Below are positions 1 through 64,000 of a stretch of 64,000 nucleotides of DNA, in pieces; positions within the stretch are counted from its first letter, which is position 1, and the number at the start of each line of letters is the position of its first letter. The DNA is from Sphingobacterium sp. R2 (GTDB lineage Bacteria > Bacteroidota > Bacteroidia > Sphingobacteriales > Sphingobacteriaceae), in contig NZ_CP142884.1 of assembly GCF_040760075.1 (NCBI RefSeq), forward strand, positions 496,001 through 560,000, read 5' to 3'. A program made the translations under genes and the position numbers. Below the pieces are notes generated by a model. It made no database searches. It was given only the letters and a program-made list of their open reading frames with translations, and was not told the DNA's origin.

Positions 1-532
1 CCAATTGCAATGCTCCGCCCAATAATACCGAAGTCTTCAAGCGAATCATTTCCAGATATTCAGCCATCGACAGCGAACTCCGACTTTCGTAATCCATATC
101 CAATTGTTGGCCCTCACATACCTCCATAGCAACTTTACTTAAAATTTTCAACGTTGCTGGTAGATAAACCGGATTACATTTTGAGATTTCCTCATAGGCT
201 TTAACCAACAATCCGTCACCAGATAATATGGCAATATTAGCGTCCCATTTCTCGTGCACTGTCGTTTTACCTCTTCTTAAGGGTGCCTTATCCATCAGGT
301 CATCGTGGATTAGCGAAAAGTTGTGAAAAAACTCAACTGCTTTGGCAGCGGGTATAATATCGGTCATGTCGTGCATACCGAATAATTCGGCCGCCATCAA
401 GGTCAGTACAGGCCGAACCCGCTTTCCGCCCAAAGTCAAAATATACCGTATTGGATCATATAAATTGGATGGTGTTTCAGGAAATTTACTTGTCTCTATC
501 GCCTCCATCACGAGTTGTTGTAAATGTTGCAT
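1..532 (-). CDS. Polyprenyl diphosphate synthase, 3' end cut by the window edge
   Basis: The frame runs open from an ATG at 532 to the window edge, giving 177 residues, about half of a typical 320-325 aa trans-isoprenyl diphosphate synthase. Visible family marks are the GGKRVRP motif (about residues 35-41), the first Asp-rich motif DDLMD at 77-81 preceded by LIH, the RRGK motif, and a conserved LKTS near the cut. The second Asp-rich motif would lie beyond the window. The enzyme condenses isopentenyl diphosphate units into the prenyl chain used for menaquinone or related lipids; chain length cannot be told from this part. It is divergently arranged with the glycosyltransferase at 644. The start is the only well placed ATG. 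Confidence 0.9.
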   Translation of the reverse strand, partial: MQHLQQLVMEAIETSKFPETPSNLYDPIRYILTLGGKRVRPVLTLMAAELFGMHDMTDIIPAAKAVEFFHNFSLIHDDLMDKAPLRRGKTTVHEKWDANIAILSGDGLLVKAYEEISKCNPVYLPATLKILSKVAMEVCEGQQLDMDYESRSSLSMAEYLEMIRLKTSVLLGGALQL

Positions 533-620
533 ATATCTTTACGATCGAATCTTGCGAATATAGCAATAATCGGATAGAAATGGCAATTTTGTCCCGTTAA
601 AGGATGTCGCCCCAAAATTG

Positions 621-628
621 TACATTTG
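621..628 (+). promoter_or_regulatory. Candidate -7 promoter element for the glycosyltransferase
   Basis: TACATTTG matches the Bacteroidota -7 consensus TAnnTTTG exactly and ends 15 nt before the ATG at 644. No clear TTG -33 element lies at the usual 19-21 nt spacing, so this rests on the -7 match and position alone. Confidence 0.35.
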
Positions 629-643
629 TACAAGTATTTTATT

Positions 644-1813
644 ATGCGTATACTGATTATCCATACATTTTACCAAGATCCTGGCGGTGAAGACACTGTG
701 TTTCAGCAGGAAGCTTCCCTACTTGCTCAGGATCATGAAGTCCTCACGATCACTTTCCAAAATAAAAAGGGATGGAGGGGAGCCCTACAGACCGTGGGAT
801 CCTTTTGGAATATTTTCGCTGCGCAACGTGTCAAGGAAAAAATAAATACGTTTAAGCCAGATATCGTTCACATACATAATACACATTATGCAGCTGGCCC
901 AGTTATCGTGCGGACCATCGCCAAACTCGGAATCCCACAGGTCATGACGCTCCATAACTTCCGGCTGTTATGCCCATCAGCCACCCTCTATCATCACAAC
1001 CACCTCTTTTTGGACTCAATCCATGAGAACTTCCCTTGGACTGCCGTGCGACAAAAAGCATTCAATAACTCTACGCTAAAAACATTTATCCTAGCTCTGA
1101 ATTATTGGGTTCACCGTAGAATTGGGACCTGGAAAAAAGTAAATCGATACATCACTTTAACCTCTTTTGCAAGAGAGATATTTGTTAAATCTACGCTAAA
1201 CCTTTTACCTCACCTATTCGCTGTTAAACCAAACTTTGTCTTTCCTACTACAGTAGCTCGCAAAGTTACCACTCCCTACTTCATTTACGTCGGTCGCCTT
1301 TCAGAAGAAAAAGGTATATTAAATCTGATAGATGCTTTTATCGCTTCAGATTTTAAACTACAGATCATTGGCGGGGGACCGCTCGAAGAGGTAGTAAACA
1401 GACGCGTCAAGGGTCAGCCTAATATTTCCTACCTCGGCTTTAAAAAAAGAGATGAAATCTTGCCCTTGGTAGCTGATGCACAAGCATTGCTGGTTCCTTC
1501 CATTTGTTTCGAGGGCATGCCGATTACAATTCTTGAAGCTTACTCTGTAGGCACAGCCGTACTCTGCTCCAATATTGGCCCACTCCCTGAATTGATTGCT
1601 ACTGGCAAAACAGGGCTGACATTCGATCCCCACAATAAAAATGACATCATCCGAGCGTTGACCGCATGGAGTACAAAAATGAAAGATGAAAAAGATGAGA
1701 TAACAAAGACCTGTAGTTCTTACTATTTTAGTAATTTTACGCCTGAACTAAATAAAGAAAAATTATTGGCGATCTATCATGACGCTATTCACGATAAAAA
1801 TCAGAATAAATGA
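644..1813 (+). CDS. Glycosyltransferase family 4 (GT-B fold)
   Basis: This 389 aa protein has the two-lobed layout of GT4 glycosyltransferases: an N-terminal acceptor lobe beginning MRILIIHTF with a Gly-Gly-Glu loop at about 14-16, and a C-terminal nucleotide-sugar lobe starting near 'FIYVGRLSEEKG'. The characteristic EGMPITILEA segment holds the Glu residues that contact the donor sugar. The family moves a sugar from a nucleotide donor onto a lipid or polysaccharide acceptor; substrate cannot be inferred. The start is the ATG at 644, because the open frame upstream offers only a TTG. Its stop overlaps the next start in ATGA, so the DUF59 gene is probably translationally coupled to it. It stands outside any visible polysaccharide cluster. 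Confidence 0.85.
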   Translation: MRILIIHTFYQDPGGEDTVFQQEASLLAQDHEVLTITFQNKKGWRGALQTVGSFWNIFAAQRVKEKINTFKPDIVHIHNTHYAAGPVIVRTIAKLGIPQVMTLHNFRLLCPSATLYHHNHLFLDSIHENFPWTAVRQKAFNNSTLKTFILALNYWVHRRIGTWKKVNRYITLTSFAREIFVKSTLNLLPHLFAVKPNFVFPTTVARKVTTPYFIYVGRLSEEKGILNLIDAFIASDFKLQIIGGGPLEEVVNRRVKGQPNISYLGFKKRDEILPLVADAQALLVPSICFEGMPITILEAYSVGTAVLCSNIGPLPELIATGKTGLTFDPHNKNDIIRALTAWSTKMKDEKDEITKTCSSYYFSNFTPELNKEKLLAIYHDAIHDKNQNK

Positions 1814-2139
1814 GTATCATCGTATTAGATAAACTTGGTTTAGCACCGCAGATACAGACTGTACTGGAATCGATTTATGATCCTGAACTCAAACCTGCAA
1901 ATATTGTAGATTTGGGGCTTGTATATGAAATCATTACGAAAGAAGAAGGCATTGCAAAGATTGTGATGACACTTACTGCTCCAGGCTGTCCGGTGGCAGG
2001 CGAAATTATGAATGAAGTTCAAGAAAAAGTTGCTGCCATAGCAGGCATCAAAGAAGCATTGGTAGAATTGACATTTGATCCGCCTTGGACCAAAGACATG
2101 ATGTCGGAAGAAGCAAAGCTAGAATTGGGATTTTTGTAA
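1810..2139 (+). CDS. DUF59/MIP18-family iron-sulfur assembly factor (SufT-like)
   Basis: This 109 aa protein matches the small single-domain DUF59 (MIP18/PaaD) family: an N-terminal helix followed by 'IYDPELKPANIVDLGLVYEI', a Thr-Ala-Pro-Gly-Cys-Pro segment at about 56-61 with the conserved reactive Cys, and a C-terminal 'FDPPWTKDMMSEEAK' motif. Bacterial relatives act in Fe-S cluster maturation and in Bacteroidota often sit in suf operons. Here no suf gene is adjacent. The start overlaps the stop of the glycosyltransferase by four bases. The stop lies three bases from the stop of the convergent antiporter gene, so the two transcripts must overlap. Confidence 0.85.
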   Translation: MSIIVLDKLGLAPQIQTVLESIYDPELKPANIVDLGLVYEIITKEEGIAKIVMTLTAPGCPVAGEIMNEVQEKVAAIAGIKEALVELTFDPPWTKDMMSEEAKLELGFL

Positions 2140-2142
2140 CGC

Positions 2143-3384
2143 CTAAATCCTCTGATTATTTTCTAGATCACTTAGCTTCTTTAAGGGCTTGGCACTATTG
2201 GGATCTGCTCCAAAAAGTGTTTTCCACAGCTTTCGAGACTCTTTGGTCAATAGAGGCGATACGATTGAAAGAATAAGTACATAAACAACCACAAAGGATT
2301 GAATAACCGGCAATAAGGCCCCCGCTTTACCAATATTTGCCATGATGATAGAAAACTCTCCACGCGCAGACAAGGTGAAGCCGATATCAAAAGAAGTTTT
2401 AGGCTTCATGCCCGAAAATTTAGCCGCAAAATATCCTGATGCAAGATTACCCAGCATGGTGACCAATGCTGCGATCGAAGCCCAAAAAACGGCACCCCCT
2501 AGCGACATAATATCAATGGACAATCCGAAACTAAAGAAAAACATCGCCCCAAAAAAATCTTTATAGGGCAGTACCATGGATTCAATTTTTTTAATGTATT
2601 GAGAATCTGCAAGCACCAATCCAGCCATCAATGCACCAATAGCCTCTGCAACGTGTATCGTTTCGGAAAATCCCGCCACAATAAAAAGCAGTGCAAAGAT
2701 GATCAATATAAATAATTCGGAGGTTTTCTCCTTCAATAAACGATCAATTGCAGGCACCAACTTTCTGCCTAAAATCAAAAACGCCAATATAAACCCTAAA
2801 GCCAATAAAGAAGTTCCGGCCACTGTCCAAAAAGAGCTGCTCCCCGTAAGAATCAAGCCTGAAAGAAAGGAGATATGCATCGCTATAAACAGATCATCGA
2901 ACATAATCATACCCATAATGACCTCAGTCTCGGGGTTGGCAGTACGTTTGAGATCAGTCAGAACTTTTGCAACAATAGCTGTCGAGGAACTTGTCATAAT
3001 ACCGCAAAGCACCATCATTTCCTTAAATGGCATGTCCATCAACCAACCGATCAATAGCCCTGATGTAAAGTTCAATAAAACATAAATGGTTCCCCCTGTC
3101 ACAATGGCTTTACCAGACTTAATAAGCCGATTGACTGAAAACTCAAGACCAAGATAGAACAGCAGGAACAGTACCCCCAAACGACCCATAAAATCGATAA
3201 AGGGCTTGCTTTCTGTAAAAGTTAAATCCACCATGCCAATCTGTGGGGCGTGCTGTCCCAACACCATTCCTATAATGATGAAAAAAGGAATAACAGAAAA
3301 CTTAAGCTTATTGGCAATTAGGCCAACAATGGCAACGAGTCCTACAGCGATTCCAATTTCCAGAATTAAGGTATGTGATAGCAT
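2143..3384 (-). CDS. CPA2-family cation:proton antiporter (KhtU-like)
   Basis: A 413 aa, very hydrophobic protein with about 12 membrane segments, built like the monovalent cation:proton antiporter-2 family. It lacks the C-terminal TrkA-N/RCK domain of KefB/KefC, ending instead in a short polar tail, which matches Bacillus KhtU (about 400 aa). The partner RCK-C protein lies just upstream with a three-base gap, the KhtT-KhtU arrangement. Such pairs export K+ in exchange for H+ at the inner membrane, controlled by nucleotide or pH sensing in the small subunit. The pair is probably co-transcribed. Ion specificity is inferred from the pairing, not shown. Confidence 0.85.
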   Translation of the reverse strand: MLSHTLILEIGIAVGLVAIVGLIANKLKFSVIPFFIIIGMVLGQHAPQIGMVDLTFTESKPFIDFMGRLGVLFLLFYLGLEFSVNRLIKSGKAIVTGGTIYVLLNFTSGLLIGWLMDMPFKEMMVLCGIMTSSSTAIVAKVLTDLKRTANPETEVIMGMIMFDDLFIAMHISFLSGLILTGSSSFWTVAGTSLLALGFILAFLILGRKLVPAIDRLLKEKTSELFILIIFALLFIVAGFSETIHVAEAIGALMAGLVLADSQYIKKIESMVLPYKDFFGAMFFFSFGLSIDIMSLGGAVFWASIAALVTMLGNLASGYFAAKFSGMKPKTSFDIGFTLSARGEFSIIMANIGKAGALLPVIQSFVVVYVLILSIVSPLLTKESRKLWKTLFGADPNSAKPLKKLSDLENNQRI

Positions 3385-3387
3385 AAA

Positions 3388-3867
3388 TTACAGTAAAATT
3401 TCCTTTAAAAGTTTAATATTATTCTTTTTCCCCGCGATAACCAGTGTCGTACCTGGGCTAATCAAATAAGATGGTCCTGGATTAATAACCGTATCATCAT
3501 CCCGTATACCAGCAATAATCGATGCGCCGGTGCGTTGACGGACTTCCAACTCCCCAATTGTCTTTCCTGCACCTTCATTTTTGCCCTCTACTTTGTACCA
3601 TTCAATGCGCAAATCGTCCAGAGCAACTTCAATCGTCTCCAAAGCCTTCGGCTTATAGGACAATCCACCGATAATTCCCGCAATCTGACGGGACTCATCG
3701 TCATTAAGTGTCATCACACAACGTGATTCATGCTCCTCGTCATCATAGCGATAAAGTTCCCGTCTGCCATCGTCATGGATAACAACAACCATGTTATCTC
3801 CCGCATCGGTTTCAATCTGAAATTTTTTCCCAATTCCAATCAGATCGGACTCTCTTACAATAGACAT
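3388..3867 (-). CDS. TrkA-C domain regulatory subunit of the adjacent antiporter (KhtT-like)
   Basis: This 159 aa cytoplasmic protein has an N-terminal half with an acidic stretch (YDDEEHE near 41-47) and a C-terminal TrkA-C (RCK-C) fold from about 85 to 157. Signs of the fold are '[22 protein letters not shown]' followed by '[19 protein letters not shown]', the usual ligand-sensing pattern. KhtT-type subunits sit on the cytoplasmic face of the membrane antiporter and gate it. The gene precedes the antiporter by three bases, so coordinated expression is near certain. The start ATG at 3867 fits the family N-terminus ([13 protein letters not shown]). Confidence 0.85.
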
Positions 3868-4171
3868 AATCTTCTTTTTAAAATATATACCAATAATAAA
3901 AAAACCTTCATAATTTTGTATAAACGAACTTTATGAAAGCAGACTGAAGATGTTTTCAGCCAATAAAAACAAAGACTTACATAAAAGACAGCATCAGTAC
4001 TTAGCTACTAAATACAAATTTAGCCAAAAATTCAGTCTTAAACGAATCCGTCAATAGCTAATAGGGTGGCTTCGCGAGGTGCAAATTACCCTAAAATAAC
4101 AAAAAAGAACAGAGGAAACAAATCCTCTCTCCTATCCCATGGTATGCGCGAGCCCAATAAACCCGTTTTTT
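3868..4171. other. Intergenic stretch upstream of the antiporter pair
   Basis: About 300 AT-rich bases between the MBL hydrolase stop and the khtT-like start, both on the minus strand. It should carry the antiporter promoter. I found no exact TAnnTTTG match at a suitable place, no convincing small gene and no strong hairpin terminator for the MBL gene. Confidence 0.5.
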
Positions 4172-4960
4172 TTATTCCTGCAAGGAAGCATCAATCAACC
4201 GATAAGTGCCATCTTCCCGAAGCTGACTACGGCCAATGGTTATATTTTTTGAATGATAAAATAAAAAAATCCAGCCTGCTGGCGCGCCTTCTGCCCAATA
4301 CTCCTGACGCAAGGCTTTGGAGCGCCGGCCGTCAAAATCATATTTTGCCACATAGTTATGGAAAATCTCTTCAGGCTCGGGCAATACATCTCCACCAAAG
4401 AAGTAATGCTGACCACCTGTTCGAATATGAAATGCCTGATGATGTTCGGTATGTCCGCCATTGAGCGCATAGCTGATTTCATCATTTATTTTTCCTTCAC
4501 CTTCCACCAATATCAAATTACCGCTGCGTTGAATCACATCAAAAATCTCTGTCCGGTATGAACTGGAAATTCCCGAGTAGGCATCTTCCCATTCACCACG
4601 CTGTACAATATATTCGGCCTCAGGAAATGCTATCCGACCCGTTCCACTTTCAAATGTCACCATACCACCGGCATGATCTTTATGCAGATGGGACATCAAT
4701 ACATATTTTACATCATCAGGCCGATATCCTAATTTATAGATGTTATCATACAGCTGTAAATGCCCATTTTCATCCGTATAACCAAGACCAGTATCACAAA
4801 GTACGAGCCCGCCATCGGTTTGGATCAAGAAAGGATGAACATCGATAAACATAGCGCCCGGACGGTCCTGAGGGGCATCTATCGAAGGGTCGAAAGGAAC
4901 AAATTTTCTGCTTTTATCTACCGAAAAAGAACCTTCGTATAAAGAATAAGCCTGTACCAT
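4172..4960 (-). CDS. MBL-fold metallo-hydrolase
   Basis: The protein (262 aa from the chosen start) belongs to the metallo-beta-lactamase superfamily. The metal-binding motif HLHKDH gives His91, His93, Asp95 and His96. A later GGHTEHH segment and a FGGD motif supply the third His and bridging Asp, and a C-terminal YHS supplies another likely His ligand. The arrangement resembles the lactonase/AiiA-like branch, but the substrate is unknown. The frame is open further upstream through a TTG at 4993 and a GTG, yet the first ATG at 4960 leads directly into the conserved 'MVQAYSLYEGSF' start, so I prefer it. No signal peptide is visible, so it is probably cytoplasmic. Confidence 0.75.
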   Translation of the reverse strand: MVQAYSLYEGSFSVDKSRKFVPFDPSIDAPQDRPGAMFIDVHPFLIQTDGGLVLCDTGLGYTDENGHLQLYDNIYKLGYRPDDVKYVLMSHLHKDHAGGMVTFESGTGRIAFPEAEYIVQRGEWEDAYSGISSSYRTEIFDVIQRSGNLILVEGEGKINDEISYALNGGHTEHHQAFHIRTGGQHYFFGGDVLPEPEEIFHNYVAKYDFDGRRSKALRQEYWAEGAPAGWIFLFYHSKNITIGRSQLREDGTYRLIDASLQE

Positions 4961-5074
4961 ATTTAAAACATTGGGAATATGCACGTTAAGCAACAGCGAA
5001 TCAATACCCGGTTTAGGAATTAGGTAAGTCCAGCCTTAAAACGTATATTTACACTTAAAATATTGTGCAAAGAT

Positions 5075-6775
5075 ATGCAAAAAAGGTGGGTACTAAAATC
5101 TAAAACTGATGTCAAAATAACCAACAAACTGCGCGAGGAATTAAACATCAACACTGTATTGGCAGAGTTGCTCGTGAGCAGAGGAGTGGAGACTTTCGAC
5201 GAATCAAAACAGTTTTTTAGACCTCAATTATCGAACTTGCACGATCCATTTTTGATGCGGGACATGGAGAAAGCCATCAACCGGATCATTCAAGCCATTG
5301 GCAACAAAGAAAAAATACTTATTTATGGAGACTATGATGTGGACGGTACAACTGCGGTAGCCGTTGTTTATAGTTTCTTCAGGGAATTCCATAGCCAGCT
5401 CGAGTTTTACATCCCAGACCGCTATGCCGAAGGCTATGGCATCTCGACACAAGGAATAGACTACGCCGCCGCTAACGGTTTCAGCTTAATTATTGCATTA
5501 GACTGCGGTATCAAGGCAATCGATAAAATTGATTACGCAAACAGCAAGGGGATTGATTTTATCATTGGCGATCACCACCTTCCAGGGGAAGAGCTTCCTA
5601 AAGCTTATGCTGTATTGGATCCTAAGCGTATTGACTGTGAATATCCTTATAAAGAACTTTCAGGATGTGGAATCGGCTTTAAGATTATTCAGGCTTTTAT
5701 ATTGACCAATGGAATGGATATCAATGCCTGCTATCAGTTTTTGGATCTCGTCGCTGTAAGTATCGCTTCGGACATAGTTCCTATTACCGGTGAAAACAGA
5801 ATACTCAGCCACTTTGGCCTTATCAAACTTAATACGAATCCCTGCGTCGGATTAAAAGCACTGATTGACTTATCCAATAACCGAACGAAGATCTTTACCG
5901 TTAATGACATCGTGTTCCAGATTGGCCCACGAATAAATGCTGCGGGCAGAATAGATCATGCCAAGGACGCTGTCAAACTATTAATTTCAAAGTCGCTACA
6001 AGAAGCAAAAGATTTCAGTTCGAGCATTGATGATCAAAACAATGTGCGGAAAGACTTTGATCTTAGAATCACAGAAGAAGCGTTGGCTCTCATTGAAGAT
6101 AACGCTCTACTTAAAAGCCGAAAATCCACCGTACTGTATAAAGCCGACTGGCACAAAGGCGTCATTGGGATTGTCGCTTCCCGTCTGACCGAAAAATATT
6201 ACCGACCGACAATAATATTGACCGAAACAAATGGTCATATCGCCGGTTCCTGCCGCTCGGTATTGGGTTTTGATTTATATGAAGCGTTAAGCGAATGCGC
6301 CGATCTATTGGAACAATTCGGCGGACATAAATATGCTGCCGGACTAACCATGTCCGTAGAGAATGTCGCACTCTTCCAAGATCGTTTTGAAGAAGTCGTA
6401 TCACGACGTATCAGTCCAGAAATGCTGACGCAAGAAATTTTGATCGATGCCAAGTTAGCACTGAAAGATATCGACGCTAAGTTTTTCCGTATTCTTCAGC
6501 AATTTGAACCATTCGGTCCCCAAAACGAATCCCCTATTTTCCTCAGTAAAAAGGTAAATGCAGTAGGGCAAGCCTTTATAGTAGGCACCAATCATCTCAA
6601 GATGACCATTATTCAGGAAGACTCTCCAGCATTTGACTGCATTGGTTTTGGATTGGCAGAACATATCACGCATATCAATTCTGGACAAAGTTTCGACATC
6701 TGCTACAGCATCGAAGAGAATGTATGGCGCAACAAAAAGAACTTACAGCTAAACATCAAAGGGATTAAGTATTAG
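5075..6775 (+). CDS. recJ: Single-stranded-DNA-specific 5'-3' exonuclease RecJ
   Basis: This 566 aa protein carries all RecJ landmarks: the DHH-domain motif DYDVDGT at 86-92, LDCG near 142-145, GDHH at 165-168 for metal binding, and a DHHA1 domain with a GGHKYAAGL motif followed by the OB-fold C-terminus. RecJ degrades 5'-ended single strands in mismatch repair, RecF-pathway recombination and stalled-fork processing. The length agrees with the family (about 560-580 aa). I start at the ATG at 5075 rather than the TTG at 5063, because 'MQKRWVLK' is the usual N-terminus in this phylum. It is divergent from the MBL gene. Confidence 0.93.
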   Translation: MQKRWVLKSKTDVKITNKLREELNINTVLAELLVSRGVETFDESKQFFRPQLSNLHDPFLMRDMEKAINRIIQAIGNKEKILIYGDYDVDGTTAVAVVYSFFREFHSQLEFYIPDRYAEGYGISTQGIDYAAANGFSLIIALDCGIKAIDKIDYANSKGIDFIIGDHHLPGEELPKAYAVLDPKRIDCEYPYKELSGCGIGFKIIQAFILTNGMDINACYQFLDLVAVSIASDIVPITGENRILSHFGLIKLNTNPCVGLKALIDLSNNRTKIFTVNDIVFQIGPRINAAGRIDHAKDAVKLLISKSLQEAKDFSSSIDDQNNVRKDFDLRITEEALALIEDNALLKSRKSTVLYKADWHKGVIGIVASRLTEKYYRPTIILTETNGHIAGSCRSVLGFDLYEALSECADLLEQFGGHKYAAGLTMSVENVALFQDRFEEVVSRRISPEMLTQEILIDAKLALKDIDAKFFRILQQFEPFGPQNESPIFLSKKVNAVGQAFIVGTNHLKMTIIQEDSPAFDCIGFGLAEHITHINSGQSFDICYSIEENVWRNKKNLQLNIKGIKY

Positions 6776-6777
6776 TA

Positions 6778-6809
6778 TTGCAATAGTAAGAAGATATTAA
6801 ATATATTTA
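6778..6809 (+). promoter_or_regulatory. Candidate promoter for lptB
   Basis: A TTG at 6778-6780 lies 21 nt before TATATTTA at 6802-6809, which differs from TAnnTTTG only in the last base. The spacing fits the Bacteroidota -33/-7 rule, and the element lies about 25 nt before the lptB ATG. It begins two bases after the recJ stop. Confidence 0.3.
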
Positions 6810-6833
6810 CACAACAATAGATATTCCACGAAG

Positions 6834-7568
6834 ATGATTTTAAAGGCAGAACATCTTATCAAAAAGTATAAACAGCGCACCGTGGTCAACGATGTGTCTT
6901 TCTTTGTAGAGCAAGGAGAGATCGTCGGGTTATTGGGCCCGAATGGAGCTGGCAAAACGACCTCTTTCTATATGATCGTTGGTCTTATTAAGCCCAATGA
7001 AGGGAAAGTATTTCTCGACGATCAAGAGATTACGCAAGATGCGATGTACCAACGCGCTCAACGTGGGATAGGTTATCTCGCTCAGGAAGCTTCGGTGTTC
7101 CGGAAACTTTCTGTTGAAAACAACATCTTGGCAGTATTAGAAATACACTATCCGAATAAAGAAGAACGTTTGGCAAAACTGGAAGAACTACTCACAGAAT
7201 TCAGCCTACACCGTGTCCGTAAAAACAGGGGTGATTTGTTATCTGGTGGTGAGCGTCGACGTACCGAAATTGCGCGAGCATTAGCGGCAAATCCATCCTT
7301 TATTCTTTTGGATGAACCTTTTGCGGGGGTCGACCCAATCGCCGTGGAAGAAATTCAGACGATCGTGGCCAAACTCAAAACACGTAATATCGGCATCTTA
7401 ATTACCGATCACAACGTGCAGGAAACATTATCAATCACCGATAGGGCCTATCTCCTTACCGAAGGAAAGATTATGCTAACGGGTACACCTGAGGAGATTG
7501 CTGATAATGAGCTTGCCCGTAAATTTTATCTTGGTCGACATTTTGAGTTAAGAAGGAAAAAATTTTAA
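6834..7568 (+). CDS. lptB: LPS export ABC transporter ATP-binding protein LptB
   Basis: A 244 aa ABC ATPase with Walker [10 protein letters not shown] (about 35-43), the Q-loop region, the signature LSGGERRR (about 138-145) and Walker B FILLDEPF. The '[13 protein letters not shown]' and '[11 protein letters not shown]' segments are typical of LptB (formerly YhbG). LptB powers extraction of lipopolysaccharide from the inner membrane together with LptF/LptG and the periplasmic bridge; those partners are not in this window. It sits between recJ and the GH3-like gene on the same strand, 22 nt ahead of the latter, so those two may share a transcript. Confidence 0.92.
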
Positions 7569-7590
7569 AAATTAAAGACAAACCTCCCCT

Positions 7591-9105
7591 ATGGCCTTAT
7601 TAAATTCCATTTTTACTTGGTTCATGAAAAAAAGAATTCACCAGATTGAACTTTTCATGAAATATCCGCACGATGTGCAAGAAGAATGGTTTCAAAGTTT
7701 AATTGCCACTGCGGAAGCAACAGAATGGGGAAAAAAATACGATTACACAAGTATATTAACGCCAGAAATTTTCAAAGAACGTGTCCCTATACAGGACTAC
7801 GACGATATTAAGGAATATGTTGATCGTATGATCAAGGGTGAGCAAAATATTCTGTGGCCATCCGACATCAAATGGTTTGCTAAGTCTTCTGGCACTACCT
7901 CAGATCGAAGCAAATTTATTCCCGTTAGTGAAGAAGCACTCGAAGAATGCCACTTCCAGGGGGGAAAGGATATGTTGACAATCTATTGCCATAATAGGCC
8001 CGAAAACCGTGTATTTACAGGAAAGTCGGTGGTTATCGGTGGTTCTTCGCAAATAAACAATTTTAGTCCAGATTCCTATTATGGTGATCTTTCGTCGATT
8101 CTCATTCGGAATCTGCCTTTTTGGGCCGAATTTAAACGGACTCCAAATATGGAAGTGACTTTAAACCCAAACTTTGAAGAAAAAATTGAGCAAATTGCTC
8201 AAATCACGCTTAAAGAGAACGTAACGAGCCTAGCAGGTGTACCCACTTGGAATATTGTTATGGCCAAGCGTATTCTTGAAATTACAGGTAAAGACAACCT
8301 ACTGGAGATATGGCCAAATCTTGAATTTTATGGGCATGGGGGCGTGAGCTTCAAACCTTACCGTGAACAATTCCAAAAATTGATTCCTTCAGAAAACATG
8401 TATTATCTGGAGAATTATAATGCTTCAGAAGGCTATTTTGGTTTACAAGACCAATCTGATTCAGAAGATCTCCTACTCATGTTGGATTATGGTATTTATT
8501 ACGAGTTTTTACCTACAGAGCGAATGCAGGAAGAAAACCCGCCAACGCTACGCTTAGATCAGGTTGAGCTAGGTAAAAATTATGCGTTGATCATCTCGAC
8601 CAATGCAGGTCTATGGCGTTATAAAATCGGGGATACCATAAAATTTACATCACTATCCCCTTATCGTTTTCAGATCTCCGGACGCACCAAACAATACATT
8701 AATACTTTTGGGGAAGAAGTTATCGTCGATAATGCTGAACAGGCGCTGGCCGAAGCGAGCAAACTCACGCAAGCACGAATAAAAGATTATACAGCAGGAC
8801 CAGTATATTTTAAAGATGCCCAAGCTGGCGCACATGAATGGGTGATCGAATTTGAACAGCAGCCCAATGATTTTAAGCGTTTCTGTGAGATATTAGACGC
8901 AAAACTACGTGAAATTAATTCGGATTATGACGCCAAGCGTTTCAAAGATATGGCTCTCCGACAGCCCATCGTTCATAATGCACCCGTAGATACATTCTAT
9001 AAGTGGATGAAATCACGCGGTAAGCTGGGGGGACAAAATAAGGTTCCTAGGTTGAGCAATAATCGCGAATATATCGAGCCGCTCTTAAAACTACTCGCTA
9101 GCTGA
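7591..9105 (+). CDS. GH3 family protein (acyl-adenylate/amido-synthetase-like)
   Basis: This 504 aa protein resembles the GH3 family, first known from plant auxin-conjugating enzymes and widespread in Bacteroidota. Visible marks are the nucleotide-binding loop 'SSGTTSDRSKFIPVS' (about 108-122), a middle 'YNASEGYFGLQ' motif and the later 'LWRYKIGDTIKF' motif typical of the ANL superfamily. Plant members adenylate a carboxylic acid and join it to an amino acid; the bacterial substrate is unknown. No membrane segment or signal is visible. It follows lptB closely, an arrangement that suggests co-transcription but says little about function. Confidence 0.85.
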   Translation: MALLNSIFTWFMKKRIHQIELFMKYPHDVQEEWFQSLIATAEATEWGKKYDYTSILTPEIFKERVPIQDYDDIKEYVDRMIKGEQNILWPSDIKWFAKSSGTTSDRSKFIPVSEEALEECHFQGGKDMLTIYCHNRPENRVFTGKSVVIGGSSQINNFSPDSYYGDLSSILIRNLPFWAEFKRTPNMEVTLNPNFEEKIEQIAQITLKENVTSLAGVPTWNIVMAKRILEITGKDNLLEIWPNLEFYGHGGVSFKPYREQFQKLIPSENMYYLENYNASEGYFGLQDQSDSEDLLLMLDYGIYYEFLPTERMQEENPPTLRLDQVELGKNYALIISTNAGLWRYKIGDTIKFTSLSPYRFQISGRTKQYINTFGEEVIVDNAEQALAEASKLTQARIKDYTAGPVYFKDAQAGAHEWVIEFEQQPNDFKRFCEILDAKLREINSDYDAKRFKDMALRQPIVHNAPVDTFYKWMKSRGKLGGQNKVPRLSNNREYIEPLLKLLAS

Positions 9106-9186
9106 ATGATACATTAAGTATGATTACTTCATGATACTGTCTGATGATGCAGCATACTGCCGAAACAATAGCCTACCCTCCAGCCG

Positions 9187-9230
9187 GAGATTAGCCAAAA
9201 TTTTCTGGACTTTTTATTTTGGCTAATCTC
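9187..9230. repeat. Perfect 15-bp inverted repeat (hairpin, possible terminator of the lptB-GH3 unit)
   Basis: GAGATTAGCCAAAAT at 9187-9201 is the exact reverse complement of 9216-9230, with a 14 nt loop. It lies 82 nt after the GH3 stop. No T-run follows on the plus strand, so intrinsic termination is only a possibility; the 3' arm does start with TTTT. Confidence 0.55.
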
Positions 9231-9314
9231 ATGGTACTCAATCGCTGTTGAAAAACTACTTCGAGTTGATTTGATGTAATAAGCCCCAAAAAGCTTACAC
9301 AATAGTGGAGGTTG

Positions 9315-9473
9315 TTAGGGTTTAATTGCTGTTTTATATAAAAACACAAAAAAACCGAGGATAAAATTCATCGAAATGCCTTTCTTCTGAACTTCAACTT
9401 CACGCGGTAACAATGTGCGTGCATCGCCCGATGTTACTTCATTACCTTTGTCAAGACTGTGAGTCAATTCCAT
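9315..9473 (-). CDS. Possible small protein with a C-terminal hydrophobic segment
   Basis: An ATG at 9473 opens a 52-codon frame ending at 9315. The product begins MELTHSLDKGNEV, has a polar charged middle, and ends in a hydrophobic stretch (about residues 34-46, MNFILGFFVFLYK) before a basic tail, so it could be a single-pass membrane peptide. Codon choice looks natural and a VxVQKKG-like junction precedes the membrane segment. I do not recognise a family. With only its length and pattern as support it may be spurious. Confidence 0.35.
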   Translation of the reverse strand: MELTHSLDKGNEVTSGDARTLLPREVEVQKKGISMNFILGFFVFLYKTAIKP

Positions 9474-9797
9474 ACTAAGTTTATTTTATGATAAGTGATT
9501 CTATAGCGTTAATGCAAACCACAAAGCCCATCAAAATGGTTGCATCCTTTACAGCCAAACTTTATGCCATATTATTGAAACCCCACATTAATTAATAAAA
9601 AATTAACACTATTAATTATGATTACTTGTACGTACTAAAAAATAAATCGAATTTCTTCCATTTCAAAAAAAAGTGTAGTAAAATGGGGAACAACTGTCCG
9701 AAATAAAAGGCATATTCTTACCTACAAATTATCCAGCTATACGTGCGACTTATATTTCATTTTTTTCCTAACTTAGCCTATGTAATTAAAAAATAAG

Positions 9798-10868
9798 ATG
9801 AACGCGACAGAGAACTATTCAATTCGCGTAGAGCCAACTCAAAATTCAAGACTCTCGCAAGTAGATTTCGACAATCTAAAATTCGGAAAGATTTTATCCG
9901 ACCACATGCTGGTCGCTAACTATGATGACGGTGAATGGAAAGATGTCAGCATCGTTCCTTATGGAGATATCAGTATTAGTCCTTCAATGTCCGCTTTACA
10001 TTATGGTCAAGCGATCTTTGAAGGAATCAAAGCTTATAAATTTGCCGATGGAACAGTAAGCATTTTCCGTCCGGACAGGAACTGGGAAAGATTCAACAAA
10101 TCTGCAGCTCGTTTACAAATGCCCGAGGTCCCTGAAGAGATTTTTATGGATGGCTTAAGCAAGCTATTGGACATCGACCGCAATTGGATCCCGGCAAAAG
10201 AAGGTTCATCATTGTACATCCGTCCATTTATGTTCGCAACAGAAGCAGCATTAGGTGTGCACCCTTCAAAATCATACAAATTTATTGTTATCACCGGCCC
10301 AGTTGGCGCTTATTACAGCAAAGCAATCAGCTTAAAAGTCGAGACCTACTATACGCGTGCAGCCGAAGGTGGTGTCGGTTTTTCTAAGAATGCTGGTAAC
10401 TATGCCTTATCACTTTATCCAACACAATTGGCAAATGATGAGGGTTATGACCAAATTATGTGGACAGATGCTTCCGAGCACAAATACATTGAAGAAGCCG
10501 GTACAGCAAATCTTATTTTCCGCATTGGAGACACAATCATCACTCCACATGGCGACACAATCCTACATGGTGTTACGCGTCGGACAATCATGGAATTGGC
10601 AGAAAAATGGGGTTATAAAACGGAGCAGAGAAAGGTATCCGTCCAAGAACTAATCGACGGTATAAAAGCAGGTATCGTGACAGAAGCTTTCGCAGCGGGC
10701 ACTGCAGCCACCATTACAGATATCAGCTGTATAGGTTATGAAGGACAGGATTATAATTTGCCGCCAGTCGAAGGCCGCGAGTTTTCACATCGTGTTTTGA
10801 ATTACCTCAATGATTTACGCTACGGCAAAGTAGAAGATCCGTATGGTTGGAACTACTTAGTAAAATAA
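9798..10868 (+). CDS. ilvE: Branched-chain amino acid aminotransferase
   Basis: A 356 aa fold-type IV PLP enzyme of the longer BCAT class. The PLP lysine is Lys197 in 'GVGFSKNAGNY', the YGQAIFEGIKAY segment at about 69-80 shapes the substrate pocket, and 'YIEEAGTANLIF' plus 'TLHGVTRR'-like motifs (here ILHGVTRRT) bind cofactor phosphate. It transfers the amino group between glutamate and the keto acids of Leu, Ile and Val in the cytoplasm. It stands alone, not in an ilv/leu operon, and is followed by a strong terminator. Length and start agree with the family. Confidence 0.93.
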   Translation: MNATENYSIRVEPTQNSRLSQVDFDNLKFGKILSDHMLVANYDDGEWKDVSIVPYGDISISPSMSALHYGQAIFEGIKAYKFADGTVSIFRPDRNWERFNKSAARLQMPEVPEEIFMDGLSKLLDIDRNWIPAKEGSSLYIRPFMFATEAALGVHPSKSYKFIVITGPVGAYYSKAISLKVETYYTRAAEGGVGFSKNAGNYALSLYPTQLANDEGYDQIMWTDASEHKYIEEAGTANLIFRIGDTIITPHGDTILHGVTRRTIMELAEKWGYKTEQRKVSVQELIDGIKAGIVTEAFAAGTAATITDISCIGYEGQDYNLPPVEGREFSHRVLNYLNDLRYGKVEDPYGWNYLVK

Positions 10869-10889
10869 TTTCCAAAATGAAATAGAAAA

Positions 10890-10920
10890 GCCTTTGTTAT
10901 TAATAACAAAGGCCTTTTTT
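10890..10920. terminator. Bidirectional intrinsic terminator between ilvE and miaA
   Basis: A perfect 24-base palindrome at 10890-10913 (GCCTTTGTTATT and its complement) is followed by a T-rich run on the plus strand and preceded by A-rich sequence, so it can end both ilvE and the opposite miaA transcript. Confidence 0.85.
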
Positions 10921-11012
10921 ATTAGCTATATACGTTATGCATACCTTGAAACGCGGTCTATAAACCTTACTTGCCTTCGGTGGATAACGTCTAATTCTCT
11001 GCTTTTCGGTCA

Positions 11013-11933
11013 TTAGGAATGCTCTCCTGTCAGCTCCTTTTGCACAAATTCTATAATAGCTGCAGTCTCCAAGGATTGAAACCAGTGTGTACTACCGTAT
11101 TTTTTAAACCAAGTAATCTGTCGCTTCGCATAACGTCTCGAATTTTGTTTGATTTTTTCGGTCGCTTCAGCTAAAGACAGCTTACCATCAAGATAATCAA
11201 ACAACTCTGCATAACCCACCGTGAGGAGTGCAGGTTTCGTCCTGAAAGGAAGTAAAGCTTTCACTTCATCCAATAAGCCTTTGGCCATCATTAGATCTAC
11301 ACGCGAATTGATTCTTTCATACAACCTTTCGCGATCCATATTCAAGCCAATGGTAAGAATAGCAAAAGGTCGTTTTTCAACATCTTTCTTATGGTAAAAT
11401 GACATCGGTTTACCTGTCGCCTCAAAAACTTCAAGAGCACGCACCACACGTTGCGGATTATCGATGTCTGCCGTTTCAAAATATGCGGGGTCAATACTTT
11501 TCAATCGATCTTTTAAGGCTTCCAAGCCCAATACCGCAAGTTCATGATTAAGTCGTTCGCGCACTTCATCTCCCGCTTTGGGCAGATCATCCAATCCTTC
11601 GCAGAGGGCCCTTACAAACAAACCTGATCCACCTACCATAATGACAACGTCATGCAATTGAAATAGTTCTTCTAGTTTCAGTAAAGCTTCACGTTCAAAA
11701 TCGCCTGCTGAATAATCCTGCGTGATGGAGTGTGAATCAATGAAATAATGAGGAGCAGCAGCAAGTTCGTCTAGATCTGGCTTAGCCGTACCAATAGACA
11801 TTTCCCGATAGAACTGACGAGAATCGGCAGAAATTATTGCTGTTTTAAAATATTGTGCCAACGAAATAGCCATTGCAGTCTTACCAACAGCTGTTGGCCC
11901 CACAATGGCTATCAATGTTTTTTTATTTGCCAT
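11013..11933 (-). CDS. miaA: tRNA dimethylallyltransferase MiaA
   Basis: This 306 aa enzyme transfers the dimethylallyl group to N6 of A37 in tRNAs that read UNN codons. The P-loop GPTAVGKT (about 12-19), the substrate motif 'ISADSRQFYREMSIGTAKP', the 'GGSGLFVRAL' motif and the C-terminal 'RRYAKRQITWFKK' RNA-binding motif are all present. It is the last gene of a minus-strand run (pdxA, nucleotidyltransferase, pRiA4b-like, miaA) with gaps of 41-54 nt, probably one operon ending at the shared terminator near 10,900. Confidence 0.95.
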   Translation of the reverse strand: MANKKTLIAIVGPTAVGKTAMAISLAQYFKTAIISADSRQFYREMSIGTAKPDLDELAAAPHYFIDSHSITQDYSAGDFEREALLKLEELFQLHDVVIMVGGSGLFVRALCEGLDDLPKAGDEVRERLNHELAVLGLEALKDRLKSIDPAYFETADIDNPQRVVRALEVFEATGKPMSFYHKKDVEKRPFAILTIGLNMDRERLYERINSRVDLMMAKGLLDEVKALLPFRTKPALLTVGYAELFDYLDGKLSLAEATEKIKQNSRRYAKRQITWFKKYGSTHWFQSLETAAIIEFVQKELTGEHS

Positions 11934-11974
11934 ACTAGTTCACAGGCCTAAAAAAACCTGCAAATTTTTCTTAA

Positions 11975-12568
11975 TTAATATTCGTCCTCGTAGCCGTTGG
12001 ATTCTTCACGCTCTTCACCTTCTTCCCCTTCTTCCTCATCGTCACCATCACTATCGAAGCCATCCAATTCATCTTCATCATCCACGCCATATTGCGTATC
12101 GTCTTCCTCTACAAATTCATCCTCTTCAACAGCATCTGCTACCGGGAAATTTGCCGCAGTCATCGTCTTTGGAACCTGTCCAATAGATTTAAATAATGAA
12201 GGATAAACCTTTCCGTCCTCTTCTTTCAAAATCTTGATCAATTCAACCTGAAAATCATAAGGACGATCAAAATTGTAAACGTAGTAAAATTTCTGATGTG
12301 GGTCATCAATAAACTTGCTTAAACGGATATTCTCCATCAACAATACCTCAGTATCTTTTTTACGTTGAATAGGCTTGAATGCAATTTCAGTTCCCTTTTT
12401 CCATTGATCATTACTCACATAAAAAGAGGAAGATGCATCTGCATTATATCCTGTTGATTTATGGATTTCCTCATGTAGGTCTATAAATGTACTTTTAGAA
12501 GGCATGTCAATCTCACGGTACACATCTTCATAATCTTCAAAAGTAACTCTAAATCTATAAATTGCCAT
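11975..12568 (-). CDS. Plasmid pRiA4b ORF-3 / IS1096 passenger-like protein with acidic tail
   Basis: A 197 aa protein whose first 135 residues resemble the pRiA4b ORF-3 (IS1096 'TnpR' passenger) domain: 'YRFRVTFEDYEDVYREID', 'FIDLHEEIHKSTGY' and 'KFYYVYNFDRPYDFQVELIKI' fit the family pattern. The C-terminal 55 residues are almost all Asp, Glu and Gly, an extreme low-complexity acidic tail. Despite the family name there is no transposon here; the gene is embedded between the nucleotidyltransferase and miaA with short gaps. Molecular function is unknown. A role linked to RNA is only suggested by its neighbours. Confidence 0.75.
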   Translation of the reverse strand: MAIYRFRVTFEDYEDVYREIDMPSKSTFIDLHEEIHKSTGYNADASSSFYVSNDQWKKGTEIAFKPIQRKKDTEVLLMENIRLSKFIDDPHQKFYYVYNFDRPYDFQVELIKILKEEDGKVYPSLFKSIGQVPKTMTAANFPVADAVEEDEFVEEDDTQYGVDDEDELDGFDSDGDDEEEGEEGEEREESNGYEDEY

Positions 12569-12614
12569 CTCTACTATTTTCTTCTTTTAACCTTTTTAAA
12601 AATAATACTATATT

Positions 12615-14048
12615 TTAAGAATTGGAAATTTCCAATGGGATTTCTTGTTTGATCGTCAAGTTCATTTCCCCTGCTTTTTGAACCAGAAATTGATAGGCTT
12701 CTATTCGGGAGTTTGGAATCTCGCCCTCCAGAATAGCTTCACGAATCAAATTTTTAAGCTGCCCCACGGTACGTCCTGGTGCCAGACCAAATAAGAGCAT
12801 AATATCCTCCCCACTAATTGGCGGCTGCCAATTTCGCACCTTATCCCGCTCTTCGACATCCTTCAGTTTTTGTTTGACAAGTTCAAAATTCTGTCGATAT
12901 TTTTTCTTTTTAAACTCATTCTTTGTTGTCACATCCGCATGGCATAGCATCATCAGGGCTTCAATGTCGTCACCAGCCTCAAATAACAGACGGCGCACGG
13001 CCGAATCTGTTACAATATCTTGTGCCAATACAATCGGCCGAAGATGCAATTGTACCAGCTTCTGAACAAATTTCATTTTCTCGTTGAGCGGAAGCTTCAA
13101 TTCAGCAAATAACTTGGGAACCATGCGGGCACCGCGATCTTCATGACCATGAAAAGTCCAGCCGAGCTTTCTATCGAAACGTTTTGTTGCTGGTTTAGCA
13201 ATATCATGCATAATCGCCGCCCAACGTAACCAAAGATCATCCGATAATTCGCAGACATTATCAAGAACTTCCAACGTATGGTAGAAATTATCTTTATGTC
13301 CCTTTCCATCAATAATATCCACACCATGTAAATTATACATCGCCGGAAATATCAATTCCAATAGCCCAGTATCAAACAAGTATTTGAATCCCACCGAAGG
13401 TTTTGGCGAAAGAATAATCTTATTGATTTCATCAATAATCCGCTCTTTGGAAATAATTTTTATTCGCTCTTTGGTATCGGTAATTGCTGTAATTGCTTCG
13501 ATAGCAATTTTAAAATTCAACTGCGTGGCGAATCGAATGGCGCGCATCATACGCAATGGGTCGTCCGAAAACGTTTCAATCGGGCCCAAGGGAGTTCTAA
13601 TGATCCGCTGTTCAAGATCGTGTACACCTCCGAATGGATCGACTAAAGTACCATAATCAGCTTTATTCAGTGAAAAGGCCATTGCATTGATTGTAAAATC
13701 ACGCCTATTTTGATCATCGGATAGCGAGCCATCTTCTACGATAGGCTTGCGCGAATTAGCGCGGTAGGATTCCCTTCGCGCACCGACAAATTCTACATTG
13801 AGCCCCTCATATACAAGCATTGCTGTTCCGAAATTCTTATATACGGCAACTTTGGCATGTAGCTTTTCACCCAGCAACGTTGCAAATTCAATTCCACTTC
13901 CGACAACAACAATGTCCACATCATTCTTAAAAGGACGCTTCATAATATGGTCGCGGACATACCCACCGATGACATAACATTCGGTATGTGTTGTCTCGGC
14001 AAGTTCCTTAATGATAGTAAAGATTGGATGTTGTAAATTATCGTACAT
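12615..14048 (-). CDS. CCA tRNA nucleotidyltransferase / poly(A) polymerase family with HD domain
   Basis: The 477 aa protein begins with a class II nucleotidyltransferase head: GGYVRD at about 29-34 and the catalytic NDVDIVVVG segment just after. Next come the 'RRESYR' and 'RRDFTINAMA' motifs, the RNA/NTP-binding 'DPLRMMRAIRFATQL' motif, and an HD phosphohydrolase domain with MHDIAKP. This architecture is that of bacterial tRNA CCA-adding enzymes; a poly(A) polymerase role cannot be excluded by sequence alone. I start at the ATG at 14048 rather than the TTG six bases upstream. It lies in the pdxA-miaA run. Confidence 0.88.
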   Translation of the reverse strand: MYDNLQHPIFTIIKELAETTHTECYVIGGYVRDHIMKRPFKNDVDIVVVGSGIEFATLLGEKLHAKVAVYKNFGTAMLVYEGLNVEFVGARRESYRANSRKPIVEDGSLSDDQNRRDFTINAMAFSLNKADYGTLVDPFGGVHDLEQRIIRTPLGPIETFSDDPLRMMRAIRFATQLNFKIAIEAITAITDTKERIKIISKERIIDEINKIILSPKPSVGFKYLFDTGLLELIFPAMYNLHGVDIIDGKGHKDNFYHTLEVLDNVCELSDDLWLRWAAIMHDIAKPATKRFDRKLGWTFHGHEDRGARMVPKLFAELKLPLNEKMKFVQKLVQLHLRPIVLAQDIVTDSAVRRLLFEAGDDIEALMMLCHADVTTKNEFKKKKYRQNFELVKQKLKDVEERDKVRNWQPPISGEDIMLLFGLAPGRTVGQLKNLIREAILEGEIPNSRIEAYQFLVQKAGEMNLTIKQEIPLEISNS

Positions 14049-14102
14049 AGTCAAAACAGCAGGTAAAAAACCAAACAGTTTGCAAAAGTAACAATTTTTT
14101 CC

Positions 14103-15158
14103 CTAATCCCTATCTTTGGATAATTTACGGAAAGCAAGTGGATTTTTAAGTAATTCAGCTTGTTCACGGCGACGTTTTACAATATGCAATGCAGAAAAAA
14201 TTGCCTCTACAAAAGAGCTTTCAGACGCGAAATTTTTTCCGGCAATATCATATCCTGTCCCATGATCTGGGGAGGTGCGTACAATAGGTAAACCCGCTGT
14301 ATAGTTTACACCGGCACCTTTGGCGATATGTTTAAAAGGAATCAACCCTTGGTCATGGTACATCGCCAATACCGCATCAAATTTCTCATATGCTCCTTTC
14401 GCGAAAAATCCATCGGCAGGATAAGGTCCGAAACAGAAAATCCCTAGTTCGTTGGCTTTTTCTACAGTAGGCCTGATGATCTGATCATCTTCGGTACCAA
14501 TAATACCATGATCACCAGCATGTGGGTTAAGTCCTAAAACTGCTATTTTAGGCTTTTCCACCCAGAAATCTTTCTTCAGCGAATCATTCATCAGCGCAAG
14601 TTTTTTGAGAATGGCTTCTTCGGTAATTTGAGCAGCAACCTCATGCAATGGAATATGGCCCGTCACCACTCCAATACGCAGTTCATCACATACCATAAAC
14701 ATCAATACATCATCAGCTCCAACTTTCGCTTGTAGGTATTCGGTATGTCCTGGAAATTGGAATCCCTCCTGCTGAATATTATGTTTGTTGATAGGAGCAG
14801 TTACCAAAGCATCGATTTTACCGGCTTTTAAATCTTCAACGGCTTTCTCTAGAGACAGAAAAGCATATTTACCGCCAATTTCGTTTTCTTCACCCAACGA
14901 AATTTTGACATCTTCCTGCCAGCAATTGATCATATTTGCTCTTTTGGAATGCGCCTGCTCAGCATCATTAATGACGTTAAAACTAAAATCATTTACGCCG
15001 ATTGCTTTACGGTGAAAAGAAGCAACCTTCGTATTTCCATAAACCACCGGCGTAAAGAAATCGCACATCCGCTGATCTACCAAAGATTTAATGATTACTT
15101 CAAGTCCAATGCCGTTAATATCGCCTACGGTAATTCCGATTTTTAATTTATCGCTCAT
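14103..15158 (-). CDS. pdxA: 4-hydroxythreonine-4-phosphate dehydrogenase PdxA
   Basis: A 351 aa enzyme of the PdxA/isocitrate dehydrogenase-like fold. Visible motifs are 'GITVGDINGIGLEV' at the start, 'GHTEYLQAK' with a metal-binding His, 'LGLNPHAGDHG' with another, and 'AMYHDQGLIPFK' with the third His region near the active site. It oxidises 4-phosphohydroxy-L-threonine in vitamin B6 biosynthesis, forming with PdxJ the pyridoxine ring; pdxJ is not in the window. It heads the minus-strand run that ends with miaA and is divergent from rsmA, a neighbour it often has in other bacteria. Confidence 0.93.
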   Translation of the reverse strand: MSDKLKIGITVGDINGIGLEVIIKSLVDQRMCDFFTPVVYGNTKVASFHRKAIGVNDFSFNVINDAEQAHSKRANMINCWQEDVKISLGEENEIGGKYAFLSLEKAVEDLKAGKIDALVTAPINKHNIQQEGFQFPGHTEYLQAKVGADDVLMFMVCDELRIGVVTGHIPLHEVAAQITEEAILKKLALMNDSLKKDFWVEKPKIAVLGLNPHAGDHGIIGTEDDQIIRPTVEKANELGIFCFGPYPADGFFAKGAYEKFDAVLAMYHDQGLIPFKHIAKGAGVNYTAGLPIVRTSPDHGTGYDIAGKNFASESSFVEAIFSALHIVKRRREQAELLKNPLAFRKLSKDRD

Positions 15159-15306
15159 TCTGTTTAAATGCTTTGATTCAAAAATAAGGATTTTTTTTTA
15201 GTATTGGGTATTGTCCTTTATCCTTGTTTTTTGCTTGTTGCTCTTTTTAACACTTAGCTTTTCACAGCTGACTTCTAATTTCTGACTTTTAATTTTTAAT
15301 TTTCAC

Positions 15307-15314
15307 TACTTTTG
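15307..15314 (+). promoter_or_regulatory. Candidate -7 element immediately before rsmA
   Basis: TACTTTTG matches TAnnTTTG exactly and ends only four bases before the rsmA ATG. If used, the transcript would start at or next to the start codon. Upstream lies a tandem repeat of CTGACTTnTAATTT (about 15269-15295) and no clear -33 TTG. Confidence 0.35.
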
Positions 15315-15318
15315 CAAC

Positions 15319-16098
15319 ATGAGTACAGTAAGAGCAAAAAAACATTTAGGACAGCATTTCTTGAACGACAAAAATGCTGCACAGAAGATTGTGGAAGCAT
15401 TGGATCCTAAACTGGGTTTTAGCCAAGTGCTTGAAGTGGGGCCTGGGATGGGTGTACTTTCAGATTTTCTCCTGCAGAAAGAGGAATATGAAACCTATTT
15501 GATCGATGTGGATGAGGAATCTATTGCTTATTTGGACGACAAATATCCCCAATTGGGCAAAAGGTTAATCCATGGGGATTTCCTAAACCTTGATTTTTCA
15601 AAATACTTTGGGGAGAAAATGGCTGTCATTGGCAATTTCCCGTACAACATCTCCTCCCAGATTCTCTTTAAAATTTTGGATGAACGCCAACGTGTCGTTC
15701 AGATGACGGGTATGTTCCAGAAAGAAGTAGCCGAACGTTGTACAGCTAAAGCGGGCAGCAAGGAATATGGTATCTTAAGTGTCTTTTTACAGGCCTATTA
15801 TAAAGTAGAATATCTTTTTACTGTAAAAGCAGGAGCTTTTAATCCACCGCCAAAAGTATTGTCGGGCGTTATCCGTATGACACGCAATGACCGAGAACAA
15901 TTGAATTGTGATGAAAAACTATTTTGGCGTGTTGTCAAAGCGGGCTTCAATCAACGTCGTAAAACTCTTCGGAATTCACTCTCTGGCGTTGTCCCCAAAG
16001 ATAAAATGTCCGATAATCCACTCTACGAACTACGAGCAGAACGACTGACAGTAGATGATTTTGTCGGCTTAACAAATGAAATAGAAAACAGTCTTTAA
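15319..16098 (+). CDS. rsmA: 16S rRNA dimethyladenosine methyltransferase RsmA (KsgA)
   Basis: A 259 aa SAM-dependent enzyme that dimethylates two adjacent adenines in helix 45 of 16S rRNA. It shows the conserved start 'RAKKHLGQHFLND', SAM motif I 'VLEVGPGMGVLS' (about 38-50), the catalytic motif IV as NFPY in 'GNFPYNISSQI', and the C-terminal 'VVKAGFNQRRKTLRNSL' helix. Length is typical. One base separates its stop from the next start, so the FAD monooxygenase gene may be co-transcribed, although no functional link is known. Confidence 0.95.
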   Translation: MSTVRAKKHLGQHFLNDKNAAQKIVEALDPKLGFSQVLEVGPGMGVLSDFLLQKEEYETYLIDVDEESIAYLDDKYPQLGKRLIHGDFLNLDFSKYFGEKMAVIGNFPYNISSQILFKILDERQRVVQMTGMFQKEVAERCTAKAGSKEYGILSVFLQAYYKVEYLFTVKAGAFNPPPKVLSGVIRMTRNDREQLNCDEKLFWRVVKAGFNQRRKTLRNSLSGVVPKDKMSDNPLYELRAERLTVDDFVGLTNEIENSL

Positions 16099-16099
16099 T

Positions 16100-17284
16100 A
16101 TGCATTCAACAGACAGCACATTTATTATCGTTGGTGGAGGTATCGCGGGATTGTGTGCTGCAATTGGTCTGACAAAGCTCGGCATTGACGCCCAGGTTTA
16201 TGAAAGTGCAGACGAGTTAAAAGGTATCGGAGCAGGATTTGGTCTTGCAGCCAATGCCATGCAAGCCTTGGAGCATTTAGGGCTCAAAGACGAAATCGTT
16301 CCAATAGGACATTATCTTGCGTCCTACAATGTCTTGGATCAAAAGGGAAATATCTTGGTTGAACCAGATACGAAGTCAATCAGCCGAAAATATCAACAGG
16401 ACAACTTCGCTATTCATCGGGCAGACCTGCATCAATTTCTATTATCCAAAATCTCAAACACACAGATCCACCTTGGCAAACGCGCCGTTTCGTTCGAACG
16501 AGAGGGGGAAGATCTTCAAGTTTATTTTGCAGATGGAAGCCATGTAAGGGGTCAAGCACTCTTAATTGCCGATGGGGTACACTCTCCCTTACGGCAGCAA
16601 CTTATACCCGGTTCGGCACCACGATATTCTGGTTACACCTGCTGGCGGGCCACCATTGATAATAGCAGCATACAACTCACCAAAGGGACGGAAACCTGGG
16701 GTACTAAAGGACGTTTTGGTATGACACCACTTGTCAATAACCGCATTTATTGGTACGCTTGTATCAATACCACTGCACGGAACCCAATCTTAAAAAAGTG
16801 GTGCACAAAAGAACTTCTTGAAAATTTTAAGAGTTATCATGCACCTATTCCAACAATCCTATCTGAAACTAAGGATAGCGAACTGATTGCAAACGATATT
16901 ATCGATATTGCACCGCTTGACCGTCTTGCATTTGACAACATACTCTTGCTCGGAGATGCTGGACATGCAACAACTCCTAACCTTGGCCAGGGAGCCTGTC
17001 AGGCTATTGAAGATGTGGCTGTACTGATGGACGAGCTTCAAACCGATGTGCCCATCGACGTAGCTTTCCAACGATTTGAAAAGAGAAGATTGGAGCGAGT
17101 AAATTACATTTGTAATACCTCATGGAGGATAGGCAAAATTGCACAATGGGAAAATCCACTCCTAATCGGAATACGAAATTTTATCATGAAGACTATGCCG
17201 AACCGTATGAAACAACAGCAGCTAAACAAATTACTTTCTGTGGATTTTATGCAGATCAACCGTAATCATGTCCCCCGGAACTAA
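16100..17284 (+). CDS. FAD-dependent aromatic-hydroxylase-type monooxygenase
   Basis: The 394 aa protein matches single-component flavin monooxygenases of the PHBH fold. An N-terminal Rossmann motif GGGIAG (about 12-17) binds FAD. The middle DG motif 'LIADGVHSPLR' contacts FAD and NAD(P)H, and the GD motif 'LLGDAGHATTPNLGQGACQAIED' binds the ribityl chain. It resembles urate and salicylate hydroxylase-like enzymes, but the substrate is not evident, and tetracycline-type substrates cannot be claimed. It lacks membrane segments. It begins one base after rsmA. Confidence 0.85.
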   Translation: MHSTDSTFIIVGGGIAGLCAAIGLTKLGIDAQVYESADELKGIGAGFGLAANAMQALEHLGLKDEIVPIGHYLASYNVLDQKGNILVEPDTKSISRKYQQDNFAIHRADLHQFLLSKISNTQIHLGKRAVSFEREGEDLQVYFADGSHVRGQALLIADGVHSPLRQQLIPGSAPRYSGYTCWRATIDNSSIQLTKGTETWGTKGRFGMTPLVNNRIYWYACINTTARNPILKKWCTKELLENFKSYHAPIPTILSETKDSELIANDIIDIAPLDRLAFDNILLLGDAGHATTPNLGQGACQAIEDVAVLMDELQTDVPIDVAFQRFEKRRLERVNYICNTSWRIGKIAQWENPLLIGIRNFIMKTMPNRMKQQQLNKLLSVDFMQINRNHVPRN

Positions 17285-17332
17285 ACCATAGAAACACGAC
17301 TTATTTATCGTTTCCACTAAAAAAATAATTGG

Positions 17333-18265
17333 ATGAAAACTACTATTCTAATCGTCGACGACATTCATGAGATCATGCTAAAAAAATTCGATCAGGCAGG
17401 TATCCATTACGATTATCAGCCCAATATCAGCCGAGAAGAAGCCGAGAAAATTATTTCTAACTATTCGGGCATGGTCATCCGTTCTAAATTTCAGGTCGAT
17501 AAAGCTTTTTTTGACCTGGCGCCAAACCTCCGCTTTATCGCTCGTGCCGGTGCAGGTATGGACAATATCGACGATACAATTGCTGCGCAGAGAGACGTGC
17601 TGTTAATTCCTGCAAATGAAGGCAATCGGGATGCTGTTGGTGAACATATGATCGGGATGTTGCTTAGTTTGATGAACAATCTGAATCGGGGTGACCAACA
17701 AATACGATCTGGCCAGTGGTTACGTGAAGCCAATCGTGGCTACGAACTTAAGGGACGTACTGTAGGGTTAATTGGCTATGGCCACAATGGCATGGCCATG
17801 GCAAAAAAACTATCCGGTTTTGATGTACAGGTGCTTGCCTATGATAAATACCGAATCGACTACGCGGATCAATATGCCGCCGCAGCCGACATGGAAAAAA
17901 TCTGCAAAGAAGCCGATGTGATCAGTTTCCATATTCCCTTAACGGATGAAACAAAGGGGATGATCGATGTGGATTATCTGGCTAAATTTGAAAAACCTAT
18001 TTTCTTTTTACTGGGGGCACGAGGTGGTATTGTACAAGTACCCGCAGTATTAAATGGTCTTGATTCAGGCTCCATTCTGGGAGCAGCATTTGATGTATTG
18101 CCTGTAGAAAAGTTTCCAAAACTGGCTGAACAGGCATGGTATGCGGATCTTATCCGCAGAGACAATGTGATCTTATCTCCACATGTTGCCGGATGGACAT
18201 TCGAAAGTTATTATAAATTATCGGAAGTGGCTGCCGATAAGATTATTGCATTTGTGGCTTCTTGA
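17333..18265 (+). CDS. D-isomer 2-hydroxyacid dehydrogenase (phosphoglycerate dehydrogenase-like)
   Basis: This 310 aa protein has the two-domain layout of D-2-hydroxyacid dehydrogenases. The NAD-binding motif GYGHNG lies at about 147-152, the catalytic Arg is in the 'LGARGGIV' segment, an Asp/Glu region is near 'AAFDVLPVEKFP', and the catalytic His is in 'LSPHVAGWT'. The N-terminal substrate domain contains 'IARAGAGMDNID', also conserved. It lacks the ACT regulatory domain of long SerA proteins, so it could be a short 3-phosphoglycerate dehydrogenase or an enzyme for another 2-keto acid. It lies 48 nt after the monooxygenase. Confidence 0.85.
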   Translation: MKTTILIVDDIHEIMLKKFDQAGIHYDYQPNISREEAEKIISNYSGMVIRSKFQVDKAFFDLAPNLRFIARAGAGMDNIDDTIAAQRDVLLIPANEGNRDAVGEHMIGMLLSLMNNLNRGDQQIRSGQWLREANRGYELKGRTVGLIGYGHNGMAMAKKLSGFDVQVLAYDKYRIDYADQYAAAADMEKICKEADVISFHIPLTDETKGMIDVDYLAKFEKPIFFLLGARGGIVQVPAVLNGLDSGSILGAAFDVLPVEKFPKLAEQAWYADLIRRDNVILSPHVAGWTFESYYKLSEVAADKIIAFVAS

Positions 18266-18360
18266 GTTTTACACGGCCCCAATGGCCAAAATCTCTGGTG
18301 CAGCAGGCAGCTACAATACATGAAGTTTGAGTAATCTATTTTTGCTGTCCTAGTAAAAAC

Positions 18361-19239
18361 TCATACTGCTGGACTAAAGATGACCGCTAGAACGACAATG
18401 AAAAACTGCAATACTAGACTACCGTCAAGTAAGTAAGCATAGTGATAATGGTCTTTTGTTTTGAATACCGCAAACTTTAGCAGGGCAAATATCAGCATGT
18501 TTGTTAGAAGTAGTCCAATTTTTATAAGCATGGTATAGGGTGCCAGCAGGACCAGAATACAATGCAGGCCCAGTAACAAATAGGTAAGATTTTTAGCTTT
18601 TTGTTCGCCCAGCATATTCGGCAAAGTCCGTAGGTGATAATAGGAATCCTGTTGGATATCCCGAATATCAAACGGCAATGTACAGATAACCAAAAATATG
18701 AACTTCAATCCGCAGAGCGCAATAAAAACCCACTGATCTATTTTGACACCGACGTTGGCCAGTTCCACATAAGGAAGCACCACGCTGCTGCAGACCCACA
18801 CTAGGGCAATATGAAAAATTTTGGCACCAGGAATCTGTCGAAGTCCCACTTTACGATCTTGGAACTTAAATAGTGGCATCCCGTATAACAGGCTTAGAAC
18901 TCCAATAAATCCCAAAAACAGGAAAGAGTACATGTGTATATGCCACAAGCAATACCACAGCACCAGCAATGCTATACCATTATTTAACCACATGACCCAT
19001 TCATGGTTAAAGATCCAGCGTGTCCGGGGGAATTTTGATTGTTTTGGATTCTTTGGCTTGGACCACCATAGGCTAAAATTATACAGCAATAATGTGGCGG
19101 TCCCCTCCACTAAAACGATGTACCAATTGATAGACCTTTCAAATATAATGTAGGTCAGTGCACATTGCGCCATGGCCGCCATGGCGATCAGAAGATTTGT
19201 ATAGATAATAATATAGAATAGCTTTCTCAGAAAAGGCAT
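18361..19239 (-). CDS. UbiA-like integral membrane protein
   Basis: A 292 aa protein with about eight hydrophobic segments. The segment 'LPFDIRDIQQDSYYHLRTLP' (about 190-209) closely matches the second Asp-rich motif of UbiA prenyltransferases, and 'GMPLF' after an earlier helix also fits. The usual first motif (NDxxDxxxD) after helix 2 is absent; the equivalent loop reads YNFSLWWSKPKNP. It may be a UbiA-superfamily member with altered chemistry, or inactive. It is convergent with the hydroxyacid dehydrogenase and divergent from acs. Confidence 0.6.
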   Translation of the reverse strand: MPFLRKLFYIIIYTNLLIAMAAMAQCALTYIIFERSINWYIVLVEGTATLLLYNFSLWWSKPKNPKQSKFPRTRWIFNHEWVMWLNNGIALLVLWYCLWHIHMYSFLFLGFIGVLSLLYGMPLFKFQDRKVGLRQIPGAKIFHIALVWVCSSVVLPYVELANVGVKIDQWVFIALCGLKFIFLVICTLPFDIRDIQQDSYYHLRTLPNMLGEQKAKNLTYLLLGLHCILVLLAPYTMLIKIGLLLTNMLIFALLKFAVFKTKDHYHYAYLLDGSLVLQFFIVVLAVIFSPAV

Positions 19240-19424
19240 CTTAATAAATCTTGATGCAAGATAACAATCTCGAAAGATAAAAGTAGTTTAACATGATATT
19301 AAACATCATTTTTTTGATAAAATGGGCAAAAACCGCTAAATTGTACACCGAAATCGAAATACCAAAAACAATTTCGCAACGATAACAATATAAATTAAAA
19401 TAATTCATAATAATCCTAATAACG

Positions 19425-21341
19425 ATGAGCCTACAAATAAAATCATTTGAAGAATATCAAAGTGAATATAAGCGAAGTGTAGAACAACCTGAGGAGTTTT
19501 GGGCGAGCATTGCAGATCATTTTTTCTGGAAGAGAAAATGGAATAACGTGCTAAATTGGAACTTTGAAGAACCCAATGTCAAATGGTTTGAGGGTGCCAA
19601 ACTAAATATTACAGAAAACTGTCTTGATCGCCATATATATGCGAATGGAGATAAACCGGCCATCATCTGGGAACCCAATGATCCGAATGAAGCACACCGC
19701 ATTCTTTCCTATAAGCAATTATTGCAAAAGGTGGAGCAATTTGCCAACGTACTTAAAAATAATAACATCAAAAAAGGAGACCGTGTCTGTATTTACTTAC
19801 CGATGGTTCCCGAATTGGTCATTGCTGTATTGGCTTGCGCCCGTATTGGTGCTATCCATTCTGTAGTATTTGGTGGTTTTTCAGCGCGTTCTATCGCAGA
19901 TCGTATCGAAGATGCCGAATGCAAACTGATTGTCACATCAGATGGCAGTTACCGCGGAAGTAAAACTATTGGCCTTAAAAATATTGTAGATGACGCGTTG
20001 ATGCAGTGTGATACGGTGGAGAAAGTTATTGTGTTAACGCGTACGCGCACCCCGGTATCGATGATTAAAGGCCGTGATGTATGGTGGGAAGATGAGATCA
20101 AGAAAGTAGAAACACAAGGAAATCCGGCGTGTCCAGCAGAAGAAATGGATGCTGAAGACACCCTGTTTATTCTCTATACATCAGGATCTACAGGAAAGCC
20201 GAAGGGGGTGGTGCACACGTGTGGTGGTTATATGGTATACACCGGTTATACCTTCATGAACACTTTCCAATACCAACCCAACGACGTCTTTTTCTGTACT
20301 GCAGATATTGGCTGGATTACAGGTCACAGTTATATCGTTTACGGCCCCTTATTACAAGGCGCTACCTCATTGATGTTTGAAGGTATACCAACCTTCCCGG
20401 ATGCGAGCCGCTATTGGGATATTGTGGATAAATTTAACGTCAATATTATCTATACCTCACCGACTGCTCTACGTTCATTAATGGCTTTTGGTGACGAATT
20501 TGTAGACAAAAACAACCTTTCTTCGCTGCGTGTTTTAGGATCTGTAGGAGAGCCAATCAACGAAGAAGCCTGGAACTGGTTTAATGAGAAAGTAGGTAAA
20601 AATAATTGTCCTATTGTTGATACGTATTGGCAAACAGAGAACGGGGGCCACTTGATCACCTCATTGGCGGGCGTGACACCAGAGAAAGCAAGCTATGCGA
20701 TGTTCCCAATGCCAGGTATTCAGCCTGCTTTGATGGACGAGAATGGAAAAGAAATCGAGGGCAATGATGTTACAGGAAACCTGTGTATCAAATTCCCTTG
20801 GCCGGGTATGCTACGTACGACGTGGGGAGATCACGACCGCTGTCGGCAAACCTACTTCTCGACCTATAAGGATATGTATTTTACCGGCGACGGATGTTTC
20901 CGTAGTCCGGAGGGCTATTACAAAATCACGGGTCGTGTAGATGATGTACTCAACGTTTCGGGTCACCGTATTGGCACAGCTGAAGTTGAAAATGCCATTA
21001 ACATGCACGCTGACGTTGTCGAATCCGCAATCGTAGGCTATCCGCACGCTGTAAAAGGGCAAGGTATCTATGCCTATGTGATTGCCAATCACCACACAGA
21101 TGCCGAAGCGACCAGACGCGATATCATGGAAACCGTTTCTCGTATTATCGGCCCGATTGCAAAACCAGACATTATTCAATTTGTCGATGATCTACCAAAA
21201 ACTCGTTCAGGCAAAATCATGCGTCGAATTTTACGTAAGATAGCTGAAGGAGATACAAGCAATTTAGGAGATACTTCTACCCTACAGGATCCGAATGTAG
21301 TAGAAGGCATTATACAAGGTGCTGAAGGTCTGAAAAAATAA
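19425..21341 (+). CDS. acs: Acetyl-CoA synthetase (AMP-forming)
   Basis: A 638 aa ANL-superfamily enzyme that activates acetate to acetyl-CoA through acetyl-AMP. It carries the N-terminal ACAS domain (LNITENCLDRH), the phosphate loop 'YTSGSTGKPKG' (about 249-259), the acetate-pocket and ATP motifs 'YWQTENGG' and 'YFTGDGC', and the C-terminal 'KTRSGKIMRR' whose Lys is the acetylation site in homologues. Length is typical (about 630-650). It is a single-gene unit with a strong hairpin downstream. Confidence 0.96.
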   Translation: MSLQIKSFEEYQSEYKRSVEQPEEFWASIADHFFWKRKWNNVLNWNFEEPNVKWFEGAKLNITENCLDRHIYANGDKPAIIWEPNDPNEAHRILSYKQLLQKVEQFANVLKNNNIKKGDRVCIYLPMVPELVIAVLACARIGAIHSVVFGGFSARSIADRIEDAECKLIVTSDGSYRGSKTIGLKNIVDDALMQCDTVEKVIVLTRTRTPVSMIKGRDVWWEDEIKKVETQGNPACPAEEMDAEDTLFILYTSGSTGKPKGVVHTCGGYMVYTGYTFMNTFQYQPNDVFFCTADIGWITGHSYIVYGPLLQGATSLMFEGIPTFPDASRYWDIVDKFNVNIIYTSPTALRSLMAFGDEFVDKNNLSSLRVLGSVGEPINEEAWNWFNEKVGKNNCPIVDTYWQTENGGHLITSLAGVTPEKASYAMFPMPGIQPALMDENGKEIEGNDVTGNLCIKFPWPGMLRTTWGDHDRCRQTYFSTYKDMYFTGDGCFRSPEGYYKITGRVDDVLNVSGHRIGTAEVENAINMHADVVESAIVGYPHAVKGQGIYAYVIANHHTDAEATRRDIMETVSRIIGPIAKPDIIQFVDDLPKTRSGKIMRRILRKIAEGDTSNLGDTSTLQDPNVVEGIIQGAEGLKK

Positions 21342-21363
21342 TATATCGTATATGATATATGTA

Positions 21364-21398
21364 AAAATGGCTGTCCAAAAAAATCGGACAGCCATTTT
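21364..21398. terminator. Intrinsic terminator after acs
   Basis: A 13-bp perfect stem (AAAATGGCTGTCC at 21364-21376 with its complement at 21386-21398) and a 9-nt loop lies 22 nt after the acs stop. The 3' arm ends in TTTT and the 5' arm starts with A's, so it could also serve the opposite strand. Confidence 0.8.
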
Positions 21399-21506
21399 CA
21401 GTTTGATTTATTAATGTAATTAAAGTTATTTATATATCTATAGAATGCCATTTCCCCTCTTTAAGATCACTGTTGCCCACCTGCTAATTTCACTAGCTAA
21501 ATAGGC

Positions 21507-22499
21507 CTAATTTGATAGGTGCAATTGTATAGGGAGCGTATACTTCACATTAACGGCCTCTCCACGCTGTATACCGGGCTTCCATTTTCCTGCCCTTTTT
21601 ATCACGCGAATTCCTTCTTCTCCCGTTCCGAAACCTAGGTCATTATCTACAACCAAATCCCTTACGTTACCATCTTTGCCTACCACAAACGCTATCCTTA
21701 CTATGCCCGACACCCCATTATTAACAGCAGCTTTTGGGAAGACATAATTGCTCGCTATGAAGCCCATCAGTCTCGAAATTCCACCAGGGTAATCGGGAGG
21801 ATTCATAAAGTTCGACGAATCATATTTAAAAACTTCGCCCGAAGCCTTTGTTTTAATGCCTGAAATTAATCGGTTATTTGTGTACGTTTCAACAAAGCTA
21901 TCCTTTCCCGACTTTCCTTTCCACTCACCCTCGCGCAAATTATTTTTCATTTCTCCCTCTTCATAACCCCCGCTATAATCTAAACGGATAAAACCCGTTC
22001 CATTTTCCAGTGTTTTATTATTTAGCGAATCATAATACACAACGTAAATGGGATCTCCTATTTTCAGTTTTCCCTTTTTAACTGAATTGCTCGGATAAAA
22101 AACAATTTTTTCCAATTTATTACCTGGATAAAAGTAAAAAGCAGAATCTACAAGCGCGCTATCGTCGCTATAGTCCTCGATACTTCGTATCGTTCCCTGT
22201 TCATAAAATTCATACTTTCGCCCGCGAAATTTAAACGGGTAAAGAGCACTCGTACTGATCCCACTGAGTTTAATGGAGTCGTTACGCGTATAAAATTCTT
22301 CGACACGGTAAACTTTATCCTTCCCGGAGGCGTCGACATGAACTATCCGCGTGTAATAGGCCGAATCCAAATGCTTTGTTTCGGTATCATTTCTCTTGTG
22401 ATAGCTGGTAAAAGAAACCTGAGCATAAAGGTTTGATAAGCACAAATTAAATGATAAAAAGCATACTAACGACGCCCAAAAACTTAAATAACCCTTCAT
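21507..22499 (-). CDS. Secreted protein with C-terminal TonB domain
   Basis: The 330 aa product starts with a signal peptide (MKGYLSFWASLVCFLSF..., likely cleaved near Ala26). The middle has repeated short strands with MORN-like 'YSGGYEEGEMKNNLREGEWKGK' motifs. The last 100 residues form a TonB C-terminal domain ('NPPDYPGGISRLMGFIASNYVFP', 'GIVRIAFVVGKDGNV', 'RVIKRAGKWKPGIQRG'). Canonical TonB links ExbBD to outer-membrane receptors, but this protein has no N-terminal anchor helix that stays in the membrane, so it is a TonB-like periplasmic protein rather than a proven energy transducer. I start at the ATG at 22499, not the upstream TTG. Confidence 0.78.
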   Translation of the reverse strand: MKGYLSFWASLVCFLSFNLCLSNLYAQVSFTSYHKRNDTETKHLDSAYYTRIVHVDASGKDKVYRVEEFYTRNDSIKLSGISTSALYPFKFRGRKYEFYEQGTIRSIEDYSDDSALVDSAFYFYPGNKLEKIVFYPSNSVKKGKLKIGDPIYVVYYDSLNNKTLENGTGFIRLDYSGGYEEGEMKNNLREGEWKGKSGKDSFVETYTNNRLISGIKTKASGEVFKYDSSNFMNPPDYPGGISRLMGFIASNYVFPKAAVNNGVSGIVRIAFVVGKDGNVRDLVVDNDLGFGTGEEGIRVIKRAGKWKPGIQRGEAVNVKYTLPIQLHLSN

Positions 22500-22913
22500 A
22501 AATACTGGTTTGTATAGCAGCAATAATAGGAAATATCAAAGACAATTAAAACAATAATCGGTTAAATAATTTTTATATTCATTGTGTGTTATACGATAGA
22601 TTAGTAATTTCAGTTATCCACACAATGTTAATAACATTATTGAAAACCCATTTTACCCGTAGAACGAACAACATAATCTTATAACTAAACGCCACCCTCA
22701 TAGAAGCACTAGAGCAATTGTGCTCCCATAAAGAAATCCTATTTTCTTTTACACATTATAAAATCAACGATAGGAGCTCAACAGAATAGATATACTACTT
22801 CTGATAAAAGGCTTATGAATAATTTTGGCACTTTTCAAGCGCTTAATACAACAAAAAAAGCCACATCATCCCGACGTGGCCAAAATAAACATATGAATTT
22901 AATTAAACAGTTT
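22500..22913. other. Gene-free AT-rich gap
   Basis: No coding frame is convincing here. It contains a 9-bp inverted repeat (22580-22588 with 22619-22627), one isolated TTATCCACA nonamer (22614-22622), and the terminator of the next gene at its right end. Confidence 0.5.
22852..22880 (-). terminator. Intrinsic terminator of the NTF2-like gene
   Basis: On the minus strand GCCAC/GTGGC arms (22876-22880 and 22860-22864) with an 11-nt loop are followed by seven T's, 34 nt after the stop at 22914. Confidence 0.65.
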
Positions 22914-23345
22914 CTATTTATACGAATTCACAGAGCTTGCAACCTTCCAGATTCCTGATTCATTGACCAATGTCACTACGTCTGTTTTGACGAAATTGTC
23001 AAACTTCATGGTGATACGTGCTACCATATAGTTTTCAGATTCCTCCAGAACTTCAGTATGCGTACTGCAGTTCAATTTTTCACCTTTTTGTTTTTTCAGA
23101 AAGGAAATTACTTCCGAACGGCTGTTGGTACGAACTGATTTTCCTTGAATTTTCTGATTAAACTCCTGAGCGAATAACTTTTCTATGCCCTGAGAAGCAC
23201 CTTCCGTCATTACGGACACATAACTATCGATGGCCAGATCAGCTGTGGAAAGGTTCAATGCTTTTCCAGGATCGGTAACTGCCACTGCGAAAGTTGATAT
23301 TGTAATCAATGCTGCTGCTGCGAATGTCTTTACTAAAGTTTTCAT
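22914..23345 (-). CDS. Secreted NTF2-like (putative lumazine-binding type) protein
   Basis: A 143 aa protein with a clear signal peptide (MKTLVKTFAAAALITISTFAVA, cleavage near residue 22). The rest matches the small cone-shaped NTF2-like fold of the 'putative lumazine-binding' group: 'AIDSYVSVMTEGASQGIEKLFAQEF' in the helical part and 'YMVARITMKFDNFVKTDVVTLVNESGIWKVAS' in the strands. No catalytic residues are obvious. It is monocistronic, with a terminator just downstream. Function is unknown; export to the periplasm is inferred from the signal peptide. Confidence 0.7.
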   Translation of the reverse strand: MKTLVKTFAAAALITISTFAVAVTDPGKALNLSTADLAIDSYVSVMTEGASQGIEKLFAQEFNQKIQGKSVRTNSRSEVISFLKKQKGEKLNCSTHTEVLEESENYMVARITMKFDNFVKTDVVTLVNESGIWKVASSVNSYK

Positions 23346-24438
23346 AATATTGTACTTTATAGTGTTAGTTTTTTGCTTCTTTTCTTATTGTCGTAAGGAT
23401 CTTGATTATGTTGCATCATTTCCTTTAAGATTCTGATTCAAAAGTAAGACAACGCAGCGTTCCATTTTATTACATTTAGATCAACGGAATAAAAAAGTCG
23501 GTAAATGGAGGTAAAGGAGCGGTAAATGCATACCGGCTAGGATTGAAAAAATTGAAGATATATGAGTGTAAATCCCGCTAGCATTGGGCTGCCCGCAAAA
23601 TTGATGCATCCAATACTGATTTATTTCCTTGAATTGGGATCTTGCCTATAAAAGATATCAATCTCCCATTCATCATTGCTTACTTCTTCAAATTCTCATT
23701 CTTTAAAATTGAAAGAAAAGGTATGATTGTATGCTTGGAACCACAGTGGATGAGTTTGCGATTTTCGATGCGAACGCTGAAAGCGTTTTCCACATCGTTA
23801 TTAACATTATGTGGAAAACTGAAGTTTTACTTCATTTGCAAGCTCCCCTATTAAAAGATACGCGAGAATATTACGTACAACTTATTGGCAAATGAATTAA
23901 GTCAAGACATTGATGAAACAATTGCGTCCATGTAATTTTTCCCAACCATCTATTTTATTCGAATAAAGGTACCGTTAACATAATCAAGTTTCTGCGTGCA
24001 GTAGTTTGAAAAATGATAATATTGCCTTCGCCCCTATTAGCTAGCTCCTAGGCTATTGATGTTTTTCTATTGCTGCTAGACTTATCCGAGGCTGCATAAA
24101 GTTATCCATCATCTTCTGGAACCGTGAATGTTTTTATAATATTATCAATGCGACATTATCAACTGCATAAAACAAGCAGTGGTTTACATGTCGATGGGTA
24201 TTTCTTTGACAAAAATGTATTTACATCAGCTTTTGCCTCTTTTAGTTCAGCAATAGGATCCGTATACTTAGTTATAGATAGTCTTGATTTCCCTTTCTTC
24301 TAAAAAATGATTAGCATCCTCTTTTGAAATCACCACAATAGCATTGATAAAAAATCTGATTCAACCGCTCCAATTCAAAAAAAAAACAACTATCTTTAAT
24401 AGAGTTTAATTTCAAAACGCAAAATAATAATCAAAATT
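23346..24438. other. Long gap with traces of decayed coding sequence
   Basis: Nearly 1.1 kb without an intact gene. On the plus strand a 54-codon frame (23731-23895) with coding-like composition ends just where another frame continues (LLANELSQDIDETIASM, ending about 23935), as after a frameshift. On the minus strand two adjoining frames (24159-24360) also read like protein. These look like debris of lost genes, not functional units. Confidence 0.4.
24159..24360 (-). pseudogene. Probable decayed gene fragment
   Basis: Two minus-strand frames abut. One reads IRFFINAIVVISKEDANHF and on to a stop at 24268. The other, shifted by one base, reads ITKYTDPIAELKEAKADV and on to a stop at 24159. Neither has a proper start. 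I do not recognise the family. Confidence 0.3.
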
Positions 24439-24651
24439 ATGAAGGCATATCTAAACAAAAAATCTCCATTAGTATTTGTATCGAATATTGTTACAGCGTT
24501 ATTTTTAATCAATCAGATGCCTCAAAATATCCTAATACAACACGATAGTACTCTTCTAAAAATTATATCGGTAATATTAGTTGATCTCTGTGCTGTTTCA
24601 ATTCTTATCTATTCTTTATATAGACTTATCTTTGATCGGATAAAATTCTAG
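24439..24651 (+). CDS. Small membrane protein, 70 aa
   Basis: The product starts MKAYLNKKSPLVFVSNIVTALFL and has two hydrophobic helices (about 11-25 and 41-62) with a short polar loop and a basic C-terminus, so it is likely a two-pass inner-membrane protein. I do not recognise the family. An ATG after an AT-rich leader and membrane-type composition support it; 55 nt later a second small membrane gene follows on the same strand. Confidence 0.5.
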   Translation: MKAYLNKKSPLVFVSNIVTALFLINQMPQNILIQHDSTLLKIISVILVDLCAVSILIYSLYRLIFDRIKF

Positions 24652-24706
24652 AAATGAAAACAATTCATAAAAAATAGAATACTTAAATCGATTATTAAAT
24701 GACAAA

Positions 24707-24931
24707 ATGAACGCAATTTTCTTAAAGATCTATCAATTCTTCACCACAGCAACTATCTTCGGAATATCTTTAGGCGGATGGCTCAAAATAATAATTTCCT
24801 TCATTCTATTGGCTATAGGAATAAAGGATAGGCACCATTTAACCATTTGGATTGCACTCCTATTTATTGTGGCACAATTGAATATCGGCATTTTCTCTAA
24901 AAGAAGCTCAAAAATTAGAAACGAGAAATAG
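24707..24931 (+). CDS. Small membrane protein, 74 aa
   Basis: The product starts MNAIFLKIYQFF and has two hydrophobic segments (about 12-38 and 45-62), then a basic tail (KRSSKIRNEK), consistent with a two-pass inner-membrane protein. The family is not recognised. It follows the 70 aa gene on the same strand and may share its transcript. Its stop comes directly before the convergent gene fragment at 24932. Confidence 0.5.
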   Translation: MNAIFLKIYQFFTTATIFGISLGGWLKIIISFILLAIGIKDRHHLTIWIALLFIVAQLNIGIFSKRSSKIRNEK

Positions 24932-25120
24932 TTAACTTTTATTCCAAACAACGAGCTCTCGCAGAACTTTAATTGGGAACAAATTAGGGTGTAGATAGGT
25001 CCTTTTCAGAAACGGATTTATATCTACTTTTCCTTTCTGACAGCCCTTAATAAAAATTTGGTCAGGAGAGCAAAAATTTTCATCATTTGTTTTGATTAAA
25101 TAGTCTGCTTTCCTATGTTT
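24932..25120 (-). pseudogene. C-terminal gene fragment related to the gene at 26056
   Basis: An open frame of 62 codons without a usable start codon ends at 24932. Its last 15 residues (FPIKVLRELVVWNKS) closely match the C-terminus of the protein encoded at 26056-26859 (FPLKIRRELAVWNKN). At DNA level a 24-base stretch near the stop differs by one base. The rest (DENFCSPDQIFIKGC and on) does not match, so this is either a diverged paralogue remnant or the end of a related gene. Confidence 0.5.
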
Positions 25121-25171
25121 TTAAGGATTCAAGATCCTGCTATAACAACAGATATACTTAAAACTTCGAAA

Positions 25172-25372
25172 TTATTTAACTTTTTTAGTTTTAATTTCCA
25201 CAAATGTGAGTACCAGCGCCCCGATTATCAAATACAGAACTGTTGCAACTATTCTACCGACGGTAAATTCTGTCACTTCATCTCGAAAGTAAACGTCTAT
25301 AAATTGTTGACTTAGTATAATTACTAACATGATCTGGCAATAGATAAAAAATAACTTTCGGTGTGTTTTCAT
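25172..25372 (-). CDS. Small membrane protein, 66 aa
   Basis: The product begins MKTHRKLFFIYCQIM and has two hydrophobic helices (about 8-24 and 40-57) and a basic C-terminus (EIKTKKVK), fitting a two-pass membrane protein. The family is unknown. It lies at the far end of locus 1 on the same strand as the PH-like protein gene but 188 nt away, so membership of that operon is uncertain. Confidence 0.45.
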   Translation of the reverse strand: MKTHRKLFFIYCQIMLVIILSQQFIDVYFRDEVTEFTVGRIVATVLYLIIGALVLTFVEIKTKKVK

Positions 25373-25560
25373 AAAGATCTATAAGTGGTAACTATTATTC
25401 ATGTCTACTAAAGCAATAAACTATCCAAAACTAATATTAAAATTAATATCCTCTATTAATAAGACTGCCTATATCCTTTAACTATCACAACTGAAATAAC
25501 AGATTCATTACATCTATAAAAGATTTACGAAAAACTTCACCTGAAGCAACGAGCAACCAA

Positions 25561-26034
25561 TTAGTATTGACGAAACTTTATAGAGAAAACGTACCATTTA
25601 CCTTCAATAACATGGATTTTGGGAGCAATTTGCTTTAATTTATCAATAAATTCGGCAGCATTTTCAGGATCGATGAATACATCATCAGCCAAATTATAAT
25701 GCAGTATTATACCTTTCCTATAGGGTCTCAAAATTGTAGGTCGCATTCTGCCAAACCAATCCACCTTTTCTGTCTCTAATTTACGTACCGACATGATATC
25801 CACAGATTTTATACCCCAAATACTCTTTATGAAAAGTTTATTATCTTCAATCCAATAACGTTTATAGAAGAAAGTGAAATACCAAGTTAATGCAAATACG
25901 AGAAACATGGGTAACGTGCCCGTATAGAGCCCCTTCTCAATTCCTTCATAAGATATCACTACGATGAATATGATCATGGCAATACCCCAAATATAACTAC
26001 CAAAGTTTATGTGTGTTTTAAAGACATCTTTCAT
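25561..26034 (-). CDS. Membrane protein with bacterial PH-like domain
   Basis: A 157 aa protein with two N-terminal membrane helices (about 13-30 and 38-56) followed by a soluble domain. The pattern 'RYWIEDNKLFIKSIWGIKSVDIMSVRKLE' then 'GIILHYNLADDVFIDPENAAEFIDKLKQI' resembles the membrane-associated bacterial PH (bPH) families. The role is unknown. The gene starts 21 nt after the upstream lipoprotein-like gene stop and so belongs to the tail of the locus 1 gene run. Confidence 0.6.
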   Translation of the reverse strand: MKDVFKTHINFGSYIWGIAMIIFIVVISYEGIEKGLYTGTLPMFLVFALTWYFTFFYKRYWIEDNKLFIKSIWGIKSVDIMSVRKLETEKVDWFGRMRPTILRPYRKGIILHYNLADDVFIDPENAAEFIDKLKQIAPKIHVIEGKWYVFSIKFRQY

Positions 26035-26055
26035 AACGAATGATTTTTTAATAGA

Positions 26056-26859
26056 TCAATTATTTTTATTCCAAACAGCGAGCTCTCGTCGAATTTTAAG
26101 CGGAAATAAACTATATACTTCACGATATTGTTCGAAATCTTCTTTCGTATTAACCTGAATATGATAGATATGAGGAATGACCTCGCTGTCTATATTATCT
26201 TTTAAAAAATTTAATTCTTCACGTAACAGAGCTGTTTTAACATTTGGCAACCAATCTTTTGCTAGAAGCACGTTCAATCGCTCTGAATCCTCGAATAATT
26301 TAAGATCATTGCAATGAATTGCTATTTGCCGAAAACTGTCTTTCTGTTGTCGATTTTTTGCCTTATAATAATCCAATAAAGTTAAGTATTCATTATAGAG
26401 TTTATTGTTTTCTCCATCGGATACGACCGCCATTTTAATTGATTCGCCTCCATTCTTAGCTAACAACAGTTCTTGTAGTTGCTCTTGGTGATAGACGCTA
26501 TCAAGTAACAGTTTATAATTATTGGACTCTTTTGAATCCAACCAAAATGTAGTTGACATATAATATTTTGGTGTGCCGAGCTTGGGCTGACGAGCAAATC
26601 TTTCCATCTCTTGAGGCCTTACAATATCCCTATCCCATGAAAGGATAATTTGATAGATACCTTTTTCCAAATTCTTTACTCTTAACGCAAAATTCAGAGA
26701 TCTTATCGTATCACACAACACTTTTCGCCCTGTTTTGACTTGAAAAAGATCCACATAAATAGGGGGCGAAACATTAAATTCACCGCTTAAGTTCCATGGA
26801 CCAGAAGTTTCGCAACGAGTAAACATGAGAAAAAAAGATAATAACAAGCTGTATTTCAT
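26056..26859 (-). CDS. Secreted or lipid-anchored hypothetical protein, DUF4369-like N-terminus
   Basis: I start at the ATG at 26859, which gives a signal sequence MKYSLLLSFFLMFTRC; the upstream open frame is only extra hydrophobic sequence. Cys16 could be a lipid site, but Arg at -1 is not a canonical lipobox. Residues about 20-110 ('SGEFNVSPPIYVDLFQVKTG', 'LRVKNLEKGIYQIIL') recall the DUF4369 domain found in front of thioredoxin-like proteins in Bacteroidota, yet no thioredoxin CxxC follows; the rest is helical and charged. It lies 78 nt after the DUF4302 gene and is probably an accessory of locus 1. Confidence 0.55.
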   Translation of the reverse strand: MKYSLLLSFFLMFTRCETSGPWNLSGEFNVSPPIYVDLFQVKTGRKVLCDTIRSLNFALRVKNLEKGIYQIILSWDRDIVRPQEMERFARQPKLGTPKYYMSTTFWLDSKESNNYKLLLDSVYHQEQLQELLLAKNGGESIKMAVVSDGENNKLYNEYLTLLDYYKAKNRQQKDSFRQIAIHCNDLKLFEDSERLNVLLAKDWLPNVKTALLREELNFLKDNIDSEVIPHIYHIQVNTKEDFEQYREVYSLFPLKIRRELAVWNKNN

Positions 26860-26937
26860 CAAAATTTGAATTCTTATAATCAGTATTGTCTCTATAAGCA
26901 TTAGAAACAATACTGATTTTCCGATATTAATACATAA

Positions 26938-28248
26938 TTAATTACTTAGTTTCACTAATTTTCCATAGAAAAACGAATTCGGATTATTTGTTTTTATCAA
27001 TCCTCCCACTCCTCTTACTTTGGGATCTGAACTCGCGACATAATCCAGCTTAAATTCAGCATTTTTGAAATAGCTCTTAATATCACTATGTATCCATCCT
27101 AAGTCATTTTGAACTTCGTTGGATAGTTTAATTATATTATCAGTCATTACATAATCGTAGCCGACGTCAACGCGGTAATTATAACCATTAAAAAAAAACC
27201 ACACTTCTAATTTAGCTTTTTGCGAACTAACGAGTCGGAAGGTCATGGAAACCATTTTCACACCCCATCCGTTGTAGGTATTGATTTGCTTTGCCCATAT
27301 ATCATTAAAAGCCGAATTTATGCCACCAGGCAAAGTTGCTCCATCAATTTGAATAGAATTGTAGGTGTCGCGATAACCAAAAAACGCCGTAATTGGCAAT
27401 ACAGGTACAGCGTTCGACTTAATTTCATAGGGTTTATTGGACGAATCTAATAACATAAACTTGCCATCTTGCATCTTTGCCTTTACAATCGTCAAATCGC
27501 CCAACACTACAGGCTCAGCAAAATTTAGTCCACCTAGATCAAAATTGTATTTACCAATCTTGGAAACAATTTCCTTACCTGAAATATATGTAAAAGAGGC
27601 TGTCCTACTCTCATCACTAAACGATACCGAAATCTTACTTTCTAGTGAGGGAATTTGTATATATAAGTTGGGATTAGCATCTGTATAATTTAGCAGTTGA
27701 CTTCTGCTTTTACCAAAGCCATTACTCAGATACTGTTGACTCTCACTGGCGGTTGCTTTCACCAAGATCATTGATTTCTGAAATTTACGTCCCTCAAAAA
27801 ATAACGTATCTCCATGAGTTTTAATATAATTAAACTCGATATCACTTCCCATCCCCTTTCCTGGCTGCCCATTGTAGGTAGCTGGGTTCGGATCTTCAAG
27901 CATAGTTAAATAGGTGTAGGTATCAAAAGAAAGTGTAGAAGTCATGATTTGACGTATCCGGTACGTCGACTCTTTCTCTTTTGAAGCCGTCTCTTCATCT
28001 AGATCAGCAACCATTTTCACGCGGTCATTTTTACCAAACTGCATATAAAAACCATAGGCTCCGGCATACTCGGTTACTAATGATCCCTTCCAACCATAAG
28101 GAGATTCGACAAGCATCTTTCTGACATAAGAAAGTGTGTCTGCAATACGGGAGTCAGGATCCTTTTCAAATTCCAAAGCAACTTCTTTCGGCTTATTACA
28201 ACTTACTGTCAGTAAAACCAAAAATATAACATAAAATATCTTTTTCAT
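26938..28248 (-). CDS. DUF4302 family lipoprotein (locus 1)
   Basis: A 436 aa lipoprotein: signal MKKIFYVIFLVLLTVSC with lipid Cys17. The family pattern is visible: an N-terminal 'DTLSYVRKMLVESPYGWKGSL' helix, then 'GFYMQFGKNDRVKMVAD' and 'FDTYTYLTMLEDPNP' segments, then beta-rich sequence with 'DTLFFEGRKFQKSMIL'. DUF4302 proteins are commonly encoded beside SusC/SusD pairs; function is undetermined, possibly surface substrate binding. It starts 11 nt after the metallohydrolase gene. The paralogue in locus 2 is at 37687. Confidence 0.82.
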   Translation of the reverse strand: MKKIFYVIFLVLLTVSCNKPKEVALEFEKDPDSRIADTLSYVRKMLVESPYGWKGSLVTEYAGAYGFYMQFGKNDRVKMVADLDEETASKEKESTYRIRQIMTSTLSFDTYTYLTMLEDPNPATYNGQPGKGMGSDIEFNYIKTHGDTLFFEGRKFQKSMILVKATASESQQYLSNGFGKSRSQLLNYTDANPNLYIQIPSLESKISVSFSDESRTASFTYISGKEIVSKIGKYNFDLGGLNFAEPVVLGDLTIVKAKMQDGKFMLLDSSNKPYEIKSNAVPVLPITAFFGYRDTYNSIQIDGATLPGGINSAFNDIWAKQINTYNGWGVKMVSMTFRLVSSQKAKLEVWFFFNGYNYRVDVGYDYVMTDNIIKLSNEVQNDLGWIHSDIKSYFKNAEFKLDYVASSDPKVRGVGGLIKTNNPNSFFYGKLVKLSN

Positions 28249-28259
28249 ACGGTAATTTT

Positions 28260-29243
28260 CTAGGTTAATTGGCCAAATAAGTAAGAATTCAATCTCGTAT
28301 ACCTATTCATACTCAAAGTATATTCAGTATAGAAATCAGTACAAAAAGGATCATATTTACCTGATGAAATCAATACAGAAGTATAATCCGTGCTATGATA
28401 TTCTTCAACCATGACCCTTTGAAATTCATTTTGCAATTGCGTGACGTCAATGTTAAAATACTTTATCATATAATCTCTTACAATAGACTCCTTTTCCTTG
28501 AATTTCTTATAAGCTGTTTCACCCGATTGTGATGCATAATCATCATAAAACTTTTGTCCTCGAACGACCAGATGTGAAAGTGTTTCAGCAAAGTCCTCAC
28601 CAATCGACTTACGCGCATACGGACTGATAAATCCCAAAGATCTAGCTTTTGCCTCGGTATTTTCAGCCGCAGTCCAATCTGCATAATAATCTCCTACACA
28701 GACTAAACCAAATTCGCCTGGTATAAACCGATTTTGATTTAATATGTGTGTAAATTCATGGTGTATTACCTGTAGATTTCCAATCACAGAACTGGCATCG
28801 TTATCATTCAGTCCATTGAGACCGTACAATGTAATTCTTCTTCCCCCATCTGCCGTACCTCCTTTCACAGAGCCATCAGGATCATAATCACCAGATCCAA
28901 AAAGTGCAAATTGCTTCGGCGTATAGAGTTTAATAAATTTAGAGCCGCCAATTTTACCATATACCTCTAAAAATCCCTTGAGTACGATTTTCATTTGCGG
29001 GATTACTTTCGATTCATCGGCCGGTGCTATATTTTTATTAATATCATGCATATTCCGCTGATATCTATAAATAACTTCGATGTTAAATGGATCTGTCAGA
29101 TTCGCGCTGATCCAATTGTCGATAGTACCAGGAACGAAAGTATCGTAATTTTGTAAGGTATAATTTAATTTATCTTCTTTCGAACAGGAAAAAATTAATC
29201 CAATTAGACCAATCCCTGTAAATAGTTTAAAAATGATCTTCAT
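28260..29243 (-). CDS. Substrate import-associated zinc metallohydrolase lipoprotein (locus 1)
   Basis: A 327 aa lipoprotein with signal peptide and lipid Cys20 (LIFSC). The zinc motif HEFTH gives His162, Glu163 and His166; a downstream GEDFAE (about 215-220) is a good candidate for the third ligand, Glu, as in gluzincins. This layout matches the Bacteroidota family described as substrate import-associated zinc metallohydrolase lipoproteins (TIGR04549), which sit beside SusC/SusD. It probably acts on the cell surface on a peptide-like substrate, but the substrate is not shown. It begins three bases after susD and clearly shares its transcript. Confidence 0.85.
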   Translation of the reverse strand: MKIIFKLFTGIGLIGLIFSCSKEDKLNYTLQNYDTFVPGTIDNWISANLTDPFNIEVIYRYQRNMHDINKNIAPADESKVIPQMKIVLKGFLEVYGKIGGSKFIKLYTPKQFALFGSGDYDPDGSVKGGTADGGRRITLYGLNGLNDNDASSVIGNLQVIHHEFTHILNQNRFIPGEFGLVCVGDYYADWTAAENTEAKARSLGFISPYARKSIGEDFAETLSHLVVRGQKFYDDYASQSGETAYKKFKEKESIVRDYMIKYFNIDVTQLQNEFQRVMVEEYHSTDYTSVLISSGKYDPFCTDFYTEYTLSMNRYTRLNSYLFGQLT

Positions 29244-29246
29244 GAC

Positions 29247-30716
29247 TTATCTTGGGTTTAGTTCAACACCTGCTAATTTAGCTTCCTGAGGGATTTGGAA
29301 TACCCTTCTAGGATCATCGGGTTTTAATTCAATAAATGTTTCTCGTTCATCGCTTCCTATGACATTGTGCTTGACCGTTATCCCTTTACGAATAATGTCA
29401 AGCCACCGTAGTCCCATGGACATAAATCCAACATGTTTAAATTGCAATACTGTTTTAACAAGAGCTTCTTTGTCATCAGTGACGTCGAAAAATTGCTTTG
29501 ATTTAGCCACTGTAACAGCATAATCAGTTGAATTGTAGTTGTCGATCCTATTGCGTGCAAATAAATTGAGATCAGCTAGTGCCCCGTTTACATTGCCTAA
29601 TTCGGCATAAGCTTCAGCTCGATTTAATAAAGCCTCATCTGACATTAGTACCGGAACCATTAACATAGGGAACCCTGTATTGGCGGTAGGGTTCGTTACA
29701 TACCAAAATTCCTTCCATATATAGGTTGTGTAATGTGGAGAGCCATAACTTACACCAAAATTGTAGAGCTTCGCTCCTGCAGCAGTCATGCTATTATAAA
29801 TATTTTGTACGACACTAATTCCCATAGCATAGCGATTGTCCCACCAGCGCTGATAACCGCTATACGTTTCTGTAATCAACAAATTATAGGGTTGTGTAGC
29901 CTTGGTAATCTCTGTACGGGCAGCCTCAAAGCCTAATGATTTTAAAGTTGAGTTATAAGGAACAAGCTTGCCTACATAATTACCTCCAAAAATCTTATTT
30001 GCGTTATCCACCACTTTTTGCCATTCGCCTGTGAACAGATAAAAACGAGAAGCAAAAGCATGCGCGGCTTCGGGCGTAAAATGGTACTTCGGAACATCCC
30101 ACAAACCATTCCCTTGATCCAATAAGGCCAATCCCTCTTCTAAATCTTTACGGATATTGTCATATGTAGACTTAACTGTACCTCGATCATATTGCTTTAT
30201 TAAAACCGTTTCTGGATCTTTCACATACGGTATTCCTGGAGAATCATTCGATGCATTCGATTTGAAGTCATATACTTTAGCAAAGTAAATCGCCAACATA
30301 AAATGACAATAAGCCCTGGCCACAAGTGCTTCTCCTTTATAGGCCAGAACCTCGTCACCAAAATTATTTTTTTCTATAGCTGCTAGGGCATGATTTGCTG
30401 CAGCTATTGCTTCATAACAGGAATTCCAGTACGCTGTAGGAGAGTCCGTATCATCACCTATGATATCTTTCCATTCATAAAGAGCAGGTACCGGTTGATA
30501 AATACCTCCAACACCTTTGTCCTCCACATTGTCAGAGTAGGTCTCAGCCATGGCCAATGAATTTCTTCCAGGATAGGCTGATGCCACTAATCTTTTAACT
30601 TTATCTACCGTATTGATCTGAGCACGCATATCCGGCTCTTGATCCAGATATTTACTACATCCGCTAAATAGAAAAACAGACGTTAGCAATATATATTTAA
30701 TCGTATTTAATTTCAT
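29247..30716 (-). CDS. SusD/RagB family surface lipoprotein (locus 1)
   Basis: A 489 aa lipoprotein: signal peptide with Cys20 in LFSGC, then the SusD N-terminal 'CSKYLDQEPD' motif. Tetratricopeptide-like segments include 'CYEAIAAANHALAAIEK' and 'GEALVARAYCHFMLAIYFAKVYD', and the C-terminal RagB domain ends in 'DPRRVFQIPQEAKLAGVELNPR'. SusD proteins form the lid that captures substrate over the SusC barrel. It lies 11 nt after susC. It shares general layout with the locus 2 protein but is clearly diverged, which argues for different ligands. Confidence 0.92.
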   Translation of the reverse strand: MKLNTIKYILLTSVFLFSGCSKYLDQEPDMRAQINTVDKVKRLVASAYPGRNSLAMAETYSDNVEDKGVGGIYQPVPALYEWKDIIGDDTDSPTAYWNSCYEAIAAANHALAAIEKNNFGDEVLAYKGEALVARAYCHFMLAIYFAKVYDFKSNASNDSPGIPYVKDPETVLIKQYDRGTVKSTYDNIRKDLEEGLALLDQGNGLWDVPKYHFTPEAAHAFASRFYLFTGEWQKVVDNANKIFGGNYVGKLVPYNSTLKSLGFEAARTEITKATQPYNLLITETYSGYQRWWDNRYAMGISVVQNIYNSMTAAGAKLYNFGVSYGSPHYTTYIWKEFWYVTNPTANTGFPMLMVPVLMSDEALLNRAEAYAELGNVNGALADLNLFARNRIDNYNSTDYAVTVAKSKQFFDVTDDKEALVKTVLQFKHVGFMSMGLRWLDIIRKGITVKHNVIGSDERETFIELKPDDPRRVFQIPQEAKLAGVELNPR

Positions 30717-30727
30717 AATATAATTAT

Positions 30728-33700
30728 TTAGAATCCTAACTTCACCGATAATGTAATTTGCTTAGGCACTGGAAGAGCGACACCTCCATTGCTGTAAAAC
30801 TCTGGATCCACGCCATTCAATTTCCTATCAGCATGTAATAGCCATAAATTATTGCCCACTAGATTAAATTGAGCAGTCCTGAATTTTATACGTGACACCA
30901 ATTCCTTGGGTACGTTGTAGCCTATAGAAAGTTGAGACAAACGGATATAATCACCTTTAGCCACTCGTTCAGATGAATAGTTATAAGCATTATACGTGTA
31001 ATTAGCAGCATTCCTTTCGCCTAAAAAGTTCTTAACATCGAATTCGGCGGACAAAGGATCAAGTGTCGACGGGATTACGGTTAAATATTCATCCCCATGA
31101 AAAATAAAGCGATTTACGAGATCTTTCGATACATTGTACATATCCAAGTAAGACGATGAATAACTAGGTTGTAATCTGACCTTATTACCAAAAGCAAATT
31201 TCAGTAAAAAAGAAAAACTGAAATTTTTATATTCCACTCGGTTATAATAACCACCGGCTATGGTCGGATCTACTGGTCCTTCATATTTCAAGAAATCTGT
31301 TTCATTATCTTGAAGCCAAAAATAGGTCGTTCCGGGCGTACCGTCAGTACCAATGAACATCGGATAACCGCTTCTCGCATTAAGCTTATCGAAATCAATG
31401 GAGTATAATCCGCGATGCGGATTTCCAAGTTTAGCTCCCCCCTCCGCGGACACCAAATCCCAAATATTTCTGGTAACATTCAGCTTAGTAATTTCGGTTC
31501 TATTGTACCCAAATGTAAATTGCGTTCTCCATGTAAAGCCTTGCGGATCTTTAAATGGATAACCTCCAATTTGAATATCCACACCGTGGCTTTTCATATC
31601 CGCGTAATTACCATATTTCTCAAATTGACCTCCTATTCCTGAGGTTCGGATAGGACCAATCAGATCAAAAATATTCCTTTTGTAATAATCAACATTCAGA
31701 TCTATTCGGTTCTTTAAGAAACTCAAATCGGTACCAACATTGAGCTCATACATTTTTTCCCAAGTCAGCTCCGAATTTTCTAAACCGCTAATATTTATCT
31801 TCCCCTCTTTTTCTGACTCGTACGGCCGATAAGCCACTGCATTGTAAAACACTGCAGATGAATTTGAAGCATTCCCCATATTGGCGACTAGGCCATATGT
31901 ACCGCGCAAACGTACATGAGAAAGAATATTACTATTCTTATTAAAAAAATTCTCTTGATCAATATCCCAGGCTCCCGATATATTCCAGGTTGGCAACCAC
32001 CGTGCGACGCTTGTGTGTCCCATTTTATTGGAGCCATCATATCGTGTGGTAAAGTTCAAAGAGTATTTATCTTTATAATTATAAGCTCCACGGACTGCAT
32101 AAGCTAACTTTCGATCGTAATTGTAGGCCATTCCGAAGGGTACATTTCCACTTTCAATAGCATACTTATAATACCGATAAGTAGGCATAACAAGATTTCC
32201 ATTATCATATTCGATGCCTGGGCCATTAAAATCATGGTTTTGCTTATCGGCATACTGCAATTCATAGGTTCCAAATAAATTTAAACTATGATCATTCCAT
32301 TTTTGATTATATTCTAAATTATGTCGCATGTAATAGCTAATCATATTATTGTTAGCGACATTAAAGAATCCTCCATTAGGCAATAGAACATATTTATCTG
32401 TATTCGGAAAATCCGGATCGGCATATAAAAAGCGATTTCCTGCATTAACGGTTTGATCGCCATTTGCCCGATACGCTTTCGACAAATTTGCATTTTCTGT
32501 TATCGTATGCTGTCTTTCTGAATTATAATAACGGTACATTCCATTTGCAGAATAGGTTAAGGAAGGTAGAATTTTGTAAGTTATCCCTCCTTGCACCTTG
32601 ATATCCATCAATTTAAGTTTGATATAGTTATTATCAATTTCATTTAAGATATTAAAAGGGGCATAATCTCGATTGAAATATTCCAAGTTTCCGTTTTCAT
32701 CATAAGGAGTGATGATACGGCTAGTATTAAGAGAATAAGAGTATGGATTAATATCAAAATCACGCGAGTAAGTCCCGAAAACAGCATCTGAAACTCTATT
32801 TAAAGTACCTGGTGTACGCTGATCGCGGATATTACTTTGAAAAATGAATTCCGTACTTAGTTTATCACTAATTTTATAATTGTTTCTAATATTGCCCGTA
32901 AACCGTTTCGCGCTATTACCTATTGTAAAACCGGAATCGTTCATAAAACTCGTAGAAGCATACGTTTGGCTCTTGGTAGTCCCGGTAGACATACTTAAAG
33001 AATGATCATGAACCAGAGACTGTTTAAATAATAAATCAAACCAGTCGGTATTGACATTCGTATAACGCTGTAAAAAATTATAGCGTGAAGGAGCATCATT
33101 TCTCAGATCAAAAGAATCCGTAGCTGGATTATACTGATACATGAGATTATACATCTTATTAAAGACTCCGCCTGTAGGAGAACGGGAGACTTGCGAATGA
33201 TTCAAGTAACCTTTATTTTCCATATCAATAATTAATTGCATCTGTTGCGCAGAATTCATGATATCGAACTGGCTATAATTGGGTTTTATATAGGTTGTAA
33301 AGTTGCCTGAATAATTAAAGTTAACAACTCCCTCAGTATTACGTCCTTTCTTCGTATTTACCACGACTACACCGTTCATTGCTGCTGCACCATACATCGC
33401 TGTTGCAGCGGCATCTTTCAAGACCGTGATCGACTCAATATCATCGGGATTCAAGCCCGCTACAGAGGACCCCAGTAAGGTATTTGCATCACCAGTGGAT
33501 AATGCTTCGTTGGAGATATTGACAGCCTCATCCAAAATAACTCCGTCGATCACCCATAAAGGTTTATTATCTCCCGTTAAGGAAGTTGCCCCACGAACCC
33601 GGATTTTCGGAGCCGCACCAAATGTACCAGAGACGTTTTGCACAGAGACACCTGCCGCTTGCCCTTCCAGCATCCTAGAAATATCTGGAACACCGGCACG

Positions 33701-34429
33701 CTCAGCTTCCTTAGCGTCGATTTTGGATGATGCTCCAGTGAATAATTTACGGTCCAAATTTTGGTAACCTGTAGCCACAACATTAACCTCCTTTAACTTA
33801 AGGTCATCAGCCGTAAGCACCACATTCACGCTTGACTTGCCATCCACGGGAATTTCTTTGGTGCCAAACCCAACGTACCGTACTACCAAAACAGCCGATG
33901 AAGAAGCATTAATTTTAAAATGTCCTATATCATTAGTCTGTGTTGAAATAGAAGTGCCTTTTACGGTTACTGTAGCTCCACTCAATCCTTTGCCATCTTG
34001 ACTTTTAACAGTGCCAGAAACAGATTCCTGCATGTCCAGTGGTACCTTCATACTGACATTCTTTGAATTACTATTGACCGAGATTGTATTAGCAATAATT
34101 TTGTATTCAATATTATTGCTCTTCAATACAGCGTTAAGTGCCTCTTCGACAGTTGCATTCTCGACATCGACTGAAATTCGGGCTTTAGAATTCAGATTTT
34201 CACTGTATAGTACACGCAGATGAGACTGCTTGGAGATTGCAGATAATGCCTCTTCAATGCGTGCATTTCGCATGTTTAAGGTGACTTTCTGGGCAGTGCC
34301 TTTAGCATGTACACCGGTAACAAATGCGAATAGAAGACATGTACTAATTTTCATAATACGCAGGGGTTTACAAAAGCGTGGATCTTGAGGGATCAAGAAC
34401 CACCTTTTGCTAAATGGTAAGTTATTCAT
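30728..34429 (-). CDS. SusC/RagA TonB-dependent receptor with STN domain (locus 1)
   Basis: A 1233 aa outer-membrane protein. Residues 1-47 form a long signal region (MNNLPFSKRW...FVTGVHA). An STN (secretin/TonB N-terminal) signalling domain covers about 48-118. A carboxypeptidase-regulatory-like domain covers about 136-206, and the plug starts near 'KEVNVVATGYQNL' (213-225) and includes 'RVRGATSL' and 'VLKDAAATAMYGA'. A beta-barrel follows, ending in aromatic 'ITLSVKLGF'. The STN domain and the upstream FecR and sigma genes predict trans-envelope signalling as in FecA/FecR/FecI. The N-terminus is almost identical to that of the SusC at 41499. Confidence 0.95.
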   Translation of the reverse strand: MNNLPFSKRWFLIPQDPRFCKPLRIMKISTCLLFAFVTGVHAKGTAQKVTLNMRNARIEEALSAISKQSHLRVLYSENLNSKARISVDVENATVEEALNAVLKSNNIEYKIIANTISVNSNSKNVSMKVPLDMQESVSGTVKSQDGKGLSGATVTVKGTSISTQTNDIGHFKINASSSAVLVVRYVGFGTKEIPVDGKSSVNVVLTADDLKLKEVNVVATGYQNLDRKLFTGASSKIDAKEAERAGVPDISRMLEGQAAGVSVQNVSGTFGAAPKIRVRGATSLTGDNKPLWVIDGVILDEAVNISNEALSTGDANTLLGSSVAGLNPDDIESITVLKDAAATAMYGAAAMNGVVVVNTKKGRNTEGVVNFNYSGNFTTYIKPNYSQFDIMNSAQQMQLIIDMENKGYLNHSQVSRSPTGGVFNKMYNLMYQYNPATDSFDLRNDAPSRYNFLQRYTNVNTDWFDLLFKQSLVHDHSLSMSTGTTKSQTYASTSFMNDSGFTIGNSAKRFTGNIRNNYKISDKLSTEFIFQSNIRDQRTPGTLNRVSDAVFGTYSRDFDINPYSYSLNTSRIITPYDENGNLEYFNRDYAPFNILNEIDNNYIKLKLMDIKVQGGITYKILPSLTYSANGMYRYYNSERQHTITENANLSKAYRANGDQTVNAGNRFLYADPDFPNTDKYVLLPNGGFFNVANNNMISYYMRHNLEYNQKWNDHSLNLFGTYELQYADKQNHDFNGPGIEYDNGNLVMPTYRYYKYAIESGNVPFGMAYNYDRKLAYAVRGAYNYKDKYSLNFTTRYDGSNKMGHTSVARWLPTWNISGAWDIDQENFFNKNSNILSHVRLRGTYGLVANMGNASNSSAVFYNAVAYRPYESEKEGKINISGLENSELTWEKMYELNVGTDLSFLKNRIDLNVDYYKRNIFDLIGPIRTSGIGGQFEKYGNYADMKSHGVDIQIGGYPFKDPQGFTWRTQFTFGYNRTEITKLNVTRNIWDLVSAEGGAKLGNPHRGLYSIDFDKLNARSGYPMFIGTDGTPGTTYFWLQDNETDFLKYEGPVDPTIAGGYYNRVEYKNFSFSFLLKFAFGNKVRLQPSYSSSYLDMYNVSKDLVNRFIFHGDEYLTVIPSTLDPLSAEFDVKNFLGERNAANYTYNAYNYSSERVAKGDYIRLSQLSIGYNVPKELVSRIKFRTAQFNLVGNNLWLLHADRKLNGVDPEFYSNGGVALPVPKQITLSVKLGF

Positions 34430-34502
34430 ACATTTACACTTTGTGGTTAATTGGGGTTTAATTGTTCACTTTTTAATTTAGGACCTGATAATCACATTTT
34501 CT

Positions 34503-34530
34503 GAACAGGGATGCGCCAACATTCCTGTTC
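34503..34530 (-). promoter_or_regulatory. Hairpin in the fecR-susC intergenic region, locus 1
   Basis: GAACAGG/CCTGTTC arms (7 bp) flank a short loop in the 173-nt gap. The same position in locus 2 (45253-45280) keeps the core ACATTCCTGTTC and surrounding sequence, though one pair is lost. No T-run follows on the coding strand. Confidence 0.45.
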
Positions 34531-34602
34531 TCTTTTCTAAGGTCTTTTGGGTAGGTATTAATTTGTCATAAGCAATCGGTTTGGGTTTAGTTCAATATTA
34601 TT

Positions 34603-35760
34603 TTAGCTTTTTGTTTCTATAATAAGTTTTCTTCCATCCACTTCAAATTTGAGATTACTTACATAGGATAGCATTTCTAGCACTTGAGACAATTTAACAT
34701 CACGCTCGATACTTCCGGTATATTCCTTATCCAGCTGTACATTTCCCCTGAATTTCACATCGAGATCGTACCATCTTGATAATTGATGCGCGATATCCAC
34801 AATCGTTTCCTTTTTGAAATAAAACTCATTATTGTGCCAAGAAAGATCACGCTGCAGGTCAGCTTCCCCTTTGATCAGATTATCCGTTGAAGACCATACA
34901 TACTCTCCTGGTGATAGTTCCACATGCTGGTTATTTCTCCTAACCTCCACTTTTCCTTCCGCAAGAGTTGTACGAACTTGCGCTGTATATGAGTTCACAT
35001 TAAAATGTGTCCCTAACACTTTGATTTCATTTCCTTTGGACTCGACAATAAAGGGTTGATTTGGATTGTGTGCTACTTCAAAATAAGCTTCGCCATCAAG
35101 AAAGACCCGGCGTTCTGTTTTTGAAAACTGTGCAGGAAATTTCAGTTGGGAAAGAGCATTGACCCAAACTTTGGTACCATCAACCAACGTCATTCTATAA
35201 AAACTCGCCTTTGGGACTATTAATGAATTATATTGTACAGGAATAGTCTGGCCTGTTCCCTTGACAATAAGCTCATTGTTATTACCAACAAGATTATTGT
35301 TTTTAGTGAGTATTTTTGTAGAATCGTTATTCAGTGCGATCTTCGTTCCGTCCGCAAGCACTAAAATTGCCCCACTTGTTGCTGGCGCGATATCCTGTTT
35401 TTGTTCAGCCAAAACAGGTCTTTCTTTTGGGATACCCGCAACAAATTCTGTTCGCCATACCACGAAGCTTCCAACTAAAAATGTAATGGAAGCGGCAATC
35501 CCAAAAGACCATTTTCTAATTGATTTTATTCCAGTACGATGTTTATTGTTAAGTTTATTCCAAGCCTTATTAGCATCCAATTTACGAACAACGAATAAAT
35601 CCTCTTCGATATTCTTCGCTTGGCGAAATGATTCCAAGAGTTTTCTATTCTGGATACTGAGGTTCAGCCACACATCCAATTGTTTTTGCTCTTCTGCTGT
35701 AAGCCGACCGCTCAAAAACTTTTGTATAATTTTTGAAATATGTCCTTTGTTTTCTTTCAT
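34603..35760 (-). CDS. FecR family anti-sigma factor (locus 1)
   Basis: A 385 aa single-pass inner-membrane protein. The N-terminal cytoplasmic part (1-83) binds the sigma factor, with a 'FLSGRLTAEEQKQLDVWL' start typical of the family. A membrane helix covers about 84-102. The periplasmic FecR domain carries 'VLADGTKIALN', 'VDGTKVWVNALSQLKFPAQF' and 'GEAYFEVAHNPNQPFIVES', and ends in a DUF4974 region ('TGSIERDVKLSQVLEMLSY'). It should relay the STN signal of the adjacent SusC to the sigma factor. The paralogue at 45334 is closely similar. Confidence 0.92.
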   Translation of the reverse strand: MKENKGHISKIIQKFLSGRLTAEEQKQLDVWLNLSIQNRKLLESFRQAKNIEEDLFVVRKLDANKAWNKLNNKHRTGIKSIRKWSFGIAASITFLVGSFVVWRTEFVAGIPKERPVLAEQKQDIAPATSGAILVLADGTKIALNNDSTKILTKNNNLVGNNNELIVKGTGQTIPVQYNSLIVPKASFYRMTLVDGTKVWVNALSQLKFPAQFSKTERRVFLDGEAYFEVAHNPNQPFIVESKGNEIKVLGTHFNVNSYTAQVRTTLAEGKVEVRRNNQHVELSPGEYVWSSTDNLIKGEADLQRDLSWHNNEFYFKKETIVDIAHQLSRWYDLDVKFRGNVQLDKEYTGSIERDVKLSQVLEMLSYVSNLKFEVDGRKLIIETKS

Positions 35761-35793
35761 ATACTACACTAAAGAAACGCAAGACAAAAAAAG

Positions 35794-35802
35794 GGGTGAC
35801 AA
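35794..35802 (-). promoter_or_regulatory. TTGTCACCC motif shared by both sigma-fecR junctions, locus 1 copy
   Basis: Read on the coding strand the sequence is TTGTCACCC, ending 33 nt before the fecR ATG. The identical nonamer lies at the identical distance before fecR in locus 2 (46507-46515), although the bases between it and the start differ. Role unknown. Confidence 0.4.
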
Positions 35803-35806
35803 GAAT

Positions 35807-36334
35807 TTAAATATTTTTTAACAAAAATATAATAAGGGGAATAAATTCAGGATTTAATCGTTTTAACAGCATTTTCATTCCACGCTGCTTTTGTGTTTTC
35901 ACGGTATTGATACTAATCTGTAGTTCTTTGGTAATCTCCAAATTAGACAAACCCTCTAGATAGCCTAAACGAAAAACTTGTTGACAGGCAAAAGGCATTT
36001 CTTCAATAATCCGATAAATCTCTTGAATAAGCTCACTATGGATTATATTTAGCTCTAGAGCTGTATCGTCTTCCTCTGTAAAACCTACGACGTTCCAATA
36101 TTTTTGACGAACTTTCTCATGACGAATGTGATTATAACAAGCAAATCTTACAGAACTATATAGATAATTTTTTATGGCAATCTCATTATCACTTACTTGA
36201 TCCGTATGTTTAAAGTAAGCAATAAAAGCATCTTGAACCAGATCCTCCGCTACTATAAGATCACCTAATATCTTCCATGCAAAATGACATAATCCATTAT
36301 AGTGTGTTTTGAATAATATTTCTTCTTTCTGCAT
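35807..36334 (-). CDS. ECF-type RNA polymerase sigma-70 factor (locus 1)
   Basis: A 175 aa sigma factor of the Bacteroidota ECF expansion. Sigma region 2 spans about 8-75 ('HFAWKILGDLIVAEDLVQDAFIAYF', 'IKNYLYSSVRFACYNHIR'). Region 4 spans about 112-162 with the helix-turn-helix 'LSNLEITKELQISINTVKTQKQRGM'. The hydrophobic end PLIIFLL is common in this group. It heads locus 1 and its stop lies 46 nt before fecR. It should direct RNA polymerase to the susC operon when released by FecR. It resembles the sigma factor at 46526 along its full length. Confidence 0.93.
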   Translation of the reverse strand: MQKEEILFKTHYNGLCHFAWKILGDLIVAEDLVQDAFIAYFKHTDQVSDNEIAIKNYLYSSVRFACYNHIRHEKVRQKYWNVVGFTEEDDTALELNIIHSELIQEIYRIIEEMPFACQQVFRLGYLEGLSNLEITKELQISINTVKTQKQRGMKMLLKRLNPEFIPLIIFLLKNI

Positions 36335-36431
36335 CGCTAGCTCTCTTCGTTGCCACTTATTGTATTCTATAGGTGGATATTTAGGACATCTCCTGCGTTG
36401 AGATGTTTAATAATTGTGCTATAAAAATGGC

Positions 36432-36470
36432 TAATATTTTTTATTATTTGCAAAAAAATAAAAAATATTA
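36432..36470. repeat. 14-bp inverted repeat made only of A and T
   Basis: TAATATTTTTTATT at 36432-36445 is the exact reverse complement of 36457-36470, with an 11-nt loop, about 100 nt upstream of the locus 1 sigma gene. It may be an operator or a cruciform-forming site. Confidence 0.5.
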
Positions 36471-36682
36471 TTTGGATTACATTTTTTGCACCTATAAATA
36501 GAGTTTTTTCTAAAAATAAGCAACAAAAGAAAATAGTGTCAACCCGATTAAAACGAAATATATCAGGATATCGAAAAAAGGTTGTCAAAAAAATAGTTTT
36601 ATGCTCACCATAAGAGAAAGTAACAAAAACTAACACCGTTTTTCAAAATAGAAAGGAATATTGTGCATAATCTTATAAAATT

Positions 36683-36715
36683 ATGGCCCCTCCAAGTAGT
36701 CTTTGGAAGAGCCAT
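36683..36715 (-). terminator. Probable hairpin terminator of the 220 aa protein gene
   Basis: ATGGC/GCCAT and TCCAA/TTGGA arms form an interrupted stem about 130 nt after the stop at 36846. The sequence after it on the minus strand is AT-rich but has no long T-run, so it is a modest candidate. Confidence 0.4.
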
Positions 36716-36845
36716 TAAACATAAACTATACTTCTATCCTACCGAAACATACTTTACCGTTTTCTCTAGGTTTTCATGACCTTCCAACACAACAGTTCTC
36801 TTAAGCACGCTAGAATGATTAGCACTACAGAGAACATAATATTCA

Positions 36846-37508
36846 TTATCGTCCAATTCCCCAAGCAAGTTGTAAATAGAGGTTTCCTAGCCTATCTGTA
36901 GGTACATTCGTGGCTTTCGTACCAATAAGCTTCCATTCGTTCTTCGTAATAGCAGATTTATAACCAACTCTACATTCAGGATAAAACACTGTCCTGTTTT
37001 TATTCATTGATTTCAGTGTAATATTAAAATCTACAATAGCTGCGTTATATTCCATCTGGGTCTGATTAGAATTGGAATCTAAAAAGTCATCAAATGAACC
37101 AGATTGACCATGCTTTTGAATTGTAAAAGTGGACCATTGGACTCCAACACCAAGTTGTGGACTCAATATAAAATTGCCTGCGCGAGCTGCATTGCTTGCC
37201 ACGTGCAAAACAAAATCGCCGGTGTTCAAAATGTTATCTTTTTTACTATTTGTGGATAAACTAAAACTCCCTCCGATTAATGTTTGCTTAATACGGTAAG
37301 CTATGCCTGCTCCAGCATTCCAGCCAAATCCAGGGAATTTTCCAGCACCTTCTTGCTTTAAGATTCTATTCAGATTACTTGCGTTATTAAATTGGACTCC
37401 TCCGAAATAGATGACTTCTAGTGGCAGACGTATCTTTCTTACCGTGTCTTGTTGTGCTGTAAGGGCACTTACCCAAAAAAGAAATAAAAGGCTAATTGTA
37501 TACTTCAT
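36846..37508 (-). CDS. Predicted outer-membrane beta-barrel-like protein, 220 aa
   Basis: A signal peptide (MKYTISLLFLFWVSALTAQ, cleavage near residue 18) precedes alternating strands rich in Gly and aromatics ('GFGWNAGAGIAYRI', 'LIGGSFSLSTN', 'FILSPQLGVGVQWSTFTI', 'VFYPECRVGYKS') and an aromatic C-terminal strand (YLQLAWGIGR). This is the look of a small outer-membrane barrel, although no named family is certain. It lies after the DUF4302 gene of locus 2, but a strong terminator sits between them, so it may be separately transcribed or reached by read-through. Confidence 0.6.
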   Translation of the reverse strand: MKYTISLLFLFWVSALTAQQDTVRKIRLPLEVIYFGGVQFNNASNLNRILKQEGAGKFPGFGWNAGAGIAYRIKQTLIGGSFSLSTNSKKDNILNTGDFVLHVASNAARAGNFILSPQLGVGVQWSTFTIQKHGQSGSFDDFLDSNSNQTQMEYNAAIVDFNITLKSMNKNRTVFYPECRVGYKSAITKNEWKLIGTKATNVPTDRLGNLYLQLAWGIGR

Positions 37509-37607
37509 AAAATCAGAAACATTAAATCAAATACTTTAAATTGAACTATATTTTAGAGAAAGACAATTTATAATCACTTTTTATTACATATTTATAATAT
37601 ATATTAA

Positions 37608-37649
37608 AATAAAGTAAAAGACATCCCCAACATTCAGTTGGGGATGTCT
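37608..37649 (-). terminator. Strong intrinsic terminator of locus 2
   Basis: A perfect 13-bp stem (37619-37631 with 37637-37649, AGACATCCCCAAC and its complement) with a 5-nt loop is followed on the minus strand by a TTTTACTTTA tract. It lies 38 nt after the DUF4302 stop at 37687. Confidence 0.85.
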
Positions 37650-37686
37650 CTGTTTAACAACTAAAATTGGCTTAACAATATTGTTA

Positions 37687-38979
37687 TTAGTTATTTAACG
37701 GATCATTAATATCCTTTAAGAAAACCCTAAATGTGTTCGTTGGAATAGCAATATCAGTTAATAATACTGATGACGGTTCACTCAGCTCATCTGCTGTAAT
37801 TTTGAATGTACGTCCACTCAGTGGTGTTGTAAATTCATTTAATCCACCAGTCCAGTAAGCCGCACTAAAGCCTACACCCTCATATAATGTGCCTGCAAAA
37901 ATTATTCTGACTTGATCTATCGTTCCAGGTACAAGCGTAATATTGTGTCCTACAGCTCCTTCAACAGCTCCATTCTGAAGAACATAGTATACGACTTCCA
38001 CTCCTGCATTTCCAATGTACATGTTATTTAAGGTAATACCGTTGGCATTCAGCTTAGTCCTTGCATTGTTCCAATATACTTGACCAGTAGGGCCAACATT
38101 ACTATAAGACATGGACCATAGATTAGTTTTAAACCATAAATTAATTGGGGTTACATCAGGAACAATCTTAAATGTATTTCCTTTATCCGAATAATATCCA
38201 TAGGGATAGGCACTTGTTGGCTCAATATAATTTAAATGATCAAAGCTTGCCCCCGCCATTGTATATTCTTCATAGAACTCAAGCCCACCAGGCACAACGC
38301 GAAAAGCCATTTCCTTAGCGGCCTGATCAAGCGGATTGGTAAAGACACGAATTTTGGGACTATACCCCATAGGTACAACTTTACCATCCTTTGTTTCCAA
38401 ATTAAATACGCCAAATTGCTTAAACTTAGCCGCTGCCTCTTGATAAGCTTTAGACTCGGTTTCAAACTCGCCATCTTTCAAAGGTAACATCACTAAGTAA
38501 CTACCACTTTTCTTACCTTTCAAAACCACGGAGTCTGCGCTTGCATTAAGTACAATGAATTCAAAATCACCACGCATACCACTATCATCGGCACCTATCC
38601 CACCGTTATCTTTACCCGGCTCAGAAAACCAGTGAATGTTTTTATTGTAACCGTTAAATGTTAATACAGGTCCCGATTCCGGAGAAACTGCGTATGAACT
38701 GGTCTGTGATCCAGAAAAAGGATCAGAAGCGACCGTAACTTCAGCATTGGATATGAATTTACTAAAAACTGTATACCCTCCAAATTCCTGATTATTACTT
38801 GGATAAAACTTCATTATCCAACCAGCTTTATTTGCTTGCAAAACAGTATAGGTTTTTTCTACAGCCTCGGTCATCCTAACTGTTGCATTCGCATCAAATA
38901 TCCGATCCTCGTCTCGCTTACATGAAGTAACTAACAAAAACGGAAGTAATATTAAGACAATTAAATATTTTAATTTCAT
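37687..38979 (-). CDS. DUF4302 family lipoprotein (locus 2)
   Basis: A 430 aa lipoprotein with signal peptide and Cys20 (LLVTSC). It shares the family layout with the protein at 26938: an early 'VLQANKAGWIMKFYPSNNQEFGGYTVFSKF' segment, a central 'SADSVVLKGKKSGSYLVMLPL' segment and a C-terminal beta-rich region with 'FTTPLSGRTFKITAD'. The sequences have diverged widely, so the two loci are not a recent copy in this gene. It starts six bases after the metallohydrolase gene and is followed by the locus terminator. Confidence 0.78.
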   Translation of the reverse strand: MKLKYLIVLILLPFLLVTSCKRDEDRIFDANATVRMTEAVEKTYTVLQANKAGWIMKFYPSNNQEFGGYTVFSKFISNAEVTVASDPFSGSQTSSYAVSPESGPVLTFNGYNKNIHWFSEPGKDNGGIGADDSGMRGDFEFIVLNASADSVVLKGKKSGSYLVMLPLKDGEFETESKAYQEAAAKFKQFGVFNLETKDGKVVPMGYSPKIRVFTNPLDQAAKEMAFRVVPGGLEFYEEYTMAGASFDHLNYIEPTSAYPYGYYSDKGNTFKIVPDVTPINLWFKTNLWSMSYSNVGPTGQVYWNNARTKLNANGITLNNMYIGNAGVEVVYYVLQNGAVEGAVGHNITLVPGTIDQVRIIFAGTLYEGVGFSAAYWTGGLNEFTTPLSGRTFKITADELSEPSSVLLTDIAIPTNTFRVFLKDINDPLNN

Positions 38980-38985
38980 GATTCC

Positions 38986-39876
38986 TTATTTTAAAGATGT
39001 TTGATCAAAATTAGGTAGATCCGCTTGCCTCGCTAGAATCTCATCACGTAACTCATCTAAGTTAATATTCCAAACATTCTGGAAATAAGTACGTACGATG
39101 TCAAGTTTAGCCTCAATCAATGCTTTCCCTTCCTCTCCTCCTCTACTGATACGCTGGTTCCATTGTGCTGGCGACAATGTAATATAAAAGGAGTAAGTCT
39201 CTACAAAATCTTCATTGGGTTCTTTGGAAGCATATGGAGAAACGAACCCCAATGCGGTAGCTTCTGCTTCACTCTCATAGACATCACTCCAGGCATCGGA
39301 TACATAACTCCTACCTGTAATCTGTTCAAAAGAAGCGGGATACCCTTTAGTCTGATGTAAAATATGACCAAACTCATGATGCATAGTATGGAAGTATGTA
39401 TTATTTAAAAAGGCAATATCCTTTCCTGTGTTGGCATCCAATTTATTCAACAGATAGAGGGTAATCTTAACCCCACCTTCCGCTGTTCCCAATACAAATG
39501 TTCCATTATTTCGATAAGCCGGTGAACCAATGTAATTCAATAATTTTGGAAAATATTTCCGAATAAAATCCTTACTACCAGTGATTTTATCATAAGGCTC
39601 AATACCGAGATGATATAATAATTTGGTCATTCTGACGGAACTTTCATAACTTGCAGGACTCAAATTATAATCTAAATCAGACTCCTTTTCAACAAATTTA
39701 TAAAGAATTGCAATATTATAATCCTTCGTATAGGTTTGATCTATATAATTGTCCAGTTCATTTTTTTCCACTTTCTGATCCACAAATATACTTTCAGGGT
39801 TCAGCTTTTCTTCAGAGCACGAAAATAAGAGCACCGAAGAAAACAACAATACATTAATCTTATTTAATATTTTCAT
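38986..39876 (-). CDS. Substrate import-associated zinc metallohydrolase lipoprotein (locus 2)
   Basis: A 296 aa lipoprotein (Cys20 in LLFSC). The zinc motif HEFGH gives His167, Glu168 and His171, and NEDFVE (about 221-226) matches the candidate third-ligand motif of the locus 1 protein. The segments before (GTAEGGVKITLY) and after ('EATALGFVSPYASKEPNEDF') align with GTADGGRRITLY and 'ARSLGFISPYARKSIGEDF' in locus 1. It likely binds zinc and cleaves a surface-captured substrate. It begins two bases after susD and six before DUF4302, so the three are one transcript. Confidence 0.85.
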   Translation of the reverse strand: MKILNKINVLLFSSVLLFSCSEEKLNPESIFVDQKVEKNELDNYIDQTYTKDYNIAILYKFVEKESDLDYNLSPASYESSVRMTKLLYHLGIEPYDKITGSKDFIRKYFPKLLNYIGSPAYRNNGTFVLGTAEGGVKITLYLLNKLDANTGKDIAFLNNTYFHTMHHEFGHILHQTKGYPASFEQITGRSYVSDAWSDVYESEAEATALGFVSPYASKEPNEDFVETYSFYITLSPAQWNQRISRGGEEGKALIEAKLDIVRTYFQNVWNINLDELRDEILARQADLPNFDQTSLK

Positions 39877-39878
39877 AA

Positions 39879-41474
39879 TTATCTTGGATTAGGTGTGTAA
39901 CCGGCGGCAATAACTTCAGCAGGAATTTGCAAAGCCGCCCTTTTGTCACGCGCAATTAATTTTGTATCTGTTTCTACGGAAGCTACTGCACCAGAAGAAC
40001 TCAATACACGTCTTTCTACTTCAATACCATAGCGTTTAACATCAAACCAACGCAGTCCCATATGAAGAGTTTCTACACGACGTAAAAACAACAGTGCATG
40101 GAGCATATTCTCCTGTGTACCAACCTCAAATGGAATCATCTGCGGATTCAATGCTTTCTTTGCTGTGGGTGATTGAGCAGAAGAATAATCTATTCCATTT
40201 GCCCATGTATTGATACTAGCTACCGTAAAGTTTACTGGCGGTCTTACTAGGGTATTGTCAACCCAACGTTTCATATCGACCGCAGCATCATCGTATCGTT
40301 TCAGGTGAATAAGAGCTTCAGCACGAACCAGCATCGTTTCTTCTGTAGTAAATGGTACATAAGCACCACGGGCATATCCAATTCCTGCGACAGGGTCTGT
40401 ATACTCGAACATATACGAAACACGGGGAAACAATACTTTATCTAAATTTGTTCCCGCATAAACAGAAACACGTAGTACATAGCCAGTTGCACCTAATTTC
40501 CCATAAGGCCCTTGCGCCATGGCTGTTTCATTGTTTGCCAAAAATGCGCCATGGGAATATCTCGAACCATAGGTATAGGGGCCAAATATTACACCATGTT
40601 GCGTTGCGGCAGTCGCTACCATTAAATTGGCCTTTTCTTCACTTTTTGTATAAGATATTGCTCCATTTGGAAATCCTCTGCTCCCTACTGCGTCAGCGGC
40701 AATCCTTTCATAATTACGAAGTAAACTCGTTGGATTCGTTCCAATCGCTGCATTGGCAAAACTGACGGCTTTTTCCCAATCTTGCATATATAGGGCGACT
40801 CGAGCGCGTAAAGCGTTTGCAGCCCTAGAGTTCATATGATATTTGGGGGTGGATCCGAACGAAGAATCATCAATCAGCGGAATAGCTTCATCTAGATCAG
40901 CTACGATATAGTCATATACTTCCTGGACTGTATTCCGTTCATATTTCGGGTCGAGATCTTCCTCTGCGGTGGTCATATAAGTAACTCCTAAATCTGTTGC
41001 CGCATTTGCTTTCGTATAATGCTGCGCAAATAAATTAACGAGTGTAAAATGATTATAGGCTCTTACAGCCAAGGCTTCTCCTTTTTGAGGATTTAAACTG
41101 GCCGGATTCCCCATTTCTTCGATTGCTTTTAATGCCGCATTTGCACTAGCAATCGCTTTATAACAAGCTTCCCAGACGTCTTTAGGTCCCTCATCCTGAT
41201 TGTCTGTAACATCTTTCCAATGGAACAACTCTTCCATAAAACGCTGACTATTGGGATTGGTAGGGCCATAATCATCGACATTATCTGATGATAGTTCAGC
41301 ACTCATCAAATAGGCCACCTCTGGATAAGCCGAGACCAACAACTTATCAATTTTAGCCTCAGTATCAAGTGTTGCACGATTGTCAGGCATTTCATCTAAA
41401 AACTTATTGCAGGATGATAAACCCAAGCCACAAATCAATGCAACTGCTATATATAATTTTCTATTTCTTTTCAT
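39879..41474 (-). CDS. SusD/RagB family surface lipoprotein (locus 2)
   Basis: A 531 aa lipoprotein with Cys22 in LGLSSC and the SusD hallmarks: 'CNKFLDEMPDNRATLDT' after the lipid Cys, 'CYKAIASANAALKAIEEMG', the repeat-like 'GEALAVRAYNHFTLVNLFAQHYTK', and a C-terminal 'DKRAALQIPAEVIAAGYTPNPR'. It forms the substrate-capturing lid over the adjacent SusC. It is 42 residues longer than the locus 1 SusD, with extra sequence in the middle, which fits recognition of a different ligand. The gap to susC is 24 nt. Confidence 0.92.
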   Translation of the reverse strand: MKRNRKLYIAVALICGLGLSSCNKFLDEMPDNRATLDTEAKIDKLLVSAYPEVAYLMSAELSSDNVDDYGPTNPNSQRFMEELFHWKDVTDNQDEGPKDVWEACYKAIASANAALKAIEEMGNPASLNPQKGEALAVRAYNHFTLVNLFAQHYTKANAATDLGVTYMTTAEEDLDPKYERNTVQEVYDYIVADLDEAIPLIDDSSFGSTPKYHMNSRAANALRARVALYMQDWEKAVSFANAAIGTNPTSLLRNYERIAADAVGSRGFPNGAISYTKSEEKANLMVATAATQHGVIFGPYTYGSRYSHGAFLANNETAMAQGPYGKLGATGYVLRVSVYAGTNLDKVLFPRVSYMFEYTDPVAGIGYARGAYVPFTTEETMLVRAEALIHLKRYDDAAVDMKRWVDNTLVRPPVNFTVASINTWANGIDYSSAQSPTAKKALNPQMIPFEVGTQENMLHALLFLRRVETLHMGLRWFDVKRYGIEVERRVLSSSGAVASVETDTKLIARDKRAALQIPAEVIAAGYTPNPR

Positions 41475-41498
41475 TTCAATTACGATTTAAAATTTTGG

Positions 41499-44400
41499 TT
41501 ACAAGCCTAAACGTAAGGTCAATGTATATTGTCTCGCAATTGGAGCAGCTACCCCTCCAGCATTGACAAACTCCGGATCTTGTCCATTCAGCTTTTTATC
41601 CGCATAAATCAAGAATAAATTGGTTGCATTAAAACGTAATCCTAAGGAGTTAATATTCCACGCTTTCACTAAATCCTTCGAGAATTCGTAGCTTAATGAA
41701 ACATCTTTCATGCGAATGAAATCACCTTTCGCCGTACGCACTGACGAATAATTATAGGCACTATAAGCATACTTTAAATCATTCGCGTATGCTCTGTTCT
41801 GTCCAGTCGTAGCAATGATAGGTACATTTGTGAAGGCTTCATCTCCCGCCACCATCCAGCGGTCCGCAAACTCCTTGGTTGATGCTGTCAAATCTGAATA
41901 TTCGTTGGAAAATACGGGATTAAGTCGTACAACATTACCAAATGAATAAGTAATAAAGACATTTAAACCAAAGTTTTTATAATTAAACATATTGCCCAAA
42001 CTTCCTGTATGAATAGGATCACTTGGCCCTTCGTATTTTAAAAAGCCAATTTTATCCCGTTCTTGAAAATTTAAATCCGTAACAGTTTCCTGATTATTTG
42101 TATTTAAAAAGACCGGCAATCCTTCATCATTCAATCGTACGAATGGTATCGAGTAGAGTCCGCGAACGGGGCCTCCTTCTAGGGCAAATCCAGTACCTGT
42201 GATGAGATCCATCACTTGGCTTCTAGTGTCCAAACGCGTCACCTTTGTTTTCACATTAGAATAAATAAAGTTTGACGTCCATTTAAATGCCTGATCGCGA
42301 AAGATATGGCCAGTTAGGCTCAACTCAGCTCCGTGCGATTTCATATCAGCCACATTACCAAATTTAGAAATCTGCCCGCCTAACCCTTGGGTATTGATAA
42401 TACCGATCAAATCAAAGTTATCGCGTTTAAACCAATCAAAATCTAGATTTATCCGATTATCTAAAAATCCCATGGACGTTCCGATATTCAACTCATGCTT
42501 TTTTTCATAAGTCAAACCATTGTTGGCCAAATCCGCTATTTCTAAACCAGATTCGGCATCTCCCGCCGTAGGGCGCCATGGAGTGTAGGAACGATAAACC
42601 GCATACGAATTAGTGACAGTCGATGGTCCTCGATCACCAGTTAAACTATAAGAGCCTTTTAAAGTAAAATGTGAAAAAGCAGGTTTCAAGTTTTCAAAGA
42701 AGTTTTCTTCATGTGCATTCCATGCTCCGGACAGGTTCCAGCTAGGCATCCATCTCGCAGAGGTTGCTTCACCTAATTTATTTGCACCCTCATATCTAAA
42801 TGTACCATTCAATGTATATTTCCCTGCATAGGAATAGGTCACATTTGTAAAAAAAGCAGCTTGTTTGTAACGCGTATTTGAAGGGTCATTTTTATTGTTC
42901 CGGTTGACGGAAAAATAAGGTGAATTCTCTTCTTGACCACGCTTAAACACCCTATAATCGGTAAAAGGACTTTCTCCTAAATCATATTGGATTCCCCAGC
43001 CTCTAAACCAGGTATTGTTGCGTTGCGATGAGGTAAGTTCGGATCCAGCAAACACATTAAGAATATTGTTTTGATCAAAGGTCTTATTATATTGAGCAGT
43101 AAAACGGAATAGCTGCTCAAACATGGTGTAGTCAGTCCGATTATAAATTCCACCTTCTGGTAATACCGAAATAGGTCTTGCATAAGGATCATCCGGATCG
43201 GTATACAGGAAAGGATTTTTATCGCGAATGGTCGTATTTTCGGGCTCTGAGATACCCGCGCGATAAGCCATTGCTTGGTTCGAACGATCCTTGATATAGT
43301 GGTGCTGAGTCGTAGACTGATAGCGAACTGAACCAAAAGCTCCTAACTCTAAACCAGGAATAACTTTCCATTTCAAATCCCCTTGAAAACGTAGATCAGC
43401 GACATCAATATCCATATAATTGTTTTCCAATTCATGCAGAATATTAAACCCAGCGTAGTTACGGGTGTAGAAGGTATTTGGATCTAACGTACGCGATGTA
43501 TTCATCGCATATGCATATGGGTTAATATCAAAGTCACGCTTTACTTGGCCAAAGACCACATCTTTAGATTGACCGAGGGTACCGGGTGCCTGTTGTTTAC
43601 GATATGACCCATTGGTAATAATATTAAGCTTAAGACGATCTGAAATATTATAATTAGCATTCAAGTTTCCAGTATAGCGATTCACTTTACTACGTTTCGT
43701 CCAGCCCGGATCTACAAGACCACTAATGGAAGAATAATATTGCGATTTTTCAGTTCCAGAAGACATACTCACAGAATGGTTATGCTGTAAGCTTGGTTGA
43801 AACAGTTGACCAAACCAATCTGTATTTCGAAATTCAGCTTCTTTAAGGAAGTTATTGACATGATGTCTATCGGTGAACAGATCATTTGGGATCTCGCTTC
43901 GTTGGATGCGCCTATATAAATCGCCATAAACGCCACTATTACTAGCAACTGGTAAATCAGCAAATCCAATATATCCTTTATTGTACATGTCGTCGTATAC
44001 AGACATTTGCTCCTGCGAATTCATAATATTGAATTCAGAATATCGAGGTGTCGCACGCGTCGTGTATTCTCCTGTATAGTTAAGCGAACTGCGACCAGCT
44101 TTACCTTTTTTAGTCGTAATGACGATAACTCCTGCCATAGCTCGCGCTCCATAAATTGAGGTTGCCGAGCCATCTTTTAAGATCTGAAAGGATTCGATAT
44201 CATGCGCGTTTAGACCTGCTACTGCAGAACTTATTAACGTTAATGCATCACCAGATGACAGTTCATCTGAGTTTACGTCCGCAACATCCTCTATAATTAC
44301 TCCATCAACGACCCAAAGTGGCTTTGAGCTTCCATAAATAGAAGTTGCCCCACGGACACGGATTTTAGGTGCTGTACCGAAAGTTCCCGTTACGTTCTGA

Positions 44401-45179
44401 ACCGAAACCCCAGCAACACGGCCTTCTAGGCCACGACTGGGATCAATCTGCCCCCCAATTTGGGCCGCTTCGCCAGAGATTTGAGAGGTAGCTCCGGTAA
44501 ATAAACGTTTATCAAGACGTTGTCCCATACCAGTTACAACAACTTCTTCAATCTGCTTTTCATTTGACGCTAAAACAATCGCAACATTGCTTCGCCCTTT
44601 AACAGCAACTTCGGCAGTCTCATAGCCAACATAGCGAACAACCAAAGTGGCATCTGAACCAGCATTTATTCGAAAGCTACCATCAGCTGCTGTCTGCGTA
44701 GTAATATTTGTCCCCTTCACGGACACTGTGGCTCCCGCTAAGGTGCTCCCTTCTTTACTCCTGACTGTCCCTGAAATCCCTTGCTGAATTATATTGCTAG
44801 ATGCATCGCCTTTAGTTTTACCATTTACAGATATCGTATTCGCAATAATCTTATAATCGATATGATTATTGCGCAAAACAGAATTCAAGGCTTCTTCAAC
44901 AGAGGCATTCTTCAAATTCACACTGACACGTGCTTTAGAATCGATATTTTCTCCGTAAAATAGCTGCAGGTTGGACTGCTTGGAAATCGCACTGAGCGCT
45001 TCTTCAATCCGTGCATTTTTCATTTTCAACGTAACTTTCTGCGCAATGCCGTTGGCTTGAACTCCGGTCACAAAGGCGAAAAGAAGGCAGGTACTAATTT
45101 TCATAATACGTAAAGGTTTACAAAACCGAGGGTCATGAGGTATCAGTCGCCACGTTTTGCCAAATGGTAAGTTATTCAT
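41499..45179 (-). CDS. SusC/RagA TonB-dependent receptor with STN domain (locus 2)
   Basis: A 1226 aa outer-membrane receptor with the same layout as the one at 30728: signal region to about 47, STN domain about 48-118 ('VTLKMKNARIEEALSAISKQ'), a carboxypeptidase-regulatory-like domain, a plug with 'KQIEEVVVTGMGQRLDKR', 'RVRGATSIYGSSKPLWVVDG' and 'ILKDGSATSIYGARAM', then a TonB-dependent barrel ending LTLRLGL. The first 70 residues are nearly identical to locus 1, while the extracellular barrel parts differ much more. It should transport substrate and signal through its STN domain to the adjacent FecR. Confidence 0.95.
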   Translation of the reverse strand: MNNLPFGKTWRLIPHDPRFCKPLRIMKISTCLLFAFVTGVQANGIAQKVTLKMKNARIEEALSAISKQSNLQLFYGENIDSKARVSVNLKNASVEEALNSVLRNNHIDYKIIANTISVNGKTKGDASSNIIQQGISGTVRSKEGSTLAGATVSVKGTNITTQTAADGSFRINAGSDATLVVRYVGYETAEVAVKGRSNVAIVLASNEKQIEEVVVTGMGQRLDKRLFTGATSQISGEAAQIGGQIDPSRGLEGRVAGVSVQNVTGTFGTAPKIRVRGATSIYGSSKPLWVVDGVIIEDVADVNSDELSSGDALTLISSAVAGLNAHDIESFQILKDGSATSIYGARAMAGVIVITTKKGKAGRSSLNYTGEYTTRATPRYSEFNIMNSQEQMSVYDDMYNKGYIGFADLPVASNSGVYGDLYRRIQRSEIPNDLFTDRHHVNNFLKEAEFRNTDWFGQLFQPSLQHNHSVSMSSGTEKSQYYSSISGLVDPGWTKRSKVNRYTGNLNANYNISDRLKLNIITNGSYRKQQAPGTLGQSKDVVFGQVKRDFDINPYAYAMNTSRTLDPNTFYTRNYAGFNILHELENNYMDIDVADLRFQGDLKWKVIPGLELGAFGSVRYQSTTQHHYIKDRSNQAMAYRAGISEPENTTIRDKNPFLYTDPDDPYARPISVLPEGGIYNRTDYTMFEQLFRFTAQYNKTFDQNNILNVFAGSELTSSQRNNTWFRGWGIQYDLGESPFTDYRVFKRGQEENSPYFSVNRNNKNDPSNTRYKQAAFFTNVTYSYAGKYTLNGTFRYEGANKLGEATSARWMPSWNLSGAWNAHEENFFENLKPAFSHFTLKGSYSLTGDRGPSTVTNSYAVYRSYTPWRPTAGDAESGLEIADLANNGLTYEKKHELNIGTSMGFLDNRINLDFDWFKRDNFDLIGIINTQGLGGQISKFGNVADMKSHGAELSLTGHIFRDQAFKWTSNFIYSNVKTKVTRLDTRSQVMDLITGTGFALEGGPVRGLYSIPFVRLNDEGLPVFLNTNNQETVTDLNFQERDKIGFLKYEGPSDPIHTGSLGNMFNYKNFGLNVFITYSFGNVVRLNPVFSNEYSDLTASTKEFADRWMVAGDEAFTNVPIIATTGQNRAYANDLKYAYSAYNYSSVRTAKGDFIRMKDVSLSYEFSKDLVKAWNINSLGLRFNATNLFLIYADKKLNGQDPEFVNAGGVAAPIARQYTLTLRLGL

Positions 45180-45252
45180 ACATTTACTCTTTGTGGTTAA
45201 TAGGGTTTACTTAATTCGCATTTTTAATTTTTTAGGCCTTTTAATCATTCCG

Positions 45253-45280
45253 GAACGGGGATGCTGCAACATTCCTGTTC
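45253..45280 (-). promoter_or_regulatory. Counterpart of the fecR-susC intergenic hairpin, locus 2
   Basis: GAACGGGGATG and ACATTCCTGTTC occupy the same place as the hairpin at 34503-34530. One base pair in the stem is lost here but the ACATTCCTGTTC arm is identical, so the sequence may matter more than the fold. Confidence 0.4.
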
Positions 45281-45333
45281 TTTTTTTGTATAAGGCTCGT
45301 AGGTTAGGTATTAATTTTTCACATAAGCACTTT

Positions 45334-46473
45334 TTATTTATTTTCTATAATTAATTCTTTTCCGTGAAGTTCAAACTTCAAATCACAAACATAGGTCAGC
45401 ATTTCCAAAACTTGCGATAGCTTGACATCACGCTTAAAATTACCTGTGTACACTTTATTCAACGCGACATCTTGCTTAAATTTTACCTGGATGTCATACC
45501 ATTTCGAAAGCGTGGAAGCGATCTCCACAATTGTCTCTTTCTTAAAATAAAACTGATTATTATGCCAAGAAAGATCATGCTCTAAATCTGCCGTTCCTTT
45601 ATGAAGCTGGCCAGCAATAAGGTTGGCATATTCTCCAGGTTCCAGAATGATCACATCTCCCGAGTTACTTACTTGTACTCTTCCGGAAGACAATGTCGTT
45701 CGAACATTATTACTATAAGCATTGATATTGAAATGTGTACCTAACACCTTCACTTCATTCCCCTTGGATTCTACAAAAAATGGACGCTTGGCATCATGGG
45801 AAACTTCAAAATAAGCTTCACCCTCCAAAATAACACGACGTTCTTTATCGGGAAATTTTACAGGAAATTTAAGTTGAGAGTTTGCGTTCACCCAGACTTG
45901 GGTACCATCTTCTAAAGATAATTTGTAAAAGTTTCCTTTGGGAACAACCAATGTATTAAATTGCAATAGTACGTCTTCTGTCGGAACGTCCAGGCGAGCC
46001 ATATTATCTGCAACGAATTTTGGATCTACAGTTTTGTGCGTCTTCTCCAAAGGCATAATCGATCCATCAGCCAAAACCAATAGAGCCCCCGACTCTGCAG
46101 GTGAGATATCTGTTTTTACCAAACGAGCAGATGATGCTTGACTAGAAACTATTCCTTCCTCATGGAGGATATAAAAGAGCGACGTCGCCATTATTATTAA
46201 AATAACGGCTGCAGCACCAAAAAGAGAAATGTAATTTTTCTTAACTCTCTTTGGGGTCCGCTGAATGTTACGCCAAGCAACATTTTCATCCAGATTATCT
46301 AGAAAGGTAAGATCTCCCTCTATATTCTTTGCGTCCTGAAAGCTTTCAATTAAATCATCATTGCGCTTATCAGATTTTCGCCAATGTTCAATTGCATCCC
46401 GTTCCGCTATGGTTTCGTGACCTCGAAGCAATTTATTAATGAGTCTGGCAATGTAATTGGTGTTGGTGTTCAT
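45334..46473 (-). CDS. FecR family anti-sigma factor (locus 2)
   Basis: A 379 aa protein with cytoplasmic N-terminus (1-80), one membrane helix (about 81-103), a periplasmic FecR domain ('VLADGSIMPLEK', 'LEDGTQVWVNANSQLKFPVKF', 'GEAYFEVSHDAKRPFFVES', 'LGTHFNINAYSNNVRTTL') and a DUF4974-like end ('TGNFKRDVKLSQVLEMLTYV'). It should hold the sigma factor at 46526 inactive until the SusC STN domain signals. A 7-bp hairpin (46476-46497) directly precedes the start codon and may affect translation. Confidence 0.92.
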   Translation of the reverse strand: MNTNTNYIARLINKLLRGHETIAERDAIEHWRKSDKRNDDLIESFQDAKNIEGDLTFLDNLDENVAWRNIQRTPKRVKKNYISLFGAAAVILIIMATSLFYILHEEGIVSSQASSARLVKTDISPAESGALLVLADGSIMPLEKTHKTVDPKFVADNMARLDVPTEDVLLQFNTLVVPKGNFYKLSLEDGTQVWVNANSQLKFPVKFPDKERRVILEGEAYFEVSHDAKRPFFVESKGNEVKVLGTHFNINAYSNNVRTTLSSGRVQVSNSGDVIILEPGEYANLIAGQLHKGTADLEHDLSWHNNQFYFKKETIVEIASTLSKWYDIQVKFKQDVALNKVYTGNFKRDVKLSQVLEMLTYVCDLKFELHGKELIIENK

Positions 46474-46475
46474 AT

Positions 46476-46497
46476 CTATAGGTTAGAAACCCTATAG
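46476..46497 (-). promoter_or_regulatory. Hairpin directly before the locus 2 fecR start
   Basis: CTATAGG and CCTATAG arms (7 bp, 8-nt loop) end two bases before the ATG at 46473, where they could cover the ribosome-binding region. Locus 1 has no equivalent. Confidence 0.35.
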
Positions 46498-46506
46498 AAT
46501 GGCGAA

Positions 46507-46515
46507 GGGTGACAA
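46507..46515 (-). promoter_or_regulatory. TTGTCACCC motif shared by both sigma-fecR junctions, locus 2 copy
   Basis: Identical in sequence and in its distance of 33 nt to the fecR ATG with the motif at 35794-35802. The distance to the sigma stop differs between the loci, so its position is tied to fecR. Confidence 0.4.
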
Positions 46516-46525
46516 TAAATTAAAA

Positions 46526-47047
46526 TTATTTTAACAAAAAAATAATAAGGGGTAAAAACTCGGGATGTAGCTTCTCCATCAAGATTTTCATCCCACGTTG
46601 TTTTTGGGTCTTAACTGTGTTTACACTAATTTGAAGTCGTTCTGTAATTTCAAGATTTGACAACCCCTCCAAATAGCCCATCTTAAAAATCTGTTGACAA
46701 GCCGAAGGCATTTGGGCAATAATTCGATAAACTTCATTGATCACTTCGGTATGAATAATGGAAAGCTCAACGGAATGCTCATCTTCCTCATTGAATTCAA
46801 CCCGCGTCCAATACTTTTCCTTTACTTTTTCATGACGTAAATGCTTTAAACAAGAAAACCGCACAGCAGTATATAAATAGTTTCGCACAAACGCTTCGGA
46901 TTCATCCATCCGCTGTTTTTCTCTGAAAAAGGTAACAAAGGCTTCCTGTACCAGATCTTCGGCAACAGAAGATTCTCCCACAAATTTCCATGCAAAATGA
47001 CATAAACTTTTATAATGCTGTCTAAATAACTTTTCTTCAGGTCCCAT
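46526..47047 (-). CDS. ECF-type RNA polymerase sigma-70 factor (locus 2)
   Basis: A 173 aa sigma factor with region 2 ('CHFAWKFVGESSVAEDLVQEAFVTFF', 'VRNYLYTAVRFSCLKHLRHEKVKEKYW') and region 4 ('LSNLEITERLQISVNTVKTQKQRGM') almost matching the locus 1 factor, including the recognition helix INTVKTQKQRGM/VNTVKTQKQRGM. The near identity there suggests that both factors may read similar promoters. It heads locus 2, divergent from the mrp operon. Its region 1 is absent, as usual for ECF factors. Confidence 0.93.
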   Translation of the reverse strand: MGPEEKLFRQHYKSLCHFAWKFVGESSVAEDLVQEAFVTFFREKQRMDESEAFVRNYLYTAVRFSCLKHLRHEKVKEKYWTRVEFNEEDEHSVELSIIHTEVINEVYRIIAQMPSACQQIFKMGYLEGLSNLEITERLQISVNTVKTQKQRGMKILMEKLHPEFLPLIIFLLK

Positions 47048-47472
47048 ACGATAAAGCGAAAGTGGGTGTAATAAAAAAATTGATCAGTTACTATTAACGG
47101 AGTCCGATAAACTAGTCTAGCATAAAGATAGAGATTTAATCTTATTTTAACAATTATTAACATATTTATTACCTATTTTGCAAAGACCATCAAGATAATT
47201 ACAATGAAAATACGTAGTTAACTAACCTAAAATATTTATCTCGGCTATCATTTTATCATTAACAAATTCCATTACGAGCAAATCCATTCTTATATTTTTT
47301 ACGTTCATTCGATACAAAACACATAAAAATCTCGGTTTTTCCGAGTTATTTTACTATATTGTAAACTTTCAAAAAACCTTCATCGCCCTATCAGCGTTGA
47401 CTAAGATGAAATGTTGAAGGTGCTAATTGACAAGTAAAACAAACACTTCAATAAAAATTAAAAAAAGACTAA
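47048..47472. other. Divergent promoter region between locus 2 and the mrp operon
   Basis: About 425 AT-rich bases without a credible gene. A minus-strand promoter candidate lies at 47123-47153 and a CTCGG/CCGAG hairpin (47332-47346) lies on the mrp side. I did not find an exact -7 element for mrpA. Confidence 0.5.
47123..47153 (-). promoter_or_regulatory. Candidate housekeeping promoter of the locus 2 sigma gene
   Basis: On the minus strand TTG (47151-47153) is followed after 20 nt by TATCTTTA (47123-47130), one base off TAnnTTTG. The expected start would give a leader of about 70 nt to the ATG at 47047. Confidence 0.35.
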
Positions 47473-49782
47473 ATGCTATTTACTGTTCTGTCAGGATTAA
47501 TAACATCGAGCCTTATTGTTCCATTTGGTCGTTTCCTAAAAACCAAATGGGGTTTTATTCTCGCATTCTTACCGGTACTTCTATTTCTATATTTTGCTCA
47601 ATATATTGTACCTATTGGTCGAGGCTCCTATTTTGTACAGTCAACCTCGTGGGTGCCTTCGTTAGGCATCAATCTGGATTTTAAACTGGATGGGCTATCC
47701 CTCCTTTTCTCCCTATTCATTACCGGTATCGGAGCTTGTATCTTTTTCTACGCCAATGCCTATCTCAAAGGTCATCGGTATATCGATCGATTCTTTGGCT
47801 ACCTCTGCTTATTTATGTCAGCGATGCTGGGGCTTGTCCTATCGGACAATATGTTATTATTATTTATCTTTTGGGAACTGACTTCAATCAGCTCATTTTT
47901 TCTCATTGGGTTTAACAATGATAACAACGAGTCACGCAAAAGCGCGTTGACCGCTCTGTCCATCACGGGGCTAGGTGGCTTCTTTCTACTGGCAGGCTTC
48001 ATTTTACTGGGTAATATCGCAGGTACTTATCATATTACAGCATTGCTCGACAAAGTATCACTCATTCAACAACACCCACTCTTCCCCTTGGTATTTGGCT
48101 TGGTGGCACTTGGAGCAATTACAAAATCTGCACAGTTCCCTTTCCATTTTTGGTTACCCGGTGCCATGAAAGCGCCAACGCCAGTGTCGGCCTACCTTCA
48201 TTCTGCAACCATGGTCAAAGCAGGTATTTATCTTTTGGCCCGCTTTTCACCGATTCTTGGAGGAAACCCCATTTGGATGTACTCCCTGATGGCCATTGGT
48301 GGCTTTACGATGCTTTACACCGCCTTTCATTCGCTGTTCAGAACAGACCTAAAAGGGGTTTTGGCCTATTCAACGATTTCCGCACTAGGCATTTTGGTTT
48401 TTTTATTGGGTCTTGGTACAAAGGAGGCCATTATTGCAGCATGTGTCTTTATACTTGTACATGCCTTATATAAAGCCGCTTTATTCCTTATTACGGGAAT
48501 TATAGACCATGAAACCAGCACAAGAGATCTAACGGTTTTGCGGGGACTACGTAAGGTTTTGATGCCTGTCGCTATCGCAGGTTTTCTTGCGGCACTTTCC
48601 AGCGCTGGTATTCCGCTTACTTTTGGATTTATCGGAAAGGATCTGATCTATGAGGCAACACTACACGCAGCGCCGGATTTGTGTCTCTATTTGACAGCAG
48701 CTGCCGTCGCAACAAATATATTATTGGTCTCCGCTGGATTTATGGCCGGTATCAAACCTTTTATGGGGAAGTTGCCCGAACAATTCAGTAAAATCCATCT
48801 GCCTTACAAAGCCATGTGGATCCCCCCGTTGCTTTTAGCCATTCTTGGTGTCATTTTCGGCTGTATTCCCGGACTTATCGGAGAATGGATTGCAGGGCCA
48901 ACCGCGGTAAGTATACTGGCCAAAACGGAAGTTTTTCATCTAAAAATCTGGCATGGCTTTAATTTAATCCTGCTCCTAAGCGCGATTACAATTGCTGCCG
49001 GTACGCTCCTCTATTTCGCAAACAAGCCAAGTAATAACAAATTGACCTGGATCGCGAAATTCAATAAGATTTCTCCAGAATATATGATCAACCTGTGTGC
49101 ACAGGAAATTGCGCTGTTCTCCGCTTTCTTTACAAACAAAATGCACAACGGCTACTTGCGTTCATATTTATTAAAAATCATCCTATTTGCGGAAGTATTG
49201 ATCGCCTACCAGCTATATCTCGGGGGGCCACTCCACATCAAATGGGAAACGCTATCGCCCGTAAGCTTCTATGAAGTAACGACGGTCTGTATTTTAATTG
49301 GCGCTATTGTATTGACGATACGAACCACATCCCGGTTGACAGCAGTCGTAGCCACTAGTGTCGTAGGTTATGCCATATGTCTTATTTTCGTGTTTTACAG
49401 TGCTCCAGATTTAGCAATGACGCAATTTACCATAGACACCCTCACGGTAGTACTCTTTGTCTTGGTACTGTTTAAACTCCCTTCCTTCTTGAATCTGGCA
49501 AACAGACGCACCGTCATTCGTGACGCCATAGTCGCTGTCATTTTTGGCGTTTTGCTATCCATGGTAGCACTCCGTGTCCTGCATGAACCAACAACGACTA
49601 ATATCAGTGATTTCTACGGCGACTATGCTTATGTGCTTGCTAAGGGTAAAAATGTAGTCAATGTACTGCTTGTAGATTTCAGAGGCTTCGACACCATGTT
49701 TGAGATTGTCGTGTTGAGTATTGCAGCATTGGGAGTATACAGCTTATTAAAATTGCGTTTAAAACCTTCGGATAAAGAATAA
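47473..49782 (+). CDS. mrpA: Multisubunit Na+/H+ antiporter subunit MrpA
   Basis: A 769 aa membrane protein of the complex I NuoL-like family with a C-terminal extension. The antiporter module holds the key Glu135 in 'FIFWELTSISSF' and Lys218 in 'GAITKSAQFPFHFWLPGAM', equivalent to the essential Glu/Lys pair of characterised MrpA proteins. The C-terminal part includes 'IFVFYSAPDLAMTQFTIDTL', the MrpA/MrpB-like region with an acidic residue. The complex exchanges Na+ for H+ across the inner membrane. It opens a seven-gene operon in the standard order A to G. Confidence 0.93.
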   Translation: MLFTVLSGLITSSLIVPFGRFLKTKWGFILAFLPVLLFLYFAQYIVPIGRGSYFVQSTSWVPSLGINLDFKLDGLSLLFSLFITGIGACIFFYANAYLKGHRYIDRFFGYLCLFMSAMLGLVLSDNMLLLFIFWELTSISSFFLIGFNNDNNESRKSALTALSITGLGGFFLLAGFILLGNIAGTYHITALLDKVSLIQQHPLFPLVFGLVALGAITKSAQFPFHFWLPGAMKAPTPVSAYLHSATMVKAGIYLLARFSPILGGNPIWMYSLMAIGGFTMLYTAFHSLFRTDLKGVLAYSTISALGILVFLLGLGTKEAIIAACVFILVHALYKAALFLITGIIDHETSTRDLTVLRGLRKVLMPVAIAGFLAALSSAGIPLTFGFIGKDLIYEATLHAAPDLCLYLTAAAVATNILLVSAGFMAGIKPFMGKLPEQFSKIHLPYKAMWIPPLLLAILGVIFGCIPGLIGEWIAGPTAVSILAKTEVFHLKIWHGFNLILLLSAITIAAGTLLYFANKPSNNKLTWIAKFNKISPEYMINLCAQEIALFSAFFTNKMHNGYLRSYLLKIILFAEVLIAYQLYLGGPLHIKWETLSPVSFYEVTTVCILIGAIVLTIRTTSRLTAVVATSVVGYAICLIFVFYSAPDLAMTQFTIDTLTVVLFVLVLFKLPSFLNLANRRTVIRDAIVAVIFGVLLSMVALRVLHEPTTTNISDFYGDYAYVLAKGKNVVNVLLVDFRGFDTMFEIVVLSIAALGVYSLLKLRLKPSDKE

Positions 49783-49844
49783 TAAATGTTTAACAGCTAT
49801 GGGTCCGTAAACGGATAGCATGATGCATAGCTAAATAGTAACAA

Positions 49845-50264
49845 ATGAACAGTACAATATTACAGACCGCTACGCGATATCTATTACCGATACTCTTACT
49901 TTTCTCGGTATTCCTGCTATTAAGGGGCCACTACTACCCTGGGGGTGGCTTCGTGGGAGGCTTGGTCGCTTCTATTGCCTTTGTTTTGCATAGTTTTGCC
50001 TTTGGCCCACAAAACACCATGAAATTAATTCAATATAAACCCTTATCTCTCATTCCCATAGGACTGGGCGTTTCGGCGATAAGCATGTTCCTACCCGTTT
50101 TCTTTGGCTATCCTGTTATGACGGGACTGTGGCTTGAGGAAAAAATTCCAGTCATTGGTATGATCGGAACAGCTTTGTTTTTTGATCTTGGTGTATATTT
50201 TGTCGTTATTGGCGTCGTACTTACAATTTTATTTACAATTGCATTAACTACTGAAGAAGAATAA
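49845..50264 (+). CDS. mrpB: Na+/H+ antiporter subunit MrpB
   Basis: A 139 aa protein with four membrane helices, matching MnhB/MrpB: '[31 protein letters not shown]' carries the conserved HxxPGGGFxGG motif, and '[22 protein letters not shown]' ends the domain. It follows mrpA by 62 nt. The last base of its stop is the first base of the mrpC start, implying coupled translation. MrpB is a structural subunit needed for assembly of the complex. Confidence 0.93.
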
Positions 50265-50620
50265 TGGAACTGATTCTTGTTTTATTAATAGGCATTTTAT
50301 ATGCCGCTGGGATATACCTTATCCTCCGTCGAAGCATGGTTAAACTATTGTTGGGTATTATGTTACTGGGCAATGGTACCAATATACTGATCTTCTTATT
50401 GGGGAATATTATTAAAGGAAAACCGCCTATTATTGCACCCGATCTGAAAGTATTCACCGATATTTATGCGGATCCAATTCCGCAAGCTCTTATTTTAACA
50501 GCCATCGTGATTAGCTTTGGCTTAACCTCCTTTGCCATCGTTCTACTCAAACGTGTCTATGCATTGCTGGGTACAGACGATTTGGATGATTTGAACACCC
50601 CTGAGGAAGAAGATATATGA
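50264..50620 (+). CDS. mrpC: Na+/H+ antiporter subunit MrpC
   Basis: A 118 aa three-helix protein similar to NuoK of complex I: '[41 protein letters not shown]' and '[28 protein letters not shown]'. The [14 protein letters not shown] segment is the strongest family mark. It overlaps mrpB by one base and mrpD by four (ATGA). Length is typical of MrpC. Confidence 0.93.
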
Positions 50621-51099
50621 TAGACAACCACATTATTGCCACGATCATCGTGCACCTATTTATTGCTATTGTCCAACTGATGTTTTGGCGCAAATCTACT
50701 GCACAACGTTTTCTGAGCGTTGGTGGAAGTTTGCTCGTCCTTATTCTTGCTTTTAAATTATTCTTCAAGGTCTACGAAGGTGGTATTTTAACCATGAATG
50801 CCGCCAATTGGAAAGCTCCCTTTGGAATTGTCTTTGTTGCTGACCTATTCAGTAGCACCCTCGTCCTTCTCACATCAATTGCAGGTCTTGCTGTCTCTAT
50901 CTTTTCCTGTGTCGGGGTAGGCCGCCAGCGTATTCTCTACGGATACTTCCCTATCTTCCACTTTTTAATGATGGGACTGAATGGAGCCTTTCTTACTGGA
51001 GATATCTTCAACCTGTATGTATGGTTTGAAGTAATTATCATTTCTTCTTTCGTACTCATGACATTGGGGGGAGAAAATCGCAACTGGAAGGTGCTGTAA
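50617..51099 (+). CDS. mrpD: MrpD, N-terminal part before a frameshift
   Basis: The first 160 codons encode the N-terminal third of MrpD up to 'FNLYVWFEVIIISSFVLMTLGG', with Glu138 matching the essential Glu of the family. After Gly152 the frame runs into unrelated residues and stops at 51099. In the -1 frame the sequence continues exactly as expected (QLEGAVKYMAMN). The change falls at a run of six G (51066-51071) followed by AGAAAA. A one-base deletion, an assembly error or recoding could explain it; the slip site has the form GGGGGGA in the phase needed for -1 frameshifting. Joined, the product would be about 502 aa, the normal MrpD length. Confidence 0.85.
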   Translation: MIDNHIIATIIVHLFIAIVQLMFWRKSTAQRFLSVGGSLLVLILAFKLFFKVYEGGILTMNAANWKAPFGIVFVADLFSSTLVLLTSIAGLAVSIFSCVGVGRQRILYGYFPIFHFLMMGLNGAFLTGDIFNLYVWFEVIIISSFVLMTLGGENRNWKVL

Positions 51100-51104
51100 A
51101 ATAT

Positions 51105-52124
51105 ATGGCCATGAATATCCTGGCCTCCACATTTTTCTTAACAGGCATAGGCATACTTTATGGTATTTCAGGATCATTGAATATGGCCGACTTGGCCTTA
51201 CGTATTCCAAAGATACAGAACCAAGCGCTAGTGGAAATTACGGCAACATTTTTTTTGATCGGTTTTGGTATTAAATCTGCCATATTTCCACTCTACTTCT
51301 GGCTACCATCATCTTATCATACCCCGCCCTCTGCAGTAGCGGCGACTTTCGGAGGCTTATTGACGAAAGTGGGTATCTACGCATTATTCAGGGTATTTTC
51401 TTTACTATTTATTCCTAATCATTTTACAAAAGAGCTGCTGATCGCACTAGCCATATTGACAATTTTGACTGGTGCCTTTGGTGCCTTGATCAAAACCAAT
51501 ATCCGAAGGTTGTTTTCCTATTTAATCGTTTGCCATATCGGGTTTATGATTGGCGGGCTAGGCCTATATAGTAAATGGGCCTTACTGGGGGCAATATTCT
51601 ATCTGATCCACGATATCATGGTTAAAACCAATTTATTTCTAATTGCTGGTGTTGTACGTCAACTCCGCAGCACCATGGATATGAATAAATTGGGCGGGCT
51701 ATATGCCCAATACCCCAAAATTTCTTTGCTTTTTGCCCTTGTTCTTTTTTCGCTTGTTGGCATACCGCCCCTATCGGGGTTCTGGCCTAAAGTCTATCTA
51801 TTTAGAGACGCATTCCAGCTGGAAAATTATGCCTTTGCGGGAGCCCTGATCATCGGTAGTTTTATCACCTTATTTGTCATTGCCAAAATGTGGGCACAGG
51901 TATTCTGGAAAGATACACCTGATTTAGAAATAGTTGAAGATAAATTTGCAGATATGGTTGGGTATAAAAAAACAATGCTTATACTTCCGGTCGTTATTTT
52001 GGCATCTGCGTCCCTGTATATCGGACTCAATGCCGAGGCTATCATTCACGTGGCGGATCAGATTGCCACACAATTATTGGACACATCACCTTACATAAAC
52101 GCTGTACTAGGAGGGCAGAAATAA
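51105..52124 (+). CDS. mrpD: MrpD, C-terminal part after the frameshift
   Basis: The 339 codons from the in-frame ATG at 51105 encode the rest of MrpD: 'FGIKSAIFPLYFWLPSSYHTPPSAVAATFGGLLTKVGIY' holds the conserved Lys of the proton path, and 'GIPPLSGFWPKVYLF' is the family motif near the end. The reading frame is open upstream of this ATG to about 51072, where it joins the N-terminal part, so the ATG is probably not a natural start. The remaining sequence is free of stops, which argues against old decay. One base separates its stop from the mrpE start. Confidence 0.85.
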   Translation: MAMNILASTFFLTGIGILYGISGSLNMADLALRIPKIQNQALVEITATFFLIGFGIKSAIFPLYFWLPSSYHTPPSAVAATFGGLLTKVGIYALFRVFSLLFIPNHFTKELLIALAILTILTGAFGALIKTNIRRLFSYLIVCHIGFMIGGLGLYSKWALLGAIFYLIHDIMVKTNLFLIAGVVRQLRSTMDMNKLGGLYAQYPKISLLFALVLFSLVGIPPLSGFWPKVYLFRDAFQLENYAFAGALIIGSFITLFVIAKMWAQVFWKDTPDLEIVEDKFADMVGYKKTMLILPVVILASASLYIGLNAEAIIHVADQIATQLLDTSPYINAVLGGQK

Positions 52125-52125
52125 T

Positions 52126-52602
52126 ATGATAAAGCAATTTTTAATGAACCTCATGTTATCCTTTATCTGGGTTGCACTGACGGGGTCGATGTATTACTCG
52201 AACTTTCTATTCGGTTTTATGCTCGGATTTGGTATACTCTGGTTGATGAACAGAAATGAGGCTGATCAGCGCTACTTCTATCGGGTACCCAAAACGCTGA
52301 GTTTTATTCTTTTTTTTCTGTGGGAAATGATCGTTGCCAATGTTCAGGTTGCGTATGATGTCATCACACCAAAATTTTTCATCAAACCGGCCATTGTAAA
52401 ATATCCCATGGATGCAAAAACAGATTTAGAAATCAACCTGCTTTCAACCTTTATTTCGCTGACACCGGGAACACTTATTCTCGATGTAAGTGAAGATAAA
52501 AAAACGATCTTTATTCATGTAATGTACATGAAGAACAGGGAACAGTTTGTCTCTACGCTTAAAAATAATGTTGAACGAAGACTTTTAGAACTCTTAAGAT
52601 GA
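52126..52602 (+). CDS. mrpE: Na+/H+ antiporter subunit MrpE
   Basis: A 158 aa protein with two to three N-terminal membrane helices and a soluble C-terminal domain: 'FLWEMIVANVQVAYDVITPKFFIKPAIVKYPMD' and 'INLLSTFISLTPGTLILDVSEDKKTIFIHVMYM' are characteristic of MnhE/MrpE. MrpE is required for stable assembly and activity. The stop overlaps the mrpF start by four bases. Confidence 0.92.
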   Translation: MIKQFLMNLMLSFIWVALTGSMYYSNFLFGFMLGFGILWLMNRNEADQRYFYRVPKTLSFILFFLWEMIVANVQVAYDVITPKFFIKPAIVKYPMDAKTDLEINLLSTFISLTPGTLILDVSEDKKTIFIHVMYMKNREQFVSTLKNNVERRLLELLR

Positions 52603-52874
52603 CTTTAAATAGCTATTTTGACTATGTAATCCTTCCAATCTTGACTGTTTCAGTGATATTGGCTTTTATTCGCCTGTATAAAGGACCCCAAATATTTGAT
52701 CGTGTCATTGCCTTAGATCTCATTATCACCATTGGAATTGGCATTATTACCGTTTATAGTATACGAACTTCCCAGGAAGTATTTTTAGATATTGCCATGA
52801 TATTAGCGCTTATCGCATTTCTCGGCACAATTGCATTTTCATTTTATTTAGAAAAACAAAGCAAAGATGAATGA
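52599..52874 (+). CDS. mrpF: Na+/H+ antiporter subunit MrpF
   Basis: A 91 aa three-helix protein with the MrpF signature 'RLYKGPQIFDRVIALDLI' at about 26-43, including the conserved GPxxxDRVxALD motif, and 'LDIAMILALIAFLGTIAFSFYLE'. It overlaps mrpE by four bases and mrpG by eight, so translation of E, F and G is tightly linked. Confidence 0.93.
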   Translation: MTLNSYFDYVILPILTVSVILAFIRLYKGPQIFDRVIALDLIITIGIGIITVYSIRTSQEVFLDIAMILALIAFLGTIAFSFYLEKQSKDE

Positions 52875-53217
52875 TATTACTTTAGCCATACTCAGCACGA
52901 TAGGGGCACTGGCCATATTGTTTGCTTCTATTGGCATCTTGCGGATGCCGGATTTTTATTTACGTCTTTCCGTAACCGTCAAGGCGGCAACATTGGGTGT
53001 TGGGCTATTGCTCATCTGTGCTGCGGTGACTTTCCCGGATGTATCTGTAACAACGAAGGCCATAGCTATTGGTTTCTTCCTGATCCTAACAGCGCCAGTT
53101 GCAGCACACATGATTGGCCGAGCGGCATACATACAACGGGTAAAAACATGGAAGGGAACCACCTTAAATGATCTCGAAAAAGAGGGTAAATTAGATTGCA
53201 GAAAAGAAGATTTTTAA
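52867..53217 (+). CDS. mrpG: Na+/H+ antiporter subunit MrpG
   Basis: A 116 aa protein with three membrane helices: 'LFASIGILRMPDFYLRLSVTVKAATLGVGLLL' with the conserved RMPDxYxRL motif, and 'LILTAPVAAHMIGRAAYI' matching MnhG/MrpG. It ends the operon. The stop codon lies inside the left arm of a long hairpin terminator, so the last four codons are part of the stem. Confidence 0.93.
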   Translation: MNDITLAILSTIGALAILFASIGILRMPDFYLRLSVTVKAATLGVGLLLICAAVTFPDVSVTTKAIAIGFFLILTAPVAAHMIGRAAYIQRVKTWKGTTLNDLEKEGKLDCRKEDF

Positions 53218-53252
53218 GAAAAGTGCACTTAGCCTTTCTTAAAAATCTTCTT
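53204..53252. terminator. Long bidirectional terminator overlapping the mrpG stop
   Basis: An 18-bp perfect stem (53204-53221 with 53235-53252) with a 13-nt loop lies between the convergent mrp operon and the lactonase gene. The left arm includes the mrpG stop codon (53215-53217). A and T runs inside both arms suit termination on both strands. Confidence 0.8.
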
Positions 53253-53259
53253 AGCTTGA

Positions 53260-54351
53260 TTAAAATAGAATACAAACAGGAGATGGCACAGCAATTTCTT
53301 TACCGGTATCCGTTAACAAACCAGTTTTTGTATCCCGGCTAAACAAAACAATGTTGTTCGTGTATTGATTGGCTACCAAAAGATATTTACCATCGGGAGA
53401 AAGATTAAAGTTACGCGGTCCCTTACCTTTAACCGCCATATTGGCTATTTTCTTTAATTCTCCATTTTTCTCTACCGAAAAAGTAGCTATCGTATTGGCG
53501 TCGCCCCGATTGGTTGCATACAAAAATTTGCCATCAGCAGATATCTTGATATCTGCCCCACCGTTACTTCCTTTAAAACCTTCCGGATTGATATCAAATG
53601 TGCTTTGATACATCCACGCATTGCCATCTTTCTTATAAAATGCAATTTGACCTGTCATTTCCAATATAACATACAAGAATTTCTCTTTCTTATCAAATGC
53701 AATATGTCGCGGACCTCCGCCCGCAGGTGTAAAGATATCTTCCGATTCCTCAGCAAGGCTATGGGTATTTCCAGTTTTATTAACTGGATAAATAGAAATC
53801 TCATCCAAACCAAGATCTTGGATATACAACTTATCCCCCTTTTTAGAGAAAAAAGTAGAATGTACATGTGGTTTTTCTTGCCGAACGGGATCCACTCCCT
53901 TACCTTCATGTTGTATGAGTCGCGCTCTTTTACTTAATACTCCGTTACTTTCTAGATCAAAGAGGGCCGCAGATCCGCCTGTATAGTTTGCTACGGCCAA
54001 CAGGCTTCCATTAGGATGTACCTCGACGAAACAAGGCGCCCCACCCCCTGAAGGAAGCGAATTTAAAAAAGTTAAATGACCGTCCTTAAAAGAATAGGCT
54101 GAAACTGTCCCTTCTTGATTCGGAAGCTCATTAACGGCATAGATAAAGTTGTTACTCCTTGCCAGGAATGAAGGGTCTTTACTCTCCTGTGTACTCACCA
54201 ATGTTGCGTCACCGGTTTTAACATCAAAATTATAGATATAAATCCCCTTGCTCTCGGTTTTACTGGTGTACGTACCCACAAACATAGGAATTTGCTGAGC
54301 GAAACTCGCTAGCGGCAAAATTGTCATCAAATAAATAAATGTTTTTTTCAT
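53260..54351 (-). CDS. Secreted lactonase-family beta-propeller protein
   Basis: A 363 aa protein with a signal peptide (cleavage near Ala18, SFA-QQ) followed by a seven-bladed propeller of the 6-phosphogluconolactonase (Pgl/YbhE) family. Marks include 'MFVGTYTSKTESKGIYIYNFD', 'FLARSNNFIYAVNE', 'CFVEVHPNGSLLAVANYTGGS', 'GGGPRHIAFDKKEKFLYVILE' and 'GPRNFNLSPDGKYLLVANQ'. Cytoplasmic members hydrolyse 6-phosphogluconolactone; the signal peptide here makes a periplasmic lactone or another sugar derivative more likely. It is monocistronic and convergent with mrpG. Confidence 0.85.
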   Translation of the reverse strand: MKKTFIYLMTILPLASFAQQIPMFVGTYTSKTESKGIYIYNFDVKTGDATLVSTQESKDPSFLARSNNFIYAVNELPNQEGTVSAYSFKDGHLTFLNSLPSGGGAPCFVEVHPNGSLLAVANYTGGSAALFDLESNGVLSKRARLIQHEGKGVDPVRQEKPHVHSTFFSKKGDKLYIQDLGLDEISIYPVNKTGNTHSLAEESEDIFTPAGGGPRHIAFDKKEKFLYVILEMTGQIAFYKKDGNAWMYQSTFDINPEGFKGSNGGADIKISADGKFLYATNRGDANTIATFSVEKNGELKKIANMAVKGKGPRNFNLSPDGKYLLVANQYTNNIVLFSRDTKTGLLTDTGKEIAVPSPVCILF

Positions 54352-54784
54352 AGAAATTACTTTATACGTGTTGATACATATCTTTCAAATCAGAACCTTA
54401 TCTATTCACTCTTCGGCGCAAAGATCTAAAAACTCCGACTGTCTTGTCACCACAAAGATCCTCAATAGACTTGTTAAATTTGGTTAAAACAGTGCTTTCT
54501 AATAGTCAAATGCGTATTTTAGCGCATCAATTTTAACAATTCAAAAATTATCCATTTCAAGTATTTGGATGCAAAAATATTGTTAAATAAAAGTACGAAT
54601 AATTCATATAATCTGATAATTTTGTGCTGTTGTTCAAAAAAGTATATATTGAATATAATTAGCATACATGTCTGCAAAGGCCTGAGCCTTTAATAATGAA
54701 TAAATCATGAACAAGTGACCGAGTGAAAAGAGCCCATTTAAACAAATGGTGGACACTCATAAATATCATAAATAATTTATACGA
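54352..54784. other. Divergent gap between the lactonase and the SurA-like gene
   Basis: About 430 AT-rich bases with no credible coding frame. An exact -7 match TAATTTTG lies at 54617-54624, about 160 nt before the SurA-like ATG, without a clear -33 partner. Confidence 0.5.
54617..54624 (+). promoter_or_regulatory. Candidate -7 element for the SurA-like gene
   Basis: TAATTTTG matches TAnnTTTG exactly on the coding strand, leaving a long leader of about 155 nt. No TTG lies at the proper distance upstream, so this is tentative. Confidence 0.25.
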
Positions 54785-56131
54785 ATGAAAAAAAACATTT
54801 ATATATTGTTTTTATTGCTTATAGCTTCAATTCAGGCTAGTCTAGCACAACGTCAGGTGATTGACCGTGTTGTCGCAACAGTTGGATCGGGCATTATCTT
54901 ACAGTCCGACGTGGATATGCAATATTCGCAATGGTTAGCGCAAGGAAACAAACCTAATGAAAACTTTAAATGCGGTGTACTTGAGCAATTAATCATTCAG
55001 AAACTGCTTTCCCAGCAGGCCGTAATTGACTCTATTGATGTAACAGAAACTGAAGTCGACGACAACCTTAACTCCCGTTTACGCCATATGTCGCAACAGG
55101 CTGGAGGTCAAGAACGTCTTGAGAAATTTCTCAACCGCTCGTTATTACAATACAAGGAAGAAATGCGTGCAAGTGTTTTTGAACAATTGAAAGCCAACAA
55201 GATGCAACAAAACATTGTTCAAAAAGTTGACGTAACACCATTGGAAGTAAAACGTTATTTTGAAGGCCTGAATCAAGATAGCCTTCCTTATTTCAATACT
55301 GAAGTCGAAATTGGTGAAATTGTCATGATGCCGAAGTTGACAGATGAGGAAAAAAAAGAACAACGAGACAAAATTGAAGGTATCCGAAAACAGATTATAG
55401 AGGGATCGGATTTTGGTACAATGGCTCGTATATATTCCCAAGACCCAGGATCAGCGCCCTACGGTGGAGATTTGGGTTTCGGTACTCGCGACAACTACGT
55501 CAAGGAATACTCTGCGATGGCATTTAAATTAAAACCTGGAGAAATATCGCCCATTGTAGAATCTAAATATGGTTTCCATATTATTCAGGTACTCGAAAGA
55601 CGTGGCGAAGAGGTTCACACACGCCATATCCTAATGAAGATTAATCCTGGTGCCGCAGCGTTAGAACGGACCAAAAATAAACTGGACAGTATTTATAAAT
55701 TAGTAGTTGACAAAAAAATGGATTTCTATCATGCTGCCACAAATTATTCCGATGCAGAGGAAAGTAAATTCAATGGTGGTATGATCCTCAATCAGGACGG
55801 ATCGAGCCGCACAACAGTAATTCCTATGGATGGCTTGGAGAAATCAGTATTTACAGCAATTGATCAGCTAAAACCTGGAGAATATTCCAAACCAGCACAG
55901 TTTACAGACAAAATGGGCGATGTTGGCTATCGCTTCAATTATTTAAAAACACGTATTCCTCCACACAAAGCTAATTTGGACGAAGATTTTACCAAAATTA
56001 AAGAGGCGGCCAGACAAGATAAAATCAATCGCAATCTGAGCAAATGGTTTGACGATAAATCCAAAACAACATTTATTGATATCAGTGATGAATTTGGTTC
56101 ATGTGATGAATTGAAAAAATGGAGAAAATAA
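54785..56131 (+). CDS. SurA-like periplasmic chaperone/peptidyl-prolyl isomerase
   Basis: A 448 aa protein with signal peptide (MKKNIYILFLLLIASIQASLA). The SurA N-terminal region spans about 24-165 ('IDRVVATVGSGIILQSDVDMQ', 'CGVLEQLIIQKLLSQQAVID'). Two parvulin (PpiC) domains follow: the first at about 172-275 with 'GSDFGTMARIYSQDPGSAPYGGDLGFG' and 'FGFHIIQVLERRG'-type ends (here YGFHIIQVLERRG), and a second, more diverged one at about 276-385. Such proteins guide outer-membrane proteins to the BAM machinery. It has its own terminator. Confidence 0.9.
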   Translation: MKKNIYILFLLLIASIQASLAQRQVIDRVVATVGSGIILQSDVDMQYSQWLAQGNKPNENFKCGVLEQLIIQKLLSQQAVIDSIDVTETEVDDNLNSRLRHMSQQAGGQERLEKFLNRSLLQYKEEMRASVFEQLKANKMQQNIVQKVDVTPLEVKRYFEGLNQDSLPYFNTEVEIGEIVMMPKLTDEEKKEQRDKIEGIRKQIIEGSDFGTMARIYSQDPGSAPYGGDLGFGTRDNYVKEYSAMAFKLKPGEISPIVESKYGFHIIQVLERRGEEVHTRHILMKINPGAAALERTKNKLDSIYKLVVDKKMDFYHAATNYSDAEESKFNGGMILNQDGSSRTTVIPMDGLEKSVFTAIDQLKPGEYSKPAQFTDKMGDVGYRFNYLKTRIPPHKANLDEDFTKIKEAARQDKINRNLSKWFDDKSKTTFIDISDEFGSCDELKKWRK

Positions 56132-56154
56132 TAAGTTTAAAACACTTATCACCC

Positions 56155-56191
56155 AAAAAGGGCTTGAATATTTGATATTCAAGCCCTTTTT
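56155..56191. terminator. Intrinsic terminator after the SurA-like gene
   Basis: A perfect 17-bp stem (56155-56171 with 56175-56191) with a 3-nt loop and T5 at the end, 23 nt after the stop. A's at the left arm allow it to work also for the convergent gene at 56210. Confidence 0.85.
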
Positions 56192-56209
56192 ATTTTGCAC
56201 CCGTCGTTA

Positions 56210-57094
56210 TTATTTTTCAAACATCATCTCAATCAGAATATTCCAATTGGCCTTCTTGACATCATCTTTCGCCAATTCGCTGAGTTGCCAGATACGAATA
56301 TAATTATACTTGACAACTTTATCCTTCTGTCTCACCGTTGCCGTGCCTTTTGTATAGGCGAAATCCCCGCTGTAAGAACGTTTTACTTCTTCGGGAACGG
56401 TTTCTATTGTCATTCGTTGCTTTTTGAGATAGGCCATCATATTCGCCTTCCCTTCCATCGGACTGGTCCAGGGAAACAAAAACCGGACATCTTCACTTAA
56501 AAATTCCTTATATGCAGTTTGGTTATCGGCTTTCAATACTGTCGACATTAACTTGTCTGTTTCTAAAACAATATCTTCCCGCTGATTTAAGCGTACTTTA
56601 GAACGATGTTTCAAATACCATGAATCGGTAGGTTCGATATATTCTAAATCAAATTCACCGTCGTTCCCATTGTTTTCCACCTCGGCGCGAATATCGACCA
56701 GCCACTTGCCCTTCTTATTCCGCTTCCATACCGTGAGATATTCTCCATGTCGCAATCGCGCACCCACCTTCTGAAAATCCATAGACCCCGAAGTCACGCC
56801 AAACTCCTGACTCTTCGCAATCAGCGCAAACGTAGGTTGCCAGTTTAAGACATCCGGAATATTTGGTCTATTATTCAGATAATTATAAGCATTTACTGCC
56901 GAAGGAACATAAAACGTAGATTCTTTATCAATAATCGAAAGAAACGCTTGGTGCGGTGTAGAGGCTTTAGCCAATGCTGCTGCATCCTTATCTGCCTGCA
57001 GTAGGCTGCCAACTTTCTCGGGTATCTGCGCATATAGTGTTGTACCCAAAACACTCATCACTGTAAAAACAGATAACCTATTCCAAAAATTCAT
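56210..57094 (-). CDS. Secreted protein with two NTF2/SnoaL-like domains
   Basis: A 294 aa protein from the ATG at 57094 (a TTG two codons upstream is also in frame). The signal peptide is about 23 residues (MNFWNRLSVFTVMSVLGTTLYA). Two similar halves follow. The first, 'ALAKASTPHQAFLSIIDKESTFYVPSAVNAYNYL' with 'RLRHGEYLTVWKRNKKGKWLVDIRAEVE', and the second, 'VLKADNQTAYKEFLSEDVRFLFPW' with 'GDFAYTKGTATVRQKD', both fit the DUF4440/SnoaL-like NTF2 fold. Function is unknown. It is convergent with the SurA-like gene. Confidence 0.65.
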   Translation of the reverse strand: MNFWNRLSVFTVMSVLGTTLYAQIPEKVGSLLQADKDAAALAKASTPHQAFLSIIDKESTFYVPSAVNAYNYLNNRPNIPDVLNWQPTFALIAKSQEFGVTSGSMDFQKVGARLRHGEYLTVWKRNKKGKWLVDIRAEVENNGNDGEFDLEYIEPTDSWYLKHRSKVRLNQREDIVLETDKLMSTVLKADNQTAYKEFLSEDVRFLFPWTSPMEGKANMMAYLKKQRMTIETVPEEVKRSYSGDFAYTKGTATVRQKDKVVKYNYIRIWQLSELAKDDVKKANWNILIEMMFEK

Positions 57095-57137
57095 ACGCAA
57101 AATGATTTCCTCTTTAATAAATTCGATTTCTTCTCTA

Positions 57138-58604
57138 TCAAATCTTATTCCAAAGTGTTCCTTCTTTACTATCTTTCAATTGAATTCCAATAGTAGTAAG
57201 CTCATCACGAATACGATCGGAGGTAACGAAGTCTTTATTTGCTTTTGCTTCATTACGTAGCTTAATAACCAGATTCATAACATCGTCAATATCATCTGAT
57301 ACGGATGTCTGATCGTTTCTAAGCCCCAGGATATCCTCGACAAACTCTTTCATGAATACTTTCAGGTTTTCCAATCCTTCTGCCGAAACCTTTGCCTTAC
57401 CATCATAAATTGAATTGATGATACGTACAATTTCAAACAATTCGGCAATGAGCACAGGACTATTAAAATCGTCATCCATAGCGGCGTAACACTTGCGGCG
57501 GATTTCAGCCAAATTGAATGAATCAGCACCTTTCGACACCTTCAATTTATCTAACAAGCTTATGGCAGTCATTAGGCGTTTATAGCCCTTGTCGGCCGCA
57601 TCCAGTGCCTCATTGGAGAAATCCAAGGTACTTCTATAATGCGCCTGTAGCATAAAAAAGCGTACAGCCATTGGCGAATATCCTCTATTCAGTAAGGGAT
57701 GATTTCCTGTAAACAACTCACCTGGCAAGAAACCATTTCCAGCAGATTTAGACATACGGGCGCCGTTTACAGTCAGCATATTGGTATGCATCCAGTACTT
57801 TGCCGGACTCGTATGGTTACAGGCTTCAGACTGTGCAATTTCATTGGTATGGTGTGTAGCAGCCAAATCCATTCCACCACCATGAATATCAAATTGATCG
57901 CCGAGGTACTTTCTGCTCATAGCTGAACATTCGATATGCCAGCCCGGAAAGCCAACGCTCCAGGGAGCAGGCCAACGCATGATCGTTTCGGGCTTTGCTT
58001 TGATCCACAAGGCAAAATCCAAACGTCCCTTTTTCTCATCCTGACCACTCAATTCACGGGTGTTATTGAGCATATCCTCTAATTTACGATTGGTCAATAT
58101 CGTATAATCATACGTTTCAACGTATTTCTCAACATCAAAATATACGGTACCATTCCGCTCGTAAGCATAGCCATTTTCCATAATCTGCTCGATCATTTCG
58201 ATCTGCTCGCAAATATGCCCTGTCGCCGTAGGCTCAATACTTGGCGGCAAGGTATTAAAAAGGCGCAATACGTCGTGAAAACCTATTGTATACTTTTGTA
58301 CAATTTCCATAGGCTCCAACTGTTCCAATTTTGCCTTTTTTGCAAACTTGTCGTCTCCCTCATCACGATCGCCCTCCAAATGTCCTGCATCCGTAATATT
58401 GCGCACATAACGCACTTTATAACCAAGATGACGCAAGTATCTAAAAATCAAATCAAAAGAAACGAACGTCCGACAATTACCCAAATGTACATCACTGTAT
58501 ACAGTAGGGCCACAGACGTACATACCAACGAGATTGGCATGAATGGGTTCGAATTTTTCTTTTGTTCGCGAAAGGGTATTGTATAAAACGAGATTATGGT
58601 CCAT
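57138..58604 (-). CDS. cysS: Cysteine-tRNA ligase
   Basis: A 488 aa class I aminoacyl-tRNA synthetase. The zinc and nucleotide region 'MYVCGPTVYSDVHLGNCRTFVSFD' contains the HIGH-type motif as HLGN, and the KMSKS motif appears as RMSKS in 'GARMSKSAGN'. Further zinc ligands are seen in 'GWHIECSAMSRKYLG' and 'HHTNEIAQSEACN'. It charges tRNA-Cys in the cytoplasm. Length is typical. It follows der on the same strand after 20 nt and is probably co-transcribed with it. Confidence 0.96.
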   Translation of the reverse strand: MDHNLVLYNTLSRTKEKFEPIHANLVGMYVCGPTVYSDVHLGNCRTFVSFDLIFRYLRHLGYKVRYVRNITDAGHLEGDRDEGDDKFAKKAKLEQLEPMEIVQKYTIGFHDVLRLFNTLPPSIEPTATGHICEQIEMIEQIMENGYAYERNGTVYFDVEKYVETYDYTILTNRKLEDMLNNTRELSGQDEKKGRLDFALWIKAKPETIMRWPAPWSVGFPGWHIECSAMSRKYLGDQFDIHGGGMDLAATHHTNEIAQSEACNHTSPAKYWMHTNMLTVNGARMSKSAGNGFLPGELFTGNHPLLNRGYSPMAVRFFMLQAHYRSTLDFSNEALDAADKGYKRLMTAISLLDKLKVSKGADSFNLAEIRRKCYAAMDDDFNSPVLIAELFEIVRIINSIYDGKAKVSAEGLENLKVFMKEFVEDILGLRNDQTSVSDDIDDVMNLVIKLRNEAKANKDFVTSDRIRDELTTIGIQLKDSKEGTLWNKI

Positions 58605-58624
58605 GTTTAATCGCTGCTTGAAAG

Positions 58625-59926
58625 CTATTTTTGTCTAAAATATATTTGAATTGGCACACCATTAAAGTCAAAATTATCACGTAATTTATTCTCTATAAAG
58701 CGTTTATATGGATCTTTGATGTATTGTGGCAAATTACAGAAGAACGCAAACATGGGTGTTCTTCCTGGCAATTGTGTTACATATTTAATTTTGATGTATT
58801 TACCTTTTAAGGATGGTGGTGGATAGTTTTCAATAATATCCAGCATCACTTCATTCAACTTGGACGTTGGGATTTTCTTTGTTTTGTTAGCATATACCTT
58901 ATCAGCAACCTCCAACACCTTAAGAACACGTTGTTTTTCGGTTACGGAAGTGAAGATAATAGGCACATCAGTAAAAGGCGCTATTTTTTCTTTGATGCGA
59001 TCTTCGAACGCCTTCATGGTCTTATTATCTTTTTCGATCAGATCCCATTTGTTGACAACGATCACGATGCCTTTACGGTTTTTCTCTGCCAAGTTGAAAA
59101 TATTAACGTCCTGCGCTTCTAATCCATCTTGAGCATCGAGCATTAAAATAGTCACATCAGAATCTTCCAACGCTTTAATGGTGCGCATAACCGAATAAAA
59201 CTCGATATCTTCATTCACTTTGGACTTACGGCGAAGACCTGCAGTATCGATCAATAAAAAGTTGTGGCCATATTGATTGTAATGGATACGGATTGAATCA
59301 CGTGTTGTCCCTGCCATTGGCGTTACAATATTGCGATCTTTGCCGATCAAGGCATTTGTCAAAGAGGATTTGCCCACATTCGGGCGTCCCACGATGGTAT
59401 ATTTTGGTAAGGATTCTTCTTCTTCCTCTTCCACTTCAAAATGAGAAACAACAGCATCCAACAGTTCTCCTGTACCTGATCCTGTAGCTGACGAAATATT
59501 GAACACCTCTCCTAATCCAAAGGCATAAAACTCAGCCGATTCATGGTGCAATTTTGCGTGATCGACTTTATTCGCTACCACATAAACAGGTTTGGAGCTT
59601 CTTCTCAGAATATCAGCGATTTCGTCATCCAAGTCGGTAATGCCCGTAGTGACATCCACCATAAAGATCACGACCGATGCTTCTTCAATAGCGATATAGA
59701 CCTGATCACGGATTGCCTCTTCAAAGACATCATCCGAACCATGTACAAAACCACCTGTATCAATTACTGTAAATTTCTTTCCGATCCACTCGGCTGTTTC
59801 ATAATGACGGTCGCGCGTCACCCCGCTAAAGTCATCAACAATCGCTTTTCTACTTTCTGTAAGACGATTGAATAAGGTAGATTTACCAACGTTTGGACGA
59901 CCAACAATTGCAACAATATTTGCCAT
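58625..59926 (-). CDS. der: Ribosome-assembly GTPase Der (EngA)
   Basis: A 433 aa protein with two tandem GTPase domains, each with a P-loop (GRPNVGKST near 8-16 and GRPNVGKSS near 180-188). G3 appears as DTGG and DTAG and G4 as NKVD and NKWD, and a C-terminal KH-like domain follows. Der acts in 50S subunit maturation. An upstream frame (from 60013) is open, but '[17 protein letters not shown]' from the ATG at 59926 is the universal start of the family. cysS follows 20 nt later. Confidence 0.96.
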
Positions 59927-60039
59927 ATTTATTTTATTTGATCCACCCACTATCGCAGCAGATGGCACTTTTATGCTAAAAATATACTTAAGGGAACAAA
60001 GATACGGATTCAAAAGGGATTATCGCGACACAAAAACAA

Positions 60040-60069
60040 AAATGGCTTTACCGTGAAGTAAAGCCATTT
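60040..60069 (-). terminator. Intrinsic terminator of the third susCD unit
   Basis: A 12-bp stem (60040-60051 with 60058-60069) with a 6-nt loop is followed on the minus strand by TTGTTTTTG. It lies 26 nt after the SusD stop at 60096 and separates this unit from der. Confidence 0.8.
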
Positions 60070-60095
60070 ATGCGGTTTAAATTATCAATATTCGC

Positions 60096-61817
60096 CTAGT
60101 TAGACGTTGGATTCTGAGTCAATTTGCCCGGATATGAATTGATCGCATCCTGAGGAATAAAATAAGTTACTCTAAAATCTGTCGGTAAAATATCTTCAAA
60201 TTGTTTTTGTGGCCCCGGATATGTACGGTTTAACGGGTCTCCATTACGGAATACATCGTAGCTGCGTTCAGCCTGATAGGCCAATTCCAACTGACGCTCT
60301 TTGTCAATCAGCTTGCTTGCACTGGCCGCATCAATTGAAGTATATCCGCCATTGACAATAGAACGATTTCTGATGGTATTTAAATCATTTAATGCAGCGC
60401 CATAATTACCTAATTTTGCATTAGCTTCGGCACGGTTTAAATAAATTTCACCCAAGCGGCTGATTACAGGTGAGTGCAATTGAGACTCCTCCCCTTCACG
60501 CGAGCATTTCACAATATAAAACTGCGGATAAGCGCGGTTTAAGGAAATATAGTAATCAATCATACCTGTATATGTTTTACCATCTGCATAGGTAATTTTA
60601 TAAGTTTGCTGCGCAGCATTGACAGCAGTTAATGTATAGACATTATCACCATCTTTACAAGTCACGGTATTCCCGTTTATAGTAGCAGGAGCCTGCACAT
60701 AGCTTAGTGTAACCGGATCGCCTGCTTTTTTGGGTACATCCTGTTTAATAAACCGAAAAACAGTTGTGTATTTTCCCGCATCATCTTTTGAATAAGTAGG
60801 TTCAATAAAGGCTGCACGTGCGTCGACAATCGTATAATGATCAGGTCTCCAGTCATTGCGACCAGTTTCATTCAATAAATCAATGTACTTGGCACTGGAA
60901 TACATCTCACCCCAGCCCATACCACCAATATTGGAATACATACCACCGATACCATAATAATGATCATCGCCCGAGAACTCAGACGCAACACGTTTCACCG
61001 CAAAGATGGTCTCCTTGTTATCTTCAGGTCTAAACGTATTGTATTTCATAAATTGCTCACGGCCCAACAGGACATATTTACCTGAGTTAATCACTTTATC
61101 TGCATACTCTACAGAAAGACGCGCATATTCCGCATTTGGATTCTTATACGTACCACTCATATACAAATATATACGGGAAAGCATCGCTTGCGCTGCACCC
61201 TTAGACGCATATGCTGCCCCTTTATCAAGTGTCATTAAAGCTTCTGCTTTTTTCAGATCACTGATCGCTTGCGCGTAAGTATCTTTTACAGACGCACGGT
61301 CCGGTAAGTTCAAATCATTGAAAACATCTTCAGGTGTGCCATTGACAATCGGAACGCCTAAGTTTGTTTCTGGACTTTGGTAGTAAGGCTTCCCGAATGC
61401 GCGACAAAGGTAAAAATACATCATTCCACGGATGTAATAACATTCACCTATTTTATTGTCCATTTCTGGACTCTGACCTTCAGCAAACATCTTGATCAGG
61501 TTCGACGATTGGGCAATCGCTTTATAACCGCTATCCCAAAAATTCTGCAAACGGTAATTATTGGGCGTTCTCGCATAGGAGATAAATTCGTAGAACGCAT
61601 CTGTCGATGACCCGCGGATCATCATATTATCACCAGCGTATTCACCAAGACGGTGCATCGGATCAGACCAAGCTTTTAACTGCGCATAAGTACCTGTTAC
61701 CATTGCATCAGGATTATTTGCAATATTTTCTTCGTCCATTGAAGTATAAGGAAGACGATCGATATCGCAGGAGGATACTGCCGTTGTGATCAAAAGTCCT
61801 ATTAATATCTTTTTCAT
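60096..61817 (-). CDS. SusD/RagB family surface lipoprotein (third pair)
   Basis: A 573 aa lipoprotein: signal peptide ending in AVSSC (Cys17), then 'DIDRLPYTSMDEENIANNPDAMVTGTYAQLKAW', a typical SusD start. The helical repeats include 'YIRGMMYFYLCRAFGKPYYQSPETNLGVPI' and the C-terminal region carries 'LNRAEANAKLGNYGAALNDLNTIRNR' and 'KERQLELAYQAERSYDVFRNG'. It is of the long, carbohydrate-type SusD subgroup, unlike the shorter two in the metallohydrolase loci. It follows the adjacent susC by 23 nt on the minus strand. Confidence 0.92.
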   Translation of the reverse strand: MKKILIGLLITTAVSSCDIDRLPYTSMDEENIANNPDAMVTGTYAQLKAWSDPMHRLGEYAGDNMMIRGSSTDAFYEFISYARTPNNYRLQNFWDSGYKAIAQSSNLIKMFAEGQSPEMDNKIGECYYIRGMMYFYLCRAFGKPYYQSPETNLGVPIVNGTPEDVFNDLNLPDRASVKDTYAQAISDLKKAEALMTLDKGAAYASKGAAQAMLSRIYLYMSGTYKNPNAEYARLSVEYADKVINSGKYVLLGREQFMKYNTFRPEDNKETIFAVKRVASEFSGDDHYYGIGGMYSNIGGMGWGEMYSSAKYIDLLNETGRNDWRPDHYTIVDARAAFIEPTYSKDDAGKYTTVFRFIKQDVPKKAGDPVTLSYVQAPATINGNTVTCKDGDNVYTLTAVNAAQQTYKITYADGKTYTGMIDYYISLNRAYPQFYIVKCSREGEESQLHSPVISRLGEIYLNRAEANAKLGNYGAALNDLNTIRNRSIVNGGYTSIDAASASKLIDKERQLELAYQAERSYDVFRNGDPLNRTYPGPQKQFEDILPTDFRVTYFIPQDAINSYPGKLTQNPTSN

Positions 61818-61840
61818 TGTTGATTTTCTAAACGTTAAAA

Positions 61841-64000
61841 TTAAAATGTTACGCTTGCGCCGAACATGTATTTGCGAACCATTGGATATACAGAAACGCC
61901 TGTAGATCTGATCATTTGACCACCCCCGCCTTTACCATCTGGTTCAGTCAATGGAAGCTCCGGATCAACACCCGAGTAGTTTGTAATCGTAAACAAATTC
62001 TCTCCAGCTAAGAATACACGTAAATTTTTGATGTTATACTTTTTCAGATCGAAGTTGTAACCCAAAGTCAAGGATCTCATTTTTAAGAAATTGTTACTTT
62101 CCAAGAAGCGTGTTGACGGTGAATTGCCTTTATCTTGGTTATCGTATCTTGCAATCGGGTGAGTGGCAACATCGCCAGGTTTTTCCCAACGGCTCCAACC
62201 ATCCTGTAACTTCATCTGGTTACGATCCGTATAGGTTCCATCCGAATCAAATTCCTGACGCGAGTAATTATATAATTTACCGCCCAAGGAGAAACCGAAC
62301 GCTGCATTCAGGTCAAACTGCTTATAACTTAAAGCCGTACTGAAACCGCCGAAAAGATCCGGATTGCCTTTTCCTACATTACGGAAGGTTGCATTGGAAT
62401 AGTTCGACGTCGTTGTCCTTGTTTCATTGCCATTGGCATCTGTCTCGTATCGATACCACATTGGCAAACCATTATCTACGTTAACTCCAGCCCACTCTTT
62501 TAAGTAATAGGTATCTACCGGAAAACCAGGTTGAAGCAGACGTTGCGCTGATCCAGCGATACCCGATCCGTCACCTGCGATAATTGGTTTTGAAACTAGA
62601 TTACCATTGGCATCTTTTGTCGCAAATAGCTCGGTCAATTTATTCACATTGTGACTCAAATTAACATCCAAGCTCCAATGTACATTGTCATTTCGAACGA
62701 TGTCGCCACCGATGGTCAATTCAATCCCCCGGTTTTGCATCTTACCAATATTTTTCCAGATAGAAGTAACACCGGTCAGACCGCTGATTGGCACTTGATA
62801 AAGTACATTATCGGTCTTCTTGTCATAATAATCAACATTGAATCGCAATCTATTCTTAAACAAGGATGCATCAACCCCAAAACCAGTTGTGTAGGTTTTT
62901 TCCCAAGTCAGATCTTTATTACCAATTTGGCTAATTAATGCCCCTGGTATACCATTATAACTTGATGATGCAGACACCGAGTAAAGACTATATTGCGGAT
63001 ATAATGAACTTGGTCTATTACCTACCGAGCCATAAGCCGCTCTCAGTTTCAAATTATCTACCCAATCAGTCTTGAACCACTCTTCCTTATTGATATTCCA
63101 ACCACCACTAACTGAAAAGAAGTTTCCATATTTTGCATTGGTACCAAAATTGGATGCTCCATCACGACGGAAAGATACCTGTGCCAAATATTTATTATCG
63201 TATGCATAGTTTGCATTAGACAAAAATGACTGTACTGCCCATTCGGAAATTCCACCTCTGGTTCGCTCTGGTTTTGCAACAACATCCAATACCTCGAAAC
63301 CATTTACAATACCTGTTCCATAAGCATCTAAGGTTTTTGTCCAATAGTCGTTAAATTCGTATGCAGCCAATCCATTCAGGCTATGTTTATCCCAGGTCTT
63401 GTTGAAACGCAAGATTTGGTTGGTATAACGACGCGCAAACTCCATGCGGTAATCCGTCACACGCCCAATTACACTTTCACCGCTGTTTGATCGCGGATCT
63501 TGATAACCACTGTCAGAATACGTATTGTAGCGATAATTGTTGACAGAAGAGAAGGTCAACCAATCCGTTAATTTGACATCGAAATCTAAGTTACCCATAA
63601 ATTCATAATTGGTATTGGCACTATGATTCCATTGGAGGTCGTACAAGTAGTTTGTACTTGCATTGTTGACCCAGCCGCTGTAACGATGTGGCACTAAATT
63701 TCCATTTGCATCGTAAGGACTGTCCCAAGGCAGGTTTCCATACATGGCATTGACATCATATTGACGATCATCTACAGCACGTCTTGATCCCGCAATAGAT
63801 GGCTTAATGGTCAGCCAATCGAAAGGCTTATAGTTGGTACGTAATCTAAAGTTATAACGATCGTAATCATATCCTTTTACAGCACCGGCTTCGTTGTAGT
63901 AACCTAAAGATAAATAAGACTGTAATTTATCATTTCCACCCTGAATAGACAAATTGTGGTTTTGGACAAACCCGGTTTTTGTCGCTAATTTCCACCAGTC
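61841..64000 (-). CDS. SusC/RagA TonB-dependent receptor, 5' part outside the window
   Basis: The frame is open to the window edge; 719 residues are visible, covering much of the barrel. The visible start 'WWKLATKTGFVQNHNLSIQGGNDK' fits the first barrel strands after the plug of SusC proteins (HNLSIQGG), and the sequence ends 'VYPMVRKYMFGASVTF', an outer-membrane C-terminal strand. Signal, any STN domain and plug lie beyond position 64000, so a signalling role cannot be judged. It precedes susD by 23 nt. No metallohydrolase, DUF4302 or sigma/anti-sigma gene accompanies the visible part. Confidence 0.92.
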   Translation of the reverse strand, partial: DWWKLATKTGFVQNHNLSIQGGNDKLQSYLSLGYYNEAGAVKGYDYDRYNFRLRTNYKPFDWLTIKPSIAGSRRAVDDRQYDVNAMYGNLPWDSPYDANGNLVPHRYSGWVNNASTNYLYDLQWNHSANTNYEFMGNLDFDVKLTDWLTFSSVNNYRYNTYSDSGYQDPRSNSGESVIGRVTDYRMEFARRYTNQILRFNKTWDKHSLNGLAAYEFNDYWTKTLDAYGTGIVNGFEVLDVVAKPERTRGGISEWAVQSFLSNANYAYDNKYLAQVSFRRDGASNFGTNAKYGNFFSVSGGWNINKEEWFKTDWVDNLKLRAAYGSVGNRPSSLYPQYSLYSVSASSSYNGIPGALISQIGNKDLTWEKTYTTGFGVDASLFKNRLRFNVDYYDKKTDNVLYQVPISGLTGVTSIWKNIGKMQNRGIELTIGGDIVRNDNVHWSLDVNLSHNVNKLTELFATKDANGNLVSKPIIAGDGSGIAGSAQRLLQPGFPVDTYYLKEWAGVNVDNGLPMWYRYETDANGNETRTTTSNYSNATFRNVGKGNPDLFGGFSTALSYKQFDLNAAFGFSLGGKLYNYSRQEFDSDGTYTDRNQMKLQDGWSRWEKPGDVATHPIARYDNQDKGNSPSTRFLESNNFLKMRSLTLGYNFDLKKYNIKNLRVFLAGENLFTITNYSGVDPELPLTEPDGKGGGGQMIRSTGVSVYPMVRKYMFGASVTF

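Follow-up and report, generated by a model that had tools for sequence, protein, structure and literature searches.

Two ICS-like TonB-dependent importers of Sphingobacterium sp. R2 whose sensing and import modules probably reassort at a domain boundary

Relatives and make-up of the two loci

Among studied systems, the nearest relatives of the loci described here are the iron capture system (ICS) of Capnocytophaga canimorsus and its homologue B739_0098-0103 in Riemerella anatipestifer (ics gene naming is taken from PMC5429918). The core of SusC, SusD, TIGR04549 hydrolase and DUF4302 protein, by order icsC-D-E-F with icsF equated to DUF4302 from gene order, is common to Capnocytophaga loci (L172, L186-L190) and to the window, the 64,000-nucleotide stretch of Sphingobacterium sp. 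R2 DNA analyzed in this work. Similarly, surface lipoproteins around the SusCD pair are found in both ICS and window loci, and the four-gene order was the same at 83 of the 83 tabulated loci. Unlike ICS, however, the window loci possess their own sigma factor and FecR and occur twice, and their cores fall in two deep clades distinct from the ICS one. The Capnocytophaga 206-aa and 205-aa downstream proteins, which are assigned to icsG/icsH by position only, had no phmmer hit in the set of window ORFs that was searched.

Positions 25561-47047 hold two head-to-tail sigma/FecR/SusC(STN)/SusD/TIGR04549/DUF4302 loci, both on the minus strand, and the twofold six-gene order claimed in an earlier note on this DNA was confirmed, as both sets are complete and match in order. 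Profile searches supported the family assignments, with 245 and 334 bits for the TIGR04549 hydrolases (cut-off 75), 136 and 164 bits for DUF4302 (PF14135; cut-off 27) and 592 and 586 bits for the TIGR04056 SusC proteins (cut-off 368), each of which adjoins a SusD-family protein. Both SusC proteins contain STN, CarbopepD_reg_2 and plug domains, and PF14322 is present in both SusD proteins. As also claimed before, each STN-bearing SusC has its own ECF sigma factor and FecR, and a FecIRA-type set of ECF sigma, FecR with C-terminal domain and STN-bearing transporter, all of them neighbours, is complete at both loci. No further TIGR04549 or DUF4302 genes were found in the 5.35-Mb genome beyond the two loci and no Rfam families in the window.

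Slot 1 begins with an ECF sigma factor of 173 aa (46526..47047; TIGR02985), followed by a FecR anti-sigma regulator of 379 aa (45334..46473; PF04773, PF16344) and a fecR-susC leader with the hairpin GAACAGGAATGTTGCAGCATCCCCGTTC (45252..45281; loop GCAG). The SusC gene (41499..45179; STN, CarbopepD_reg_2, Plug, TIGR04056) belongs with residues 1 to ~120 (45179 to ~44820) to the regulator module and with its remainder to cargo B1, and its homology with other slot-1 loci stops at 44821. Cargo B1 continues with a SusD of 531 aa (39879..41474), a TIGR04549 zinc metallohydrolase lipoprotein of 296 aa (38986..39876; HExxH 167-171, EDFxE 222-226) and a DUF4302 lipoprotein of 430 aa (37687..38979), and an intrinsic terminator-like site (37617..37651) closes the locus.

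Slot 2, also on the minus strand, comprises an ECF sigma factor of 175 aa (35807..36334), a FecR anti-sigma regulator of 385 aa (34603..35760), the leader hairpin GAACAGGAATGTTGGCGCATCCCTGTTC (34503..34530; loop GGCG) and a SusC (30728..34429), the N-terminal part of which is the slot-2 regulator module and the remainder cargo A. Then follow the cargo A SusD of 489 aa (29247..30716; PF14322, PF07980), TIGR04549 metallohydrolase of 327 aa (28260..29243) and DUF4302 lipoprotein of 436 aa (26938..28248; PF14135), as well as a putative lipoprotein that recurs downstream of cargo A (26056..26910).

Separate genealogies of regulators and cargo

Amino-acid identity between the slot 1 and slot 2 proteins amounted to 62% for sigma, 49% for FecR, 48% for SusC, 36% for SusD, 35% for the hydrolase and 23% for DUF4302. 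The strong divergence of the last three had been pointed out in the earlier note. The near identity that it ascribed to the signalling part holds for the sigma helix-turn-helix and for SusC residues 1-60 (85%, decreasing to 70% over residues 61-120) but not for FecR. Identical residues are encoded by the same codon in only 36-48% of cases and therefore synonymous sites look saturated, which rules out recent gene conversion between the window copies as the origin of the conserved SusC start. The two window sigmas are 62% alike and only 20-36% identical to the other 23 FecR-linked sigmas of the genome; cross-talk between the two loci might plausibly occur. Alignments of the regions upstream of the slot-1 and slot-2 sigma genes revealed no clear shared operator.

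In the regulator tree, slot-1 and slot-2 regulators form sister clades, and sigma, FecR and SusC residues ~1-120 are sister paralogues, each kept with its own slot across congeners. The slot-1 regulator clade (10 rows, support 100) bears cargo A, B1 and B2 and the slot-2 clade cargo A and B2. In contrast, the cargo tree sorts by cargo class and not by slot. Cargo consists of two deep lineages, with the upstream cargo of the window grouping with loci of one family (f11) and the downstream cargo with those of another (f2). Imposing the cargo grouping on the regulators was rejected by the AU test (p 6e-36), as was imposing the slot grouping on the cargo (p 7e-70), and 6 cargo-class changes were counted along the regulator tree. 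Cargo has changed slot repeatedly.

An old tandem duplication of the entire six-gene locus, after which selection kept the signalling and the ligand parts diverged, had been proposed in the earlier note, and such a history would account for the like gene order, for the steady drop of identity from sigma to DUF4302 and for the sister relationship of the regulators. Duplication is supported for the regulatory part. For the cargo it is rejected, since cargo A and B lie in separate deep clades together with members from other families, the regulator tree requires 6 switches of cargo class, and, as described below, nearly identical cargo occupies unlike slots in sister species. Placement in unrelated clades, which the earlier note had itself named as an outcome that would overturn a common origin, is thus what the cargo shows. 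A single duplication of the whole locus is therefore very improbable, and recombination that swapped the ligand half fits better than a constrained signalling part with a changed ligand part.

Pairwise divergence among 25 slot loci resolves into two linkage blocks that are split within SusC between the STN and the carboxypeptidase-like domains. Linkage was high within sigma/FecR/STN (rho 0.79-0.86) and among the cargo parts (rho 0.52-0.91), whereas it was low across the two blocks (rho 0.03-0.24). Change points cluster at SusC residues 118-124, 137, ~212 and ~355, and at those points BLAST homology stops in independent genomes; the junctions recur at domain boundaries.

A cargo cassette in different slots of sister species

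The window and a sister species (G040) share a 7.5-kb cargo A cassette at 99.4% identity, which occupies slot 2 in the window and slot 1 in the sister species. The cassette extends over 26482..33934 on the minus strand with outer limits of 26334 and 34013, and both junctions (26334-26482 and 33934-34013) are sharp, the former lying within the putative lipoprotein gene downstream of cargo A and the latter within slot 2 SusC. The flanks of the cassette are 96-98% identical in window and sister species, and nearly all other sequence between them is 50-85% identical. Over window positions 52200-62200 the sister species is 96% identical, with the nearest other genomes at 85-92%.

The regulators of window and sister species, however, are only 76-82% identical, far below the genome background of 96%, which indicates that at least one lineage has acquired other regulators. 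This would be expected if the regulators were mobile and the cargo stayed, with conversion or transfer replacing resident sigma-FecR-STN blocks by those of other strains. Yet cargo A does not lie at the same position in the two species, and regulators preserve slot identity at a single site in ten or more species, so that we consider this course of events rather unlikely. If transfer had replaced the regulator half again and again, the trees would look just as they do under cargo movement. No near-identical donor for the slot-1 regulators or cargo B1 was found in all 94 genus genomes.

The reading we favour, with a probability of roughly 0.7, is that both loci encode ICS-like TonB-dependent importers in which a sensing module and an import module enter new combinations at a domain boundary, and we infer homologous recombination as the cause of the mosaic. 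Each locus would then be a self-regulated TonB-dependent importer that combines two modules with separate inheritance. One of them, the regulator module, fixed to its chromosomal slot, would comprise ECF sigma, FecR, the fecR-susC leader and SusC residues ~1-120 with signal sequence and STN. The other, the cargo module, would comprise SusC from its carboxypeptidase-like or plug domain on, SusD, the surface zinc metallohydrolase and the DUF4302 lipoprotein. The DUF4302 and SusD lipoproteins, together with the hydrolase, may bind and trim an extracellular ligand that SusC/D would import, and occupied SusC would signal through STN to its cognate FecR and sigma, leading to more susC transcription. 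Since STN moves together with the FecR and sigma that belong to it, recombination at the boundary between STN and carboxypeptidase-like domain would leave signalling intact and would give the slot a new ligand specificity. More speculatively, and with the odds against it, the region flanked by the Mrp antiporter gene and the TonB/acs genes might serve as a standing exchange site throughout the genus. Sensor slots (sigma, FecR, STN) would be kept there, while recombination at the domain boundaries of SusC would keep swapping importer cassettes of three cargo classes, perhaps even within populations, which would make the site an inversion-free counterpart of SusC shufflons.

If modules do reassort in this way, SusC has natural cut points just past STN, past the carboxypeptidase-like domain or past the plug that leave signalling and import separable, and the signalling specificity of STN/FecR/sigma systems becomes testable by simple domain swaps. 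Assigning a substrate from sigma/FecR or the SusC N-terminus would mislead at such loci.

Candidate ligands and comparison with known systems

In the Riemerella relative, ICS expression is up in low iron and repressed by Fur (PMC5429918), and an iron-related ligand would be a reasonable first guess for both importers. By function, an ICS would be recognized by expression under the control of iron or Fur and by uptake of transferrin iron. The tie to ICS thus provides a first experimental hypothesis for the ligand of this common, little-studied four-gene core. However, the DUF4302 gene BT3961 of B. thetaiotaomicron is down, not up, in low iron, so DUF4302 does not mark an iron system in every case, and no Riemerella-type Fur box was found within 3 mismatches in the window. 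Neighbours of Flavobacteriaceae loci, as judged by eye, encode ribonuclease HII, SDR and LysR-type proteins; those examined were apparently unrelated and were set aside as a ligand clue.

Alternatively, as the earlier note had surmised in naming a peptide-like or modified substrate, the cargo may take in a peptide or modified protein fragment instead of an iron source, with the hydrolase as trimming peptidase, which we regard as possible but somewhat doubtful. Residues C20 (lipobox), H167, E168, H171 (HExxH), E222, D223 and E226 (EDFxE) are invariant in the TIGR04549 hydrolase, and a Peptidase_Mx1 family with both motifs intact is consistent with such a function, as is the binding of proteins or peptides by the solved, though only distant, SusCD relatives RagAB and BfUbb-ButCD. 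Against it stands the iron regulation of the ICS relatives. A peptidase might be required for an iron-protein ligand as well, and thus the peptide and iron readings are compatible; they bear on the ligand and not on the mosaic history. PDB relatives of the cargo B1 hydrolase are 9urd and 4l7a, and the cargo A hydrolase is devoid of a C-terminal domain of ~150 aa present in near relatives. Both parts of the AF2 model of the cargo B1 DUF4302 protein (mean pLDDT 71) resemble lipocalin/calycin-like barrels, with Z scores of 9.2 for fibrillin 5, 8.0 for ToxS and 3-7 for lipocalins, a resemblance too weak to call a ligand.

Among solved SusCD structures, BfUbb-ButCD (PDB 8ypt/8ypu) is the closest, being the best full-length sequence match for SusC and the best fold match for SusD. 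It is only a distant relative, however, and was dismissed as a family member; SusC of the TIGR04549 loci of family f11 likewise has no close match.

The Bacteroides SusC/SusD shufflons (region EE, nutrient receptor shufflons) place alternative SusC/D units behind a common control region (PMC5729914), as do the window loci, and one could imagine that here, too, a site-specific shufflon switches receptor genes behind a common promoter, either by inversion or through a recombinase, as in region EE of Bacteroides fragilis. The two loci, however, are in direct orientation, neither inverted repeats at their susC starts nor a recombinase gene among the annotated ORFs were found, and the junctions lie within the coding region at domain boundaries; such a shufflon is rejected as extremely improbable. 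Unlike in Bacteroides, exchange at the window loci is seen between species and not as phase variation, with the junction located within SusC. Finally, the order of sigma, FecR and STN-bearing SusC at both loci is that of FecIRA-type cell-surface signalling; unlike in FecIRA-type systems, STN and regulators of the window loci are inherited as a module apart from the transporter plug and barrel.

Two tandem loci and the division of SusC

Two loci of the same six-gene order (sigma factor, FecR, SusC, SusD, TIGR04549 hydrolase and DUF4302 protein) lie head to tail on the minus strand, as the earlier note had described, the upstream locus occupying slot 1 (37687-47047) and the downstream locus slot 2 (26938-36334). 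The genome is a single 5.35-Mb contig, of which the window covers positions 496001-560000, and a search of the whole 5.35-Mb genome revealed no TIGR04549 or DUF4302 protein beyond these two loci. Identity between the copies ranges from 62% for the sigma factors down to 23% for the DUF4302 proteins, and SusC residues 1-60 are 85% identical. Among the 25 FecR systems of the genome, the two sigma factors are by far each other's nearest relatives (62% versus 20-36%). Just 36-48% of the residues identical between the copies share a codon, which indicates that their resemblance is ancient and held by selection, and not due to recent copying. A gene for a 220-aa predicted outer-membrane protein, present in only a few congeners, lies between the loci (36846-37508) and is followed by its own terminator-like site (36683-36715).

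Pairwise identities among 25 slot loci fall into two linkage blocks, one formed by sigma factor, FecR and the signalling domain STN of SusC (rho 0.79-0.86) and the other by the carboxypeptidase-like domain, plug, barrel, SusD, hydrolase and DUF4302 protein (rho 0.52-0.91), with values of 0.03-0.24 across the blocks. With all 58 genus loci, the boundary moves and separates the carboxypeptidase-like domain from the plug. Within SusC, change points concentrate at residues 118-124, 137, about 212 and about 355. Homology to independent genomes stops at matching places, namely at window position 44821 (residue 119) and at about 44555 (residue 208). In the following, we refer to the part upstream of the division as regulators and to the remainder as cargo.

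Cargo in different slots

The sister-species genome G040 is the nearest among the compared genomes (96% over window 52200-62200; next 85-92%), and the tandem flanks are 96-98% identical on both sides. Between these flanks, the downstream cargo (26450-33980) is 99.4% identical to a G040 cassette that occupies slot 1 there and slot 2 here, whereas almost everything else is only 50-85% identical. The 5' junction of the cassette lies within 33934-34013 (SusC residues about 139-165) and the 3' junction within 26334-26482, inside the gene of a downstream lipoprotein. As the regulators match slot for slot (79% for slot 1, 76% for slot 2) and the cassette is found in the other slot, regulators keep to their position and cargo does not. 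Homologous recombination within the conserved leader and the start of SusC probably caused the exchange. Mrp-type Na+/H+ antiporter genes (47473-50264) immediately adjoin the tandem; many congeners have the same flank at this position, which marks it as a common site of exchange.

In a regulator tree built on sigma, FecR and SusC 1-128, ten slot-1 loci bearing cargo classes A, B1 and B2 form one clade, and the slot-2 loci, bearing A and B2, form its sister clade. In the cargo tree, A, B1 and B2 each group regardless of slot. AU tests rejected a grouping of window slot 2 with G040 slot 1 for the regulator data (p 6e-36, gap of 627 likelihood units) and slot 1 as a single clade for the cargo data (p 7e-70, gap of 6041 units); the groups were chosen after inspection of the first trees, making the p-values rough, and the likelihood gaps are large regardless. 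The pattern is general in the genus. Slot-type STN domains of 94 genus genomes form two tight groups (88-100% and 76-82%), with the next at about 61%.

A concatenated-core tree resolves three deep groups, namely cargo B with loci of family f11, cargo A with loci of family f2, and Flavobacteriaceae including Capnocytophaga. The window cargos (B1 in slot 1, A in slot 2) fall into different deep groups and so are not sisters, unlike their regulators. The old duplication of all six genes that had been proposed thus holds for the regulators but not for the cargo.

Class A hydrolases carry a C-terminal domain of ~150 aa homologous to the DUF4302 C-terminal domain (hhalign 98.2%, E 3e-14; SusD control 0.2%). 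Those of the window and G040 have both lost this domain and share an aberrant 40-residue tail at the end (window 28260-28400), indicating that the loss is older than the exchange. B2 DUF4302 proteins (about 270-290 aa) lack their C-terminal domain. Active-site residues of the hydrolase are intact in both window copies.

A covarying leader hairpin

The fecR-susC gap carries a hairpin in almost all genus loci (45252-45281 in slot 1 and 34503-34530 in slot 2). Slot-1 hairpins have the loop GCAG, those of slot 2 mostly GGCG. In an alignment of 20 sequences, 9 of the 11 pairs show changes on both sides. The covariation score reaches 0.41, against 0.19 at most, and 82% of cells are paired, a share that sliding lowers to 43% or less; the alignment was picked and trimmed around the predicted hairpin, which biases the paired percentage upwards and affects the compensatory changes less. 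Strong matches to the hairpin model in this genome are limited to the two window loci; the hairpins in its other STN-SusC leaders are unrelated in sequence. Read on the opposite strand, the hairpin has a T-run behind it and thus the form of an intrinsic terminator, which would fit a possible antisense RNA ending there, comparable to the DonS-type antisense RNAs of Bacteroides.

Spread of the core and relation to the ICS

TIGR04549 occurs in 53 of 61 genus genomes and, above cut-off, in 22 of 395 genomes phylum-wide. Loci were collected within the genus and its family as well as from three other families, and all 83 tabulated have the order SusC-SusD-TIGR04549-DUF4302; most, not all, have sigma and FecR. 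The core is shared by loci of Capnocytophaga, Sinomicrobium, Joostella, Polaribacter and Cellulophaga. In Capnocytophaga arrays, two to five DUF4302 lipoproteins follow the hydrolase (L186:10858-20838, L187:10856-17249, L190:10877-13520), suggesting a surface-binding role for DUF4302.

In Riemerella, B739_0103-0098 are homologues of icsC-icsH of the iron capture system (ICS) of Capnocytophaga canimorsus, B739_0101 is annotated as a TIGR04549 product and low iron raises the cluster (PMC5429918); B739_0103 is repressed by Fur (PMC7976709). From gene order in Capnocytophaga loci, icsF would be a DUF4302 protein. One DUF4302 gene of B. thetaiotaomicron responds to iron in the opposite direction, and the ligand may therefore differ from clade to clade; that of the window loci may be iron-related. 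STN, FecR and sigma would work as in FecIRA systems. No relatives of icsG/icsH were detected among the window ORFs and, for this reason, the window loci are not classed as an ICS; they share its core, and the ICS is their closest studied relative.
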